From assembly GCF_004135405.1 (NCBI RefSeq), contig NZ_CP035491.1, positions 2,790,001 through 2,854,000 of the forward strand: DNA of 64,000 nt, written 5' to 3'. This DNA is from Agromyces protaetiae. GTDB taxonomy: Bacteria; Actinomycetota; Actinomycetes; Actinomycetales; Microbacteriaceae. This document shows positions 1 through 64,000 of this stretch, in pieces (positions within the stretch are counted from its first letter, which is position 1; every line of letters starts with the position of its first letter). The notes under the pieces were generated by a model. It saw only the letters and a program-made list of their open reading frames with translations, made no database searches and was not told the DNA's origin. The translations under genes and the position numbers were made by a program.

Positions 1-2
1 AG

Positions 3-47
3 CCCGGCGTGCAGTGGATGCCCGGGGTCGACGACCTCGAGGGCTGA
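3..47 (+). CDS. 3' end of an unidentified gene cut by the window edge
   Basis: An open frame enters from the left edge and ends at TGA 45-47, giving a C-terminus that reads PGVQWMPGVDDLEG. Only 14 residues are visible, so neither the family nor the function can be named. It would converge on the azlD-like gene ending at 115. The call rests on an open frame of plausible composition and on the lack of any other explanation for these bases; it could be chance. Confidence 0.35.
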   Translation, partial: PGVQWMPGVDDLEG

Positions 48-114
48 GCCCGGCGATACCGCCGCGACCGTCGCGCCCCGGTTTCAGAGCGGCGGATGCC
101 TCGGAGTCGCCGCG

Positions 115-420
115 TCAGGTAACCGCGCGAAGCCCGGCGGCGACCGCCGCGGCTACGATCACGACGACGACGAACGGCACCCGGAGCGCGAAGAGCGCGG
201 CCGCGACGATGACCGCGGGAAGTCGGGCATCGACGACGATCGCCTGCCCGTCGCCGAAGGTCTGGACTGCGATGAGGGCCGCGAGGAGCGCGACGGTGAG
301 CAGGTCGGCGATCCGCGCGGGTCGCTCGCGCTCGAGGAAGCTCGCCGGGACGGCGTAGCCCGCGAGCTTGAGCGCGAGCGTCGCGATGCTGGCGAGGATC
401 ACGATGTGCCAGATCGTCAC
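115..420 (-). CDS. AzlD-type branched-chain amino acid transport subunit
   Basis: A 101-residue, very hydrophobic protein with about four membrane segments, beginning MTIWHIVILASIATLALKL. Its size and position directly after an AzlC homologue fit the small AzlD subunit. AzlC and AzlD together export branched-chain amino acids or analogues across the inner membrane. The GTG start at 420-418 overlaps the azlC TGA at 419-417 in a GTGA arrangement, so the two are very probably translationally coupled. The frame is open further upstream, but that part is antisense-like, arginine-rich sequence, so the coupled GTG is preferred. The exact substrate cannot be read from the sequence. Confidence 0.85.
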   Translation of the reverse strand: MTIWHIVILASIATLALKLAGYAVPASFLERERPARIADLLTVALLAALIAVQTFGDGQAIVVDARLPAVIVAAALFALRVPFVVVVIVAAAVAAGLRAVT

Positions 421-1145
421 GTCGCTCGCCTCCGGCCGAGGAGGTCGAACCAGCCGACGACGACCGCGACGACTGCGGCGACGAGCACGGGCAGTCCGGG
501 CATCAGCACGGGGGTCGTGAAGGCGGCGACGACCGCGGCCGCCACCGCGACGGCGCCCGTCTGCAGGCTCTTGAGCCTCGGCCACAGGAGTCCGAGGAAT
601 GCCGCGGCGGCCGCGGCATCCAACCCCCACGCCCTCGTGTCGCCAATCGCGTCGCCGATGAGTGCGCCCGCGAGCGTCGTGAGGTTCCACCCGACGAAGA
701 TCGCGACGCCCGTGACCCAGAACCCGATGCGGGACTGCCGCTCGTCGGTCTGGGCGAGCGCGACGGCGGTCGATTCGTCGATCGTCACCCACGACGCCGC
801 AGCGCGTCGCCAGGGGCCGCCCGTGTCGACGACCGGCTTCATGCGCATGCCGTAGACGACGTTGCGCACCCCGAGGAGGCCCGCGGCGGCGATGGCGGAT
901 GCCCCGGCCGCGACGCCGCCCGAGGCGACCACGCCGACGAGGGCGAACTGGGAACCGCCCGTGAACATGATGAGGCTGAGGAAGCAGGTCTGCCAGACAT
1001 CCAGCCCCGCAGCGACCGAGAGGGCGCCGAACGACACGCCGTACACGGCGGTGGCGAGGCCGACGGCCAGGCCGTCGCGCGCGGCGGGTGACTTCAGCAG
1101 GCGTTTGCGCGAGGCATCCGCCCCGCCATCGGCTGCCTCGCCCAC
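417..1145 (-). CDS. AzlC family amino acid export permease
   Basis: A 242-residue membrane protein. The family core GVSFGALSVAAGLDVWQTC is followed by the FTGGSQFALVG stretch and LGVRNVVYGMRM, both typical of AzlC (branched-chain amino acid permease; LIV-E exporter class). It has several hydrophobic segments and no signal peptide. The GTG start at 1145 leaves 63 bases to the divergent methyltransferase gene, so this gap should carry both promoters. It is first in a two-gene operon with the AzlD subunit and overlaps it by 4 bases. The length is normal for the family. Confidence 0.9.
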   Translation of the reverse strand: MGEAADGGADASRKRLLKSPAARDGLAVGLATAVYGVSFGALSVAAGLDVWQTCFLSLIMFTGGSQFALVGVVASGGVAAGASAIAAAGLLGVRNVVYGMRMKPVVDTGGPWRRAAASWVTIDESTAVALAQTDERQSRIGFWVTGVAIFVGWNLTTLAGALIGDAIGDTRAWGLDAAAAAAFLGLLWPRLKSLQTGAVAVAAAVVAAFTTPVLMPGLPVLVAAVVAVVVGWFDLLGRRRAT

Positions 1146-1208
1146 GCATCCTCCACAACTCGCCGCCGGTGCGCGGATCGGCGCACGGGCTCACCCATAC
1201 TAGATCGG

Positions 1209-2066
1209 GTGACCCTGCCCGCCGCCGCGCCCGAACGCACCGCGATCGACCTCGATGCGAACCGCCCGCTCGACGACCGCTACTTCGAGCGAATGGCCGC
1301 GAGCCTCGGCGACAAGGCCCGCGTGATCCCGTTCCTCGTCGGCCGACGGGTGCTCGACGTCGGCGCGGGCGGCGGCGAACTCGCCCGCGCGATCGCGGGC
1401 GCCGGATTCGCGGTGACGGCGCTCGATGCGAGCGACGAGGCGATCCGCCGCCTCGAATCGCTCGGCGGCGTCGAGGTCGCACATGGCGACGCGTCGGACG
1501 CGGCTCGCGTCGTCGGAGGCGGCTTCGATGCGATCGTGTGCTCGGCGGTGCTGCACGAGGTCTACTCGTATGCGCCCGCGGACGCACGCCGGGGGACCCT
1601 CGACGCGGCGCTCGCGATGTTCGCAGACATGCTCGCTCCTGGCGGCCGGCTCGTGATCCGCGACGGCGTCATGCCCGACGACCCAAGTCGTCCCGCGAGC
1701 GTGCTTCTCCCGCCCGGGCGGATCGACGCCTTCGACCGGTACGCAGTGCTCACGCCGCACGCCGAGCTCGTGCTCGCACGCGACGGCGCCCGCGTCGAGG
1801 GCACACGCCACCAGATCGCCGAACTCCTCTTCACGCTGACGTGGGGCGCCGAGACCTTCGCGCGCGAAGCGCAGGAGCGCTATCAGCTCCACACACTCGC
1901 GGGCTACGCCGAGGCCGTCGCGCCGTACGGGCTGTCGCTCGTGCACGCCGACGCCGTCACGCAGCCGGGATACGTGGCGGCCCTCGCCGACATCGAGGTG
2001 CGCGACGAGCACGGCCGGCCGTGGTTCCCGCCGACCAACGGACTCTGGGTGTTCGAACACCCATGA
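1209..2066 (+). CDS. class I SAM-dependent methyltransferase
   Basis: 285 residues. A glycine-rich motif I, VLDVGAGGGELARAI (about residues 48-62), is followed by an acidic residue after the second strand (VTALDASDEA), which are the S-adenosylmethionine-binding signatures of Rossmann-fold methyltransferases. The substrate is unknown. The protein begins at GTG 1209. No Shine-Dalgarno is seen, but CATACT at 1196-1201 lies seven bases before the GTG, so a leaderless transcript is possible. Its stop overlaps the next gene in an ATGA arrangement, so the two are probably co-expressed. It is divergent from the AzlCD genes. Confidence 0.8.
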   Translation: MTLPAAAPERTAIDLDANRPLDDRYFERMAASLGDKARVIPFLVGRRVLDVGAGGGELARAIAGAGFAVTALDASDEAIRRLESLGGVEVAHGDASDAARVVGGGFDAIVCSAVLHEVYSYAPADARRGTLDAALAMFADMLAPGGRLVIRDGVMPDDPSRPASVLLPPGRIDAFDRYAVLTPHAELVLARDGARVEGTRHQIAELLFTLTWGAETFAREAQERYQLHTLAGYAEAVAPYGLSLVHADAVTQPGYVAALADIEVRDEHGRPWFPPTNGLWVFEHP

Positions 2067-2863
2067 TGGGCGTGACCCATGCGACGAGCGGCGCCGCGGC
2101 CTGGATCGCCGTGACGGGCGCCGCTCCCCTCATCACGACGGGCCTCGTGCCGCTCAGTCCCATCGGCGTGCTCGCCGGCACGGCCGTGTGCGCGGGCGCT
2201 GCGCTCCTGCCCGATGCCGACCATCGCAGCGCCACCATCGCGCACTCCGTGCCGATCCTCGGCAGACTCGCCGCGGGCGCTGTCGAGACCGTCTCGGGCG
2301 GGCACCGTCACGGCGCGCACTCGATCATCGCGGTCGTGCTCGCGACGGTCGCCGCGTGGGGTCTGTCGACCGCGATGGTGGAAGTCCCGCGGTACGGGCC
2401 GCTCGCGATCGGCGCCGGTCTCGGCACCGCCGCGCTCGTGTGCTTCGGCCTCAAAGCCCGCGACTTCGTCGAGTCGTGGGCGACGGCGTGGGTCGTCGGG
2501 CTGCTGCTCGGCTCGTTCATCGTCCTGGCAGCCCCCGACGAGGTGCGCTGGTTCCCGCTCGCGGTCGGCCTCGGCATGCTCATGCACCTCGCGGGCGATT
2601 TCTTGACGACCGGCGGGCTTCCGGGATTCCTGTGGCCGTGGGTGCCGCGCCCGCCGAAGCCGTGGCGGCGCATCCCAGTGCTGAACGACCTCTGGCGGCC
2701 GAACGGCTATGTCGCGCTCCCCCTGCTCGGCGACGCCGGGAGCCTGCGCGAGCACGTGCTCGGGTGGGCTCTCGGGCTCTACTGCCTCGCGGGAGCGATC
2801 GGCGAAGTCCTTCTCGCGCTCGGAGTCGATCCCGTCGAAGTGCTCACGGCATTCGCAGGCTGA
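2063..2863 (+). CDS. YdjM-type membrane-bound metal-dependent hydrolase
   Basis: 266 residues. Starts MMGVTHATSG and contains LLPDADHRSAT and the GGHRHGAHS histidine cluster, followed by several hydrophobic segments and a second conserved region, HLAGDFLTTGG. This is the pattern of the YdjM/DUF457 family of putative inner-membrane metal-dependent hydrolases; conserved His and Asp would bind metal. The physiological substrate is unknown for the family. The ATG at 2063 overlaps the upstream methyltransferase stop (ATGA); a second ATG follows at 2066. A strong hairpin lies directly downstream. Confidence 0.8.
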   Translation: MMGVTHATSGAAAWIAVTGAAPLITTGLVPLSPIGVLAGTAVCAGAALLPDADHRSATIAHSVPILGRLAAGAVETVSGGHRHGAHSIIAVVLATVAAWGLSTAMVEVPRYGPLAIGAGLGTAALVCFGLKARDFVESWATAWVVGLLLGSFIVLAAPDEVRWFPLAVGLGMLMHLAGDFLTTGGLPGFLWPWVPRPPKPWRRIPVLNDLWRPNGYVALPLLGDAGSLREHVLGWALGLYCLAGAIGEVLLALGVDPVEVLTAFAG

Positions 2864-2869
2864 AACGAT

Positions 2870-2900
2870 GAAGTCCCGGTGCATCTCGCACCGGGACTTC
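2870..2900. terminator. bidirectional intrinsic terminator
   Basis: A perfect 13-bp stem, GAAGTCCCGGTGC paired with GCACCGGGACTTC, closes a 5-base loop (ATCTC). It sits between the end of the membrane hydrolase (plus) and the 3' end of tRNA-Asn (minus), so it can terminate both. There is no long T-run, as is usual in high-GC actinobacteria. Confidence 0.8.
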
Positions 2901-2907
2901 TCTGTTG

Positions 2908-2980
2908 CTCCCCCACTTGGACTCGAACCAAGAACCTATCGGTTAACAGCCGATTGCTCTGCCAATTGAGCTATGGAGGA
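2908..2980 (-). tRNA. tRNA-Asn (anticodon GTT)
   Basis: 73 bases. Read on the minus strand, the acceptor arm TCCTCCA pairs with TGGGGGA, the anticodon loop reads CTGTTAA (anticodon GTT, positions about 2944-2946), and the T-loop is GGTTCGAGTCC. The discriminator base is G and no CCA is encoded, which is common in actinobacteria. A promoter candidate lies 20 bases upstream and a strong hairpin just downstream. Confidence 0.97.
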
Positions 2981-2999
2981 TCGCTTTGCAGCGACAGTT

Positions 3000-3029
3000 A
3001 CTCTAGCAAACCTCTCGCCCGAGTCCCAA
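3000..3029 (-). promoter_or_regulatory. candidate promoter of tRNA-Asn
   Basis: On the minus strand a TTGGGA (3029-3024) and a TAGAGT (3005-3000) are separated by 18 bases and lie about 20 bases ahead of the tRNA 5' end. The spacing and sequence fit a housekeeping sigma-70-class promoter. This is inference from the consensus only. Confidence 0.5.
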
Positions 3030-3076
3030 TCGAGGAACCCTCGCGTCGAGGCTGCGCAGAGCGCGCTGCATCCGAC

Positions 3077-3936
3077 TCACGTCGGGAGGCCCGTTTCGAC
3101 CTCGTCGATGATCGCATGCCCGCCGTCGAGCGCGCCCGCGAGCGCCTTGACGTACGGGTGCGACGGGTCGTCGAGCACCTCGTCGATCGTGCCGAGTGCG
3201 ACGAGCGCACCGCGATCGAATACCGCGATCCGGTCGGCGATACGCCGCAGGACAGGCAGGTCGTGCGTGATGACGATCGCCGAGAACGTGTGGCCGTCGC
3301 GCAGCTCGTGAAGGAGTTGCGCGACGGCGTCGCGCACCGTGAGGTCGATGCCCGCGGTCGGCTCGTCGGCGATCAGCAGCGTCGGCTTCAGCACGAGCGC
3401 GCGCGCGAGCGCGACCCGTTGGCGCTGCCCGTTGCTGAGCTCGTACGGAAAGAGGTCGAGCACCGTGAGCGGCAGCCGCACGGCGTCGACGAGGTTCGCC
3501 ACGCGCAGTCGCAGGGCCTTCACGTCGTACCGCGGATCGCGCTCGAGGATCGGCTCGGCGATGTTCTCGGCGACCGTGCGATCGGGCAGCAGGCGCACCG
3601 CGGCGTCTTGCGGCAGGTAGCCCACCCGGTACTGGTACTCCGCGAGCTTGCGGCGAGACATCCGTCGCAATTCCTGGCCGAGCACGCGCGCCGCGCCGCC
3701 CGTGATGACCGGCCGGACCTCTTCGTCGCGCGGATCGAGGAAGACGCCCGAGAGGATCTTCGCGAGCGTCGACTTGCCGCTGCCCGCACTGCCGAGCACC
3801 CCGAGCACCTCGCCCGGCGCGAGCCGCAGCGTGATGCCGTGGAGCGCCACGTGTGCGGGACTCGGCCCGCGCCCGGGATACTCAACCGAGAGGTCGCTCA
3901 GAACCACCGGATGACCGTGCGCGGGGGTGCGATGCA

Positions 3937-3937
<1 letters not shown>
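3077..3937 (-). CDS. ABC transporter ATP-binding protein (third nucleotide-binding domain of a peptide transporter)
   Basis: 286 residues and one ABC domain: Walker A GSAGSGKST (residues 49-57), signature LSNGQRQRVALARA (Asn in place of the second Gly of LSGGQ), Walker B LLIADEPTAGID and the H-loop VITHD. Its ATG (3937-3935) overlaps the TGA of the double ATPase by one base (TGATG), so it is the last gene of the peptide-transporter operon. Two ATPase domains already exist in the preceding gene, so this is an extra energising subunit, or one serving a related permease elsewhere. Its substrate cannot be read. Confidence 0.88.
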
Positions 3938-5645
<1,708 letters not shown>

Positions 5646-5649
<4 letters not shown>

Positions 5650-6724
5650 GGCTTGACCTCGATTCCGTGCTCGTCGAATGTTTCCCCGGGCTCGATCCCG
5701 TCGATGCCGCCAGGGCCCGCGGTGAGCGTCCCGCCGGGCACGACCGATGTCTCGGCGACCTGGCCTGCCGCCTGTGCGACCCGACGACGGCCCCGCAGAC
5801 GCGGGTCGGCGAGATCGTTGAGGCTCTCCCCACGAGCGTGATGCCGAGCACCGTGAATACGATCGCGAGGCCCGGGAAGAGCGCCGTCCACCAGATGCCG
5901 CTCGTGACATCCGACTGCGCCTTGAAGAGGTCGTAGCCCCACTCGGCCGCCGCCGTCGGTTCGATGCCGAAGCCGAGGAAGCCGAGGGCCGCGAGCGTCA
6001 GGATCGCCTCGGACGCGTTGAGCGTGATGATGAGCGGCAGGGTGCGAGTGGCGTTCCGGAACACGTGCTTGAACATGATGCGCCCGTTCGACGCGCCGAG
6101 CACCTTCGCCGACTCGACGTACGCCTCGGCCTTGATCCGCACGGTCTCCGCGCGGATGACGCGGAAGTACTGCGGGATGTAGACGACCGTGATCGAGCCC
6201 GCCGCGGCGAGCACGCCGCCCCACAGGTTCGACTGGCCCCCCGAGATGACGATCGACAGCACGATCGCGAGGAGGAGCGACGGGAACGCGTAGATCGCGT
6301 CGCACACGACGACGAGGATGCGGTCGAACCATCCGCCGAAATACCCGGCGAAGAGGCCGAGCAGCACGCCGATGAAGATGGAGAGCACGATCGCGATGAC
6401 GATCACGAGGATCGCCGTCTGCATACCCCACACGACTCGCGAGAGCACGTCGTACCCGCCGACGGTCGTGCCGAACCAGTGCTCGGCCGACGGCGGCTGC
6501 TGCGTGCCGAACGAGACCCCGTCGACCTTCCGCTGGGCGAACCCGTACGGGGCGATCCACGGCGCGAACGCCGCGAGCAAGAGGAACCCGCCGACCATGA
6601 CGAGGCCGGCGACGAGCATGCCGCGCTGGAGGCCGACGCTCTGACGGAGCTGGTGGACGACCGGCAGTCGGTCGACGAGACGGCGCTTGGGCGCCGCAGC
6701 GGATGTCACGGATGCCGCGGACAT
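5646..6724 (-). CDS. DppC-type peptide ABC permease, reading frame interrupted by one missing base
   Basis: A membrane permease of the DppC/OppC class. An N-terminal segment (GMLVAGLVMVGGFLLLAAFA) is followed by five more hydrophobic stretches and the inner-loop motif around EAYVESAKVLGASNGRIMFKH. The frame is intact to VLGITLVG, then shifts at a four-base C run (5828-5831, plus strand). One added base would restore GESLNDLADPRLRGRR, the usual DppC ending, and would reach the stop at 5646, which overlaps the next ATG (ATGA). Restored length is about 359 residues. Sequencing error is more likely than decay, since four other such deletions occur in this window. The start overlaps the DppB stop (TGATG). 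Confidence 0.85.
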
Positions 6725-7821
6725 CAGTACCTCACCCTCGGGTCGATGAACGCCGCGATGATGTCGACGATGAAGTTGGTGACGGCCACGATGACGGCGA
6801 GGAGCGCGACGATGCCCTGGACGGCGACGAAGTCGCGCGACTCGAGGAACTCCGCGAGCATGAAGCCGAGGCCGCGCCACTCGAACGTCGTCTCGGTGAG
6901 GACCGCGCCCGCGAGGAGGAGCGCGATCTGCAGGCCGATGACCGTGACGATCGGCACGAGCGCCGGACGGTACGCGTGCTTGCGCAGCAGCCGCCCCTCG
7001 GCGACGCCTCGCGACCGGGCTGCGTCGACGTAGTCGGTCGAGAGCGTGCCGATGACGTTCGTGCGGACGAGCCGGAGGAAGATGCCGGCCGTCAGGAGGC
7101 CGAGCGCGACAGCCGGCAGCACGGCGTGCAGGAGCACGTCGCCGAGCACTTCGGGATCGCCCGTGAGGATCGCGTCGATCGTGTAGAAGCCTGTGCGGTT
7201 CGGCAGCGTCTGCATCGCGATCTCGGACTGGACGTTCGAGCGCCCCGCGATCGGCAGCCACTTGAGCCACACCGAGAAGACGAGCTTCAGGATGAGACCC
7301 GCGAAGAAGATCGGGACGGCGTACCAGACGATCGCGAGCACGCGGTAGATCGCGTCCTGCGCCTTGTCGCGGTGGTACGCCGCGAGCAGGCCGAGCGGAA
7401 TGCCGACGGCGAACGCCACGATGAGCGAGTAGAAGACGAGCTCGAACGTGGCCGGACCGTAGGTCGCGAGCACCTCGACGACCGGTCGGTTCGTCGTGAG
7501 CGTCGAGCCGAAGTCGAACACGGCGATACGACCGAGGTACTCGAAGTACTGCACGAGGATCGGCCGGTCGTAGCCTGCCTCGTGCCGGAGCTCCGCGAGC
7601 TGGTCGGCCGAGAGTCGACCGCCCTGCGCCGCCGTGATCGGGTCGCCCGTCAGTCGCATCAGGAAGAAGACGAGCGTGACCAGGATGAAGACGGTCGGGA
7701 TGATGAGCAGGAAGCGGACGAGCAGGTAGCGCCCGAAGCCTCCGCCTTTGGATGCCGCGGGCTTGGCGCCTGCCTTGGGCGTCGGCGTGCCCGGCCGCGG
7801 GGCGAGATCGGTGGCGGTCAT
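6724..7821 (-). CDS. DppB-type peptide ABC transporter permease
   Basis: 365 residues, intact. An unusually long, Pro/Gly/Lys-rich N-terminus (about 30 residues) precedes the family start GRYLLVRFLLIIPTVFILV. The LTGDP motif typical of DppB/OppB follows, then a further five membrane segments. It carries the ATPase-contact loop SRGVAEGRLLRKHAYRPAL. It forms the translocation pore with the DppC partner. The stop overlaps the DppC start by one base. It lies downstream of the binding-protein gene across a stem-loop, a usual arrangement that lets the binding protein be made in excess. Confidence 0.93.
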   Translation of the reverse strand: MTATDLAPRPGTPTPKAGAKPAASKGGGFGRYLLVRFLLIIPTVFILVTLVFFLMRLTGDPITAAQGGRLSADQLAELRHEAGYDRPILVQYFEYLGRIAVFDFGSTLTTNRPVVEVLATYGPATFELVFYSLIVAFAVGIPLGLLAAYHRDKAQDAIYRVLAIVWYAVPIFFAGLILKLVFSVWLKWLPIAGRSNVQSEIAMQTLPNRTGFYTIDAILTGDPEVLGDVLLHAVLPAVALGLLTAGIFLRLVRTNVIGTLSTDYVDAARSRGVAEGRLLRKHAYRPALVPIVTVIGLQIALLLAGAVLTETTFEWRGLGFMLAEFLESRDFVAVQGIVALLAVIVAVTNFIVDIIAAFIDPRVRY

Positions 7822-7843
7822 GGGTTCCTCACGGTGCAGGGAA

Positions 7844-7875
7844 CGGGGGCGACCCGCGAAAGCGGATCGCCCCCG
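7844..7875 (-). terminator. intercistronic stem-loop between binding protein and permease
   Basis: CGGGGGCGA pairs with TCGCCCCCG over nine bases, and an inner CCGC/GCGG extension closes on a GAAA loop. It lies between the binding-protein stop (7905) and the DppB start (7821). Such hairpins in binding-protein operons act as partial terminators or 3'-end stabilisers; the function here is inferred. Confidence 0.6.
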
Positions 7876-7904
7876 TCAGCTGGGATCGATGCTAATCGAG
7901 CGAC

Positions 7905-9535
7905 TCAGCCCTTGGAGAGTGCCGCGTAGCGGAACTTGAACGACGCGTCGAGCGTGTCCTCAGCTCCCTGCACGTCGGTGCCCACGACGGCGACCTGCGC
8001 GCCCTGCATGTAGGGGATCGTCGACAGGTCGGCTGCGACCTTGTCCTGGATCTCCTCGATGAGGGCGGTACGAGCAGCGGGGTCGGGCGTGACGGCCTGC
8101 TCGAGGATGAGGTCGTTGACCTCGGGGTTGTCGTAGTGGTTCGCGAGGAAGTTCTCCGTGAGGAAGAACGGCGTGAGGTAGTTGTCGGCGTCCGAGTAGT
8201 CGGGGAACCAGCCGAGCTGGTAGGCCGGGTACAGGTCGGCGACGCGGTCCTTCGAGAACTGGACCCACTCGGTCGACTGCAGGTCGACGGTGAACAAGCC
8301 CGACTCCTCGAGGTTCTCCTTGATGATCGCGTACTCGTCGGACGACGACGGGCCGTAGCGCTCGGCGACGTACTGGATCGAGATGTCGAGCGGCGTCGGG
8401 ATGCCCGCCGCTTCGAGACGCTCGGCGGCCTTGGCGGGGTCGGGCGCGCCCGCGCCATCGCCGTAGAGGCCCTTGAGCGACTCCGTCGCACCCGTGAGGC
8501 CCTCGGGCACGTACGAGTACAGCGGCGTGAAGGTGCCCTTGTAGACGTCCTCCGAGATCGCGTCGCGGTCGATCAGGTCGGCGATCGCCTGACGGACGGC
8601 GAGCGCCTTGGCCGGGTCGGCCTCGGGCGTCGTCGCGCCGAACGGCATCGTGTTGAAGTTGAACACGAGGTAGCGGATCTCGCCGCCGGGGCCGTCGACG
8701 ACCTTGACGCTGTCGTTGCCGCGGAGGTCCTCGATGTCGGTCGCGCTCAGCGTGCGGTGCGCGACGTCGATGTTGCCCTCCTGGACGTCGAGCTTCAGGT
8801 TCGACGCGTCGGTGTAGTACCGGGTGTTGACGACCTCGGTCTTCGCCGGTCCGAGGAGCCCCTGGTACGACGGGTTCGCCTTGTACGAGATGAGCTCGTT
8901 GACGGTGTAGCTCGTGATGTCGTACTGACCCGAGAACGCGTGGCCCTCGACGATCTCGTCGTCGCTCGTGAGCGAATCGGCCGAGAAGACGTCTTCGTCG
9001 ACGATCGGGCCCACCGGGCTCGACAGGATCTGCGGGAAGATCTGGTCGTTGGGGCTCTTCAGGTGGAAGACGACCGTGAGGTCGTCGGGGCGTCGACCGA
9101 GTCGAGGTTGAAGAGCAGCGACGAGGGGCCGTTCGGGTCGGCGATCTTCAGCTGACGGTCGAACGTGAACTTCACGTCGGATGAGGTCAGGTCGTTGCCG
9201 TTCGCGAACTTCAGGCCCTCCTTGAGGGTGACCGTGTAGTCGGTGTCGGACGTGAACTCGGCCGACGTCGCGATGTCGGGCTCGACATCGGGGCTGCCGT
9301 AGGGCGTGTTCATGAGGAACGAGTAGACCTGGTTCATGACGGCGAACGAGCCGTTGTCGTACGAGCCGGCGGGGTCGAGCGCGGTGATCTGCTCGGTCGT
9401 GCCGATGGTGAGCGAGTCGGCGGAGCCGCTCTCGTCGCTCGCGCCCGCCGAGCAGCCCGCGAGGGCGAGTGCGGCGACCGAGACGCCGGCGGTCGCGACG
9501 AAGACGCGACGCCGGTGCTGGGATGCGGATGACAT
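7905..9535 (-). CDS. peptide-binding lipoprotein (SBP family 5), frame interrupted by one missing base
   Basis: The solute-binding component of the peptide importer. The N-terminus has a twin basic stretch and a lipobox LALAGC with Cys28, so it is an acylated lipoprotein anchored outside the membrane. The first frame runs to LLFNLDSVDAP, then goes out of phase next to a GGGG run (9087-9090). The rest of the protein, from DDLTVVFHLK onward through LDVQEGNIDV and IQYVAERYGPS, continues in a second frame to the stop at 7905. Restoring one base gives about 543 residues, normal for this family. The start has AGGAAGAGG nine to ten bases upstream. Sequencing error is the simplest explanation. Confidence 0.88.
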
Positions 9536-9722
9536 ATCCGTCTACCTCTTCCTGTCAGGGGTCCTCGCACGCCGGAAGTGCAGGCTCCGGCGCGCAAGCC
9601 ATATGTTCCAGAAGTAGCACGAAGGCAGGAAATCGTGCAGTGAGCGCGGTTCCACAGCCGGAATATTTATCGATCTGCAACGTACGGCGAATCCTCTGCG
9701 GAATCCGTCGGACGTCGACCGA
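9536..9722. other. 187-base non-coding gap: promoter/leader of the peptide transporter
   Basis: It lies between the end of dnaG and the binding-protein start; both genes read on the minus strand. It is locally AT-rich (ATATTTATCGAT near 9663-9674), unlike its surroundings. A TATGGC hexamer occurs at about 9603-9598, but no convincing -35 box at the right spacing could be found. The peptide-transporter promoter is expected here; no hairpin terminator for dnaG was recognised. Confidence 0.4.
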
Positions 9723-11669
9723 TCACTCCCCCGCGATGGCGCGCCGCTCCTGTTCGAGCGACACGAGGGCGCGCTGGATCGCGGCGAACGTCTCGCGGTC
9801 CGCGGGGTCGGTGCGCTGCAGCCTCCCGAGCAGGTCGCGCTTCTGTCGAAGCAGCTCTCGCTCGACGAGCGACCCGACGACGCCCCTCAGATACGCGGTG
9901 AGCTCGGCCCCCGTGCGCTGCGGCACGGGCGCGACCGCGAGTTGCTGCACGACGCCCGCGTACGGCGCCGGGACCTCGGCGACCACGCGGTCGATGCGGA
10001 CCGCCCCGTCGCTCGCGAGCGCCGACGCGACGCCGTCGCGCACGACCGCGAGGGTGTCGTTCGCGAAGCGGCTGTCGATCGCGTGCCGGATGAGCTCGAC
10101 CCCCGTCTCTTCGGGGAACTGGAGGATCGCCTGCAGCGCGTCGCGCTCGAGGCGCGTGGACGGGTCCTTCGGCAGGTCGACGATCGAGAACGGTCGCTGC
10201 GGAGCATCCGGAACATCGACGGATGTCTCGGTGGCCGAGCCTGCGCCGACGGGGCGCCCCGACTGCGAGCCCTCGGAACGAACGGATGCCTCGCCCGCGC
10301 GCCGCTCCCCCGCGTCGCCGCCGTCCCGGCCGCTGCGCGCATCACGCGCACGCGCGCCGGCGCTGCGCACCGCGCGCTCGACCTCGCCGAGCTCGAGGCC
10401 CAGCATGCGCGCGAGCTCGCGCGTGTAGCCGGGGCGGAGCGACGGGTCGCGGATCTCGGCGACGGCAGGCGCGGCCGCCCGAAGCGCGCCGACGCGCCCC
10501 TCGACGGTCTCGAGATCGAACTTCGCGAGCGTGTGGCGGATGACGAACTCGAACATGGGCGTCTTCTGCTCGATGAGCTCGCGCACCGCATGATCGCCGC
10601 GCGCGAGTCGCAGGTCGCACGGGTCGAGCCCGTCGGGCGCGACCGCGACGTAGGTCTGCGCGCTGAAGCGCTGCTCTTCTGCGAAGGCGCGCATCGCGGC
10701 GTTCTGGCCCGCCGCGTCGCCGTCGAACGTGAAGACGACCTCGCCGACCCCCGACGCGTCGCCGAGCACCCGGCGGAGCACGCGGATGTGCTCGACGCCG
10801 AACGCCGTGCCGCACGTCGCGATCGCCGTCGTCACGCCCGCGAGGTGGCACGCCATGACGTCGGTGTAGCCCTCGACGACGACGACCCGGTGCTCGCGCG
10901 AGACATCCCGCTTCGCGAGATCGAGCCCGTACAGCACCTGGGCCTTCTTGTAGATCGCCGTCTCGGGCGTGTTGAGGTACTTCGGGCCGTTGTCGTCGTC
11001 GAGGAGCCGCCTGGCGCCGAACCCGACCGTCTGGCCCGTGACATCCCGGATCGGCCACACCAGCCGCCCACGGAACCGGTCGTAGACGCCCCGATCGCCC
11101 TGCGACACGAGACCCGCAGCCGACAGTTCCTCGGCCGTGAAGCCTCGGCCCTGGAGGTGCTTCGTCAGGCGATCCCAGCTCTTCGGCGCGAACCCCACGC
11201 CGAACCGCTTCGCGGCCTCGGCGTCGAAGCCGCGCTCGCCGAGGAAGCGGCGACCGACCTCGGCCTCGGGGCTCGTGAGCTGCTCGGCGAAGTAGTCGGA
11301 AGCGGCCCGGTTCGCCGCGAGCAGACGCGCCCGATTGCCGTGGTCTTGCGCGGGGCCGCCACCGTCTTCGTAGTGCAGTTCGTACCCGAGGCGCCCCGCG
11401 AGCCGCTCGACGGCCTCGGCGAAGGTCACGTGGTCCATCTTCTGGAGGAACGAGTAGACGTCGCCCGACTCGCCGCAGCCGAAGCAGTGGTAGTAGCCGA
11501 GACCCGGTCGCACGTGGAAACTCGGGCTGCGCTCGTCGTGGAAGGGGCAGAGGCCCTTGAGCGAGCCGACGCCCGCCGACTTCAACGACACGTGCTCGCC
11601 CACGATGTCGGCGATGTTCGTGCGGGACTTCACCTCTTCGACGTCGCTCTGTCGAATTCTCCCCGCCAT
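9723..11669 (-). CDS. dnaG: DNA primase DnaG
   Basis: 648 residues. Synthesises the RNA primers for replication. The N-terminal CHC2 zinc finger is intact (C41, H44, C62, C65 in CPFH and YHCFGC). It is followed by the catalytic core with the Toprim motif [16 protein letters not shown] and a DGDAAGQ acidic site. A variable Arg/Gly-rich linker precedes a C-terminal helicase-binding region rich in helices. The ATG at 11669 is preferred; a GTG two codons upstream (11675) is in frame. It lies 20 bases after dgt, in the same transcription unit as dusB and dgt, a conserved arrangement in actinobacteria. Confidence 0.97.
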
Positions 11670-11688
11670 GGTCACATCCTAGGTGCGC

Positions 11689-12954
11689 TCAGCGCTGCAC
11701 GAGCCGCTCGTACCAGGCGAGCGCCGACTGGTCGGTGAGGCTCTGCACCTGGTCGACGACGACGCGCTTGCGTGCGCGATCGTCGCCCGCCGCCCGCCAG
11801 TCTTCGGCGAAGCCGGGGTCGAGGAGGTCGTCGCCGGACGCATACAGCACGTCGGCGAGACCCGTCAGGATGTGCCGCTGCTGCGCGTAGATCGGCTGGC
11901 GCGTGTTCTTCGCCATCACGAACGCCGCGACGATGCCCTTGAGCACCGCGATCTCGGCCTGGATCCCGCGCGGCACGACGACGTCGGCGTCGAAGCGGAT
12001 GAGGCTCGCGTTCGGGAACGCGTCGCGCGTCGCGACCGTCGCGGCGTGGGCGAAGCGCCCGATGAGCTGACTCGTGAGGTTCTTGAGTCTCGCCTGGTCG
12101 CGCCGCGAGCCGTCCCACGAGTCGATCCACACGTCGAGCGAGTCGAGCCGGTCGAACGCCGCAGTGAGCTCGTCGCGCGGGATCGAACCCCCGATCCACT
12201 CGCTCATCGCCTCGATGAGCGCCTCGTGATCGGCGCGCGCGCCGAGCGCCGCGACGTCGATGAACCCGTTGAAGATGGCGTCCTCGAAGTCGTGCACCGA
12301 GTAGGCGATGTCGTCGGAGAGGTCCATGACCTGGGCTTCGATGCAGAGGCGCCGCTCGGGCGCGCCCCTGCGGAGCCACTCGAACACGGCCACGTCGTCG
12401 TCGTAGAACCCGAACTTCTGCCGCCCCGACGGGTCGGCGACGGCGGATGCCTCGGGCCACGGGTACTTGCAACTGGCGTCGAGGCTCGCCCGCGTGAGGT
12501 TCAGCCCATAGCTGCGGCCGTCGTCGCCGAAGACCTTGGGCTCGAGACGGCTCAAGATGCGGAGGGTCTGCGCGTTGCCCTCGAACCCGCCGATGTCGGC
12601 GGCCCACGTGTTGAGGGCTTTCTCGCCGTTGTGGCCGAACGGCGGGTGCCCGAGGTCGTGCGCGAGGCAGGCCGTGTCGACGACGTCGGGATCGAGCGCG
12701 AGGTTCGTCGCGAGCTCACGACCGATCTGCGCGACCTCGAGCGAGTGCGTGAGCCGGTTGCGCGCGAAGTCCAGGCCCGCGGTCGGGCTGAGCACCTGGG
12801 TCTTGGCCGCGAGCCGTCTGAGCGAACTCGAGTGGAGCAGCCGAGCACGGTCGCGCGCGAAGTCGCTGCGCCTGGAGTAGTGCTCTTCAGGGTGCATGCG
12901 CTCGGCGTCGGCGTCGTCGTACCCGCCGAACAGCCGCGCTTCGCGCGCGCTCAC
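11689..12954 (-). CDS. dgt: deoxyguanosinetriphosphate triphosphohydrolase (dGTPase)
   Basis: 421 residues. HD-domain phosphohydrolase that splits dGTP to deoxyguanosine and triphosphate. The metal-binding H...HD...D set is visible: RLTHSLEVAQ, then CLAHDLGHPPFGHNGE, and later DLSDDIAYSVHD. Conserved SSLRRLAAKTQV lies near the N-terminus. The GTG start (12954-12952) overlaps the dusB stop in a GTGA arrangement. It is followed by dnaG, an order kept in many actinobacteria and consistent with a link between dNTP pools and replication. Confidence 0.95.
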   Translation of the reverse strand: MSAREARLFGGYDDADAERMHPEEHYSRRSDFARDRARLLHSSSLRRLAAKTQVLSPTAGLDFARNRLTHSLEVAQIGRELATNLALDPDVVDTACLAHDLGHPPFGHNGEKALNTWAADIGGFEGNAQTLRILSRLEPKVFGDDGRSYGLNLTRASLDASCKYPWPEASAVADPSGRQKFGFYDDDVAVFEWLRRGAPERRLCIEAQVMDLSDDIAYSVHDFEDAIFNGFIDVAALGARADHEALIEAMSEWIGGSIPRDELTAAFDRLDSLDVWIDSWDGSRRDQARLKNLTSQLIGRFAHAATVATRDAFPNASLIRFDADVVVPRGIQAEIAVLKGIVAAFVMAKNTRQPIYAQQRHILTGLADVLYASGDDLLDPGFAEDWRAAGDDRARKRVVVDQVQSLTDQSALAWYERLVQR

Positions 12955-14123
12955 CCGCCGCTCGTGTCGAGCTCGGCGTCGACGAGGGTCACCCGGTCGT
13001 GGCCCGCGAGCTCTTGCGAGTCGAGCCAGCCGTCGGGCAGCGCGGGCTGCTTGGGCGTGCCCGCGCGCCCGCGCGGACCTTCAGCGCCCTCACCGGGGTA
13101 GGGCATGTCCCAGTCGAGCGTCGCGAGGAGGTCGTCGAGGTGGGCGAGCGACTCGACGGTCGCGAGCTTCGCCCGCAGTTCGCCGCCGACGGGGTACCCC
13201 TTGAAGTACCAGGCGACGTGCTTCCGGATGTCTCGACACCCCCGCTCTTCGCTGTCGAAGAACTCGGTCAAGAGCTCGGCGTGACGGCGGAAGGTCTTCG
13301 CGACCTCGCCGAGACTCGGCTGCGCCGTCGCGGTGCTCAAGCCCGTCGGAGCGCCGCGGAACGCCGCCGCGAGATCGCCGAAGAGCCACGGGCGGCCGAG
13401 GCATCCGCGACCGACGACGACACCGTCGCACCCCGTCTCGTCGACCATGCGCAGCGCGTCGTCGGCCGACCAGATGTCGCCGTTGCCGAGCACCGGAACC
13501 GTCGTGACGGTCTCTTTGAGCTTCGCGATCGCCGACCAGTCGGCGTGGCCCGAATAGAACTCGCTCGCCGTGCGCGCGTGGAGCGCGATCGACGCGACGC
13601 CCGCGCCCTCGGCGATGCGACCCGCCTCGAGGTAAGTGAGGTGGTCTTGGTCGATGCCCTTGCGCATCTTGATCGTGAGGGGGATGTCGCCCGCGGCCTT
13701 GACCGCACCCTCGACGATGTCGCGGAAGAGCCCCGACTTCCACGGGAGCGCCGCTCCCCCGCCCTTGCGGGTGACCTTCGGCACGGGACATCCGAAGTTC
13801 AGGTCGATGTGATCGGCGCGGTCTTCGGCGACGAGCATCGTGACCGCCTCGGCGACCGTCTTCGGGTCGACGCCGTAGAGCTGGATCGAGCGCGGCGTCT
13901 CGGACTCATGGTGCGTGATGAGGCGCATCGACTCGGGCGTGCGCTCGACGAGCGCGCGGCTCGTGATCATTTCGCTCACGTAGAGGCCCGCGCCGAACTC
14001 GCGGCACAGGCGACGGAACGCCGTGTTCGTGATGCCCGCCATGGGGGCGAGCACGACGGGGACGTCGAGGACGAGCCCGCCGATCGTGAGCGGGCCGCGC
14101 GTGGCGGTGGTGGGTGCAGACAT
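12951..14123 (-). CDS. dusB: tRNA-dihydrouridine synthase, DusB family
   Basis: 390 residues. An FMN-dependent TIM-barrel enzyme that reduces specific uridines in the tRNA D-loop using NADPH. Visible signatures are APMAGITNTAFRRL at the N-terminus, the catalytic cysteine in LNFGCPVPKVTRKGGG, the FMN-contact HARTASEFYSG and the phosphate site VGRGCLGRPWLF. The start is ATG 14123; a GTG two codons upstream is in frame. The first gene of the dusB-dgt-dnaG run, it overlaps dgt by 4 bases. Confidence 0.94.
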   Translation of the reverse strand: MSAPTTATRGPLTIGGLVLDVPVVLAPMAGITNTAFRRLCREFGAGLYVSEMITSRALVERTPESMRLITHHESETPRSIQLYGVDPKTVAEAVTMLVAEDRADHIDLNFGCPVPKVTRKGGGAALPWKSGLFRDIVEGAVKAAGDIPLTIKMRKGIDQDHLTYLEAGRIAEGAGVASIALHARTASEFYSGHADWSAIAKLKETVTTVPVLGNGDIWSADDALRMVDETGCDGVVVGRGCLGRPWLFGDLAAAFRGAPTGLSTATAQPSLGEVAKTFRRHAELLTEFFDSEERGCRDIRKHVAWYFKGYPVGGELRAKLATVESLAHLDDLLATLDWDMPYPGEGAEGPRGRAGTPKQPALPDGWLDSQELAGHDRVTLVDAELDTSGG

Positions 14124-14213
14124 CGTCACCGATTCTCCCAGACTTCCCCGAGGATCCGCCCGACACGTCGGGGCGCGCGCATAGGATGCGAGAACGAGCG
14201 CTGTGGAGGAACG

Positions 14214-14705
14214 ATGAGCGAGGCGAACCACGAGATCCCGAGCGGTGCCGAGCGCGTGCGCGCGGATGCCGCGGCGCGCGGGCTCGACATCGAGATCGTC
14301 GAACGCACCGCCGCGCGCAGCCTCGAAGAGGCCGCCGAGATTCTCGGCATCCAGCCCGGCGACATCGTGAAGTCCCTCGTCGTCAAGCGCAGCGACGACA
14401 CCTACGTGTTCGCCCTCGTGCCCGGCGGCCGCAAGATCAGCTGGCCGAAGCTCCGCGCACTCCTCGGCGTCAACAAGCTGCAACTGCCCGACGCGTCGCT
14501 CGCGCTCGCCGCGACGGGCTACGAACGCGGCACCATCACGCCCATCGGCTCGACGACCGCGTGGCCCGTCGTCGCCGACGAGACCATCGTCGGCCGACGC
14601 GTGTCGATGGGCGCCGGCGAGCACGGCCGTAGCCTGTTCGTCGACGCCGACGCCCTCATCGCCGCGTACGGCGCGATCGTCGCCGACATCACCGAGCCCG
14701 AGTAA
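14214..14705 (+). CDS. YbaK/Cys-tRNA(Pro)-deacylase-like protein
   Basis: 163 residues. YbaK/aaRS-associated domain protein: the conserved region ILGIQPGDIVKSLVVK and the catalytic-site Lys and Gly residues in VPGGRKISWPKL match the family, which hydrolyses mischarged tRNA, classically Cys-tRNA(Pro). The start at ATG 14214 has an excellent site (GGAGGA, 4 bases before). A TAGGAT hexamer at about 14182 may be its -10. It is divergent from dusB and convergent with the small CX4C protein. The exact tRNA specificity is not readable. Confidence 0.85.
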   Translation: MSEANHEIPSGAERVRADAAARGLDIEIVERTAARSLEEAAEILGIQPGDIVKSLVVKRSDDTYVFALVPGGRKISWPKLRALLGVNKLQLPDASLALAATGYERGTITPIGSTTAWPVVADETIVGRRVSMGAGEHGRSLFVDADALIAAYGAIVADITEPE

Positions 14706-14714
14706 GGGTCGCGT

Positions 14715-14855
14715 TCAGACCCTCGACGCGTCGGATGTCTCGGCGTCCATGCCCGGGATGTAGCAGACATCGCCCTCGCACACCATCGCGCCGGGCGCGC
14801 CCGTGACCATCGTGAAGGGCACGGGCGCGACATCCGGAACTTTCGTGTCGCTCAC
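14715..14855 (-). CDS. 46-residue CX4C protein coupled to a DsbA-like oxidoreductase
   Basis: A tiny frame whose GTG (14855-14853) overlaps the stop of the DsbA-like gene in a GTGA arrangement, which argues that it is really translated. The protein has two cysteines, C26 and C31, in VCEGDVC, followed by YIPG and an acidic tail; there is no signal peptide or membrane segment. It could be a redox partner or substrate of the neighbouring thiol oxidoreductase, or a metal-binding peptide. No family was recognised and the function is inference from context only. Confidence 0.6.
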   Translation of the reverse strand: MSDTKVPDVAPVPFTMVTGAPGAMVCEGDVCYIPGMDAETSDASRV

Positions 14856-15523
14856 GCGGCCGCTCCGTCCTTCTCGCCCGCGACCTGCGTCAGCACGTTC
14901 GCGAACACCTCGGCGGGCTGCGCGCCCGAGACGCCGTACTTGCCGTCGAAGACGAAGAACGGCACACCCTGAATGCCGTAGGCACCCGCCTGCGCGATGT
15001 CGGCCTGCACGTCGGTCGCGTAGCGGCCGTCGTCGAGGGCGGCCCGTGCCTCGGCGCCGTCGAGCCCGACCTCTTCTGCGTAGCCGACGAGCTGGTCGAG
15101 GCGGTTCACGCGGCCGCCCTCGACGAAGTAGGCCTTCAGCAGCCGCTCCTTGAGCTCGAGCTGCTTGCCGTGCGCCTTCGCGAAGTGCAGGAGCTCGTGG
15201 GCCTTCAGGGTCTTCGTGTGCGCGACCTTCTCGAAGTGGTAGTCGAGGCCCGCGTTCGCGGCGACGTTGGTCACGTGCTCGAGCATCTGCTCGACACGCT
15301 CGACGGGCATGCCCTTTCGCTCGGAGAGGTACTCGATGGTCGAGCCTTCGAAATCGAGCGGGGTGTCGGGCGAGAGCTCGAACGAGTGGTACTCGATCTC
15401 GACGTCGGGGGCGCCGTCGCCCATCGCGGCGAGGCCGCTCTCGAGGTGCCGCTTGCCGATGTAGCACCACGGGCACGCGATGTCGGACCAGATGTCGATC
15501 TTGATGGGGGAATTCGAAGTCAC
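14852..15523 (-). CDS. DsbA family (FrnE-like) thiol-disulfide oxidoreductase
   Basis: 223 residues. A cytoplasmic-type DsbA-like thioredoxin fold: the active site CPWC at residues 17-20 (DIACPWCYIGKRHLE), an all-helical insert, and the cis-Pro region GIQGVPFFVFDGKYGVSG close to the C-terminus. No signal peptide. FrnE-like members act as intracellular thiol-disulfide or isomerase enzymes. GTG 15523 was chosen because it gives the usual family length; the frame is open 96 bases further upstream and the ribosome-binding site is poor. It is followed by the coupled CX4C peptide. Confidence 0.9.
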   Translation of the reverse strand: MTSNSPIKIDIWSDIACPWCYIGKRHLESGLAAMGDGAPDVEIEYHSFELSPDTPLDFEGSTIEYLSERKGMPVERVEQMLEHVTNVAANAGLDYHFEKVAHTKTLKAHELLHFAKAHGKQLELKERLLKAYFVEGGRVNRLDQLVGYAEEVGLDGAEARAALDDGRYATDVQADIAQAGAYGIQGVPFFVFDGKYGVSGAQPAEVFANVLTQVAGEKDGAAA

Positions 15524-15686
15524 ACCACGTGCAACGTGGGATCCATGCGTCCGTATTCCTCGTCTCGGCCGCTCGCCGATCATCGCGTAGGAGACGCCGC
15601 CCGGCGCGCCGCTGCGCATCGGCGTGCCGCAGAGATCTTCCTACGTCGTGAACCGAAGCCAGGTGACCGATCGTTACCATTGGCGG

Positions 15687-16232
15687 ATGCCTCCCGCCGA
15701 CGTTCCTCGCCGTGTGCTCGTCGCCGGCACGAGCGGGTCGGGCAAGTCGACGCTCGCACGGCGGATCGCCGAGGCATCCGGGGCACGGTATCAAGAGATC
15801 GATGCACTCTTCCACGGCCCCGACTGGACGCCGCGGCCGACCTTCGAAGCCGACGTCGACGCATTCACGAGCGGCGACATGTGGGTCATCGAATGGCAGT
15901 ACGGACTCGTTCGCGACCTGCTCGCAGCACGCGCGGACACCCTCGTCTTCCTCGACTATCGGCGCTCGCTCGTGATGTCGCGTGTCGTCCGACGCACGGT
16001 TCGGCGTCGGGTGCGCCGCGAGGAACTGTGGAACGGCAACCGCGAAGCGCCGCTCGCGACGATCTTCACCGACCGCGACCACATCGTGCGCTGGGCATGG
16101 CGCACGCACTCCGGGCACGCGGCGCAGGTCGCTCGGGCCGCCGCTGCGAACCCGGGTCTTCGGGTCGTGCGTTTGCGCTCGCCGAAGGCGGCCGAGCGGT
16201 GGCTTGCGGGGACGTTTCCGGGAGAAGCGTGA
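15687..16232 (+). CDS. P-loop kinase-like protein (DNA topology modulation protein FlaR-like)
   Basis: 181 residues. Walker A GTSGSGKSTLARRIA follows a short N-terminus (MPPADVPRRVLVAG). An adenylate-kinase-like fold is suggested by EIDALFHGPDWTPRP and the VFLDYRRS segment, features of the FlaR/adenylate-kinase-related group. The cellular substrate is not known. ATG 15687 follows TACCAT at 15675-15680 by six bases, so a leaderless transcript is possible. It converges on uppS with a gap of only four bases and no visible terminator. Confidence 0.75.
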   Translation: MPPADVPRRVLVAGTSGSGKSTLARRIAEASGARYQEIDALFHGPDWTPRPTFEADVDAFTSGDMWVIEWQYGLVRDLLAARADTLVFLDYRRSLVMSRVVRRTVRRRVRREELWNGNREAPLATIFTDRDHIVRWAWRTHSGHAAQVARAAAANPGLRVVRLRSPKAAERWLAGTFPGEA

Positions 16233-16236
16233 GCGA

Positions 16237-17079
16237 CTACAACCCGGTGTCGTCCGTCTCGGTCTCTCGAGCACTCTCGGCCGTCGGCGCGTCGACGGCC
16301 CCGCCGAAGCGGCGGTTGCGGCTGAGATAGATGCCGACCGCCTCCCACAGGTCGGTGCGGGAGAAGTCGGGCCAGAGCGTGTCGAGGAACACCATCTCGG
16401 CGTACGCCGACTGCCACAGGAGGAAGTTCGACGTGCGCTGCTCGCCCGACGAACGCACGAAGAGGTCGACGTCGGGCAGGTCGGGCACGTAGAGCCGCTT
16501 CTGGATGAGCTTCTCGGAGACGGCCGACGGCCGGAGCCGCCCGGATGCCACGTCGTCGGCGATCGACCTCACGGCGTCGACGAGTTCGTTGCGGCCGCCG
16601 TAGTTGACGCACATCGTGAGGGTGAGCGTCGAGTTGCCGGCCGTGAGTCGCTCGGCGTACTTGAGCTCGTCGATGACCGACTTCCAGAGGCGCGGGGTGC
16701 GGCCCGCCCACCGGATGCGGACGCCCCACTCGTTGAGCTGGTCGCGGCGGCGGTGGAGCACATCGCGGTTGTAGCCCATGAGGAAGCGCACCTCGTCGGG
16801 CGAGCGCTTCCAGTTCTCGGTCGAGAAGGCGTAGACCGAGAGGTGCTTGACGCCCGCCTGGATCGCGCCTGCGACGACGTCGAGCAGGGCCGCCTCGCCC
16901 GCCTTGTGCCCCTCGATGCGCGTGAGCCCGCGGCGGTTGGCCCAGCGGCCGTTGCCGTCCATGACGATCGCGACGTGCTCGGGCACCGACCCCTTCGGGA
17001 ACGCGGGCGGGTAGAGCCCCGTCCAGTCGACCGGGCGGTACGGGACGGCGTCTTTGTGCGTGTAGGGCTTCGGGGTCAC
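16237..17079 (-). CDS. uppS: polyprenyl diphosphate synthase (undecaprenyl/decaprenyl type)
   Basis: 280 residues. Cis-prenyltransferase that condenses isopentenyl diphosphate to make the lipid carrier for peptidoglycan. The catalytic motif [13 protein letters not shown], then [13 protein letters not shown] and [21 protein letters not shown], all highly conserved, are present; the end is a variable acidic tail. The GTG start (17079-17077) overlaps the recO stop (GTGA). recO-uppS adjacency is standard for actinobacteria. Length is normal. Confidence 0.96.
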
Positions 17080-17892
17080 TCGGGCACGACTGCTTTCTCG
17101 GGTGCGGTTTCGGAGGTCTCGGATGCCTCGGATGTCTCGGCGACGGCCGTCTCCACCGCGTGCCGCGACTCGCGGTCGACGTGCGACAGCGACCGGAGCC
17201 CGCGCTCGAGGTGCCACTGCACGTACGCCGCGACGATGCCGCTCGCCTGGTTCCGGTCGCGTTCGGGGCTGCTTCGGCGAAGTCCCAGTCGCCCGCGAGG
17301 AGCGCCCCGAGGAGGGCGATCGTCGTGCGCGCGATGCGGGGGCGCCGGGCGGTGCGCACTCGTCGTCGCACACGACGCCGCCGAGCTGCACGACGACCGC
17401 GGTGTGCTCGCCCGCACGCCCGCATCGCGCGCAGTCCTGGAACGACGGCGCCCAGCCCGCGAGGGCGAGCGCGCGCAAGAGATAGGAGTCGAGGGTGAGC
17501 GCCGGGCCGTGCTCATGGCGCGCGAGCGAGCGCAGGGCGCCGACGAGCAGCAGGTACTGCTGCAGCGACCCTTCTTCTTCGGTGACACGGTCGGCGGTCT
17601 CGACCATCGCGTTCGCGGCCGTGTACGCGGCATAGTCCTGCGAGATCTCGGCACCGTACGCGCCGAGCGTCTCGGCCTGGGTGATGACGTCGAGGGTGCG
17701 GCCCTCGTAGAGCTGGAGGTCTGCGACCATGAACGGTTCGAGACGCGACCCGAACTTCGACGCCGTACGCCGCACGCCCTTCGCGACAGCCCGGATCTTG
17801 CCGTGCCGACGGCTGAGGAGCGTCACGATGCGGTCGGCCTCGCCCAGCTTGTGGGTGCGGAGCACCACCGCTTCATCTCGATAGACCGGCAC
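17076..17892 (-). CDS. recO: DNA repair protein RecO, interrupted by two single-base deletions
   Basis: Recombination mediator of the RecF pathway. The N-terminal OB-fold begins [20 protein letters not shown] (GTG 17892) and is intact through the zinc-binding cysteines of [10 protein letters not shown] and VVCDDEC. The frame then breaks at GGGGG (17338-17342) and again at GGGG (17265-17268), plus strand. Adding one base at each gives a continuous product ending in [18 protein letters not shown] and a tail to the stop at 17076, about 272 residues. That stop overlaps uppS. Two independent lesions, both in G runs of a widely conserved repair gene, point to sequence error. Confidence 0.88.
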
Positions 17893-17974
17893 TCCTCGAT
17901 TCTCCCACCCGTCGCCCACGACGTCGGCAACGCGATCGGATGTCGCAGCCCGAGGCATCCGCCCGTGATTCACT

Positions 17975-18667
17975 GTGTGCGTGGACACCGAGCAATTCAC
18001 GATCCCGCTGTGGCTCGAACTGACCGCCGTCGGCCTCGGCGGTATTCAAGGCGCCCTGTTCGCGTCGGGCTTCCGCGGCGAACGCCGACTCGACCTCCTC
18101 GGCGTCGCGATCATCGGAACCGTCATGGGCCTCGGCGGCGGCCTCATCCGCGACCTCATGCTCGGGCTGCCGCCCGCGAGCCTGCAGAGCGAGTGGTACC
18201 TGCCGGTGGTCGTCGTCGCCGCGTTCATCGGGATGCTCCTCGCCGCTCCGCTGCAGCGGGTCAACGCCGTCATCGTCGGCCTCGACGCGCTCGTGATCGG
18301 TCTCTTCGGCGCGTTCGGCACGTCGAAGGCGCTGAGCCTCGGGGTGCCGATCATCCCGTCGATCTTCGTCGGCATCTGCTCGGCAGTCGGCGGCGGCATC
18401 CTGCGAGACATGCTCATGAGCCTTCCGGTGTCGATCATGCACGTCGGCTCGCTCTACGCGGTCGCCGCGGGCGCCGGCTGCGCAGTCCTCGCGATCCTCC
18501 ATCTCTTCGACGTGCCGATCTTCATTTCAGGGCTCATCGCCGTCGCGGTGACCACCGTGATCCGCTGGCTCGCCGTCATCTTCGACGTGTCGCTGCCCGA
18601 GCAGCGCATGCTCTACCGGCGCAAGGTCGCGACCGAGACCGGGCTTATCCCGATCGTGCGGCGCTGA
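17975..18667 (+). CDS. trimeric intracellular cation (TRIC) channel family membrane protein
   Basis: 230 residues and about seven hydrophobic segments. The duplicated glycine motifs [12 protein letters not shown] and [15 protein letters not shown] are the two half-repeats of the YicG/UPF0126 TRIC family, which form potassium-permeable trimers in the membrane. The first half-repeat carries [19 protein letters not shown]. Alternative GTG starts at 17975 and 17981 differ by two codons. It is divergent from recO and converges with the isomerase gene, 19 bases away. Confidence 0.85.
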
Positions 18668-18686
18668 CGCGTGCGAGGGTGCCCGC

Positions 18687-19688
18687 TCAGCGACTGCTGA
18701 ACGCCGCGTCGAATGCGGCCGCGGGCGCGTCGAACGCGTTGCGCTTGACGAACTCGAGCGCCTCGGGCGCGCCGACGAGGCGGTCCATTCCGGCGTCCTC
18801 CCACTCGACCGAGATGGGCCCGTCGTAGCCGATCTGGTTGAGGGCGCGGAACGCGGTCTCCCACGGGACATCCCCTCGCCCCGTCGAGACGAAATCCCAC
18901 CCGCGCCGGAGGTCCGACCAGGGCAGGTGCGAACCGAGTCGGCCGTTACGGCCGTTGCCGAGGTTGAGCTTCACGTCCTTGCAGTCGACGTGATAGATGA
19001 GGTCCTTGAACTCGAGGATGAAGTCGACCGGGTTGAGTCCCTGCCAGATGAAGTGGCTCGGGTCCCAATTGAGGCCGAACGTCTTGCGGTGCCCGATCGC
19101 CTCGAGCGTGCGCACGGTCGTCCAGTAGTCGTACGCGATCTCGCTCGGGTGCACTTCGTGGGCGAAACGCACGCCGACCTCGTCGAACACGTCGAGGATG
19201 GGATTCCAGCGGTCGGCGAAGTCCTGGTAGCCCGCGTCGATGAGCTCTTGCGAGGCCGGCGGGAACATCGCGACGTACTTCCAGATCGACGATCCCGTGA
19301 AGCCGATGACGGTCTTCACGCCGAGCTTCGCGGCGAGGCGCGCCGTGTGCTTCATCTCCTCGGCGGCGCGCTGCCGCACGCCCTCGGGATCGCCGTCGCC
19401 CCACACCGTGTCGGAGAGGATGTCGCGGTGCCGCTGATCGATGGGGTCGTCGCACACCGCCTGGCCCTTGAGGTGGTTCGAGATCGCGTAGACCTTCAGG
19501 TCGTACTTCGCGAGCAGGTCGAGCTTGCCCTGCACGTACGCGTCATCCTCCCACTGCCACGGGTCGAGGTGGTCGCCCCAGCACGCGAGCTCGAGGCCGT
19601 CGTAGCCCCAGCCCGAGGCGAGGCGTGCGACCTCCTCGAGCGGAAGGTCGGCCCACTGGCCGGTGAAGAGGGTGATCGGTCGGGTCAT
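18687..19688 (-). CDS. sugar phosphate isomerase/epimerase (xylose isomerase-like TIM barrel)
   Basis: 333 residues, AP-endonuclease-2 fold. Barrel features include [17 protein letters not shown] near the N-terminus, metal ligands in [16 protein letters not shown] and [15 protein letters not shown], and the terminal [12 protein letters not shown]. Such enzymes isomerise or dehydrate keto-sugars and inositols. It is the last of three minus-strand genes after the sugar-binding protein and the Gfo/Idh oxidoreductase, so it probably works in catabolism of the same imported polyol or sugar. Which sugar is not readable. Confidence 0.88.
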
Positions 19689-19775
19689 GATCGTCGTGTT
19701 CCTTCCGTGCTTCGCTGCGTCTTCGGATGTCTCGATGTGTCGGATGTCTCGGGGTCGCGCCTGTCTCGGGGTCGC

Positions 19776-20945
19776 TCAGTCCCCCGTCGCCGTCCACGCG
19801 CTGCCCGCGTTCGAGCTGCGCTCGACGGCGTCGAGGACGCGTTGCACGTGCAGGCCGTCGGCGAACGACGGCCGAGGCTGGGTGCCGTCGACGATCGCCT
19901 CGACGAGGTCCTTCACCTGGTGCGAGAAGCCGTGCTCGTAGCCGAGCATGTGGCCTGCGGGCCACCATGGCGCGAGGTACGGGTGGTCGTGCTCGGTGAC
20001 GTAGATCGTGCGGAAGCCCTGCTCGAGCGGCGGCAGGGTCGCATCGTAGAACTGGAGCTCGTTCATGCGCTCGAGGTCGAACGACACGGCGCCGAGCGAG
20101 CCCGACACCTCGACGCGGAGCGCGTTCTTGCGCCCTGTTGCGAAGCGCGTCGCCTCGAAGGTGCCGAGTGCGCCCGACTCATAGCGGCCCGTGAAGAGGG
20201 CGACGTCGTCGACCGTGACGGCGCCGCGTTCCGCCGACGCCGTGCCGGAGAGCCCGATCGTCTCGCCGAGGAGCGGGCGCTCGGTCACGAGGGTGTCGAG
20301 CACGCCCGAGACGCTCGCGAGCTTCAGGCCCGTGATGTACTCCGACAGGTCGACGGCGTGCGCGCCGATGTCGCCGAGCGAGCCGGAGCCGGCCCGCTCC
20401 TTCTGCAGTCGCCAGGTGAGCGGCGACTCTGCGTCGATGAGCCAGTCCTGCAGGTACGCGGCGCGCACCTGGCGGATCTCGCCGATGCGCCCCGCGGCGA
20501 CGAGGTCGCGCGCGAAGGTCGCCGCGGGGACGCGCCGGTAGGTGAAGCCGACCATCGAGCGGATGCCCCGTGCCGCGGCCCGCTCGGCAGCGTCCGCCAT
20601 GGCCTCCGCCTCGTCGACGGTGTTCGCGAGCGGCTTCTCGCACAGCACGTGCTTCCCGGCGTCGAGGGCCGCGATCGCGATTTCGGCGTGCGTGTCGCCG
20701 GGGGTGACGATGTCGACGACGTCGATGTCGTCGCGTGCGATGACCTCGCGCCAGTCTGTGGCGCTCTCCTCCCAGCCCCACTTGGCCGCGGCGGAGGCGA
20801 CGGCACCGGGGTGCCGTCCGACGACGACCTGCATCTGGGGCTCGGCCGGAAGATCGAAGAAGCGGGGGGCGACGCGCCATCCCTGCGAGTGGGCGGCGCC
20901 CATGAAGCCGTAGCCGATCATGGCCACGCGGAGCGTGTCGGTCAC
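19776..20945 (-). CDS. Gfo/Idh/MocA family NAD(P)-dependent sugar oxidoreductase
   Basis: 389 residues. An N-terminal Rossmann motif RVAMIGYGFMGAAHSQGW is followed by DVVDIVTPGDTHAEIA, then EKPLANTVDEAEAM with the conserved EKP lysine, and a C-terminal substrate domain with GDIGAHAVDLSEYITG (catalytic His region). It oxidises sugars or inositol-type polyols. GTG 20945 has AGGAG eight bases upstream, which rules out the longer frame starting at 21020. It lies between the binding protein and the isomerase, across a perfect 18-bp hairpin. Confidence 0.9.
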   Translation of the reverse strand: MTDTLRVAMIGYGFMGAAHSQGWRVAPRFFDLPAEPQMQVVVGRHPGAVASAAAKWGWEESATDWREVIARDDIDVVDIVTPGDTHAEIAIAALDAGKHVLCEKPLANTVDEAEAMADAAERAAARGIRSMVGFTYRRVPAATFARDLVAAGRIGEIRQVRAAYLQDWLIDAESPLTWRLQKERAGSGSLGDIGAHAVDLSEYITGLKLASVSGVLDTLVTERPLLGETIGLSGTASAERGAVTVDDVALFTGRYESGALGTFEATRFATGRKNALRVEVSGSLGAVSFDLERMNELQFYDATLPPLEQGFRTIYVTEHDHPYLAPWWPAGHMLGYEHGFSHQVKDLVEAIVDGTQPRPSFADGLHVQRVLDAVERSSNAGSAWTATGD

Positions 20946-20982
20946 GCGGGTCTCCTGTTCAACGGGGGTCGAGGACGTCGTG

Positions 20983-21021
20983 GTTGCGGGGGCGTCCGCG
21001 ATTCGCGGACGCCCCCGCAAC
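20983..21021 (-). terminator. perfect 18-bp stem-loop downstream of the sugar-binding protein gene
   Basis: GTTGCGGGGGCGTCCGCG (20983-21000) is exactly complementary to the arm at 21004-21021 with only ATT between. It begins seven bases beyond the binding-protein stop and lies 38 bases before the oxidoreductase start. It can act as a partial terminator or mRNA stabiliser that raises binding-protein yield relative to the enzymes. Confidence 0.75.
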
Positions 21022-21027
21022 GCCTGG

Positions 21028-22074
21028 TCAGGACTCGAACGAGAGGTCGATGAACTGGTCGACGTTCTCCTTGGTCACGACGGGCGCGTCGAGCACGATG
21101 CGGTTCGGCACGCTCGGGGTGATGAGGTCGCTCATGGTCTTGCCCTGGGCGATGAGTCGTGCGAGGGCGATGCCGTCGGCGGCCTGCGTCGACGGGTAGA
21201 TGATCGTCGCCTTGAGCACGGTGTCGTCGGCCTGGATGGCCTCCATGGCGTTCCGCGAGCCGGCGCCGCCGACCATGAAGAACTCGTCGCGGCCCGCGGC
21301 GTCGATCGCCGCGAGGACGCCGATGCCCTGGTCGTCGTCGTGGTTCCAGATGGCGTCGATGTGCGGCGCCGCCGACAGCAGCTGCGAGGCCGCGGCCTCG
21401 CCGCCCGCGACCGTGAAGTCGGCCGCGACGCGGTTCGTCACCGAGAGGCCGCAGTCGTCGAGCGCGTCGGCGAAGCCGGCACTGCGGTCCTGCGTGAGCG
21501 GGAGCGAGTCGATGCCGGCGATCTCGGCGACGACGGCGTCGGGGTTGTCGCCGAGCTGCTCGCAGATGTACGTGCCGGCGCTCACCCCCATGCCGTAGTT
21601 GTCGCCGAGGATCGTCGCGCGCGCGGCGAACGGGCTCGAGAACTCGCGGTCGACGTTGATGACCGGGATGCCGGCCTCCATCGCCTTGATCGCGACCTCG
21701 GTGAGCGCGGCGCCGTCGGACGGCAGCACGACGATCGCGTCGACGCCGTCGTTGATGAACGTCTCGATCGCGGCGATCTGCGCGTTGACGTCGTTCGTGC
21801 CTTCGGCGACCTGGAGGTCGACGTCGGGGAAGCTCGCGGCTGCGGCCTGCGCGCCCGAGTTGATGGCGCCGAGCCAGCCGTGGTCGGCGGCGGGGCCCGA
21901 GAAGCCGATGGTCACGGTCTCGCCGGACTCCTGGTTCTCCTCGGCCGAGGTCCCCTGGTCGGTGACGTCCTCCTCGTCGCCTCCGGCGGTGCAGCCGGCG
22001 AGCAGAGCGACGGCTGCGATCGCTGCTGCGGAACCGACGGCGAGTCGGCTGATGCGAGTACGGGTCTTCATCAT
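21028..22074 (-). CDS. sugar ABC transporter substrate-binding lipoprotein (RbsB/periplasmic-binding type)
   Basis: 348 residues. Basic N-terminus and lipobox LLAGC with Cys28 mark a lipoprotein. The mature part is a two-lobed type I sugar-binding protein: TIGFSGPAADHGWLGAINSG, AIVVLPSDGAALTEV, IPVINVDREF and AIWNHDDDQGIGVLAAI are typical of ribose/inositol binders. ATG 22074 has AAAGGAGA well placed. It is transcribed divergently from the cognate ATPase and permease genes across a 278-base control region. The ligand is not identified. Confidence 0.92.
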   Translation of the reverse strand: MMKTRTRISRLAVGSAAAIAAVALLAGCTAGGDEEDVTDQGTSAEENQESGETVTIGFSGPAADHGWLGAINSGAQAAAASFPDVDLQVAEGTNDVNAQIAAIETFINDGVDAIVVLPSDGAALTEVAIKAMEAGIPVINVDREFSSPFAARATILGDNYGMGVSAGTYICEQLGDNPDAVVAEIAGIDSLPLTQDRSAGFADALDDCGLSVTNRVAADFTVAGGEAAASQLLSAAPHIDAIWNHDDDQGIGVLAAIDAAGRDEFFMVGGAGSRNAMEAIQADDTVLKATIIYPSTQAADGIALARLIAQGKTMSDLITPSVPNRIVLDAPVVTKENVDQFIDLSFES

Positions 22075-22352
22075 GCTGTCTCTCTCCTTTGAGTGAATGC
22101 AGTTCTCGCCCGATCGCGAAGCCCCCGGAACGCGGGTCGAAGCTGGAGCCCCACCGACCGAACCCAATTGGCGTTGTGCGCAACATAACAGAGCACTTCG
22201 GCGCGGTCTAGGTCTTTGGTCGGATGAATCGAAGGTTCGTCGAAACCTTTCGAACCCCGGTTTTCCGGGCAGCGCGATGTTTGCGCGGGTGTTGTCCGAC
22301 TGTGACCGCGCGGCTACTGCGGAGACATCCGGATTCTGCTACGTTGCCCGGC
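22075..22352. promoter_or_regulatory. divergent control region of the sugar-uptake locus with candidate operator
   Basis: A near-palindrome GTTGTGCGCAAC (22173-22184; arms GTTG/CAAC, one mismatched pair) resembles LacI/GalR-class operators. On the minus strand it lies just after a TATGTT (22189-22184) that could be the -10 of the binding-protein promoter, where a repressor would block transcription. On the plus strand TACGTT (about 22340) precedes the ATPase ATG by seven bases, so that gene may be leaderless. No regulator gene is nearby. All of this is inference from pattern. Confidence 0.5.
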
Positions 22353-23873
22353 ATGATCGATGTCGACCATGCCGCTCCGCTTCTGGTCGTGCGCGATGTC
22401 GTCAAGACGTTCGCGGGCGTTCGAGCCCTGAAAGGAGTCGATCTCGAGGTCAGGGCCGGCGAGGTGCACTGCCTCCTCGGGCAGAACGGCGCAGGGAAGT
22501 CGACGCTCATCAAGATCCTCGCGGGCGTCCACTCCCCCGACGAGGGCGAGCTCGTGTGGAACGGCGAACCGGTCGTGATCGGCGGCCCGCAGGCGGCGAT
22601 CGACCTCGGCATCGCGACGATGTACCAAGAGCTCGACGTCGTCGACGGCCTCACGATCGCCGAGAACATCTTCCTCGGCCACGAGCTCCAGACCGCAGGG
22701 TTCACCAAGCGCAGCCTGGCGGCACGGCGCACGCGCGAACTGCTCAAGCGCCTCGGCCATCCGAATCTCTCGCCCAATCGCGAAGTCGGCTCGCTGAGCG
22801 CTGCGAACAAGCAGATCGTGAGCATGGCCCGAGCGCTCTCGCACGACACGCGACTGCTCATCATGGACGAGCCGAGTGCCGTGCTCGACTCGGAAGAGGT
22901 CGAGAACCTCTTCCGCGTCGTCCGGGAGCTCGCCGCGGCCGGCATCGCCGTCGTCTACATCACGCACCGGCTCGAGGAGATCCGCCAGATCGGCGACCGC
23001 ATCACGGTTCTGAAGGACGGCCGCACGATGGCGACCGGCCTCGCCGTCGCCGACACGCCGACGCCCGAACTCATCCGGCTCATGACCGGCCGGAACGTCG
23101 AGAACGTCTTCCCCGCCGCGACGCCCGTTCCCACCGGCGCACCCGTTGTGCTCGAGGTCGAAGGACTCGGCGTCGACGGGCTCTTCGACGGCGTCGACTT
23201 CACGGTTCGCGCCGGTGAGATCGTCGGCCTCGCCGGGCTCGTCGGCTCAGGTCGATCCGAGATCCTCGAGACGGTCTACGGCGCCCGGAGGGCCTCGCGC
23301 GGATCGGTGAGGATCGGCGGGCGGGCGCTGCGGAACGGCTCGGTCGTCGACGCCGTCGCCGCGGGCGTCGGCCTCTCGCCCGAGGAACGCAAGAGCCAGG
23401 GACTCATCCTCGAGGAGCCGATCTACCGGAACGTCACGCTCTCGAGCTTCGCACGCTTCGCGAAGGGCGGATGGCTCGACGAACGCGCCGAACGGCGGAC
23501 CGCGCGCGAGCAGATCGACGCCCTCGAACTCCGGCCCGCCGACCCCGACCGCGAGACCATCACCCTCTCGGGCGGCAACCAGCAGAAGATCCTCCTCGCC
23601 CGCTGGCTCGTGCACGGCACGAACGTCCTCCTCCTCGACGAGCCCACGCGCGGCGTCGACGTCGGCGCCCGCGCCGAGATCTACGCCCTCATCCGCGAAC
23701 TCGCCGCAGCCGGCAACGCCGTCGTCATCGTCTCGAGCGAGATCGAAGAGGTGCTCGGGCTCGCCGATACCGTCCTCGTGGTCGCCGAGGGCCGTATCGT
23801 CCGGACCGTGCCGGCATCGGCAATCGACGAGCACGGAGTGCTCGACCTCGTCATGAAGGGAACCGCCGCGTGA
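22353..23873 (+). CDS. sugar ABC transporter ATP-binding protein (RbsA/MglA type, two ABC domains)
   Basis: 506 residues. Two ABC cassettes in tandem: the first has Walker A GQNGAGKST, signature LSAANKQIVSMARAL and Walker B LLIMDEPSAVLD. The second has the degenerate A-site GLVGSGRSE usual for RbsA/MglA, signature LSGGNQQKILLARWL and Walker B LLLDEPTRGVD. It energises import of a monosaccharide or polyol. ATG 22353 has no clear ribosome-binding site. Its stop overlaps the permease start (GTGA). Confidence 0.94.
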   Translation: MIDVDHAAPLLVVRDVVKTFAGVRALKGVDLEVRAGEVHCLLGQNGAGKSTLIKILAGVHSPDEGELVWNGEPVVIGGPQAAIDLGIATMYQELDVVDGLTIAENIFLGHELQTAGFTKRSLAARRTRELLKRLGHPNLSPNREVGSLSAANKQIVSMARALSHDTRLLIMDEPSAVLDSEEVENLFRVVRELAAAGIAVVYITHRLEEIRQIGDRITVLKDGRTMATGLAVADTPTPELIRLMTGRNVENVFPAATPVPTGAPVVLEVEGLGVDGLFDGVDFTVRAGEIVGLAGLVGSGRSEILETVYGARRASRGSVRIGGRALRNGSVVDAVAAGVGLSPEERKSQGLILEEPIYRNVTLSSFARFAKGGWLDERAERRTAREQIDALELRPADPDRETITLSGGNQQKILLARWLVHGTNVLLLDEPTRGVDVGARAEIYALIRELAAAGNAVVIVSSEIEEVLGLADTVLVVAEGRIVRTVPASAIDEHGVLDLVMKGTAA

Positions 23874-24937
23874 ACGAGCAAAACACCCGCACCGAGACAT
23901 CCGTCACCGCTGACGCGGCCCCGATCACGACGGGCTCCGTCGTCGTCGACCCGCGCGAGTCGCAGTCGGCGTTCCGCCGGTTCCTCGGCGGTCCGGTCGG
24001 ACGCAACCTCGGGCTCATCGTCGCCCTGCTCGCGATCATCGCGGTCGGTGCGATCACGGCGGGCGACAACTTCCTCACGGTCAACACGTTCCTCACGATC
24101 GTGCGGCAGGCGTCGGTGTGGGGCGTCCTCGCGATCGGCATGACGTTCGTCATCATCGCCGGCGGCATCGACCTCTCGGTCGGCTCGGTGCTTGGCCTTG
24201 CATCGGTGGTCGCGACCCTCACGGTCGTGCAGGACCTCGCCGACGAGTCGACCTGGGTCATCCTGATCTTCATCCCGCTCCTCGTCGGACTCGCCGCAGG
24301 CGTGCTCAACGGCGTCATCATCGCCTACGGCAACGTCGTCGCGTTCATGGCCACCCTCGCGATGCTCGTCGCGGCCCGCGGCCTCGCAGAAGTACTCGCC
24401 CAACGCCGAACGCTCGTGCTCGGCTCGGGCCCGTTCAAGGAGCTCGTCACGAGCGACTTCCTCGGCATCGACATCCTCATCTGGATCTTCGCGATCGTCT
24501 CGGTCGCCGGCTGGATCCTGCTCAACCGCACGACGTTCGGGCGCCGCACCGTCGCGATCGGCGGCAACCGCGAGGCCGCGCGCCTCGCGGGCATCAACGT
24601 GAAGCGGCACACGATCTACCTCTACGGGCTCGCGGGACTCTCGGCGGGCATCGCGGCGATCCTCATCCTCGGCCGCACGACCGCCGGCTCCTCGACCAAC
24701 GGACAGCTCTACGAGCTCGACGCGATCGCCGCGGTCGTCGTCGGCGGCACGCTGCTGACAGGCGGGCGCGGGACGATCGTCGGCACCGTGCTCGGCGTGC
24801 TCATCTTCTCGACGCTCACGAACGTGTTCGTCCAGAACAACCTCGACTCGTCCGTGCAGGCCATCGCGAAGGGCGTCATCATCGTCATCGCCGTGCTCCT
24901 GCAGCAGCGGTTCTCGGGGCGCACAGTGCGCGAGTGA
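23870..24937 (+). CDS. sugar ABC transporter permease (RbsC type)
   Basis: 355 residues. A hydrophilic N-terminus of about 45 residues, then eight to ten membrane segments. The RbsC core GIDLSVGSVLGLASVVATL is present, with GNVVAFMATLAMLVAARG and the EAARLAGINVKRHTIYLYGLAG loop. The family forms homodimeric pores for ribose, xylose or inositol. GTG 23870 overlaps the ATPase stop by 4 bases. Together with the divergent binding protein it makes a complete importer. Confidence 0.92.
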   Translation: MNEQNTRTETSVTADAAPITTGSVVVDPRESQSAFRRFLGGPVGRNLGLIVALLAIIAVGAITAGDNFLTVNTFLTIVRQASVWGVLAIGMTFVIIAGGIDLSVGSVLGLASVVATLTVVQDLADESTWVILIFIPLLVGLAAGVLNGVIIAYGNVVAFMATLAMLVAARGLAEVLAQRRTLVLGSGPFKELVTSDFLGIDILIWIFAIVSVAGWILLNRTTFGRRTVAIGGNREAARLAGINVKRHTIYLYGLAGLSAGIAAILILGRTTAGSSTNGQLYELDAIAAVVVGGTLLTGGRGTIVGTVLGVLIFSTLTNVFVQNNLDSSVQAIAKGVIIVIAVLLQQRFSGRTVRE

Positions 24938-24992
24938 CGGCCCGTGTTAGCCTTCGTCGATCGTGATCCGTCGACCCGAGGAGGTGAGTCCC

Positions 24993-25052
24993 GTGAACGC
25001 AGTATCCGCACCGGGTGCTCCCTCGCCGCACACGATCGCGCGACTCCCGTAG
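24993..25052 (+). CDS. 19-residue leader ORF upstream of the patatin-like gene
   Basis: GTG 24993 to TAG 25052 encodes MNAVSAPGAPSPHTIARLP. It is preceded by AGGAGGTGA, a full-length match to the anti-Shine-Dalgarno, five bases before the GTG; this is the strongest ribosome-binding site noticed in the window. It ends 44 bases before the patatin ATG. The sequence CGACTCCC appears both at its end and just before the main ATG. It may be a regulatory leader or a translated uORF. The peptide is not recognised. Confidence 0.5.
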   Translation: MNAVSAPGAPSPHTIARLP

Positions 25053-25096
25053 TCGTGCAGGGAGCAACCCCTCCGCACTCGCGAAAGGCGACTCCC

Positions 25097-25999
25097 ATGC
25101 ACCTTCCCTCTTCTCCCACGCCCGCAGGCGGCCGCGCACTCGTGCTCGGCGGCGGCGGCTCGACCGGCAACGCCTGGCTCATCGGCGTCGTCGCCGGCCT
25201 GTTCGACGCGGGTCTCGATGTCACGGCACCGGATGTCACGGTCGGCACGTCGGCCGGGGCGACCGCCGCCGCCCAGCTCGCCGGCTCGAGCCCGGCTGAA
25301 CTCTTCTCCGCGGCGACCGCGACGCCTCCCCCTCGTCCGAGCGGGTCGCCCTCACCCACCCGCGCACGCCCGGTCGTCGATCACCTCGAACGCCTGCGCG
25401 CGCTCATCGCCGGCTCCGCCGACCTTTCCGACTTCCGACGGAAGATCAGTGCTGCCGCGCTCGAGCACGACGACGACACGGATGCCTCGTGGTCGGCGCG
25501 GTGGCGCGGGACCGTCGCCGCGCGGTTCCCCGGCGCGGTCTGGCCCGAACGGAACATCCTCATCGCCGCCCTCGATGCCCGAACGGGCGAACCGGTCGTC
25601 TTCGACCGCACGAGCGGCGTGGATCTCGTCGACGCCGTCGCAGCGAGCACTTCCGGTGGCCGAATCGCCTACCGGATCGGCGACGGCGCCCACCTCGACG
25701 GCGGGTATCGGGCGAACGCCGAGAACGCCGACCTCGCCGCCGGTAGCGAGCGGGTGCTCGTGCTCTCTCCGCTCGGGGGAAGGTCGCTGCATCCCGAAGC
25801 CTGGCGCACGCACCTCGCGGCCCAGGTCGACGTGCTCAGGGCGAACGGAAGCCGGGTGGAGGTCGTCGTCCCCGAGCCCGACGCCGAGCACCTGTTCGGC
25901 GCGAACGCGATGAACCTCTCGCTGCGCCCGGCCGCCGCCCACGCCGGATACGAGCAGGGTGCCGCCCTCGCCGAGGTGCTCGCCGGGTTCTGGCGGTGA
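25097..25999 (+). CDS. patatin-like phospholipase family protein
   Basis: 300 residues. Serine-Asp dyad hydrolase of the patatin family: the oxyanion loop GGGGSTGNAWLIGV, the nucleophile elbow GTSAG (VGTSAGATAA) and the DGGY motif that supplies the catalytic Asp are all present, in the right order. No signal peptide, so it is cytoplasmic. The lipid substrate is unknown. ATG 25097 is preceded by AAAGG; the longer open frame from 24944 would read through the leader ORF region and is rejected. It converges on leuA with a terminator between. Confidence 0.88.
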   Translation: MHLPSSPTPAGGRALVLGGGGSTGNAWLIGVVAGLFDAGLDVTAPDVTVGTSAGATAAAQLAGSSPAELFSAATATPPPRPSGSPSPTRARPVVDHLERLRALIAGSADLSDFRRKISAAALEHDDDTDASWSARWRGTVAARFPGAVWPERNILIAALDARTGEPVVFDRTSGVDLVDAVAASTSGGRIAYRIGDGAHLDGGYRANAENADLAAGSERVLVLSPLGGRSLHPEAWRTHLAAQVDVLRANGSRVEVVVPEPDAEHLFGANAMNLSLRPAAAHAGYEQGAALAEVLAGFWR

Positions 26000-26001
26000 C
26001 G

Positions 26002-26038
26002 ACGGACGGCCGGTCGCGAGTCGCAACCGGCCGTCCGT
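26002..26038. terminator. bidirectional terminator between patatin-like gene and leuA
   Basis: ACGGACGGCCGGT pairs perfectly with ACCGGCCGTCCGT over 13 bases around an 11-base loop. It lies in the 62-base gap between the convergent stop codons at 25999 and 26062. Confidence 0.75.
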
Positions 26039-26061
26039 GGTTGCTTCACATGCGTCGCTGC

Positions 26062-27941
<1,880 letters not shown>

Positions 27942-28087
27942 GAAGCAAGGCTAACACCGTCGCGCTGAGGTTCGAAACCAGCGCGATGAGGTGCTCGGAT
28001 GCCTCGGGCGAACGGATCGGACGGACGCCTCCCCCGAAGCATCCGCCCGACCCGGTCTGTGCGGCGGTCGCGCCCTGAGCAGGCCGC
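27942..28087. other. intergenic stretch between the FtsX-type permease end and the leuA leader
   Basis: The leuA promoter is expected here on the minus strand. TAGCCT near 27952-27947 lies about six bases from the leader GTG and may be a weak -10. One copy of the dispersed 10-mer GGATGCCTCG is at 27997. No further gene or clear terminator was seen. Confidence 0.4.
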
Positions 28088-29485
28088 TCAGTCGACTGCG
28101 AGCGCGACGACCGGCGCGACGCGCATCGCCCGACGCGCGGGAGCGACCGACGCGATCGCCGTGAGTGCGCCCGCGGCGACGAACATCCCGCCGACGAGCA
28201 GCCACGGCACGCCCGGAACGACGAGTTCCCCGACGCCGTTGATGCCTCCGAGGAGCGCCTGCGCGCCCGCCCATCCGTAGACGAACCCGAGCACGAGCCC
28301 CACGAGGGTCGCCGCGAGCGTCAGCGCCGCCGCTTCGGCGACGATCATCCAGCGCAGCTGTCCGTGATCGAAGCCGAGCGCGCGGAGGAGGCCGAGTTCG
28401 CGCGTGCGCTGCAACACGCTCAGCGAGAGTGTGTTCACCATGCCGACGGCCGCGATGAGGGCGCTGAATCCGATGAGCACCGTGAACACGGCGACGGTCG
28501 CGTCGAGCATGGGCTCGACGCCCTCGTAGACCTCGGGCTGCGCCTGCTGCGCCGTGCGGATGATCGCGCGGTACGACTCCATCGTGACCGAGAACGTCGT
28601 CACGAGCGTGACGCCGATCACGAGGCCGATCGTCATGCGCGAGGACCGCTCGGGGTTCCGCACGGCGTTCTCGGCGGCGAGCCGAGCCGCGGGCGTGCGG
28701 CCGAGCAGACGCCCGACGAGACGCAGCACGGGCGGCATGATCGCCCCTGCCGCGAGCACGACGCCCGTGAACGAGACGATGCCGCCGACCAGTCCGATGA
28801 GCACGCCGAGCGGGGAGACGAGACCGACGAGCACACCCGCCGCGAGCTGCAGCGTCCCCAGCACGACGAGGATCACAGCGAACACGTTCCGCACGGGCCG
28901 CTTGGCGAGTTCCTCGCTCGATGATTCGTTCGCGTCGCCGAGCGCCTCGATGGGCCGAACGTGCAGCACGCGCCGCGATCCCGCCCACGCGGCGAGCCAC
29001 GTCGTCAGGACGACCGCCGCCGCCGGCAAGGCGATCCACGGGTCGAGGTAGTCGTGCCGCGTGGCGGGGAAGAGCCCGGCGGCGACCGCCGCAGCCTCGA
29101 CCGCCATCGCGAGCGCGGTGCCGACGAACACCCCGACGACTGCTCCTACACATCCCACCGCGAGTCCTTCCCGCGCGATCCGCACGCGCTCGGCCCGTGC
29201 ACTCGACCCGATGAGCCGGAGGAGCGCGATCTGCCGGGTGCGGCCCGCGACGACCGTCGCGACCGTGTTCGCCGTGACGATCGCACTGACGTAGATCGCG
29301 ATGACGATGAACACCCACGCGAGGATGGCGAGGAGGAACTGCACGGTGTTGCTCGCCCCCGTGACGTCGTCGCCCGCGATCGCGGAGCCGAGTGCGCCCG
29401 TGATCTGCAGGAGCAGCACGCCGAACGTGCCGGCGAGCACCGCGACCGCGAGGGTCGGCCCGTGGTCCTTCAACCGCGAGCGCAT
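28088..29485 (-). CDS. FtsX-like ABC transporter permease (MacB/LolC class)
   Basis: 465 residues. Two FtsX-type modules: an N-terminal one with VATVVAGRTRQIALLRLIGSS and a C-terminal one with LSLSVLQRTRELGLLRALGFD, each in a bundle of membrane segments, about eight in all. Such permeases act as mechanotransmission exporters or in lipoprotein and antimicrobial-peptide handling. ATG 29485 overlaps the ATPase stop (TGATG). It closes a four-gene unit with a histidine kinase, a response regulator and an ATPase, which suggests stress- or antibiotic-induced export. Confidence 0.88.
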   Translation of the reverse strand: MRSRLKDHGPTLAVAVLAGTFGVLLLQITGALGSAIAGDDVTGASNTVQFLLAILAWVFIVIAIYVSAIVTANTVATVVAGRTRQIALLRLIGSSARAERVRIAREGLAVGCVGAVVGVFVGTALAMAVEAAAVAAGLFPATRHDYLDPWIALPAAAVVLTTWLAAWAGSRRVLHVRPIEALGDANESSSEELAKRPVRNVFAVILVVLGTLQLAAGVLVGLVSPLGVLIGLVGGIVSFTGVVLAAGAIMPPVLRLVGRLLGRTPAARLAAENAVRNPERSSRMTIGLVIGVTLVTTFSVTMESYRAIIRTAQQAQPEVYEGVEPMLDATVAVFTVLIGFSALIAAVGMVNTLSLSVLQRTRELGLLRALGFDHGQLRWMIVAEAAALTLAATLVGLVLGFVYGWAGAQALLGGINGVGELVVPGVPWLLVGGMFVAAGALTAIASVAPARRAMRVAPVVALAVD

Positions 29486-30246
29486 CAGGCGGCCCGTTCC
29501 ATCTGCAGCATGTACGACGAGATCTCCTCGGCGCTGAGCCGACCGGTATCGTTCACGACCCGGCCGTCGGCGAGGAAGAGGATGCGGTCGGCGTGGCTCG
29601 CCGCGACCGGGTCGTGGGTGACCATCGCGATCGACTGGCCCGACCGGCGGCTCGCGTCCGCGAGCAGCCCGAGGACCTCCCGCCCCGTGCGGGAGTCGAG
29701 GTTGCCGGTCGGCTCGTCGGCGAAGACGAGGTCGGGGCGCGTCGCGAGCGCACGGGCGATCGCCACTCGCTGCTGCTGCCCGCCCGAGAGCTCGTGCGGT
29801 CGGTGCCCGAGTCGCGCCCGCAGGCCGAGCGTGTCGACGAGCTCGTCGATCCACGCCTGCTCGTCGCGGCTCGGGCGCCGTCCGTCGAGCTCGAACGGCA
29901 GCAGGATGTTCCCGCGCACGTCGAGTGTCGGGAGGAGGTTGAACGACTGGAACACGAACCCGATGCGTCGCCGTCGCAGGACGGTCAGCGCGCTGTCGGA
30001 GAGCGCCGTGATCTCGGTGTCTCCGATCCAGACTTCGCCCGAGGTCGGGGTGTCGAGCCCCGCCATGATGTGCATGAGCGTCGACTTGCCCGAGCCCGAC
30101 GGGCCCATGACGGCGGTGAACTCGCCTCGGCGGAGTCCGATCGACACGTCGTCGAGCGCCGTGACGGCGCCGCTGCCGGTGCCGTAGCGCTTGCCGAGGG
30201 CGACCGCGCGGGAGATGAGTCCGAGGTCGGATGGTTGGATCTGCAT
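29485..30246 (-). CDS. LolD/MacB-type ABC transporter ATP-binding protein
   Basis: 253 residues. One ABC domain with Walker A GPSGSGKST, Q-loop FVFQSFNLLPTL, signature LSGGQQQRVAIARAL, Walker B LVFADEPTGNLD and H-loop MVTHDP. FNLLP and PTGNLD are characteristic of the MacB/LolD exporter family. The ATG at 30246 was chosen; the frame extends 63 bases further upstream without a good site. It lies 82 bases after the response-regulator gene and overlaps the permease by one base. Confidence 0.92.
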   Translation of the reverse strand: MQIQPSDLGLISRAVALGKRYGTGSGAVTALDDVSIGLRRGEFTAVMGPSGSGKSTLMHIMAGLDTPTSGEVWIGDTEITALSDSALTVLRRRRIGFVFQSFNLLPTLDVRGNILLPFELDGRRPSRDEQAWIDELVDTLGLRARLGHRPHELSGGQQQRVAIARALATRPDLVFADEPTGNLDSRTGREVLGLLADASRRSGQSIAMVTHDPVAASHADRILFLADGRVVNDTGRLSAEEISSYMLQMERAA

Positions 30247-30328
30247 GCCTTCGACGCTACGGATGCGATCGCCCCCGAGACATCCGGCCGCGGTCGCGTC
30301 AGCGGTCATCCGAGCGGATGATCCGCGC

Positions 30329-30994
30329 TCATTCCGAGAGTTCGTGCTCGTACGCGAAGACGACCAACTGCACGCGATCGCGCAGCCCGAGCTTCGCGAG
30401 GACGCGGCTCACGTGCGTCTTCACGGTCGCCTCCGAGAGGAACTCCGCCTGCGCGATCTCGGCGTTCGAGAGCCCCTTCGCCGCGAGGGCGAAGATCTCA
30501 CGCTCGCGCACGGTGAGCTCGTTCCAGGCCGCCGGTGCCGGACGCCTGCCCCCGCCCCGCCCGAGGTGCGCGAAGAGCTCGCGCGTCGCGGTCGCCGCGA
30601 GCACGGCGTTGCCCTGATGCACCGTGCGGATCGCGGCGAGGAGGAACTCGGGGTCGGCGTCTTTCAAGACGAACCCGCTCGCCCCCGCGCGGATCGCCCG
30701 CGCTGCGTTCTCGTCGAGGTCGAACGTCGTGAGCACGAGGATCCGCGGCGCAGCGCGGCCCGCTCGGTCGGCCTCTGCGAGGATGCGCTCGGTCGCCTGG
30801 ATGCCGTCGGCGAGCGGCATCCGCACGTCCATGAGCACGACGTCGGGGCGCTCGCGCTCGACGAGCGCGACCGCCGTGACCCCGTCGCCCGCCTCGCCCG
30901 CGAACTCGAGGTCGGGCTGCGAATCGACGAGCATGCGGACGCCCGCGCGGAACAGCGCCTGGTCGTCGACGAGCGCGACGCGGATGCGACTCAT
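30329..30994 (-). CDS. NarL/FixJ family response regulator
   Basis: 221 residues. Receiver domain with the acidic pocket D10-D11, the phosphate-accepting Asp56 (VVLMDVRMP), a Thr in LVLTTFD and Lys in GFVLKDA. A C-terminal LuxR-type helix-turn-helix follows (LTVREREIFALAAKGLSNAEIA, then SEATVKTHVSRVLAKLGLRDR). It should be phosphorylated by the adjacent kinase and control the downstream exporter. ATG 30994 overlaps the kinase stop by 4 bases. Confidence 0.95.
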   Translation of the reverse strand: MSRIRVALVDDQALFRAGVRMLVDSQPDLEFAGEAGDGVTAVALVERERPDVVLMDVRMPLADGIQATERILAEADRAGRAAPRILVLTTFDLDENAARAIRAGASGFVLKDADPEFLLAAIRTVHQGNAVLAATATRELFAHLGRGGGRRPAPAAWNELTVREREIFALAAKGLSNAEIAQAEFLSEATVKTHVSRVLAKLGLRDRVQLVVFAYEHELSE

Positions 30995-32268
30995 AGGGAC
31001 CTTCCGGGTTGTGCGATCGGTGCGGCGGGGATCGACGGGATCACCGCGACGACGTGGAATCGTCGGTCGGATCCGACGTCGGCCGTGAGCGACCCTCCTG
31101 TGAGCTGCGCGCGCTCGCGCATACCGGGAATGCCGTGGCGCGTCCCACTCGATTCGGACGAGTCATCCGCCCGCATCGCGTTGACGACCTCGATACGCAC
31201 CCCCGACGCGCTCCACCCGAACCCGACGAGCACGGGAAGCGTCGTGTCGCCGTGCCGGAGCGCGTTCGTGAGCGCCTCCTGCACGATGCGGTAGACCGCG
31301 ATCTGATGGCCCGTGCCGAGCGGAACGCGCTCGCCGTCTTCGGAGAATCGCACGTCGAGCCCAGCGTTCCGCAGCTGCCCGAGCAGCTCGTCGAGATCGT
31401 CGAGCACGGGTTGCGGCGCGTTGCCCTCGGCGTGGCGGAGCTCTGCGAGGAGGAGCCGCACGTCGCCGAGCGCCCCGCGCGCGACCCCCGAGATCGTGCC
31501 GAGCGCGTCGATCGCCGTCTCGGGCCGCGTCGACGCCGCGAACCGCGCGCCGTCGGCCTGTGCGATGACGACCGCGAGCGAGTGCGCCACGACGTCGTGC
31601 ATGTCGCGCGCGATGCGGTTGCGCTCCTGCTCGACGACGTACCGGTACTGGGCGAGCTCCCGCTCCCGGGTCGCGACCTCTTCGCGCCGCCGCACCTCGC
31701 GCGAGTCGCGCACCGCCCGCACGAGGAGACCTGCGACCCACGCGAGCACGAGCACCGCGATCGCCCCCACGAAGAGGATGCCGAGCACGAGGAGGGTCTG
31801 CAGGATGTTGTCGGGCACCCCCTCGTAGGTGCCGAAGATCGACTTCACGAGCCCGAGATACAGCGTCGCGATCACCGCGCCGACGCCCGCCGACGCGAGG
31901 CCGAGCCACTTCACGAGCCGACCGCCGTGCGACGCCGTCGAGTACAGCACCCCGAGCACCGCGGCGTCGTACAACTGGAGGTCGCGGAGCGCGATCATCT
32001 GCGCGAGCGCCGCGATCCACGCGAGCGCGAGCGCCCACCCCGGCGAAAGTCGCCGCACCGCGAGCGCGATGCCGAAGAGGGAGAGTGCGACGAGGTCGAC
32101 CCAGTTCCCGAGGAGCGCGAACGGCAGCGACACGAGCGAGAACAGGGCAGCGAGCAGGATGTCGGTCACGAGCTTGCCGCGCGTCGCACCGGCGCGCGAG
32201 AGCGATCCGCCGCCTCCCGTGGGCGGCGGGGTCGGCGCAGGAGCGCGCGTCGCGGTGGGGCTCGTCAC
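30991..32268 (-). CDS. sensor histidine kinase, HisKA_3 (NarX/DesK-like) class
   Basis: 425 residues. The N-terminal half has five or six membrane segments with little extracytoplasmic sequence, so it may sense within or at the membrane. The dimerisation/phosphoacceptor motif ERNRIARDMHDVVAHSLAVV carries the active histidine; the ATPase domain has QEALTNALRHG (N-box) and GIPGMRERAQLTGG (G-box). It starts at GTG 32268. It forms a kinase-regulator-ATPase-permease operon inserted between era and leuA of the conserved backbone. Confidence 0.93.
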   Translation of the reverse strand: MTSPTATRAPAPTPPPTGGGGSLSRAGATRGKLVTDILLAALFSLVSLPFALLGNWVDLVALSLFGIALAVRRLSPGWALALAWIAALAQMIALRDLQLYDAAVLGVLYSTASHGGRLVKWLGLASAGVGAVIATLYLGLVKSIFGTYEGVPDNILQTLLVLGILFVGAIAVLVLAWVAGLLVRAVRDSREVRRREEVATRERELAQYRYVVEQERNRIARDMHDVVAHSLAVVIAQADGARFAASTRPETAIDALGTISGVARGALGDVRLLLAELRHAEGNAPQPVLDDLDELLGQLRNAGLDVRFSEDGERVPLGTGHQIAVYRIVQEALTNALRHGDTTLPVLVGFGWSASGVRIEVVNAMRADDSSESSGTRHGIPGMRERAQLTGGSLTADVGSDRRFHVVAVIPSIPAAPIAQPGRSL

Positions 32269-32374
32269 GCTTCAACCGTACGCGCGCACGGGCGCACGGT
32301 ACCCGGCGTGGGCGCAGAGTCATCCGTTCGATGTACGCGGATGCCTCGCCGCGCGCGCCTGCCGCGATGCGAGC

Positions 32375-33295
32375 TCAGAACCCGAGCCGCCCCAACTGCT
32401 TGGGGTCGCGCTGCCAGTCCTTCGCGACCTTCACGTGCAGCGCGAGGAAGACCTTCCGCCCGAGGAGCGCCTCGATCTGCGCCCGCGCCGTCGCGCCGAC
32501 GTCTTTCAGGCGTGAGCCGCCCTTGCCGATGATGATGCCCTTCTGGCTGTCGCGCTCGACGAAGACGTTCGCGTAGACCTCGATGAGGTCTTTGTCGTCG
32601 CGCTCGATCATGTCGTCGACCGTCACCGCGATCGAGTGCGGCAGCTCGTCGGAGACGCCCTCGAGGGCCGCCTCGCGCACGAACTCGGCGATGCGCTCGG
32701 TGACGTCTTCGTCGGTGAGGGTCTCGGCCGGGTAGAGGGCGTGCTCGGCCTTCGGCATGAGCGAGAGCAGTTCGTCGACGAGGACGTCGAGCTGTTCGCC
32801 GCGCGGCGCCGACACGGGGATGATCGCCGCCCAGTCGCGCAACTGCGACACGGCGAGGAGCTGCTCGGCGACTTTCGCCTTGCTCGTCGCGTCGGTCTTC
32901 GTGACGATCGCGACCTTCTTGGCGTGCGGGTACTGGTCGAGCTGCTCGTTGATGAACCGGTCGCCCGGTCCGATCGTCTCGTTCGCGGGCACGCAGAACG
33001 CGATGACGTCGACGTCGCCGAGGGTCGCCTCGACGAGGGCGTTGAGGCGTTCGCCGAGCAACGTTCGCGGCCGGTGGAGACCCGGCGTATCGACGAGGAT
33101 GAGCTGCCCGTGGTCGCGGTGCACGATGCCCCGGATGGCTCGGCGCGTCGTCTGCGGCTTCGAGCTCGTGATGGCGACCTTCTGCCCGACGAGCGCGTTC
33201 GTGAGCGTCGACTTGCCGACGTTCGGCCTGCCGACGAACGAGACGAACCCGGCACGGTAGTCGCTCTGCGGTTCAGGCGTGTTCGCGTCGGTCAT
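32375..33295 (-). CDS. era: GTPase Era
   Basis: 306 residues. Essential GTPase in 30S ribosome maturation that binds the 3' end of 16S rRNA. G1 GRPNVGKST, G3 DTPGLHRPRT and G4 TKTD are present. The C-terminal KH domain is intact (QKGIIIGKGGSRLKDVGATAR). The ATG lies inside the end of the preceding CBS-domain gene, with a 23-base overlap, so translation is coupled. Usual length. Confidence 0.97.
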   Translation of the reverse strand: MTDANTPEPQSDYRAGFVSFVGRPNVGKSTLTNALVGQKVAITSSKPQTTRRAIRGIVHRDHGQLILVDTPGLHRPRTLLGERLNALVEATLGDVDVIAFCVPANETIGPGDRFINEQLDQYPHAKKVAIVTKTDATSKAKVAEQLLAVSQLRDWAAIIPVSAPRGEQLDVLVDELLSLMPKAEHALYPAETLTDEDVTERIAEFVREAALEGVSDELPHSIAVTVDDMIERDDKDLIEVYANVFVERDSQKGIIIGKGGSRLKDVGATARAQIEALLGRKVFLALHVKVAKDWQRDPKQLGRLGF

Positions 33296-34604
33296 GACGG
33301 TCTCCTTCTGCGATGCCGCCCTCGAAGGCGGTGCGTGCGTCGATGAGGGCCTCGTCGGCCCAGACGAGGATGGTCCCGATCCGTTTGCGGCGGCCTTCGG
33401 TGCGTTCGGCCTGGAGCACGAGCCCGCTCACGGCGACCTGCTCCCCCGGCTGCGGCAGCCGGCCGAGCTCCTTCGAGAGGAGCCCGCCCGCCGTGTCGAC
33501 GTCCTCGTCTTCGAGATCGAGCCCGAAGAGCTCGCCGAGCTCGTCGATCGGCAGGCGTGCGTTCACGCGGAACCGCCCCTCGTCGAGCGCCTCGACCTGC
33601 GCGGCCTCGCGGTCGTACTCGTCGGCGATGTCGCCCACGAGCTCTTCGATGAGGTCTTCGAGCGTCGCGAGCCCCGCGATGCCGCCGTACTCGTCCACGA
33701 CCATCGCGAGATGGTTCGACTCGAGCTGCATGCGGCGAAGGAGCGCGTCGGCCTTCATCGACTCGGGCACGAACATCGCCGGCCGCGCGAGCTCGGCGAC
33801 CGTGAGCGCATCGGCGTCGCCCGGCCGCTCGAACTCGAGGCGCGCGACGTCGCGCAGGTAGAGGATGCCCGTGACGTCGTCGGCATCGCGCTCGATGACG
33901 GGGATGCGCGAGTAGCCGGCCTTCAGGAAGAGCGCCATCGCCTGCGGCACGTGCGCCGAGCCCTCGATCGTGACCATGTCTGTGCGGGCCACCATGACCT
34001 CGCGTACGACGGTGTCGTTGAACTCGAAGATCGAGTGGATGAGCTCACGGTCCTCTTCTTCGAGCACCTCGAGCTCGGCCGCCTCGTCGACGATGCTGAG
34101 CAGCTGCTCTTCACTCGACACTCCGGCGAACCGGATGCGCGCGGGCGTGACCTTGTCGCCGAGCGCGACGAGCGCGTTCGCGATCGGCCCGAGGAGGAGC
34201 CGCACGAACCGCACGATCGGCGCCGACCATCGCAGCACCCCGCGCGCGTGCACGCGTCCGAAGCTGCGCGGGCTCGCACCGACCAGCACGAACGACACGA
34301 TCGTCATGATGAGCGCCGACCACAGCAGCACGAACCACACGTTGTCGATGAAGGAGACGAACACGAGCGTGACGAGGACGGCGGCGGTCGTCTCGGTGAG
34401 GATGCGGATGAAGTTGACGGCGTTGACGTGTGCGCCCGGGTCTTCGGCGATCTTGACGAGCGACTCGCGCCGCCGCGACGTGAGCGCGAGCGCCTCGAGA
34501 TCGGCCCGCGAGAGCACCCCGAGCGCCGAGTCGACCGCGGCCATGAGACCGCCGAACCCCACGAGGACGACGGCGGTCACGAGGAAGAGCCAGGGCTGCA
34601 TCAT
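33273..34604 (-). CDS. hemolysin family protein with CNNM (DUF21) and CBS domains, CorC-type
   Basis: 443 residues. N-terminal DUF21/CNNM membrane domain with about four segments, then a CBS pair (MVARTDMVTIEGSAHVPQAM and FVPESMKADALLRRMQLESNHLAMVVDEYGG) and a C-terminal CorC/HlyC transporter-associated domain. The family is linked to Mg2+ or Co2+ handling. The ATG at 34604 overlaps the ybeY stop (ATGA) and is immediately followed by a second ATG. It lies between ybeY and era, as in most actinobacteria. Confidence 0.92.
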   Translation of the reverse strand: MMQPWLFLVTAVVLVGFGGLMAAVDSALGVLSRADLEALALTSRRRESLVKIAEDPGAHVNAVNFIRILTETTAAVLVTLVFVSFIDNVWFVLLWSALIMTIVSFVLVGASPRSFGRVHARGVLRWSAPIVRFVRLLLGPIANALVALGDKVTPARIRFAGVSSEEQLLSIVDEAAELEVLEEEDRELIHSIFEFNDTVVREVMVARTDMVTIEGSAHVPQAMALFLKAGYSRIPVIERDADDVTGILYLRDVARLEFERPGDADALTVAELARPAMFVPESMKADALLRRMQLESNHLAMVVDEYGGIAGLATLEDLIEELVGDIADEYDREAAQVEALDEGRFRVNARLPIDELGELFGLDLEDEDVDTAGGLLSKELGRLPQPGEQVAVSGLVLQAERTEGRRKRIGTILVWADEALIDARTAFEGGIAEGDRHDRREHA

Positions 34605-35068
34605 CGGGAGCGGCGGCGCTCCTGCATCGCGAAGCCGACGAGGATGTCCCGCTGGATCGAGAACATCTCCTTCTCTTCGGCGGGCTCGGCGTGATCGAAC
34701 CCGAGCAGGTGCAGGATGCCGTGCGCCGTGAGGAGCTGGAGCTCGTCGAGGAGCGAGTGGCCGGCGGTCTTCGCCTGCGATTCCGCGACCTGCGGGCACA
34801 GCACGACGTCGCCGAGAAGGCCCGCGGCGCTCGGCTTGTCTTCGGTGCCGGGCCGCAGTTCGTCCATCGGGAAGCTCAGCACGTCGGTCGGGCCTGGCTC
34901 GTCCATCCACTGCACGTGGAGCTGCTCCATCGCGCCTTCGTCGACGAGGACTATCGCGAGCTCGGCCTCTCGGTGCACATGCATCGCGTCGAGCGCGTAC
35001 ACGGCGAGCCGTTGGAGGGATGCCTCGTCGACCTCGATCGTGGACTCGTTGGTGATCTCGATGCTCAT
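34601..35068 (-). CDS. ybeY: rRNA maturation RNase YbeY
   Basis: 155 residues. Zinc-dependent endoribonuclease for 16S rRNA 3' processing and ribosome quality control. The metal site HGILHLLGFDH gives the H-x3-H-x5-H pattern; GPTDVLSFPMDELRPG is the conserved preceding segment. ATG 35068 gives MSIEITNEST, the family's usual start. An in-frame GTG at 35107 overlaps the phoH stop (GTGA) and would add 13 residues; it cannot be excluded. Confidence 0.95.
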   Translation of the reverse strand: MSIEITNESTIEVDEASLQRLAVYALDAMHVHREAELAIVLVDEGAMEQLHVQWMDEPGPTDVLSFPMDELRPGTEDKPSAAGLLGDVVLCPQVAESQAKTAGHSLLDELQLLTAHGILHLLGFDHAEPAEEKEMFSIQRDILVGFAMQERRRSR

Positions 35069-35103
35069 GGGGTCTCGGGCTCCGTCGGTCGGGGTCTTCT
35101 CGG

Positions 35104-36198
35104 TCACTGTTTCGGCCTCGGGGGTTGGTGGTCGCGCGGCGCGCGGCCGCGGCGCTCGGCTCGGTTCGCGAACTCGCGCGCCTGGTCGCGCTCGAATCGC
35201 TGCGCCTGCTGGCGCTGGTCGTACTCGGTGTAGGCGTCGACGATGCGGCCGACGAGCGTGTGACGCACGACGTCGTCGCTCGTGAGCCGCGCGAAGTGGA
35301 TGTCGTCGATCTGGTCGAGGATGCGCGTCACGAGCTTCAGGCCGGATGCTCCGCCGGGCAGGTCGACCTGGGTGATGTCGCCCGTGACGACCATCTTCGA
35401 GCCGAACCCGAGGCGGGTGAGGAACATCTTCATCTGCTCGGGCGTCGTGTTCTGCGCCTCGTCGAGCACGACGAACGAGTCGTTGAGCGTGCGCCCGCGC
35501 ATGTAGGCGAGCGGCGCGACCTCGACGGTGCCCGACGCGAGGAGCTTCGGCACCAGCTCGGGGTCCATCATCTCGTTGAGCGCGTCGTAGAGCGGCCGCA
35601 GGTACGGGTCGATCTTGTCGGTGAGGGTGCCGGGCAGGAAGCCCAGCCGCTCCCCCGCCTCGACGGCCGGACGGGTCAGGATGATCCGGCTGACCTCTTT
35701 GCGCTGCAACGCCTGCACGGCCTTCGCCATCGCGAGGTAGGTCTTGCCGGTGCCCGCAGGGCCGATGCCGAACACGATCGTGTGCTCGTCGATCGCGTCG
35801 ACGTACTGCCGCTGGCCCTCGGTCTTCGGTCGGATGGTCTTGCCCCGACTCGACACGATCACCTGGCCGAGCAGTTCGGAGGGTCGGGCACCGGGGTCGG
35901 CTTCGAGCATGCGCGCGGAGCTCCTCACTTCGGTCGGGGTCGGATCTTGCCCTTGACGGACGAGTTCGAGCAGTTCTTCGATGAGCCGGCGCACCTGGAG
36001 ACGACCGGCGGCGTCGCCGCGGATGGCGATCTCGTTGCCGCGCACGTGGACGGCGACTTCGGGGTGCTCGCGCTGGATCTGCGTGAGCAGGCGGTCTTGC
36101 GGACCGAGCAGACGCACCATCGCGATGCCGTCGATGCTGAGGCGTTCCTCGTCGGCCGGAACGGCGGTCGGTGCGTCGATCGGATCAGGCTCCGGCAA
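35104..36198 (-). CDS. PhoH-like ATPase (PhoH family protein)
   Basis: 364 residues. An N-terminal RNA-binding-like region (KH-type, about residues 35-80) precedes a P-loop ATPase/helicase core: Walker A GPAGTGKTYLAMA, Walker B FVVLDEAQNTT and VVTGDITQVDLPGG. PhoH proteins are associated with RNA metabolism next to ybeY. The TTG at 36198 overlaps the HIT-protein gene by 14 bases; an ATG further inside (36120) would cut into the conserved start. The C-terminal tail is Arg/Pro-rich. Confidence 0.93.
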   Translation of the reverse strand: MPEPDPIDAPTAVPADEERLSIDGIAMVRLLGPQDRLLTQIQREHPEVAVHVRGNEIAIRGDAAGRLQVRRLIEELLELVRQGQDPTPTEVRSSARMLEADPGARPSELLGQVIVSSRGKTIRPKTEGQRQYVDAIDEHTIVFGIGPAGTGKTYLAMAKAVQALQRKEVSRIILTRPAVEAGERLGFLPGTLTDKIDPYLRPLYDALNEMMDPELVPKLLASGTVEVAPLAYMRGRTLNDSFVVLDEAQNTTPEQMKMFLTRLGFGSKMVVTGDITQVDLPGGASGLKLVTRILDQIDDIHFARLTSDDVVRHTLVGRIVDAYTEYDQRQQAQRFERDQAREFANRAERRGRAPRDHQPPRPKQ

Positions 36199-36544
36199 GC
36201 GAGCCCTCCGTCAGGGCGCCCGCGATGACGTGCGCGTGGACGTGGAACACGGTCTGGCCCGCGCCCGAGCCCGTGTTGAAGATGAGGCGGAAGTCGCCGT
36301 CGGCGAGCTCTGCGGCGACGCCGTTCGCGACCTCGACGATCTCGGCGAGGAGGCCCGGGTCGCCCGCGGCGAGCTCGACGACGTTGCGGTACTCGCCGCT
36401 CCGCGGGGTCACGACGACGTGGACGGGCGCCTTCGGCGCGATGTCGTGGAACGCGATGACGCGTTCGGTCTCGGCGACGATGCGCGCCGGGATCTCACCT
36501 GCGGAGATGCGCTCGAAGACGGTCGGTTCGCGAGTCTCGCTCAT
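36185..36544 (-). CDS. HIT family nucleotide-binding protein
   Basis: 119 residues. Histidine-triad hydrolase of the Hint type: HVHAHV at the C-terminal active site, with conserved TVFERI near the N-terminus and RLIFNTGSGAGQTVFH before the triad. It hydrolyses adenosine phosphoramidates in related proteins. ATG 36544 was chosen; an ATG three codons upstream is in frame. TACGAT on the minus strand lies just upstream, so an internal leaderless promoter is possible. It sits between rsmE and phoH. Confidence 0.93.
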   Translation of the reverse strand: MSETREPTVFERISAGEIPARIVAETERVIAFHDIAPKAPVHVVVTPRSGEYRNVVELAAGDPGLLAEIVEVANGVAAELADGDFRLIFNTGSGAGQTVFHVHAHVIAGALTEGSLAGA

Positions 36545-36595
36545 ACCGTCCATCGTAGCGACGGATGCCTCGGCGGCGGGTGCCTTGGGGATGTC

Positions 36596-37330
36596 TCACC
36601 ACCGTCCGAGCGCGGCAGACAGCACGGCGATCGCGGCGGGCCCCGCGGTCGAGGTGCGGAGCACCGATGTGCCGAGCCGAACCTGTTCGGCGCCCGCGGC
36701 GCCGAGTCGCTCGAGCTCGGCGGGGGCGATGCCGCCCTCGGGTCCGACGACGAGCACGAGGTCGCGCCCGTCGAACTCGAGCTCGGTGATCGCGGCTTCG
36801 GCGGACGGCTCGAGGAGCAGGATCCGGGCGCCGTCGAACCGGCTCGCCAGCTGACCGGTCGTCGCAGGCTCGTCGACCTCGGGGATCCACGCACGGATCG
36901 ACTGCTTGGACGCTTCGCGCGCGATCGTCGCCCACCGCTGACGGCCCTTGACCGCCTTGGGGCCTTCCCACCGCGACACCGACCGGGCTGCCGCCCACGG
37001 CACGATGCGATCGACCCCGAGCTCGGTCGCGGCCTGCACCGCGAGCTCGTCGCGGTCGCCCTTCGCGAGGGCCTGCGCGAGCACGATCGCGGGACTCGGT
37101 CGCGCGTCGCGGGAGACATCCGCGACCTCGAGCGACAGCTCGCGCGCGCCCGTCGACACCACCGCGCCGGTGACGATCGTGCCGCGGCCGTCGCCGATCG
37201 AGAGCGTCTCGCCGACGCGTACGCGCGCCACCGTGACCGCATGGCGCGCCTCGTCGCCCGAGAGCTCGACGACGTCGCCCGCGGCTGCGGCCGCGAGCTC
37301 CAGCCCCTCGTCGAAGTACAGGCTGCTCAT
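36596..37330 (-). CDS. rsmE: 16S rRNA (uracil(1498)-N(3))-methyltransferase RsmE
   Basis: 244 residues. SPOUT-fold methyltransferase for m3U1498 of 16S rRNA. The N-terminal PUA-like domain begins MSSLYFDEGLE with HAVTVARVRVGE, and the knotted C-terminal part has VVGPEGGIAPAELE and LGTSVLRTSTAGPAAI. Length normal. It lies 21 bases after dnaJ; the hrcA-dnaJ-rsmE order is conserved. Confidence 0.96.
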   Translation of the reverse strand: MSSLYFDEGLELAAAAAGDVVELSGDEARHAVTVARVRVGETLSIGDGRGTIVTGAVVSTGARELSLEVADVSRDARPSPAIVLAQALAKGDRDELAVQAATELGVDRIVPWAAARSVSRWEGPKAVKGRQRWATIAREASKQSIRAWIPEVDEPATTGQLASRFDGARILLLEPSAEAAITELEFDGRDLVLVVGPEGGIAPAELERLGAAGAEQVRLGTSVLRTSTAGPAAIAVLSAALGRW

Positions 37331-37351
37331 CGAGTCATCCGGATCACCGGG

Positions 37352-38452
37352 TCATCCGAGGAACTTGTCGCGCAGCCGGGCGAACAGCCCCTGCTGGAAG
37401 TGGGTGAGCTCGGGCTTGTGGGGCTTCTGCGACGCCGCGAACTGCTCGATGAGCTGGCGCTCCTTGCCCGAGAGCTTCGTCGGCGTGACGACGTGCACCC
37501 CGACCTTGAGGTCGCCGCGGCCGGAGCCGCGCAGGTGCGTGATTCCGCGGTCTTTCACCGTGATGACCTCGCCCGCCTGGACGCCCGCCTTGAGGTCGAT
37601 CTCGACGTCGCCGTCGAGGGCGGGGATGGTCGCCGTCGTGCCGAGGATCGCGTCGGTCATCGCCACTTCGAGGGTGCAGAGGAGGTCGTCGCCGTTGCGG
37701 CTGAAGACGTCGTGGTTCTTGACCTTGATCTCGAGGTAGAGGTCGCCGTTCGGGCCGCCGGCCGGGCCTGCTTCGCCCGAGCCCGGCATCTGCAGGCGCA
37801 GCCCCGTGTCGACGCCCGCGGGGATGTCCACGGGCACCGTGCGGCGGGCGCGGACGCGACCCTGCCCCTGGCAGGTGACGCACGGGGTCGCGATGATCGA
37901 GCCGTAGCCGCGGCATGTGCCGCACGGGCTCGAGGTCATGACGTTGCCGAGGAGTGAGCGCACGGCGCGCTGGATCTGACCGGTGCCGTGGCACATGTCG
38001 CACGTGACGGGCGAGGTGCCCGGCTGGCAGCACGAGCCGTGGCAGGTCTCGCACACGATCGCCGTGTCGACCTCGAGGTCGCGGTGGGTGCCGAAGACGA
38101 CCTCGTCGAGGCCGACCTCCACGCGGATGAGCGCGTCCTGACCGCGCTCGCGCCGCGAACGCGGCCCGCGCGACTGCTGGCCGGCGCCGAAGAACGTCTC
38201 GAAGATGTCGCCGAAGCCGCCGAATCCTCCGGCGCCGCCGAAGCCGCCTTGCCCTCCGAGGTCGTACTGCTGGCGCTGCTTCGGGTCGGAGAGCACGTCG
38301 TAGGCGTGTGTGACCTCTTTGAAACGCTCGGATGCCTCGGCGCCCGGGTTGACGTCGGGGTGGAGCTCGCGGGCGAGCCGGCGGTAGGCCTTCTTGATCT
38401 CGTCGGGCGTGGCCTCGCGCGAGACGCCGAGGACCTCGTAATGGTCTGCCAC
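37352..38452 (-). CDS. dnaJ: molecular chaperone DnaJ
   Basis: 366 residues. J-domain with the HPD motif ([11 protein letters not shown]) that stimulates DnaK, a Gly/Phe-rich linker ([16 protein letters not shown]), four zinc-binding CxxC repeats starting [24 protein letters not shown] and CVTCQGQG, and the C-terminal substrate-binding domain. It is the second, hrcA-linked DnaJ type of actinobacteria. GTG 38452 has AAAGGA upstream. It lies 47 bases after hrcA and is probably under the same CIRCE control. Confidence 0.96.
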
Positions 38453-38499
38453 GAGGGCGGTTCCTTTCGATCGGGAGTGCGGCGCGGAGGCCGCAGAGT

Positions 38500-39522
38500 T
38501 CAGTGCTCGCCGAGCTGGAGCGACAGGTAGCGCGCGACCGCGCGCACCGCGGCCATGCTCGCGGAGTAGTCCATGCGGGTGGGACCGACGACGCCGAGGC
38601 GGGCGACGTCGCGGCCGGGGACCGAGAAGGCGCTCGAGACGATCGAGGCCTCGCCGAGCCCGTACGGCGCGTTCTCGCGGCCGATGCGGACGGCGACGGC
38701 GTGCGGGTCGGCCGCCATCTCGCCGAAGAGCCGGAGAACCACGACCTGCTCCTCGATGGCTTCGATGACGCCGAGGATCGAGCCCGAGAAGTCTTGTTCG
38801 GTGCGCACGAGGTTGGCCGCGCCCGCGACCACGAGCCGTTCCCCGCGCTGCACGCGCGCCTGCTCCGCGATCGTCGCGGCGATCGTGCGGTAGACGTCGG
38901 CGAATCTCGGGTCGGCGTCGACGATCTCGACCGACAGCGCCGCCGCGGCATCCGCCATCGTGAGCCCGCCGGCCGCCTCGTTGAGCCGCACCCGCAGGGT
39001 GGCGAGCGTCTCGGAATCGATGTCGGCGCCCAGATCGGCGAGCCGCTGCTCGACCTGTCCGGAGTCGGTGATGAGGATGCAGAGGACCCGATCGGGCGCG
39101 AGCTGGACGAGCTCGATGTGCCGCACGCGCGTGCGCGAGAAGCTTGGCACCTGGACGACCGCGAGCTGGTTCGTGAGTTGCGCGATGAGCCGCACGGTGC
39201 GGGCGAGGAGTTCGTCGAGATCGTTCGACTCGCCGAGGAAGGTCTCGATGGCCTGGCGCTGCGCTGCGCTCAGCGGTCGTACATCGCTCAGGCGGTCGAC
39301 GAAGACACGGTAGCCCTTGTCGGTCGGGATGCGACCAGACGAGGTGTGCGGCGCCTGGATGAGCTCTTCCTCTTCGAGGAGGGCCATGTCGTTGCGGATG
39401 GTCGCCGCCGACACGCCGAACGCATGCCGATCGACGATCGACTTCGAGCCCACGGGCTCGCGCGAGGCGACGTAGTCCTGCACGATCGCGCGAAGGACCG
39501 CGAGTCCGCGTTCCGAGACCAT
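38500..39522 (-). CDS. hrcA: heat-inducible transcriptional repressor HrcA
   Basis: 340 residues. A winged-helix DNA-binding N-terminus ([28 protein letters not shown], then [19 protein letters not shown]) precedes a GAF-like domain and a dimerisation region. It represses heat-shock genes by binding CIRCE; a CIRCE element lies 21 bases upstream, so it is autoregulated. ATG 39522 is preceded by GAGGGG. Confidence 0.97.
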
Positions 39523-39543
39523 CGACCCCTCGTTTCCGTTCGT

Positions 39544-39570
39544 TTAGCACTCAGCCCGTTCGAGTGCCAA
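39544..39570 (-). promoter_or_regulatory. CIRCE operator overlapping the hrcA promoter
   Basis: TTAGCACTC and GAGTGCCAA (plus strand) are separated by nine bases, matching the CIRCE consensus (TTAGCACTC-N9-GAGTGCTAA) with one change. On the minus strand TTGGCA (39570-39565) and TAAACG (39546-39541) lie 18 bases apart and could be the -35 and -10, so bound HrcA would cover the promoter. Confidence 0.92.
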
Positions 39571-39599
39571 TCCTAACCCGTCATCCTGCGCCGAATTCG

Positions 39600-39628
39600 T
39601 TGCCCGCCCTCCGACTCGCCGCTATCTT
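39600..39628 (+). promoter_or_regulatory. candidate promoter of the first DUF4870 gene
   Basis: TTGCCC (39600-39605) and TATCTT (39623-39628) are 17 bases apart, a good housekeeping-promoter layout. The start codon is 90 bases further, leaving a leader of about 80 bases with no recognised structure. Consensus match only. Confidence 0.45.
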
Positions 39629-39717
39629 GAGCAGCATCCGCGAGTTCCGCGCTTCCCGCACGCGGATGCCGCCACCTCAGCGGCCGATTCACTCGACCCG
39701 AAAGGCATCCCACTCCC

Positions 39718-40086
39718 ATGACCGATCCGAACGCACAACCGGCCCAGCCGCCCGCAGCCGCGCCCCTCTCGCCCGAGCAGGACATCCAGTGGGGCTCGTT
39801 CGCCCACCTCGGCGGCATCCTCGGGTTCCTGCCGTCGCTCATCATCTGGCTCGTCTTCAAGGACCGCGGCCAGTTCACGAACACCGAGGCGAAGGAAGCG
39901 CTCAACTTCCAGATCACGGTGTTCATCGGCTACGCGATCGCACTCGTCCTGTCGTTCTTCTTCATCGGCATCCTGCTCTACTGGGTGCTCTGGATCGCGA
40001 GCGTCGTCTTCTCGATCCTCGCCTTCCTCAAGGCGAAGGACGGCCAGCACTACCGCTACCCGTTCGCCATCCGCCTCATCAAGTAG
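39718..40086 (+). CDS. DUF4870 domain-containing small membrane protein
   Basis: 122 residues. A Pro/Ala-rich cytoplasmic N-terminus, then IQWGSFAHLGGILGFLPSLI and KEALNFQITVFIGYAIALVLSFF, making three or four membrane segments with the AALNFQIT-type motif of DUF4870 (Tic20-like) proteins. Function unknown. AAAGG lies upstream of ATG 39718. It is followed by a strong terminator and then a paralogue. Confidence 0.85.
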   Translation: MTDPNAQPAQPPAAAPLSPEQDIQWGSFAHLGGILGFLPSLIIWLVFKDRGQFTNTEAKEALNFQITVFIGYAIALVLSFFFIGILLYWVLWIASVVFSILAFLKAKDGQHYRYPFAIRLIK

Positions 40087-40103
40087 CGCGAGCACGAGAC
40101 GAT

Positions 40104-40137
40104 GACGCGCCGGTCGGGTCTTCCCGACCGGCGCGTC
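40104..40137 (+). terminator. intrinsic terminator after the first DUF4870 gene
   Basis: GACGCGCCGGTCGGG and CCCGACCGGCGCGTC form a perfect 15-bp stem with a TCTT loop, followed by TCTCT. Confidence 0.85.
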
Positions 40138-40201
40138 TCTCTGCAACCATGTGCTCGAGATGACGTTCGCTCATCAGCGAACCCGAACGAGGAGAGTCAG
40201 C

Positions 40202-40624
40202 ATGTCCGACGCAACGCCTCCGCCGCCGCCCGCCGGCCCCCCGACGCCGCCGCCGCCCGGCCCTCCGCCGCCTCCGAACCCGTATCAGCAGGCTCAGCCG
40301 TTGAGCCCGTCCGACGAGAAGCTCTGGGCGACGCTCATCCACGTCGGCGGCATCCTCTTCGGAATCCTGCCCTCGCTCATCGGCTACCTCGTGCTGAAAG
40401 ACCGCGGCCCGTTCATCCGCGCGCACACCGCGACGGCGCTGAACTTCCAGATCACGCTGCTCATCGCGTACGTCGTCGGCGGACTGCTCTCGCTCATCAT
40501 CATCGGCTTCTTCGTGCTGCTCGCGGCATGGGTGCTGTCGATCGTCTTCGGCATCATCGCCGCGATGAAGGCGAACCAGGGCCAGCCGTACACGTACCCG
40601 CTGTCCATCAAGTTCGTGAGCTGA
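40202..40624 (+). CDS. DUF4870 domain-containing small membrane protein (paralogue)
   Basis: 140 residues. Paralogue of the preceding gene: LWATLIHVGGILFGILPSLI and ATALNFQITLLIAYVVGGLL match it over the membrane part. The N-terminus differs, with about 25 residues dominated by proline (runs of PPPPP). ATG 40202 has GAGGAG six to eleven bases upstream. Each of the two copies is flanked by its own terminator, so they are separately transcribed. Function unknown. Confidence 0.85.
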   Translation: MSDATPPPPPAGPPTPPPPGPPPPPNPYQQAQPLSPSDEKLWATLIHVGGILFGILPSLIGYLVLKDRGPFIRAHTATALNFQITLLIAYVVGGLLSLIIIGFFVLLAAWVLSIVFGIIAAMKANQGQPYTYPLSIKFVS

Positions 40625-40654
40625 CGCCTTCGCGAACTGACACCGAGCCCGTTC

Positions 40655-40689
40655 GACGCCCGCCCCGGCCGCAGCCGGAGGCGGGCGTC
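40655..40689 (+). terminator. intrinsic terminator after the second DUF4870 gene
   Basis: GACGCCCGCC pairs with GGCGGGCGTC, with an inner CCGGC/GCCGG stem and CGCA-like loop. Confidence 0.8.
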
Positions 40690-40705
40690 GTCGTTCACAG
40701 GAACC

Positions 40706-40743
40706 TTGCACGTCTAGTAGTTGATCAGATACAGTACTAGTCA
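40706..40743 (+). promoter_or_regulatory. padR promoter and candidate PadR operator
   Basis: TTGCAC (40706-40711) and TACAGT (40730-40735) are 18 bases apart; the ATG at 40743 is seven bases after the -10, so the mRNA is probably leaderless. An inverted repeat CTAGTA (40714-40719) / TACTAG (40735-40740) spans the spacer and the -10, the expected place for an autorepressing PadR dimer. The bases here are AT-rich compared with the rest of the window. Confidence 0.6.
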
Positions 40744-41135
40744 TGACAGACCACATCGCATCCGTCGCCGACGATGCGTTCGCCGCCGATCTCCTGCGCG
40801 GCCACACCGACACGATCGTGCTCGGCGTCCTCCGCGCGGGCGACCGCTACGGGTTCGAGATCTACAAGACGATCCGCGACGCCACCGGCGGTCGCTACGA
40901 GATCAAAGAGGCCACGCTCTACGCGACCTACCGCCGGCTCCTGAAAGACGGCCTCGCCGAGGCGTACTGGGGCGACGAGAGCCAGGGCGCCCGCCGCAAG
41001 TACTACCGACTCACCGACGCCGGTCGCGCCGTCTACTCCCGCAACGTCGCCGCGTGGGTCGCGACGCGGCAGATCATCGACTCCCTCCTCGACCTCCCCG
41101 GCCGCAACACCGACACGAAAGGCTCCTCGCGATGA
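40743..41135 (+). CDS. PadR family transcriptional regulator
   Basis: 130 residues. Winged helix-turn-helix repressor: DTIVLGVLRAGDRYGFEIYKTI and EIKEATLYATYRRLLKDGLAEAYW are the PadR DNA-binding signatures, with YYRLTDAGRAVY as the wing. Such repressors control adjacent exporters and respond to the exported compound. Its stop overlaps the next gene (ATGA), and the genes that follow encode an ABC exporter. Confidence 0.93.
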   Translation: MTDHIASVADDAFAADLLRGHTDTIVLGVLRAGDRYGFEIYKTIRDATGGRYEIKEATLYATYRRLLKDGLAEAYWGDESQGARRKYYRLTDAGRAVYSRNVAAWVATRQIIDSLLDLPGRNTDTKGSSR

Positions 41136-42088
41136 CCGCCGAACAGATCCATCGACTCCTCGACGAGGCGTTCGCGGACATCCCGTACACGCCCGAGACG
41201 CAAGACCTGAAAGAGGAGATCCGCGCCAACCTCATCGCCCGCGCCGACGAACTCGAGTCACAGGGCGTCCCGTCCGCCGAGGCCGCCCGGCGCGCCGTCG
41301 CCGAACTCGGCGACGTGCGCGCGCTCGTCGAGTTCGACGCCGCGTCGGGCGAGGCGCAGCAGCGTTCGAGGGCGGATGCCTCGGGGTCGCCCGCTCAGGC
41401 CTCGAGCGTCCTCTTCGCCCGCAACCGGGTCCGCCCGAACGCGACCTTCGTCGTGCGCACCGTGATCGCCTCGATCGTCGCCGTCGGCTCGCTCGCGTCG
41501 GCGTCGCTGTCGATCGTCGGCGTGTCGTTGCTGCACGGACTCGGCGCGGCGGGCGCGCCCGCCCTCTGGGGCGCGATCCTCCTCCTCGTGCTCGCCGCGC
41601 TCGCGATCGGCTGGATCGTCGGCGACGCGCTCTCGCAGGAGACGACGACGAACCACCCCATGCCGCGGGGGCGCGCGGTCGGGTACGGGGTCGCGTCCGC
41701 TCTCGCAGTCCTCGCACTCGGACTCGGCGGCATCATCGCGCTCGGGCTCCTGCCGCTCTGGTCGGTCGCGATCGCGGCAGTGCCGTTCGTCGTCGGCATC
41801 GTGTTGTTCGCGTATCTCGGAGCGACGCAGACCAACCGTCACAAAGCGTGGATGGTCGAGCTCCAGCGTTCGCAGAACGCGGTGCCGAACCGCTTCGACG
41901 AAGACCCCGCGACGGCCGCGCGGTTCGGCATGTACACGGCGGCGATCTGGGTGACCGCGTTCGTCCTCTTCGTCGTGCTGGGATTCTCGGTCGGCTGGGT
42001 GTGGTCGTGGCTCGTCTTCCCGGCGGCGTTCATCGTCATGTTCCTGACGCTCGCGCGCATGCTGTTCGCCCCACCAAGTAGCCGGTGA
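41132..42088 (+). CDS. membrane protein with N-terminal permease-prefix (HAAS-like) domain
   Basis: 318 residues. The first 75 residues form a soluble helical domain (MTAEQIHRLLDEAFADIPYT, then LKEEIRANLIARADELESQG and AARRAVAELGDVRALV) of the permease-prefix/HAAS type. These domains are found next to PadR regulators. It is followed by six or so membrane segments. Probably an accessory or sensing partner of the exporter. ATG 41132 overlaps the padR stop. Function unproven. Confidence 0.75.
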   Translation: MTAEQIHRLLDEAFADIPYTPETQDLKEEIRANLIARADELESQGVPSAEAARRAVAELGDVRALVEFDAASGEAQQRSRADASGSPAQASSVLFARNRVRPNATFVVRTVIASIVAVGSLASASLSIVGVSLLHGLGAAGAPALWGAILLLVLAALAIGWIVGDALSQETTTNHPMPRGRAVGYGVASALAVLALGLGGIIALGLLPLWSVAIAAVPFVVGIVLFAYLGATQTNRHKAWMVELQRSQNAVPNRFDEDPATAARFGMYTAAIWVTAFVLFVVLGFSVGWVWSWLVFPAAFIVMFLTLARMLFAPPSSR

Positions 42089-42144
42089 CACCACCGCCGA
42101 CGCACGCTCCCTTCCGCACCGCTCCGAACCGCCAGGAGATCACC

Positions 42145-43212
42145 ATGATCACTACGCCTCCGGCCATCGAGGCCGAACGGCTCGCGAAGACCTATCGCAC
42201 GGGTCGCGGGCGCCCGCCCGTCCACGCACTCCGAGGCCTCGACCTCGTCGTGCCCGCCGGACGCGTCTACGGCCTGCTCGGCCCGAACGGCGCGGGCAAG
42301 TCGACGACCACGAAGATCCTCACCACCCTGAGCACACCGACCTCGGGCACCGCCCGGGTCGGCGGCCGCGACGTCGTCGCCGACCCCGCGGGCGTGCGCG
42401 CCCTCATCGGCTACGTCTCGCAGGGCGCGAGCTGCGACCCGCTCCTCACGGCCGAAGAGAACCTCGTGCTCGCCGCGCGGCTCCGCGGCATGTCGAGCGT
42501 CGACTCCCGCGATCGGGCCCGTCGCCTGCTCGCCGAGTTCGGTCTCGACGACGCGGCGTCGCGCCCGGTCGGCAAGTTGTCGGGCGGCATGCGGCGTCGG
42601 CTCGACGTCGCCGCGGCGCTCACCCACCGGCCGTCGGTGCTCTTCCTCGACGAGCCGACCACGGGGCTCGACCCCGAGTCGCGCGCGGCGATGTGGGCCG
42701 AGATCCGCCGGCTCTCCGCAGAGGACGCGCTCACGGTCGTCCTCACGACGCACTACCTCGAAGAGGCCGACCGGCTCGCCGACGAGCTCATGATCATCGA
42801 CCGCGGCCGCGAGGTCGTCTCGGGAAGCGCCGCGGCCCTCAAGTCGACGCTCAATGGCGACACCCTGCGCGTCGAGCTCTTCGAGCCCGATGCCGACGCC
42901 GTGCGCGCAGCCGTCGAGCCGCTGCGGGGCATCCGCGGGCTCGTCGTCGAGGTGGCCGGTCCGACCGGCGCGCTCGTCGCGAGGGTCGAGGATGCCTCGG
43001 CCGCGATCGGGTCGGTGATCCCGGCGCTGACCTCCGCCGGCATCGCCTTCGGAGCGGCATCCGTCTCCGCGCCGACGCTCGACGACGTCTACCTGCACTA
43101 CGTGGGCCACACCTTCGCCGCGGCGCCCCCGACCGACGATTCCGCCGACCCCGACGCGTCGGGCCCCGAGACATCCGAGCCCGCCTCTCCCTCCGAAGGA
43201 GCCGCAGCATGA
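42145..43212 (+). CDS. DrrA-type (daunorubicin resistance) ABC exporter ATP-binding protein
   Basis: 355 residues. ABC domain with Walker A GPNGAGKST, signature LSGGMRRRLDVAAAL and Walker B VLFLDEPTTGLD. It is followed by the DrrA-type C-terminal extension (about residues 230-330) and a disordered Asp/Pro/Ser tail. ATG 42145 has AGGAG eight bases before it; an upstream start at 42085 would overlap the previous gene and is less likely. Its stop overlaps the permease start (ATGA). The cargo is probably a drug or lipid. Confidence 0.93.
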   Translation: MITTPPAIEAERLAKTYRTGRGRPPVHALRGLDLVVPAGRVYGLLGPNGAGKSTTTKILTTLSTPTSGTARVGGRDVVADPAGVRALIGYVSQGASCDPLLTAEENLVLAARLRGMSSVDSRDRARRLLAEFGLDDAASRPVGKLSGGMRRRLDVAAALTHRPSVLFLDEPTTGLDPESRAAMWAEIRRLSAEDALTVVLTTHYLEEADRLADELMIIDRGREVVSGSAAALKSTLNGDTLRVELFEPDADAVRAAVEPLRGIRGLVVEVAGPTGALVARVEDASAAIGSVIPALTSAGIAFGAASVSAPTLDDVYLHYVGHTFAAAPPTDDSADPDASGPETSEPASPSEGAAA

Positions 43213-44036
43213 GCACCGTCATCGCACCGAGCACACCCGTCCGCACCCCGGCCTCCGGCCCTGCCGGCTGGTTCACCCAGACCGGCCAGGTCTTCCGCCG
43301 CTGGATCGTCGTCACGGTCCGTCAAGCGTGGGGGCCGGTGATGTCGCTCCTGCAGCCGATCATCTGGATCCTCCTGTTCGGGCAGGTGTTCGCGTCGATC
43401 GGGGCGCTGCCCGCCTTCGGCGGCGAGGGCTACCTCGCCTACCTCGTGCCGGGCGTCCTCATGATGACCGTGCTCTATTCGGGCGCGTGGGCCGGCACCG
43501 GCTACATCGACGACATGGGCTCGGGCGTCATGGACCAGCTGCTCACGGCGCCGATCTCGCGGTCGGCGATCGTCACGGGGCAGCTCTTGCAACAACTCCT
43601 CGTGAACCTCGTGCAGTCGGCGATCGTGCTCGGGATCGGCTTCCTCGGCGGTGCCCGCTACCCGGGCGGCTTCGGCGGCATTCTGCTCGCTCTCCTGGCC
43701 GCAACGCTGCTCGCGAGCGCGTTCTGCTCGATGTCGACCGCCGTCGCCTTGCGGACCCGCAACCAGGTCGCCCTCATCGGTCTCTCGCAGATCGTCGTGC
43801 TGCCCGCGACGTTCCTCTCGACGACGATGATGCCCGCGAGCCTGCTGCCCGACTGGATCGCCGGCATCGCGACGTGGAACCCGCTCACCTGGGCCGTCGA
43901 GGTGGGCCGCGCCGGGCTCGCGGGCGCGGGCGACGCGATGCTCGTGTGGGGCCGGCTCGGACTGCTCGCGGCATTCGCTTCACTCGCGTTCGCCTGGGCG
44001 GTCGCGTCGCTACGAAGCTACCGGCGGTCGATCTGA
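43209..44036 (+). CDS. DrrB-type ABC-2 exporter permease
   Basis: 275 residues. Six membrane segments of the ABC-2 family: MSLLQPIIWILLFGQVFASI, YLVPGVLMMTVLYSG, and LPATFLSTTMMPASLLPDW (family signature near segment five). With the DrrA partner it forms an exporter under PadR control, presumably of a toxic hydrophobic compound. Overlaps the ATPase by 4 bases; a large hairpin follows. Confidence 0.92.
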   Translation: MSTVIAPSTPVRTPASGPAGWFTQTGQVFRRWIVVTVRQAWGPVMSLLQPIIWILLFGQVFASIGALPAFGGEGYLAYLVPGVLMMTVLYSGAWAGTGYIDDMGSGVMDQLLTAPISRSAIVTGQLLQQLLVNLVQSAIVLGIGFLGGARYPGGFGGILLALLAATLLASAFCSMSTAVALRTRNQVALIGLSQIVVLPATFLSTTMMPASLLPDWIAGIATWNPLTWAVEVGRAGLAGAGDAMLVWGRLGLLAAFASLAFAWAVASLRSYRRSI

Positions 44037-44101
44037 CCGGCGGCGGATGTCTCGTGGCGGGCGGTTCTGGCGGGCCCCGGGCCGCCCGCCGGCATCCGCC
44101 G
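44037..44101. terminator. large bidirectional hairpin containing inverted GGATG/CATCC
   Basis: Nested stems lie between the convergent DrrB and hemW genes: CCGGCGG...GATG pairs with CATCCGCCGG on the outside, and GGCGGGCGG pairs with CCGCCCGCC inside. The outer arm contains a copy of the dispersed 10-mer (GGATGTCTCG at 44045). Confidence 0.65.
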
Positions 44102-44111
44102 GCTCCAGCAG

Positions 44112-44128
44112 TCAGCCGTCAGCCGTCA
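44112..44128 (-). repeat. three tandem 7-mers giving stop codons in all frames
   Basis: On the minus strand GGCTGAC-type units repeat every seven bases, placing TGA at 44128, 44121 and 44114. The first is the hemW stop and the three together cover all three frames. Confidence 0.7.
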
Positions 44129-45352
44129 GCCTTCGATGAGCTTGCGCACGACCGCGTCGGCGAGGAGCCGCCCTCGGCGCGTGAGCGTGAGCCGCCCGCC
44201 GAGGGCGGCCTTCGCGTCGACGAGCCCGTCGGCGATGAGCTCCGCGACGGCGTGCCGCCCGGCGGTGTGGAGCGACGGGATCGCGATACCCTCGCGGATG
44301 CGCGACTGCAGAAGCACGCGCTCGGTCTCTCGGGTCGGCTCGTCGAGAGTCTCGCGGCCGACGGCGGGCGAGACTCCCGCAGCAATGCGCTCGGCGTAGG
44401 CGGCCGGATGCTTCGCGTTCCACCAGCGCACCCCGCCGACGTGGCTGTGGGCACCCGGACCGACGCCCCACCAGTCGTCGCCGCGCCAGTACCCGAGGTT
44501 GTGCCGCGAGCGGTGCTCTTCGCCCCGCGCCCAGTTGCTCACCTCGTACCAGCCGTAGCCTGCGGCCTCGAATGCGTCGTCGGCGAGCTCGTACATGTCG
44601 GCCTCGAGGTCGTCGTCGGGGGTCGCGAGCTCGCCGCGGCGGATCTGCCGGGCGAGCTTCGTGCCGTCCTCGACGATGAGCGCGTACGCGCTCACGTGAT
44701 CGGGGTTCGCGGCGACGACCGCGTCGACGCTGCGCCGCCAATCGCCCAGTGACTCCCCCGGCGTGCCGTAGATGAGGTCGAGGCTCACCTCGAGGCCCGC
44801 TCGCCGGGCCCACTCGACGACGAGCGGCACGCGGTCGGGATCGTGCGTGCGGTCGAGCGCCGCGAGCACGTGCGGGACGGCCGACTGCATGCCGATCGAC
44901 ACCCGCGTGAATCCGCCTTCGGCGAGCCGCACGAGGTCGTCGGCGTCGACCGAGTCGGGGTTCGCCTCGGTCGTCACCTCGGCGCCGGGCGCGAGCCCGA
45001 ACTCGTCGCGGATCGCTCCGAGCATCGCGACGAGGTCGGCGGCCGGAAGCAGCGTCGGCGTGCCGCCGCCGAAGAAGATCGTGGATGCCTCGCGCTCGGG
45101 CAGCCCCGAGGCATCCATCACGCGGCGAGACATCCGGATCTCGCCGATCGCCTGATCGGCGTACTCGCTCTGCTTCGCGCCGCGCAACTCGCCTGACGTG
45201 TACGTGTTGAAATCGCAGTACCCGCACCGCACGCGGCAGAACGGCACGTGCACGTACACGCCGAAGGCGCGCTCGGCAGCGCCCGACACGACCGACGCGG
45301 GCAGCAGCCCGTCGGCGGGAGCCGGGTCGCCCAAGGGCAGCGGACCGCCCAC
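44126..45352 (-). CDS. hemW: radical SAM heme chaperone HemW (coproporphyrinogen III oxidase-like)
   Basis: 408 residues. Radical SAM enzyme with the CX3CX2C cluster motif FCRVRCGYCDFNTY near residue 45. GGGTPTLLPAADL and the family segments VSIGMQSAVPHVLAALDRTH and DLIYGTPGESLGDW follow, as does the C-terminal winged region. HemW proteins are heme chaperones rather than true oxidases. GTG 45352 starts two bases after the upstream stop. It normally lies between lepA and hrcA; here an exporter cassette separates it from hrcA. Confidence 0.94.
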   Translation of the reverse strand: MGGPLPLGDPAPADGLLPASVVSGAAERAFGVYVHVPFCRVRCGYCDFNTYTSGELRGAKQSEYADQAIGEIRMSRRVMDASGLPEREASTIFFGGGTPTLLPAADLVAMLGAIRDEFGLAPGAEVTTEANPDSVDADDLVRLAEGGFTRVSIGMQSAVPHVLAALDRTHDPDRVPLVVEWARRAGLEVSLDLIYGTPGESLGDWRRSVDAVVAANPDHVSAYALIVEDGTKLARQIRRGELATPDDDLEADMYELADDAFEAAGYGWYEVSNWARGEEHRSRHNLGYWRGDDWWGVGPGAHSHVGGVRWWNAKHPAAYAERIAAGVSPAVGRETLDEPTRETERVLLQSRIREGIAIPSLHTAGRHAVAELIADGLVDAKAALGGRLTLTRRGRLLADAVVRKLIEG

Positions 45353-45354
45353 GG

Positions 45355-46005
45355 TCAGACCGGGAACGCCGGGTGCAGCGCCCGCAGCTCGCGCTGCGTC
45401 AATGCCCGGCGGCGATGCCGCACGAGTGGGGCGAGCACGCGCGCGAAACCCTGCGCAGGCTCGAGCACCGACCGGATCGTGAGCCACACCGAATCGTCGT
45501 CTCGGTGCTCGAGGATGAACGACTCCTCGCCGTGCTCGGCGCCCTCGCCGGCCGTGCCGTACGCGAACCCGACGCGCTGCGGTTCGTCGACGACGTAGAC
45601 GACGAGCACGGGCAGCGAACGCTTCCCGAACCGACCGCGCTCGACGAGCGTCGCCGTCATCCCGGCCGCGAGATACGCCTCGCCGTCGGCCGAATAGCGC
45701 TGCTCGGTACGCGACGACGGCTGCTCGGCGAGCGGAAGTCCGTCGGCTCCGTAGGAGATGCCCGTGTACTGCGCTCCCGTGCCGGTCGAGACATCCGCGA
45801 CCTCGAAGCCCGCGCCGCGCTGGACGCCCCACGTCATGAGCGACTCGGCCGCGCGCTCGAAGCGGTCGCGCCCGCTGCCGAGTTTCACCGTGTCTTCGGC
45901 GGGGCGGAAGCCCTTCGGCGGGTACCGGAGGAAATCGGCGTCGAGGGTCGCCCCGATCGCCCCGTAGGTCACGGACTGATCGGTGAACGTGCTGCGTCGA
46001 GTCAT
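45355..46005 (-). CDS. DUF1990 family protein
   Basis: 216 residues. A DUF1990 protein: VTYGAIGATLDADFLRYPPKGF near the start, WGVQRGAGFEVADV in the middle, and RVGFAYGTAGEGAEHGEESF followed by DDSVWLTIRS towards the end. No membrane or signal sequence. Function unknown; the gene sits between lepA and hemW in related genomes and is transcribed with them. ATG 46005 is ten bases after the lepA stop. Confidence 0.88.
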   Translation of the reverse strand: MTRRSTFTDQSVTYGAIGATLDADFLRYPPKGFRPAEDTVKLGSGRDRFERAAESLMTWGVQRGAGFEVADVSTGTGAQYTGISYGADGLPLAEQPSSRTEQRYSADGEAYLAAGMTATLVERGRFGKRSLPVLVVYVVDEPQRVGFAYGTAGEGAEHGEESFILEHRDDDSVWLTIRSVLEPAQGFARVLAPLVRHRRRALTQRELRALHPAFPV

Positions 46006-46015
46006 CGGAAGCCCC

Positions 46016-47871
46016 CTACTTCTTGGCGTCCTTCTTCTCGACGTCGCCGCTCAGCGCCGCGATGAACGCCTCTTGGGGGACCTCGACGCGACCCACCATC
46101 TTCATGCGCTTCTTGCCCTCCTTCTGCTTCTCGAGGAGCTTGCGCTTGCGGGTGATGTCACCGCCGTAGCACTTGGCGAGCACGTCTTTGCGCATGGCGC
46201 GGATCGACTCGCGCGCGATGATACGCGCGCCGATCGCAGCCTGGATCGGCACCTCGAACTGCTGCCGAGGGATGAGCTCGCGAAGCCGGCCCGTCATGAG
46301 CACGCCGTACGCGTACGCCTTGTCGCGGTGCACGATCGCGCTGAACGCGTCGACCTGCTCGCCCTGGAGCAGGATGTCGACCTTGACGAGGTCGGCCGCC
46401 TGGTCGCCCGTCGGCTCGTAGTCGAGCGACGCATAGCCCGCCGTCTTCGACTTCAACTGGTCGAAGAAGTCGAACACGATCTCGCCGAGCGGCATGTTGT
46501 AGCGGATCTCCACTCGGTCTTCGCCGAGGTACTCCATGCCGAGGAGCGTGCCGCGACGCGACTGGCAGAGCTCCATGATCGTGCCGACGTAGTCTTTCGG
46601 CGCGAGGATCGCGGCGCGCACCATCGGCTCGCGCACCTCGGCGATCTTCGCGCCCGTCGGGAACTCGCTCGGGTTCGTGACCGTGACGGTCTTCTTGTCT
46701 TCGGTCGTGACCTCGTAGACCACCGACGGCGCCGTGTTGATGATGTCGAGCCCGAACTCGCGGCGCAGCCGCTCGGTCACGATCTCGAGGTGGAGGAGCC
46801 CGAGGAAGCCGGCACGGAACCCGAAGCCGAGCGCGACGGACGTCTCGGGCTCGTACACGAGTGCCGCGTCGGAGAGCTTGAGCTTGTCGAGCGCCTCGCG
46901 GAGTTCGGGGTAGTCGCTGCCGTCGATCGGGTAAAGGCCGGAGAACACCATCGGCAGCGGCTCGGTGTACCCGAGAGCGCGTCGGTCGCGGGCTTCGCCG
47001 CCGTCGTGACCGTGTCGCCCACCTTCGACTGGCGCACGTCTTTCACGCCCGTGATGAGGTAGCCGACCTCGCCGACGCCGAGTCCCTTCGTGGGCGTCGG
47101 CTCGGGCGAGCTCACGCCGATCTCGAGGATCTCGTGCGTCGCCTTCGTCGACATCATCTGGATGCGCTCGCGCGGGTTCAGCTGGCCGTCGACCATGCGC
47201 ACGTACGTGACGACGCCGCGATAGCTGTCGTAGACCGAGTCGAAGATCATGGCGCGCGCCGGGGCGTTCGCGTCGCCGACGGGAGCCGGGATGCGTTCGA
47301 CGACGCGGTCGAGGAGGTCTTCGACGCCCACACCCGTCTTGCCCGAGACCTTCAGCACGTCGTCGGGCGAGCCGCCGATGAGGTCGGCGAGCTCACGCGC
47401 GTACTTCTCGGGCTCGGCCGCCGGAAGGTCGATCTTGTTCAGCACGGGGATGATCTCGAGATCGTTCTCGAGCGCAAGATAGAGGTTCGCGAGGGTCTGC
47501 GCCTCGATGCCCTGCGCCGCGTCGACGAGCAGGATCGCACCCTCGCATGCCGCGAGCGACCGGGAGACCTCGTAGCTGAAGTCGACGTGGCCCGGCGTGT
47601 CGATCATGTTGAGCGCGAACGACTGCGCTCCCGCCTGCCACGGCATGCGCACGGCCTGGCTCTTGATCGTGATGCCGCGCTCGCGCTCGATGTCCATGCG
47701 GTCGAGGTACTGCGCGCGCATGTCGCGGTCGCTCACGATGCCCGTGATCTGGAGCATGCGGTCGGCGAGGGTCGACTTGCCGTGGTCGATGTGCGCGATG
47801 ATGCAGAAGTTGCGGATCAGCGCGGGATCGGTGGCGGCAGGTACCGGCGGGTGAGCGGCTCTCGGAGACAT
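46016..47871 (-). CDS. lepA: elongation factor 4 (LepA), frame interrupted by one missing base
   Basis: Ribosomal back-translocating GTPase. The N-terminal part has G1 [30 protein letters not shown] and [11 protein letters not shown]. The frame breaks at about 46971 (plus TAC|CCGAG), where one missing base turns [15 protein letters not shown] out of phase. The rest, [18 protein letters not shown] through the EF4-specific C-terminal domain ending [12 protein letters not shown], continues to the stop at 46016. Restored length is about 618 residues, exactly the usual size. Sequence error is very likely. Confidence 0.93.
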
Positions 47872-47982
47872 CCCGACGATTCTCCCATGCTCAGCCGTGC
47901 CCGGGATGCGCCCTCCCATCTGGGGATGCCTGTCGCGTTTCCCGCGGGTTAGCATGTGCTGCATCCGACGAGGGGGTGATGG

Positions 47983-48738
47983 ATGTCTCGAGCGAGAGTC
48001 GTGCTCGTGCACGGCATCAGAACCTCGGCGACGATGTGGCGCAATCAGTTGCTGCCGCTCGCCGCGCACGACATCGACGCGCGCCCGATCGATCTGCCCG
48101 CGCACGGGTCCCGCATGGGCGAGCCGTTCTCGCTCGAGACCGCGTTCGAGGCCGTCGACGCCGCGCTCGCGCCCGATGGCGTCGACGATGGGGTCCCACG
48201 CGTGCTCGTCGGACTGAGCCTCGGCGGCTACTTGTCGATCGCGTATGCGGCCGACCACCCCGAGCGCATCGACGGCCTCGTCGCCGCGTCGTGCGGAACG
48301 CGCCCCCGAGGACCCGCCCTCGGCGGCTACCAGCGGCTCGCGGCGGCCATCAAACGCCTGCCCGATCGCGGACGCGCCCTGAACGACGGCATGGCTCGTC
48401 TCTTCCTCTCCCCCGAGGCCGTCGCCGACGTCGTCGCGGGCGGCGTCGCCCTCGACGTCATGTCCGACGCGATCGGTGCCGTCGCGACGGTCGACGAAGA
48501 GGCCGCGGTCGGACGCATCGACTGCCCGATCTGGTTCGTCAACGGCCGGTTCGACCACTTCCGCCTCGAAGAGCGGCGGATGCTCCGGGCCGCCCGCGAC
48601 GGTCGGCTCATCGTGGTTCCGGGCGCATCCCACCTTGTGAGCCTGTCGCGGCCCGAAGCATTCACGGCGGCGATCCTCGGGGCGGTCGCCGAAGTCGAGC
48701 GACGGCGGCGCCTCGTGCCGCGCGCATCCGCCGCCTGA
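47983..48738 (+). CDS. alpha/beta-fold hydrolase
   Basis: 251 residues. The core begins [15 protein letters not shown] (oxyanion region HG). The nucleophile elbow is GLSLGG, the acid is probably in GRFDHFR, and the catalytic His lies in PGASHLVSL. No signal peptide. Such proteins hydrolyse esters or related bonds; the substrate is unknown. ATG 47983 follows AGGGGGTGA by three bases. TAGCAT at about 47951-47956 may be a -10. Divergent from lepA. Confidence 0.88.
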
Positions 48739-48766
48739 GAAGCACCTGACTCGCTCGGGGCGCGCT

Positions 48767-48904
48767 TTGGCCGCTCTTCCGGAAGCTGGTAGAGTTGCTT
48801 GTTGGCTTCCGTGTGGGTCCCACCCCGCACGATTCGCCGAAGCGAGTCCCTCTACCTCGCGACGGCACGTCAGGTACCCACACACACGAAAGAATCGATT
48901 CAAC
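48767..48904 (+). promoter_or_regulatory. rpsT promoter and structured leader
   Basis: TTGGCC (48767-48772) and TAGAGT (48790-48795) are 17 bases apart. The predicted transcript has a leader of about 100 bases. In it GTGTGGGT (48811-48818) is exactly complementary to ACCCACAC (48876-48883), which would fold the whole leader into a large stem-loop ahead of the GTG. S20 represses its own translation in other bacteria, so this may be a control element. Confidence 0.5.
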
Positions 48905-49165
48905 GTGGCAAACATCAAGTCGCAGATCAAGCGCATCCGCACCAACCGCAAGGCCGAAGAACGCAACAAGGCCGTCAAGAGCGAGCTGAAGACCGTCGTG
49001 CGCGCCGCGCGCGAGGCCATCGCCGCCGGAGACAAGGAGAAGGCGACCGCCGCCGTCCGCGTCGCGTCGCGCAAGCTCGACAAGGCCGTCTCGAAGGGCG
49101 TCATCCACCAGAACCAGGCCGCGAACCGCAAGTCGGCGATCGCGAAGCAGGCTGCCGCGCTCTGA
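48905..49165 (+). CDS. rpsT: 30S ribosomal protein S20
   Basis: 86 residues. [20 protein letters not shown] at the start and a Lys/Arg/Ala-rich, all-helical body ending [17 protein letters not shown] are diagnostic. It binds 16S rRNA in the 30S body. GTG 48905 was chosen; the longer frame upstream is non-homologous. It is divergent from holA and separated from it by a 15-bp terminator. Confidence 0.97.
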
Positions 49166-49197
49166 TCCCAGAGACTCCGCTCTCAGGAGCGTCCGCA

Positions 49198-49231
49198 CGA
49201 GGGCCCCGCACCGGAAGGTGCGGGGCCCTCG
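49198..49231 (+). terminator. intrinsic terminator of rpsT
   Basis: CGAGGGCCCCGCACC and GGTGCGGGGCCCTCG form a perfect 15-bp stem with a GGAA loop; it may also serve holA, which ends at 49275 on the other strand. Confidence 0.85.
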
Positions 49232-49274
49232 TCGCATACGTGGCCCTTGTCGGTTCGGGCCGATTCCGTACCGG

Positions 49275-50303
49275 TCAGCGCGCCCGACCGCGATCGGCGA
49301 TGAGGGCGACGAGCCGTTCGAGCGCGAACACGGGGTCGCGCTCCGCGCCCTTCACCGCGGCGTCGGTCGCCGCGAGCGCCTCGACGACGCGCGCGAGCCC
49401 CTCGTCGTCCCAGCCGACGAGGTCGCGTCGGGCTCGATCGATCTGCCACGGCGCGAGCCCGAGTTGACCGGCGAGTTGGCCCGACGAGCCGCGGGTGCCG
49501 AAGACCTTCGCCATGCTGCGGATCTTCATCGCGAACGCACCGACGATCGGCACGGGGTCGGCGCCCGACTCGAGCGCCTGTCGGAGCGCGACGAGCGCGT
49601 CGCCGCGACGGCCCGCGATCGCCTGGTCGGCGACGACGAACGCCGTCGTCTCGACGCGGCCGCCGTAGTACTTCGCGACGGTCGGCTCGTCGATGTCGCC
49701 GGGAGCGTCGGCGATGAGCTGTCGGCAGGCGGCGGCGAGTTCACCCAGGTCGTCGGAGAACGCGCCGACGAGTGCGCGGAGCGCGGAGGGGGCGATTCGG
49801 CGGCCTGCCGCTCGGAACTCGGTCGCCGCGAAGTCTTGCTTGGCGCTGTCGTTCTTGAGTTCGGCGCACACGATCTCGATGGCGTCGCCGCCGCCCGCGC
49901 GGATCGCGTCGAGGAGCTTCTTGCCGCGCATGCCGCCGCGGTGGCGAAGCACGACGGTCGTCTGCTCGGCGGTCGACTCGAGGTAGTCGAGGGCGTCGAG
50001 AAGGAAGTCGTCGCTCGCCTTCTCGACGGCGGTCACGCGGATGAATCGGGGTTCGCCGAACAGCGAGGGACTCGCGAGCGTGAGCAGTTCGCCCCGACGG
50101 TAGCCGTCGGCTTCGAGATCGCTCACCTCGAGTGCGGGGTCTTCGGAGCGCAGGAAGTCGCGCAGCATCGTCACGGCACGGTCGGCGAGGACGTCTTCGG
50201 GGCCCGACACGAGCACGACGGGCGCTGGACGCACCTCGTTCCACGAGAGCTGCGGGATGGCCGCCTTGCCTTTCGCCGCCGTCGCTCCGCGTGCTGCCGC
50301 CAC
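49275..50303 (-). CDS. holA: DNA polymerase III subunit delta (HolA)
   Basis: 342 residues. Clamp-loader wrench subunit. It has the early VVLVSGPEDVLADRAVTMLRD, then FGEPRFIRVTAVEKA, LRHRGGMRGKKLLDAI, and the helical C-terminus with VFGTRGSSGQLAGQLGLAPW. ATG 50303 gives a short Ala/Lys-rich leader before the fold. The comEC frame overlaps its first 133 bases, an unusual amount. The order comEA-comEC-holA is normal for actinobacteria. Confidence 0.94.
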   Translation of the reverse strand: MAAARGATAAKGKAAIPQLSWNEVRPAPVVLVSGPEDVLADRAVTMLRDFLRSEDPALEVSDLEADGYRRGELLTLASPSLFGEPRFIRVTAVEKASDDFLLDALDYLESTAEQTTVVLRHRGGMRGKKLLDAIRAGGGDAIEIVCAELKNDSAKQDFAATEFRAAGRRIAPSALRALVGAFSDDLGELAAACRQLIADAPGDIDEPTVAKYYGGRVETTAFVVADQAIAGRRGDALVALRQALESGADPVPIVGAFAMKIRSMAKVFGTRGSSGQLAGQLGLAPWQIDRARRDLVGWDDEGLARVVEALAATDAAVKGAERDPVFALERLVALIADRGRAR

Positions 50304-52759
50304 CCTGTCTCCGTTCGTCCGCCGCCGGCGTCAAGTCTACGGGCGGCCGCCGACGCGGACCCGAGGGACGCTTCTCCTCCCGCAGCGACGCCGGACGCGT
50401 CGCCGCGTTCGGTCCACAGCCGCCATACGCCCTCGTCGCGGGTCAGCAGCGCCGTGCCGTCGAGATCGCTGCGGATCGCCGTCGTGCCGGCCGCCGCGAG
50501 CATCCCGAGTGCTTTCGACGTCGGGTGCCCGTAGCCGTTGTCGGCGCCGACTCCCACGAGGCCGACGTCGGCGGCGAGCCGTGCGTAGAGGTCGGGGTAC
50601 TGATCGGCGGAGCCGTGGTGGGCGACCTTCACGAGATCCACCCGGCCCGGCCGCTCGCGCGCGAGCATGCTCCGTTGGGCGTCTTCGCCGAGGTCGCCGA
50701 GGAAGAGTCCCGTCCACTCCCCCGCGTGCACCTCGAGGACGACGCTCGCGGGGTTCCCCGGCTCGGCGCCGGGCTCCGGCCAGAGCACACGCCATGCGGC
50801 ATCCCCGAGCGTTCCGTGCGCACCCGTCGCGACTTCGTGCACGACGGCTCCCGACTCGACCAGCCTGTCGAGCGGCCTGCTCGACCGCCCGCCGTCGAGC
50901 GGTCCGTGGAGCACCGTGCCCACCATCCCTGCGACCGCGGCGACGCCGCCGACGTGGTCGGCGTCCCAGTGGGTGAGGACGAGCAGGTCGATCCGATCGA
51001 TCCCGAGGAGGCCGAGGCACCGGGCGAGCGCCGCCGGATCGGGCCCGGTATCGATGAGCGCCACGGCGTCGGCATCGCGCACGAGCACGGCGTCGCCCTG
51101 CCCGATGTCGCACTGGGCGACATCCCAGTCATCGGGCATCGCCGCGCGCACGAGCGCGGGCGCGCCGACGGACGCACCGAGTGGTCCTGCGATGGCGACG
51201 ATGAGCATGATGCTCGCCGCGAGCACGCCGACGAACGGTCGGCGGCGTGCGAACAGGAGCCACACGCCCGTGCCCGTCACCGCCGCGAGGAGCAGTGCGC
51301 CGATCGCTCCCGGCACCCACCCCGCCGTCGCGCCGGGGAGTCCCGCGGTGCCGTGCGCGACGAGCGCGATCCACGAGGCCGGCAGCCACGCGATCTGCAG
51401 GGCGGCGAACCCGACCGACGGCAGCACGGGCAGGACGAGGCATCCGACGAGGCCGACCATCGTACCGACGGGAGCTGCGGGCGCCGCCAGCAGATTCGCG
51501 ACGACGCCGTACACGGCGACGCCGGGGTTCAGCATGATGAGCACGGGCTGACACGCGAGTTGGGCTGCGATCGGCACCGCGAGCACGAGCGCGAGCGATC
51601 CCGGCATGAACCGCGCGAGCTTCGCGCCGAGCGGACCGGCGAGGAGCAGGAGCCCCGCCGTCGCGCACACCGAGAGCGCGAACCCGTAGTCGCGTGCGAG
51701 CCACGGATCGCCGACGAGCAGCGCGATGATCGCGATCGAGAGCGCCGCGATCCCACCGCCCTGCCGCCCCGACGCCGTCGCGACGAGCACGACTACCCCC
51801 ATCGCCGCCGCGCGCACGACGCTCGCCTCGGGTGTCACGAGCACGACGAAGGCTGCGAGGGCGAGGAGTGCGATCGCGACGCGCGCGAACCGCGGGAGGC
51901 CGCAGGCGGCCGCGAGCGCGAAGGCGAGCGCCGTCACGATCGCGCAGTTCGCCCCCGACACAGCCGTCAGGTGGCTGAGCGAGGAGGCTTTCATGGATGC
52001 GTCGAGCTCGGCGCCGACCGCACTCGTGTCGCCGATCGCCAGGCCCGGGACGAGTGCTCCGCCGTCGCCGCCGAGGCGTTCTGCGGCATCCGCGAACCCT
52101 GCGCGCAAGGTCGCAGCCCACGCGAGCCACGGCGGCGGCGGCGAAACCGCAAGCGGATCGACCGGTCGCAGTCGGAACGCGGCGGAATCGGCCGACGCGC
52201 CCGCGCCCACGCTCGCCCGAAACGCCGCGTGCGCCCCGAACGCCAGCCCCTCGGATGCCTCGGCCGTCACTTGCACCGGCACACTCCCGCCGTCTCTCCC
52301 ATCGATCGAGACCACGAGAGCCTCGAACCGCACGCGCGATTCGCCCGCGAGCCACGGCATCGACGGACTCACGGCGACCTTGCGCGGAGCGCTCGTGAGT
52401 TTGACGACGACGGCGACCGTGCGGTGCTCGGCCGCCGCCGACGCGAGTGTGGATGCTCCACGACGATCGAGTCCGACCGCGGTCGAGTGCGCGACCGAGG
52501 CGCCCGCCGCCGACGCGACGAGCAGTGTCGCGGCGACGGCTGCGACCACTGCGACCCGTGCCGCCGGTCCTCGCCGTCGGGCGACGAGGACCGCCCGTAC
52601 GACGACCGCGCACATCACCGCCGCGGCCGCCCACAGCGCGACCGCCGGCACCCACGCGCCGATTCCCGCGTCGGGTGCGCCGACCGCGAGCCATCCGGCC
52701 GCCCATGCGACCGCCGCCGGAAGCAGCAGCCGGAGATCGCGCCCTCGCGCGGTGCTCAC
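50171..52759 (-). CDS. comEC: ComEC/Rec2 DNA uptake channel protein
   Basis: 862 residues as read. Inner-membrane channel for single-stranded DNA in transformation. N-terminal membrane segments and an OB-like region are followed by the competence domain (SHLTAVSGANCAIVTALAF) with many membrane helices. The C-terminal metallo-beta-lactamase part has VLTHWDADHVGG and KVAHHGSADQYPDL. The GTG start overlaps the comEA stop (GTGA). After WRLWTERG the frame continues for about 80 low-complexity residues into holA; a stop in another frame at 50337 would be the natural end if one base is missing. Confidence in the C-terminus is low. Confidence 0.9.
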   Translation of the reverse strand: MSTARGRDLRLLLPAAVAWAAGWLAVGAPDAGIGAWVPAVALWAAAAVMCAVVVRAVLVARRRGPAARVAVVAAVAATLLVASAAGASVAHSTAVGLDRRGASTLASAAAEHRTVAVVVKLTSAPRKVAVSPSMPWLAGESRVRFEALVVSIDGRDGGSVPVQVTAEASEGLAFGAHAAFRASVGAGASADSAAFRLRPVDPLAVSPPPPWLAWAATLRAGFADAAERLGGDGGALVPGLAIGDTSAVGAELDASMKASSLSHLTAVSGANCAIVTALAFALAAACGLPRFARVAIALLALAAFVVLVTPEASVVRAAAMGVVVLVATASGRQGGGIAALSIAIIALLVGDPWLARDYGFALSVCATAGLLLLAGPLGAKLARFMPGSLALVLAVPIAAQLACQPVLIMLNPGVAVYGVVANLLAAPAAPVGTMVGLVGCLVLPVLPSVGFAALQIAWLPASWIALVAHGTAGLPGATAGWVPGAIGALLLAAVTGTGVWLLFARRRPFVGVLAASIMLIVAIAGPLGASVGAPALVRAAMPDDWDVAQCDIGQGDAVLVRDADAVALIDTGPDPAALARCLGLLGIDRIDLLVLTHWDADHVGGVAAVAGMVGTVLHGPLDGGRSSRPLDRLVESGAVVHEVATGAHGTLGDAAWRVLWPEPGAEPGNPASVVLEVHAGEWTGLFLGDLGEDAQRSMLARERPGRVDLVKVAHHGSADQYPDLYARLAADVGLVGVGADNGYGHPTSKALGMLAAAGTTAIRSDLDGTALLTRDEGVWRLWTERGDASGVAAGGEASLGSASAAARRLDAGGGRTETGWRQHAERRRRKARRPSRSSRGTRCVQRPSCSCRAPKTSSPTVP

Positions 52760-53445
52760 AGCGCCACCAGATCGACAAGGCCCGCGAAGGTCGCGTCGCC
52801 GATGCCCGCGACCTCGCGGAGCTGGTCGACGCTCGTGAATCCGCCGTTCGCCTCCCGCCAGTCGAGGATGCGCTGCGCCAACGCGGGCCCGATGCGCGGG
52901 AGCGTGTCGAGCGCCGCGACGTCGGCCGTGTTGAGGTGCACGAGTCCGTCCGCCGCACCCGCGCCACCACCCCTGCCCGCCGCACCCGCGGCCTGCGGCG
53001 GCGGCAGCTCGCCGACGCGAGGCACGACGAGTTGCTCGCCGTCGGCGACGGGCCGTGCGAGGTTCACGCCGGCCGGGTCGGCGTCGGCCGAGAACCCTCC
53101 CGCCGCGGCGACCGCGTCGACGACGCGTGCACCCTCGCCGAGCTCGACGAGTCCGGGCTCCGCAACGGCTCCGAGCACGTGCACGAGGACGGGGTTCGAG
53201 AGCGCGACCCCCACCTCGGCGGCTCGACCTTGCGGGGCGTCCGCGGCGCCGCCCCCGTCGGCGAGCGGCGCCGCTCCGCCGATCGCCCCGCGATCGCCCG
53301 CGACCGACGCCGACAGCACCGCCGACACGGCCACCGCGACGACGAAGCAGACGATCGCCGCTCCGACCGCGATCCGCACCCGCGCAGGCGCGCGCTTCGC
53401 GGACGGATCGAGCGAAGCGAGCGGGTCGGGAGCGTCGGCGGGCAT
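52756..53445 (-). CDS. comEA: ComEA family DNA-binding competence protein
   Basis: 229 residues. One N-terminal membrane anchor (IAVGAAIVCFVVAVAVSAVL), an SLBB-like domain (VLVHVLGAVAEPGLVELGEG, then GVNLARPVADGEQLVVPR), a Gly/Ala linker and a C-terminal helix-hairpin-helix pair (LNTADVAALDTLPRIGPALA, then FTSVDQLREVAGIG). It binds incoming double-stranded DNA outside the membrane. The standard actinobacterial architecture. Overlaps comEC by 4 bases. Confidence 0.95.
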   Translation of the reverse strand: MPADAPDPLASLDPSAKRAPARVRIAVGAAIVCFVVAVAVSAVLSASVAGDRGAIGGAAPLADGGGAADAPQGRAAEVGVALSNPVLVHVLGAVAEPGLVELGEGARVVDAVAAAGGFSADADPAGVNLARPVADGEQLVVPRVGELPPPQAAGAAGRGGGAGAADGLVHLNTADVAALDTLPRIGPALAQRILDWREANGGFTSVDQLREVAGIGDATFAGLVDLVAL

Positions 53446-53538
53446 GCCCGCACGCTACGAGGGCGCGAGACATCCGCTCGTTGCGAGTCGCACCTTGTGG
53501 AAGGCGCGCCGGCGACGCCGACTCGGGAGGAGCGGTCG

Positions 53539-56133
53539 TCAGTCGGAGACGCCGAGCGCCTCCGCGAGGTCCCGCCGCGAAGAGATGCCGAGCTTCGTGT
53601 ACACGCGGCCGAGGTGCGTGTCGACCGTGCGCACCGAGAGGTAGAGCTCGCTCGCGATCTCCGAACTCGTGCGCACGATCGCCCGCTCGGCGATGTCCTG
53701 CTCGCGCGGCGTGAGCACCGGCCGCGCGGACGCCCGCGCGAGGAGCGGCGTCGCAGGCGAACCGGCTGCTTCCGCCAGCAGGGACGCGCGATGCTGCGCA
53801 GCAGCTCGGGCCCGGCCGCTCTGTTCGCCGGCGGCGACCGCCAAGGCCTCCGCAGCGAACAGCGGCATGCCGAGCCGTTCGAAGGCGTCGGCGGCGCGAT
53901 GCAGGAGACCGGCGTCGTTCTCGTCGACGCCGCGCGCGAGAAGCCGGCGTGCGACGAGCAACGGCCCGGCGCCGGGAAGCTCCGCGAGGACGGACGAGAC
54001 GCCCCGCTCCCCCATCCGGACGCGCTCGTGTGCGATGAACGCGACGCTCATGAGCGCGCCGTCACCGGCCGCCGCGGCGTGCGCTTCGGCCATGATCCGC
54101 GCCGCCCGAGCGAGCCTGCCCGAAGCGCGCGCCCGCCACGCATCGCCGATGAGCGTCTGGTGCCAGAGGAACCCCGTGGCGGCCGGGGCGGGCTCGGCCC
54201 CTCCGTCTGCTCGCGGCTCGATCAGCCCGCGAGAACCCGTCGCGATGTCGAGGTACGCGTCGGCGAGCCGACGGCACGCGGGCATCCCGCCCGACTCGGC
54301 GAGAGCGCGCGCGCGGCGCGCCCACTCGGCGGCATCGTCGAGCCGCCCCGCGAAGAGCGCCGCACCCGATTGCATGAACGCCGCCCAGGCCTTCGCCTGC
54401 ACCAGGCCGAGGTCGTCGGCGGTCCGGTACGCCCCCTCGCCGACGACCCGGGCGCGCTCAGGGTCGAGGTCGCGCAGGGCGTGGGCTCGCGCATTCTCGA
54501 CATCGGCCCGCCAGCTCGGGACCTGCTCGTCGAGCAGCTCCGCTCGCGCGGTGAACACGTCGACGTCGAGCGCCGCGAGGGCTTCCTCGGCACGCCCGAG
54601 CTGGATCAGCGCCTGCGCCCGCGCGGTCGCCATCCGCGCCTCGAGGTGCGGCGCGAACCTCGTCGCCGCCGCGATCCGACCGATGAGATCGGTGCCGTGG
54701 CCACCCGCCGAACCGCCCTCGAGCACCGCGAGCGCCGAGGCGGGCCGCCCCTCGTAGACGAGCCGGTCGGACTCGAGCACCGCGAACAGTTCGCCCACGA
54801 CGGGCGTCCATCGCGGGTAGCGCTTCACTTGCGCGGCGAGCATCTCAGCCGACGCCGACGGGTCGTGGCAGCCCCACGTGAGGACGACGTGCAGGAGCGC
54901 TGTGAGCAGCAGCGCGCGCGGCCCGGGCGCAGTGCGGCCGAGCGCCTGCTCGAGCAGGTCGCGGGCTTCAGCGCCTCGCCCGAGCTGCATCTGCGCGTCG
55001 GCGGCGAAGCCCAGGGCTTCGATCCGGATGTCCCCCCGCGCCGTCTGCAGCGCTGCGAGCGCGAGCACGAGCGCGGTGCGCGTGTCGGCGCCCGCCATCG
55101 CGAGGCGCGCGGCGCGGACGAGCGCGCCGGCAGGGACGTCCTCGTCGATCTGGATCGCGAGGAGCGCGAGTCGCACCTGGTCGGGGAACTTCGACGAACG
55201 TTCCGCTGCGAAGTGCTCGCGGAGCAGTTCGCGGCGTCTGAGCGGGTCGGTGCGGCTCGTGACCGCCTCCGCGAACAGCGGATGCGCGAGCGCGATGCGT
55301 TCGCCGTGGATCGTCGCGACACCTGCCTGCAAGAGCTCGCGCGAGCCGACGGCGCGCCCGCTCGATTCGACCCGGTCGAGCCTCGTCTCCCCCATCGCCG
55401 CGAGGAACTCGGCAGCATCGCATGCAGCCGGACCGAGCCCGTCGAGACGAGCGAGGAGCGCGGCCCGCAGCGACGCCGGCGCCCCGAGCGGCCCGTCGAC
55501 GACCCAGAGCCCGCCGCGCCGCGCGATCGCCCCCGTTTCGCGTGCCGAGAGCAGGAGCTGCGTCGCGTACAGCGGGTTCCCACCGGTTCGGCGCCAGACC
55601 TCGTCCACGAGGTCGCCGTGCACCTCGTCGTCGAGGACGCCCGTCACCAGTTCGGAGACCTGCCTCGCTACGAGCGGTCCCACGACCACGATCCGCGCCG
55701 CCGACCGGTCGACGAAGTCACGGATCCGGTCGGGCGGAAGCCCGTTCTCGCTTCGCATCGTCGCGAGGGTCAGCCGTCCGGGCTCGCGTGCGAGCCGCTC
55801 GAGCATCGCGACCGACAGCGGATCGCACTGGTCGAGGTCGTCGACGCAGAGGATCGGCGCGACATTCCGCACGAGGCCGGCGAGCATCGTCGCGATATCG
55901 GCGGACGGAGCGACGAGATGCGCGAGGGCGCCGCCCGGGACATCCGACAGCGCAGCCGTGCCCCAGACGCGATCGACGCGGTCGCCGCGGCGCTCGACCG
56001 CGGCCGCGAGCGTCTCGAGCACGAACGACTTGCCGATTCCCGCGGGGCCCGCGAGCAGGATGACCCGGGCTCCGCCGCCGATCGCAGCGTCGACGGCGGC
56101 CATGAGGTCGTCGCGTCGCACCGCTCGAAACAT
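53539..56133 (-). CDS. large LuxR-family transcriptional regulator with AAA ATPase (LAL/MalT-like)
   Basis: 864 residues. An N-terminal P-loop ATPase has Walker A LAGPAGIGKSFV (about residues 28-39) and Walker B PILCVDDLDQCDP. A long helical, TPR-like middle follows. The C-terminal LuxR helix-turn-helix comprises LTPREQDIAERAIVRTSSEI and VRTVDTHLGRVYTKLGISSR. LAL regulators switch on catabolic or antibiotic genes on ligand binding. ATG 56133 is chosen; the frame open to 56460 would run antisense over the lipoprotein gene. It is divergent from that lipoprotein. Target unknown. Confidence 0.9.
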   Translation of the reverse strand: MFRAVRRDDLMAAVDAAIGGGARVILLAGPAGIGKSFVLETLAAAVERRGDRVDRVWGTAALSDVPGGALAHLVAPSADIATMLAGLVRNVAPILCVDDLDQCDPLSVAMLERLAREPGRLTLATMRSENGLPPDRIRDFVDRSAARIVVVGPLVARQVSELVTGVLDDEVHGDLVDEVWRRTGGNPLYATQLLLSARETGAIARRGGLWVVDGPLGAPASLRAALLARLDGLGPAACDAAEFLAAMGETRLDRVESSGRAVGSRELLQAGVATIHGERIALAHPLFAEAVTSRTDPLRRRELLREHFAAERSSKFPDQVRLALLAIQIDEDVPAGALVRAARLAMAGADTRTALVLALAALQTARGDIRIEALGFAADAQMQLGRGAEARDLLEQALGRTAPGPRALLLTALLHVVLTWGCHDPSASAEMLAAQVKRYPRWTPVVGELFAVLESDRLVYEGRPASALAVLEGGSAGGHGTDLIGRIAAATRFAPHLEARMATARAQALIQLGRAEEALAALDVDVFTARAELLDEQVPSWRADVENARAHALRDLDPERARVVGEGAYRTADDLGLVQAKAWAAFMQSGAALFAGRLDDAAEWARRARALAESGGMPACRRLADAYLDIATGSRGLIEPRADGGAEPAPAATGFLWHQTLIGDAWRARASGRLARAARIMAEAHAAAAGDGALMSVAFIAHERVRMGERGVSSVLAELPGAGPLLVARRLLARGVDENDAGLLHRAADAFERLGMPLFAAEALAVAAGEQSGRARAAAQHRASLLAEAAGSPATPLLARASARPVLTPREQDIAERAIVRTSSEIASELYLSVRTVDTHLGRVYTKLGISSRRDLAEALGVSD

Positions 56134-56270
56134 TCGCCCATTCTCGCAACGGCGCAAGCTGCGGCGCCACGCCCTGTGCATCGAAATGTACGTAAGGTCT
56201 ACGGATGTCCCCAGGTCACCGCTGCCCACAATCTGGGGTGATGCAGCCGTCCGTCGACCAGGAGTACGCC

Positions 56271-56894
56271 ATGTCCGTGCCACGCCGCCTCGCCCTCCTC
56301 CCCCTCGCCGCCGCGATGCTCGCGCTCGCCGGGTGCGCCGGGGGCGCCGCCGAAGGAAGCGATGCGGGGCCCGGAGCGGTCGGAGATGCGACCGCTGCCG
56401 CCGAGGGCGACGGCACGACCGCGAACGACGACGCGAAGGCCGACACCGCCGGCAGGACACTCGTCGACTTCGACGCCTCCGCGGTCTGCGACGCGCTCGC
56501 CGGCCTCGACCTCGCCACCCTCCTGGTCGGCGCGCCCGGCGCCCCCGTTCCCGACGAGTCGATCCCCTCGCTTCCGACCTGCTCGATCGATCTCGCCGAC
56601 GGCATCGAGGCCGGTATCACCGGTCAGGTCTACACGGGAGGCGACGAGGCCGACTTCCGCGACCTCCAGCACATCGACGACGACGGATCCGAGGTCGCCC
56701 TCTCGGTCGGCGCGGGCGGCACCTACCGCGAGTACGTCGTCGCCGACGACCTCGTGCTGTGGGTCGCCGAGACATGGGTCGGTGGGATCGGCGCGACGCT
56801 CAGCGGTCAGCTGCACGACCCGTCGGCCGTCGATCCCGAAACGGCCGCGGCGGCCATGGGGCGGTTCCTCGACGGGCTCGGCGTCGCGCACTGA
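56271..56894 (+). CDS. secreted lipoprotein of unknown function
   Basis: 207 residues. Basic start, hydrophobic segment and lipobox LALAGC with Cys22 give a lipid-anchored protein. A low-complexity Ala/Gly/Asp region (residues 23-60) is followed by a compact domain. Two cysteines there (in AVCDALAGLD and LPTCSIDLADG) could form a disulfide. It resembles DUF3558-type lipoproteins in layout, but the match is not certain. AGGAG lies seven bases before ATG 56271. Confidence 0.8.
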   Translation: MSVPRRLALLPLAAAMLALAGCAGGAAEGSDAGPGAVGDATAAAEGDGTTANDDAKADTAGRTLVDFDASAVCDALAGLDLATLLVGAPGAPVPDESIPSLPTCSIDLADGIEAGITGQVYTGGDEADFRDLQHIDDDGSEVALSVGAGGTYREYVVADDLVLWVAETWVGGIGATLSGQLHDPSAVDPETAAAAMGRFLDGLGVAH

Positions 56895-56899
56895 CTCGC

Positions 56900-56941
56900 G
56901 CTGAGGCGTTCGGCGTCGAAATCGACGCCGAGCGCCTCAGC
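56900..56941. terminator. bidirectional terminator between lipoprotein gene and leuS
   Basis: GCTGAGGCG plus CGGCGTCG pair with CGACGCCG plus CGCCTCAGC, broken by one two-base internal mismatch, around an AAAT loop. The stem includes the leuS stop codon (56937-56939). Confidence 0.8.
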
Positions 56942-59564
56942 CGCGCGTCGCGATGTTGACGAGCTTCGGCGCACGCACGATCACGTTGACGATCTCACGA
57001 TCGCCCACCGCCCGCACGACGCCGGCCGTCGACCGTGCGATCCGCTCGAGCTCGTCGGCCGAGATCTTCGGCGACACCTCGACGCGGTCGCGCACCTTGC
57101 CGTCGACCTGCAGGATCGCCGTCACCGATTCCTCGACGAGCAGCGCCCGGTCGGCCTTGCGCCACGGCACGAGCGCGACGGTCGGCTTGTAGCCGAGTCG
57201 CTGCCACATGTCTTCGGCCGTGTACGGCGCGAACAGGTCGAGGATCATCGCCGTGACCTCTGCCGCTTCGCGCACGGCCGCGTCACCCGCGCCGGGACCC
57301 GAGTCGATCGCCTTGCGGGTCGCGTTCACGAGCTCCATGAGGCGCGCCACGATGACGTTGAACTTGTACGCCTCGGCAAGGGCCGGGGCATCGGCGAGCA
57401 GTCGGTGCGTGATACGGCGGAGCGAGGCATCCCCCGACTTCCACTCGACATCGGGGTTCGAGGTGACCTCGCCCGAGATGCGCCACGCACGCGCGAGGAA
57501 CTTCGCCGAACCCGTGGGCGAGACATCCGCCCAGTCGATGTCGTCTTCGGGCGGCCCGGCGAACGCAAGCGTCACGCGAAGCGCGTCGGTACCGTGCGCT
57601 GCGAGCTCGGACGCGAACTCGACGAGGTTTCCCTTCGACTTCGACATCTTCGAGCCGTCCATGAGGACCATGCCCTGGTTGAGGAGCGACGTGAACGGCT
57701 CGGTGAAGCTCAGGTAGCCCAGGTCGAACAGCACCTTCGTGACGAACCGCGCGTAGAGCAGGTGCAGGATCGCGTGCTCGACGCCGCCGACGTACTGGTC
57801 GACGGGCGCCCACTTCTCGGCCTGTGCGGGGTCGAACGCCTGAGTGTCGTCGGCCGCGTTGAGGTAGCGCAGGTAGTACCACGAGCTGTCGACGAACGTG
57901 TCCATCGTGTCGGAGTCGCGCTTGGCCGCACCGCCGCAGTTCGGGCAGGCGACGTTCACCCAGTCTTCGGCCGCGCCGAGCGGACTCTGCCCCTTGGGCT
58001 TGAGGTCGAGACCCGCGGCATCGGGCAGACGCACGGGCAGGTCTTCTTGCGGGACGGGCACCTCGCCGCAGTCGGCGCAGTGGATGATCGGGATGGGCGT
58101 GCCCCAGAAGCGCTGGCGCGAGATGAGCCAGTCGCGCAGGCGGAAGTTCTTCGCCGCGCGCCCCGTGCCGCGCTCCTCGAGGATCTCGATGGCGCGACGG
58201 ATCGCGTTCTGCTTCGAGAGCCCGTCGAGCGGGCCCGAGTTGATGAGGCGGCCGTCGCCGGTCAGCGCGACGCCCGTCGAGGCGGGGTCGAGCGGCGGCA
58301 GGTCGTCGGGCACGTACGGGTTGCCGTCTTCATCGAGCGGGATGACGGGGATGACGCCCGTGACAGGTGCGTTCGTGTCGACGACGACGCGCACCGGGAG
58401 CTCGAAGGCGCGCGCGAAGTCGAGGTCGCGCTGGTCGTGCGCGGGCACGGCCATGATCGCGCCGTGACCGTAGTCGGCGAGCACGTAGTCGGAGGCCCAG
58501 ATCGGCAGACGCTCGCCGTTCAGCGGGTTGATCGCGTAGCGCTCGAGGAACACGCCCGACTTCGGACGGTCGGTCGCGAGACGGTCGATGTCGCTCTCGG
58601 CGCGCACCGAGTCGAGGTAGTCGTCGAAGCGGCGGCGCACTTCATCGGATGCCCCGGACGCGAGCTCTGCCGCCAGGTCGCTGTCGACCGCGACCACCAT
58701 GAAGGTCGCACCGTAGAGCGTGTCGGGGCGCGTCGTGAAGACGGGCACCCGCCCCTCGCGGCCTTCGATCTCGAACTCGACGTCGGCGCCCGACGAACGG
58801 CCGATCCAGTTGCGCTGCATCGAGACGACCTTCGACGGCCACGCGCCCTCGAGCTGGTTGAGGTCGTCGAGCAGGCGGTCGCCGTAGTCGGTCACCCGGA
58901 AGTACCACTGCGTGAGCGCCTTCTTCGTGACGACGGCGCCGCAGCGCTCGCAGTGCCCGTCGACGACCTGCTCGTTGGCGAGCACGGTCTGGTCGTTCGG
59001 GCACCAGTTGACCTGGCCGGCCTTACGGTAGGCGATGCCCTGCTCGTACATCTTGAGGAACAGCCACTGGTTCCACTTGTAGTACTCGGGGTCGGAAGTG
59101 TGGAGCTCACGCGACCAGTCGAACGACGGCGCGTACTGGCGGAACGAGCGCTTCTGCTGCTCGATGTTCGCGTAGGTCCACGTGCGCGGGTCGGTGCCGC
59201 GCTTGATGGCGGCGTTCTCGGCGGGGAGGCCGAACGAGTCCCAGCCGATGGGGTGGAGCACGTCGAAGCCCTGGTGACGCCAGTAGCGCGCGGCGATGTC
59301 GCCGAAGCCGAATGCCTCGGCGTGGCCCATGTGCAGGTCGCCCGACGGGTACGGGAACATGTCGAGCACGTACTTGCGGGGGCGGGTGTCGCCCTCGCGG
59401 CCCGCGCGGAAGGGGTCGAGCTCGTCCCACACGGGAAGCCACTTCGCCTGGATCGCGGCGAAGTCGTAGACGTCGGGCTCGGCGTGCTGCGCGGAATCGT
59501 GCTGGTTGGCCACGGGACTCACAATCGTGTTTTCGCTGCTCGACCGGTCTGTCGCGCCGGCCAT
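56937..59564 (-). CDS. leuS: leucyl-tRNA synthetase
   Basis: 875 residues. Class Ia aminoacyl-tRNA synthetase: HMGH (in [15 protein letters not shown]) is the HIGH motif, KMSKSKGN the KMSKS loop. The zinc/editing regions are intact ([38 protein letters not shown] and [18 protein letters not shown]). The anticodon-binding C-terminus runs to the stop overlapping a hairpin. ATG 59564 is chosen; a GTG 15 codons inside is possible since the first 30 residues are not conserved. Confidence 0.97.
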
Positions 59565-59610
59565 CGATCAAGGGGCGCGCGAGTAGGGGGCGGCGCGCCC
59601 GCCTTCCAGC

Positions 59611-61041
59611 CTATTGGATCGGGCTGTGCTCTCGCCCGACGAGCACCTCGACGAGCGCGCGGGCCTTGATCTTCGTCTCCTCGATCTCCTCGGAGGCGTC
59701 CGAGAGGGCCGTGATGCCGCCGCCCGTGCCGATCGACGCGCCGTCGGGCGTCAGCACGATCGAGCGGATGACCATCGCGAGGTCGGCGCTCCCGTCGACG
59801 CCGAGACATCCGAATGCCCCTGAATACACGCCCCGGGGGCCCTGCTCGAGCCCGTGCAGGATCGTCATCGCACTGATCTTCGGCGCACCCGTCATCGACC
59901 CGGCCGGGAACGACGCCGCGACGGCGTCGACCGCCGTGAGCCCCGGTTCGAGCCGCGCCGCGACGGTCGAGACGAGCTGGTGCACTTGCGGGTACGCCTC
60001 GGTCTCGAGGAGCACGGGCACGTGCACGCTGCCCAGCTCGGCGATGCGCGACAGGTCGTTGCGCATGAGGTCGACGATCATCAGGTTCTCGGCGCGCTCC
60101 TTCTCGCTCTCGAGGAGTTCGAGCCGCAGCGCCTCGTCGCTCGCCGGGTCGGCGCCGCGCGGGCGGGTGCCCTTCATGGGCTTCGTGAAGACGCGCCCGT
60201 CGGGCTCGACGAGGAGGAACTGCTCGGGCGACGCCGACAGCAGTGCGACGTCGCCGAACCGCAGGAATCCGCCGTGGTGCGTCGGGCTCAGGCGGCGGAG
60301 CCGCAGGTAGGCGTCGACGGGGTCGGGCCGGACGTCGACGTCGACCCGGTTGGTGAGGCAGAGCTGGTATGCATCGCCGCGGCGGATCGCCGCCTGGCAG
60401 TCGGCGATCATGCGGGCATAGGTCGCATCGTCATGCCGGCGCGTCACGCGCGGAGCGCCGGGGGCGGATGTCCCGGACGCATCGGGATCTGCGGATGCCC
60501 CGGGGGCGTCGGATGTCTCGGGGGCGTCGGATGTCTCGACGAGCCCGTGCAGCGCCCGCGCCGTGTCGTCGGCCCACGCGTCGCCGTCGTCGTCGCCGAG
60601 CCATTCGAGTCGCAGGGCTCGCGAAGCGTGGTCGAACACGACCGTGCGGTCGGCGAAGAAGAACGCCGCGTCGGGGGTCGCCGCGATCGACACGGGCACG
60701 CCGTTGCGCGCGGCCCCGAACTCGTACCCGAACCATCCGATCCACCCGAGCGCCGAGCGCTCGCCTCCGTCCACAGGAGTCGTGTCGGCCTGCTCCGCCG
60801 CCAGACCCGCTCGCAGTGCGTCGAGCACCTCGTCGGCCGAGTCGGCCGGCGCCGCGGGGTCGAGATGCGAGACGACGATCTGCGCGTCGTCGTGGGCGAC
60901 CGCGATGACGCTGCGGCCGTCCGAGGCATCCGCCCCGCCGTCGAGCCACGCGACGACGGGCGCCGCCGCGGCCAAGGCGAGGAACACCGCCTCAGGGTCG
61001 CGCCACTCGTCGAGCTCGCGCACGCGGATCGGTCGGGGCAT
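59611..61041 (-). CDS. pabB: aminodeoxychorismate synthase component I (PabB)
   Basis: 476 residues. Makes 4-amino-4-deoxychorismate for folate. The chorismate-binding fold shows the PabB-specific lysine motif in PMKGTRPRG (anthranilate synthase has Ala there), VDLMRNDLSRIAELG and the FPAGSMTGAPK loop. Between the N-terminal domain and the core is a repetitive Ser/Asp/Ala insert (about residues 170-195) built from copies of the GGATGYCTCG-type 10-mer. No pabA or pabC is next to it in the window. Confidence 0.92.
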   Translation of the reverse strand: MPRPIRVRELDEWRDPEAVFLALAAAAPVVAWLDGGADASDGRSVIAVAHDDAQIVVSHLDPAAPADSADEVLDALRAGLAAEQADTTPVDGGERSALGWIGWFGYEFGAARNGVPVSIAATPDAAFFFADRTVVFDHASRALRLEWLGDDDGDAWADDTARALHGLVETSDAPETSDAPGASADPDASGTSAPGAPRVTRRHDDATYARMIADCQAAIRRGDAYQLCLTNRVDVDVRPDPVDAYLRLRRLSPTHHGGFLRFGDVALLSASPEQFLLVEPDGRVFTKPMKGTRPRGADPASDEALRLELLESEKERAENLMIVDLMRNDLSRIAELGSVHVPVLLETEAYPQVHQLVSTVAARLEPGLTAVDAVAASFPAGSMTGAPKISAMTILHGLEQGPRGVYSGAFGCLGVDGSADLAMVIRSIVLTPDGASIGTGGGITALSDASEEIEETKIKARALVEVLVGREHSPIQ

Positions 61042-61085
61042 CCCACCAGCGTAGAGCCGCGCGCGGCGCAGGGCCGCGACGCGGG

Positions 61086-62783
61086 TCAGGCGCGCGCGAC
61101 CGACGCGACCGGGTCGAGCTCGACGACCCGATCGATCTCGGCGGGTGTCGTCGTCGTGTGCATGATGAGGAGCACCGATCGGTCGCCCGCCGCCGCGAGC
61201 AGGTCGTCGAGGAGACGCTCGGCGGTCGCGGGGTCGACGTTCGCGGTCGGCTCGTCGAGCACGACCACGGGGAAGTCGGCGAGCATGGCGCGCGCGAGCG
61301 CGAGGCGCTGGGCCTGCCCGCCCGAGACGAGCGTTCCGCGCTCCCCGACCGCGGCGTCGAGTCCGCCGCGTTCGCGCACCCAGTCGGCGAGCCCGACGCG
61401 ATCGAGCGCATCGAAGAGGTCGTCGTCGGTCGCGGTGTCGCGAGCGAACAGGAGGTTCTGGCGCACGCTCTCATCGAAGAGCCACGGCCGCTGCTCGACG
61501 AGTCCGACGACCCGGCGCACGTCGCCCGGATCGAGGTCACGCGCCTCCACGCCGTCGAGTCGGTAGCTCCCCTCGTAGTCGAGGAAGCGCACGAGGACGT
61601 GCGCGAGCGTCGTCTTGCCGGCGCCCGAGGGGCCGCGGAGGAGGACGCGCTCCCCCGGCTCGATCCGGAGCGAAACGCCGTCGACCGCGGCAGGTCGGGT
61701 CGCATCGTCGAGGGTCGGCCACGATGCGCGGATGTCTCGCAGTTCGACGGTCGGCGCAGCGGCGCCGGAAGACAGCTCACGCGGAAGCGCGGGCGCCGTC
61801 GCGACGCCCGCCGGCGGCGTGGCGGGCACCGCCATCGCGACCCGCGCCGCACTCACGCGCGCAGCCCGCCACGCCGACACGCCGACGGGGATCGCGGCGG
61901 CGACCTCGGCGATCGCGAGCGGCACGAGGCACAGCACGGCGAACGCGGGCCCGTCGAGCCGGCCCGACGCGAGTTCGGGGAGGCCGCCGCCGATGCTCGC
62001 GAGCACGGCGAGTCCGCCGAGCGCCGTCATGCACGCGGCACCAGCGCCGACCGCGGCGGATTGCACGCGCGTCGCGCGCGCGAGCCGCCCCCCGAGCTCG
62101 ACGATGCGCGCACGGCTCGCCGCTGCGCCGTCGAAGGCGACGAGCACGTCGAGCGACTGCACATGCTCGACGACGGCCGCCTGCAGTTCGCCGCGGAGCG
62201 GCGCGATGAGCCGGATGCCCCGGGCCGTCGCCGCACGTTCGGCGAGGATCGCCGCGCCGACCCCGACGACGAGCACGAGCGCGAGCAGGCCCGCCGACGC
62301 GGGCGCGAGGAACGCGATGCCGACGACCGCGGCGACGAGCACGAAGAGCGCGCTCGCCACGGGTTGCACGGCGCGCAGCATGACGAACTGGAGGTCGTCG
62401 ACGTCCCGGGTGAATCGGGCGAGCAAGTCGCCGCGGCGGAGCATCCCGAGTCCGTCGGGCGCCGACGGCAGCAGCCGCTCATAGAGTCCAGTGCGAATCG
62501 ACCCGAGCTGACGGAACGCCGCGTCGTGTCCCGTGAGCCGCTCGAGGTATCGGAACACCGCCCGCCCGAGCGCGAACGCACGCACACCGACGACCGCGAC
62601 GGAAAGGTACAGCACGGGCGGCTGCTCGGCCGCTCGCGTGATGAGCCACGCGGAGCACGCGAGGAGCGCCACCGCCGACCCCGCCGACAGGAATCCGAGG
62701 AGCACGACGGGCAGGAGCCGCCGGGGCGGCGGGATCGCGTCTCGCAGGACCCGCGCGGTCGCGTCGGCACGTTCAGCGGACAT
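61086..62783 (-). CDS. cydC: thiol reductant ABC exporter subunit CydC
   Basis: 565 residues. An ABC exporter half: six membrane segments in the first 300 residues, then Walker A GPSGAGKTTLAHV, signature LVSGGQAQRLALARAM and Walker B VVVLDEPTANVD. With CydD it exports glutathione/cysteine-type thiols and is needed to assemble cytochrome bd. It begins 11 bases before the end of cydD, so the two are coupled. An end-of-operon position; no cydAB is in view. Confidence 0.93.
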   Translation of the reverse strand: MSAERADATARVLRDAIPPPRRLLPVVLLGFLSAGSAVALLACSAWLITRAAEQPPVLYLSVAVVGVRAFALGRAVFRYLERLTGHDAAFRQLGSIRTGLYERLLPSAPDGLGMLRRGDLLARFTRDVDDLQFVMLRAVQPVASALFVLVAAVVGIAFLAPASAGLLALVLVVGVGAAILAERAATARGIRLIAPLRGELQAAVVEHVQSLDVLVAFDGAAASRARIVELGGRLARATRVQSAAVGAGAACMTALGGLAVLASIGGGLPELASGRLDGPAFAVLCLVPLAIAEVAAAIPVGVSAWRAARVSAARVAMAVPATPPAGVATAPALPRELSSGAAAPTVELRDIRASWPTLDDATRPAAVDGVSLRIEPGERVLLRGPSGAGKTTLAHVLVRFLDYEGSYRLDGVEARDLDPGDVRRVVGLVEQRPWLFDESVRQNLLFARDTATDDDLFDALDRVGLADWVRERGGLDAAVGERGTLVSGGQAQRLALARAMLADFPVVVLDEPTANVDPATAERLLDDLLAAAGDRSVLLIMHTTTTPAEIDRVVELDPVASVARA

Positions 62784-64000
62784 CCGCGAGCACCCCCAGC
62801 GCGACGACCCGGTCGGCGGCTGCCGCGAGGCTCGGCCGATGGGTCACGACGAGCACCGCACGGCCGTCGCCCGCGAGTTCGCAGAACGTGTGCGCGAGCG
62901 CCTCCTCGCGGTCGTGGTCGAGCGCCGACGACGGCTCGTCGACGACGAGCAGCGCGAGGTCGCGAGCGAGCAGACGATGGATGGCCCGCGCCACCGCGAT
63001 CCGCTGCGCCTGGCCGCCCGACACGCCCTCGCCGCCGGCGCCGAGCACCGACGCGGGATCGACGTCGACCCCGGCCAGCGCGAGCGCACGATCGAGGATC
63101 GCAGGCGAGGCATCCGGATCGCCCATCGTGACGTTCGACGCGACGGTCCCCGCGACGAGCGACGAGCGCTGCGGCGCCCACGCGACGGCCGGAAGTCCCG
63201 GGCCCGACGCTCCCCCGACGCTGATCTCACCCTCGTGGTCGACGAACCCCAGGATCGCGGCGACGAGGCTCGACTTGCCGACGCCGCTCGGTCCGACGAC
63301 GGCGACGACCTCGCCCGGCGCGACGGCGAGGTCGAGGCCCTCGACGACGACGCGATCGTCGCGGCGGACGACGAGGTCGCGCACGACGAGGCCGCGGCCG
63401 TCGGAGTCGGTCGGCTCCGAGACATCCGCGACGTTCCCTGTGCGTGCCGCCGCCTCGACGAGGTCGAGCGCGTCGACCGAGGCCGTGACGCCGCCTGCGG
63501 CGCTGTGGAACGCCGCACCGACGTTTCGAAGCGGCAGGAAGATCTCGGGCGCGAGCACGAGCACGAACAGGCCGACCGCGAGGGCGAGCGATCCGTCGAC
63601 GAGCCGGAACCCGATCGACACCGCGACGAGCGCGACCGACAGGCTCGCCGCGAGCTCGAGCGCGAACCCCGAGAGGAACGTCACCCGCAGGACGCGCATC
63701 GTGCGCACCCGGTATTCGTCGGTCACGGCGGCGATGCGCGCGGACTGTCGCTTCGCGCGACCGAAGACGAGGAGCGTCGACAGTCCGCCGAGCACTTCGA
63801 GGAATCCCCGCGACAGCGTCTCGAGCGCATCCCATTGCCGCCGCTGCACCGCTTGCGTCGCGAGCCCGATGAGGATCATGAAGACCGGGATGATCGGCAG
63901 CACGAGGACGAACGTGAGTCCCGAGAGCCAGTCGCCCCACCACGCCGCTGCGACGAGCAAAGGGGTCGCGATCGCCGTGAGCACCAACTGCGGCAGGTAA
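62773..64000 (-). CDS. cydD: thiol reductant ABC exporter subunit CydD (5' part beyond the window)
   Basis: The last 409 or so residues of CydD. The frame is open to the right edge. Visible are a membrane half (WLSGLTFVLVLPIIPVFMIL and later segments), the inner loop LETLSRGFLEVLGGLSTLLV, and an ABC domain with Walker A GPSGVGKSSLVA, signature VSGGQAQRIAVARA and Walker B LLVVDEPSSALD. It pairs with the overlapping cydC. The cydAB oxidase genes presumably lie to the right. Confidence 0.92.
   Translation of the reverse strand, partial: YLPQLVLTAIATPLLVAAAWWGDWLSGLTFVLVLPIIPVFMILIGLATQAVQRRQWDALETLSRGFLEVLGGLSTLLVFGRAKRQSARIAAVTDEYRVRTMRVLRVTFLSGFALELAASLSVALVAVSIGFRLVDGSLALAVGLFVLVLAPEIFLPLRNVGAAFHSAAGGVTASVDALDLVEAAARTGNVADVSEPTDSDGRGLVVRDLVVRRDDRVVVEGLDLAVAPGEVVAVVGPSGVGKSSLVAAILGFVDHEGEISVGGASGPGLPAVAWAPQRSSLVAGTVASNVTMGDPDASPAILDRALALAGVDVDPASVLGAGGEGVSGGQAQRIAVARAIHRLLARDLALLVVDEPSSALDHDREEALAHTFCELAGDGRAVLVVTHRPSLAAAADRVVALGVLADVR

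Follow-up and report, generated by a model that had tools for sequence, protein, structure and literature searches.

The 64-kb window of Agromyces DNA carries comEC and comEA, as the initial annotation had reported, both recognizable by their domain content, together with exact copies of the 10-mer GGATGYCTCG in both orientations. The features are as follows.

50171..52759, minus strand: comEC, candidate part of an uptake machine (Competence and Lactamase_B domains), holding the copies at 51436 (minus) and 52253 (plus)
52756..53445, minus strand: comEA, candidate part of an uptake machine (SLBB and HHH_3 domains)
44037..44101, plus strand: GC-rich hairpin with convergent genes on either side; an exact copy (44045) in one arm and an imperfect one in the other
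45083..45135, no strand assigned: convergent inverted pair (45083 plus, 45107 minus) and a third copy (45126 minus), within one gene
94 (94..103), 10221, 10284, 12445, 13226, 14733, 17121, 17130, 19725, 19742, 25480, 27997, 32339, 35018, 36563, 38330, 41374, 42990, 44045, 45083, 47981, 52253, 60511, 60529, 61730, plus strand: start positions of 25 copies of GGATGYCTCG
1110 (1110..1119), 3654, 10899, 13397, 15770, 17951, 23893, 30276, 43167, 45107, 45126, 45787, 51436, 53466, 57423, 57519, 59802, 60922, 63106, 63418, minus strand: start positions of 20 copies of GGATGYCTCG

All 41 copies listed in the initial annotation, which had counted "at least 41", were recovered with exact position and orientation (41/41), and four overlooked ones (3654 minus, 35018 plus, 51436 minus, and 57423 minus) bring the window total to 45 (25 plus and 20 minus). 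The variants GGATGCCTCG and GGATGTCTCG account for 23 and 22 copies, respectively. The initial estimate was that chance would give fewer than one copy; 100 dinucleotide shuffles of the window gave a mean of 0.96 and a maximum of 4. By the gene calls of this analysis, 9 of the 45 copies are wholly intergenic and one is partially so, roughly the quarter first stated. The hairpin at 44037..44101 had been described as a terminator with the word in inverted arms; the hairpin is confirmed, but the copy is exact in a single arm, the imperfect one in the second arm reading GGATGCCGG on its own strand. At the 45126 site the full word occurs in 0/20 aligned Agromyces relatives, GGATG[ACT]CNCG is kept in 15/20, and GGATGTCGCG is found in five of the six examples listed.

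Over the 3.68-Mb chromosome GGATGYCTCG occurs 2306 times (1180 + 1126), while the reversed control word, which controls imperfectly for codon bias, occurs 4 times (2 + 2). A 464-kb sample of the same genome, composed of the window and 20 stretches of 20 kb, contains 322 copies. The Markov comparison proposed in the initial annotation was made with models trained with the word copies masked, and orders 1–7 expect 5.9 to 10.3 copies (both words jointly); unmasked models, in which the copies are built in, expect 64, 137, and 291 at orders 5, 6, and 7. The over-representation of this short word, present on both strands, is real and larger than first claimed. In the sample, CGGATGCCTCG was found 163 times and CGGATGTCTCG 91 times, and single-base neighbours are scarce (0–5 each for changes within GGATG and 0–8 at the last two bases). 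This genome tolerates some variation at the third base past GGATG, with T, C, and G at 163, 48, and 36 (CGGATGC-C-n-CG, 464 kb).

Most copies in the sample are genic (257–258 of 322; 61 are intergenic). Two frames, one per strand, hold 114 and 101 of the 258 genic copies and encode D-A/V-S and E-A/T-S. The commonest sense frame is G GAT GYC TCG, with which the use of GAT for Asp is consistent. This concentration of 215/258 copies in two of six frames is what would be expected of a coding by-product, in which favoured peptides (ADAS, PEAS) are written in preferred codons. However, synonymous shuffling yields 11.5 copies against the 258 observed, the density is doubled between genes (1.29 per kb vs. 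0.62 in genes, with 10.2% of the sample non-coding), and the congener G008 prefers CCG where the present genome has CCT. The initial annotation had named a strong restriction to one reading frame as the mark of a by-product; here two frames on opposite strands are favoured, and since this preference is accompanied by an intergenic excess, the word is not a coding by-product. This explanation was rejected on the shuffles, the intergenic excess, and the contrast with G008, and we attach a negligible likelihood to it.

The density reaches 2.75 per kb between convergent genes of the sample, and close opposite-strand pairs are convergent in 15 cases and divergent in 3 (p = 0.0075), with 9 of the 15 convergent pairs lying within genes. 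An intergenic excess was seen also in G008 and G094. It was not clear in G164 (0.73 vs. 0.75 per kb; 3 divergent to 1 convergent close pairs) or in G116 (1.25 vs. 1.18 per kb; 11 divergent to 7 convergent), and in genomes other than the present one the pairs were too few or divergent. The replication origin was not located and every possible split of the chromosome was therefore scanned for strand skew. The copies showed no polarity over the chromosome (53% at the best split, p = 0.87), and strand use did not differ between regions of the sample (p = 0.90). At least 40 kb of this genome, a foreign-looking stretch carrying an HsdR-type (type I restriction) gene, contains no copies where about 25 are expected; in this single case the word is scarce in apparently newly acquired DNA.

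These distributions bear on two alternatives. As a dispersed, over-represented, and non-palindromic word, GGATGYCTCG resembles Escherichia coli Chi and could be a recombination hotspot read by a helicase-nuclease. In contrast to Chi, it lacks strand polarity, has dialects between genera, and occurs without RecC, which was found in 0/30 family genomes by a search in which the E. coli control was positive. Chi with RecBCD was rejected on the absence of RecC from 30/30 genomes; a RecBCD/Chi signal is thereby weakened, and a Chi-like function is very improbable. A binding site for a nucleoid, segregation, or regulatory protein would agree with the density and the mixed orientation, but neither polarity nor regional heterogeneity was detected, the copies are mostly genic, their positions are poorly conserved among congeners, unlike regulatory sites, and the dialect shifts at genus level. 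We regard such a site as distinctly unlikely.

The core CGGATGCC is enriched at least 5-fold over the reversed control in 44/80 Microbacteriaceae genomes and in 0/139 genomes from other families of the same order. Sequence comparison shows GGATGYCTCG to be one of several clade-specific dialects that a family-wide element has formed around a common core. As third base after GGATG the present genome has T, most Agromyces sampled have G, and others have C (T vs. G, present genome vs. G008: Fisher p = 2e-18). Within GGATGnCnCG the present genome uses CCT/TCT, the Agromyces genomes G008 and G005 use CCG and ACG/CCG, respectively, G111 uses ACC/CCC, and G122, G060, and G164 use CCG. GGAGGCGCGG is enriched in two genera, in 6/6 g57 genomes (7–9-fold) and 6/6 g53 genomes (2–7-fold); in G094 its intergenic density is 2.8-fold that in genes. 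No clear word was detected in G075, G104, and G092 (120 kb each), and all nine surveyed family genomes of at most 1.8 Mb stayed below 5-fold for the core. GGATG flank profiles from the G102 and G109 contigs (5.7 kb each) were left out as too small. The word sites turn over fast: in alignments with relatives the full word is kept at 23/278 positions and its frame at 58/278.

Dialects could also reflect different enzymes if the word were a methyltransferase or restriction-modification recognition signal, protected or favoured genome-wide. The word is short and non-palindromic with a family-wide core, GGATG matches the FokI restriction site, and GGATCC is raised in G221 (CGGATCC 153 vs. about 52 expected) and G093 (178 vs. 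about 76). Restriction sites are usually avoided in genomes, and the enrichment runs against this tendency; moreover, such a signal would not be expected to be 10–11 bases long and to occur throughout intergenic and convergent sites. D12-class methyltransferases exceeded the cut-off in 7/30 family genomes and are absent from the present genome, which has the highest full-word count among the genomes counted. D12 was thus discarded as the cognate enzyme, and the methylation reading, only partly excluded on this one enzyme class, is in our view distinctly unlikely.

Full-word counts among Agromyces genomes range from 115 to 2306 and dialect strength is uneven, as might be seen if an ancestral uptake sequence persisted as a relic in Agromyces that no longer transform. 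The T dialect of the present genome, however, differs from that of most sampled congeners and has sharp copies, both of which point to a drive that is recent or still under way, and com and Tad-like genes are present. A relic is therefore considered unlikely.

The genome encodes ComEC, ComEA, and two Tad-like clusters. Competence genes do not discriminate, being near-universal in the family: ComEC was found in 79/80 family genomes, with and without core enrichment, and T2SSE-type ATPases in 80/80, and neither therefore follows motif strength. ComEC was consequently dropped as a discriminator of motif-bearing genomes. A full type IV pilus operon lies beside rpoC in the present genome. As a general receptor carrier the type IV pilus was rejected, with a PilB-type ATPase in only 4/29 Agromyces and weaker matches only in the motif-rich genomes G004, G116, G164, and G119. 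Rhodoluna lacicola and Aurantimicrobium photophilum, both Microbacteriaceae, are reported to be naturally transformable (PMC11577799), and for transformation Micrococcus luteus depends on two tad clusters and on machinery linked to comEA/comEC (PMC4322843). The two proven transformers of the family are small-genome members, although the core reached 5-fold in none of the nine small genomes surveyed.

The likeness to Neisseria and Pasteurellaceae uptake sequences put forward in the initial annotation has gained support as the best-supported reading, function itself being a matter of interpretation. It is strengthened by the dialects on a shared core, the scarce neighbours, the intergenic excess, the copy-free foreign-looking stretch, the lack of polarity, and the fast turnover. 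Weighing against it are the near-universal ComEC and T2SSE-type ATPases, the rarity of a PilB-type pilus in Agromyces, the genomes G075, G104, and G092, the small genomes below 5-fold, the distribution in G164 and G116, the genic position of 9 of the 15 convergent pairs, and the variable third base. By analogy, CGGATGYCTCG probably serves this Agromyces as a DNA uptake sequence, or self-DNA watermark, which biased natural transformation maintains; it belongs to a dialect set spanning much of the Microbacteriaceae. We infer that Agromyces actively transforms, that its uptake is sequence-biased, and that a receptor mediates this bias. As in M. luteus, the competence machine would consist of Tad/Flp-type pili with ComEA and ComEC; its DNA receptor at the cell surface would favour DNA with the 10–11-mer, and word-bearing fragments would be taken up more frequently. 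Homologous recombination would then swap resident alleles for motif-bearing ones, and copies born by point mutation would accumulate (molecular drive) up to a limit set by gene function. Drift in receptor preference may slowly rewrite the genome and give rise to dialects.

In the Neisseriaceae DUS, some dialects are reported to reach about 2000–3600 copies per genome, share a short core, and track phylogeny, inverted pairs are tied to terminators, and intragenic copies are common (PMC3630211). The Agromyces word is alike in copy number range, short shared core, dialects, and frequent intragenic copies and, within the present genome, in inverted pairs. In contrast, the sequences are unrelated, the core being CTG in DUS and CGGATG in Agromyces; CGGATGYCTCG has no CTG on that strand, and in the Microbacteriaceae even the core seems to vary (GGAGGCGCGG). 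DUS are read by ComP, a type IV minor pilin (PMC12616744), whereas most Agromyces lack a PilB-type pilus. The Pasteurellaceae USS evolves by point mutation, is scarce in recently acquired segments and constrained coding sequence, and is explained by uptake bias and recombination (PMC7811141). The present word would be comparable in point-mutation origin and in this explanation, and it is scarce in the one apparently acquired stretch. It differs in sequence, USS hosts are Gram-negative, and the uptake bias is measured for USS and inferred in Agromyces. The likeness proposed is one of mode of working. M. luteus, of the same order, likewise has ComEA, ComEC, and two tad or Tad-like clusters; no uptake sequence is apparent in the available part of its competence paper (PMC4322843), and CGGATGCC reaches 5-fold in 0/139 genomes from other families of the order.

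A literature search found uptake sequences described for Neisseriaceae and Pasteurellaceae and none for Actinobacteria or Microbacteriaceae. We give roughly even chances to the wider proposal of an Actinomycetota uptake-sequence system across most Microbacteriaceae, in which the core itself would vary (GGATGCCGCG, GGATGYCTCG, GGATGMCCCG, GGATGCGCG, GGAGGCGCGG, and perhaps GGATCC), the receptor would be unrelated to ComP and probably located on Tad pili or ComEA, and gene exchange between genera would be hindered by the dialects. If the uptake reading is true, a Gram-positive phylum would have evolved DNA self-recognition independently, and in bacteria of soil and plants rather than of mucosal surfaces. 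Whether uptake sequences owe their evolution to molecular drive, to receptor constraint, or to sex with kin, a long-standing question, would become testable on a third, species-rich dialect set, the receptor would be findable through dialect-receptor covariation, and a practical route to transforming Microbacteriaceae would be at hand.

At the level of single loci, G is the leading third base after GGATG in 15 of the 22 named Agromyces loci and T or C in 7. Fourteen of the 15 G-leading loci sit in two groups of the ComEC tree, one with strong and one with moderate support (L098 is absent from this tree). The strongest words at Leifsonia, Amnibacterium, and Galbitalea loci are mostly conserved or repeated local sequence and were left out of the dialect comparison.

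All 41 positions listed for GGATGYCTCG in the initial annotation proved to be exact copies, and the window contains 45 in total (0.96 after shuffling). The Agromyces protaetiae genome (G000; 3,683,091 bases in a single contig, with the window at 2,790,001–2,854,000) holds 1180 forward and 1126 reverse copies, and the reversed control word occurs 2 + 2 times. In a 464-kb sample consisting of the window and 20 evenly placed stretches, 322 copies were found versus 5.9–10.3 expected from Markov models of order 1–7 trained with the copies masked; the excess over composition claimed earlier withstood this check. Unmasked models of order 5, 6 and 7, in which the word itself is contained, predicted 64, 137 and 291 copies in 464 kb. 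The extended consensus is CGGATGYCTCG. Within this sample, one-base changes within GGATG gave 0–5 copies apiece and those at the final two bases 0–8, while in the CCT form the T position is softer (T 163 versus C 48, G 36 and A 15), as are the first C (variants 11–18) and the C preceding T (2–14).

According to our own gene calls, the 322 copies comprise 257 genic, 61 intergenic and 4 partial ones, corresponding to 1.29 per kb in intergenic DNA versus 0.62 in genes. Genic copies are divided between sense (129) and antisense (127) orientations; a single sense frame (D-A/V-S) holds 114 and a single antisense frame (E-A/T-S) 101 of 258, and synonymous shuffling predicted 11.5 genic copies in all versus 258. 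For gaps of up to 1500 bases, density was 2.75 per kb between convergent, 1.29 between codirectional and 0.96 between divergent genes. Copy spacing is approximately random except for an excess under 200 bases. Neighbouring copies less than 100 bases apart were direct (24), convergent (15; 9 in genes and 6 intergenic) or divergent (3), and the spacing was exactly 18 bases in 9 of the 24 direct pairs. When every possible origin was scanned for a two-halves split, the best split in strand use was 53% (permutation p = 0.87), and no regional differences in strand use were detected (p = 0.90).

Relatives recovered with ComEC place the genome in Agromyces, to which each of the first 21 loci listed belongs. 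The full word is enriched in 36 of 36 Agromyces genomes (115 to 1575 copies), ranges from 0 to 2306 copies among 299 Microbacteriaceae genomes, and occurs 2–30 times in 23 genomes of other families. Of 80 family genomes, 44 had a ratio of the core CGGATGCC to its reversed control of 5 or more, and 55 had one of 3 or more. Among 139 genomes from other families of the order, none reached 5 and two reached 3 (maximum 3.76).

Preferred letters differ among genomes. Within GGATGnCnCG, A. protaetiae prefers CCT (205) and TCT (117) over CCC (59) and CCG (51), and the letters of two other Agromyces are CCG 37 and CCT 9 (G008) and ACG 19 and CCG 19 (G005). G111 has ACC 9, CCC 6 and CCG 5; CCG is preferred in G122 (21), G060 (15) and G164 (31), and G116 has relaxed letters. 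ACGGATGC is favoured in Gryllotalpicola (G112) and GGATGCG at two Gulosibacter loci. GGAGGCGCGG occurs 49 times in 120 kb of G094 versus 2.7 expected (one-base neighbours, 0–13), and is enriched in 6/6, 6/6 and 1/5 (at 2.8-fold) genomes of the single-genus groups g57, g53 and g77, respectively. CGGATCC is raised in G221 (153 versus about 52 expected), instead of the CGGATGCC abundant in its genus-mates G164, G271, G313 and G351, and also in G093 (178 versus about 76); GCGGATC is raised in G110 (52 versus about 9). These raised words are possibly further dialects. The palindrome GGATCC is approximately 2–3 fold up at loci where GGATGCC is not raised (L155–L158 of G221, L182–L186 of G093). A clear word was absent from 120 kb each of G075, G104 and G092. 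At the third base after GGATG, where counts per locus are small, G leads at 15 of 22 named Agromyces loci, and T or C leads or ties at 7. In the ComEC tree, 14 of the 15 G-leading loci belong to one or other of two groups, supported at 99/99 and 86/96. Of the four outgroups, Herbiconiux and Galbitalea clearly have G. The Galbitalea locus L108 also carries a longer repeat around a CAACTCCTGAGTTTCC-like sequence, 11 times in 22 kb, which is unrelated to the word.

When the window was aligned with 21 Agromyces loci, 18 of its 45 sites were covered, giving 278 site-by-relative cells. The full word is kept in 23 cells and GGATG[ACT]CNCG in 58, indicating that copies arise and vanish in place. Such turnover is expected for uptake sequences, as described in PMC7811141, and is unlike conserved regulatory sites. 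A binding site of a regulatory or nucleoid protein matches poorly with the turnover and with the dialects. In sum, the word represents a genomic signal that is sharp, specific to the family, actively maintained and divided into dialects. Its reading as a candidate DNA uptake sequence is the one that accounts for all of these features. No published description of the word was found in the collection of papers searched.

As initially annotated, comEC and comEA are both present in the window. ComEC was found in 79 and T2SSE in all 80 of 80 family genomes. A. protaetiae has two Tad-like clusters (near 2,185–2,190 kb and 3,529–3,533 kb) with matches to T2SSE ATPases and to TadE or DUF4244, other members being named from position. 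It also has a further operon:
Chromosome 1,487,860–1,500,591 (L009, L133): full-looking type IV pilus operon, directly after rpoC
This operon encodes PilB, PilT-, PilC-, PilD- and PilM/N/O-like proteins and a prepilin with an N-methylation motif; the Pfam check covers PilB and the prepilin. A PilB-type ATPase was found in 4 of 29 Agromyces. Transformation of Micrococcus luteus, a member of the same order, requires two tad clusters according to PMC4322843, and natural transformation is reported for two Microbacteriaceae in PMC11577799. None of nine family genomes of at most 1.8 Mb reached a 5-fold core ratio, and therefore members of the family may transform without carrying an enriched word. 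As regards rival explanations, RecC was found in 0 of 30 genomes. The methyltransferase search, which covered the D12 class, gave none in A. protaetiae and matches over the cut-off in 7 of 30 genomes.

One part of the chromosome lacks the word, with zero copies versus about 25 expected (P about 1e-11) up to the limit of the sequence examined, the far end lying beyond:
Chromosome 2,943,945–2,984,000 (L017, L135): motif-free stretch with HsdR-type restriction, sigma-like and helicase-like genes
GC drops to 0.62–0.67 across most of this stretch past about 2,949 kb. Its opening few kb hold ordinary-looking genes, and the foreign part is therefore likely shorter than the stretch itself.
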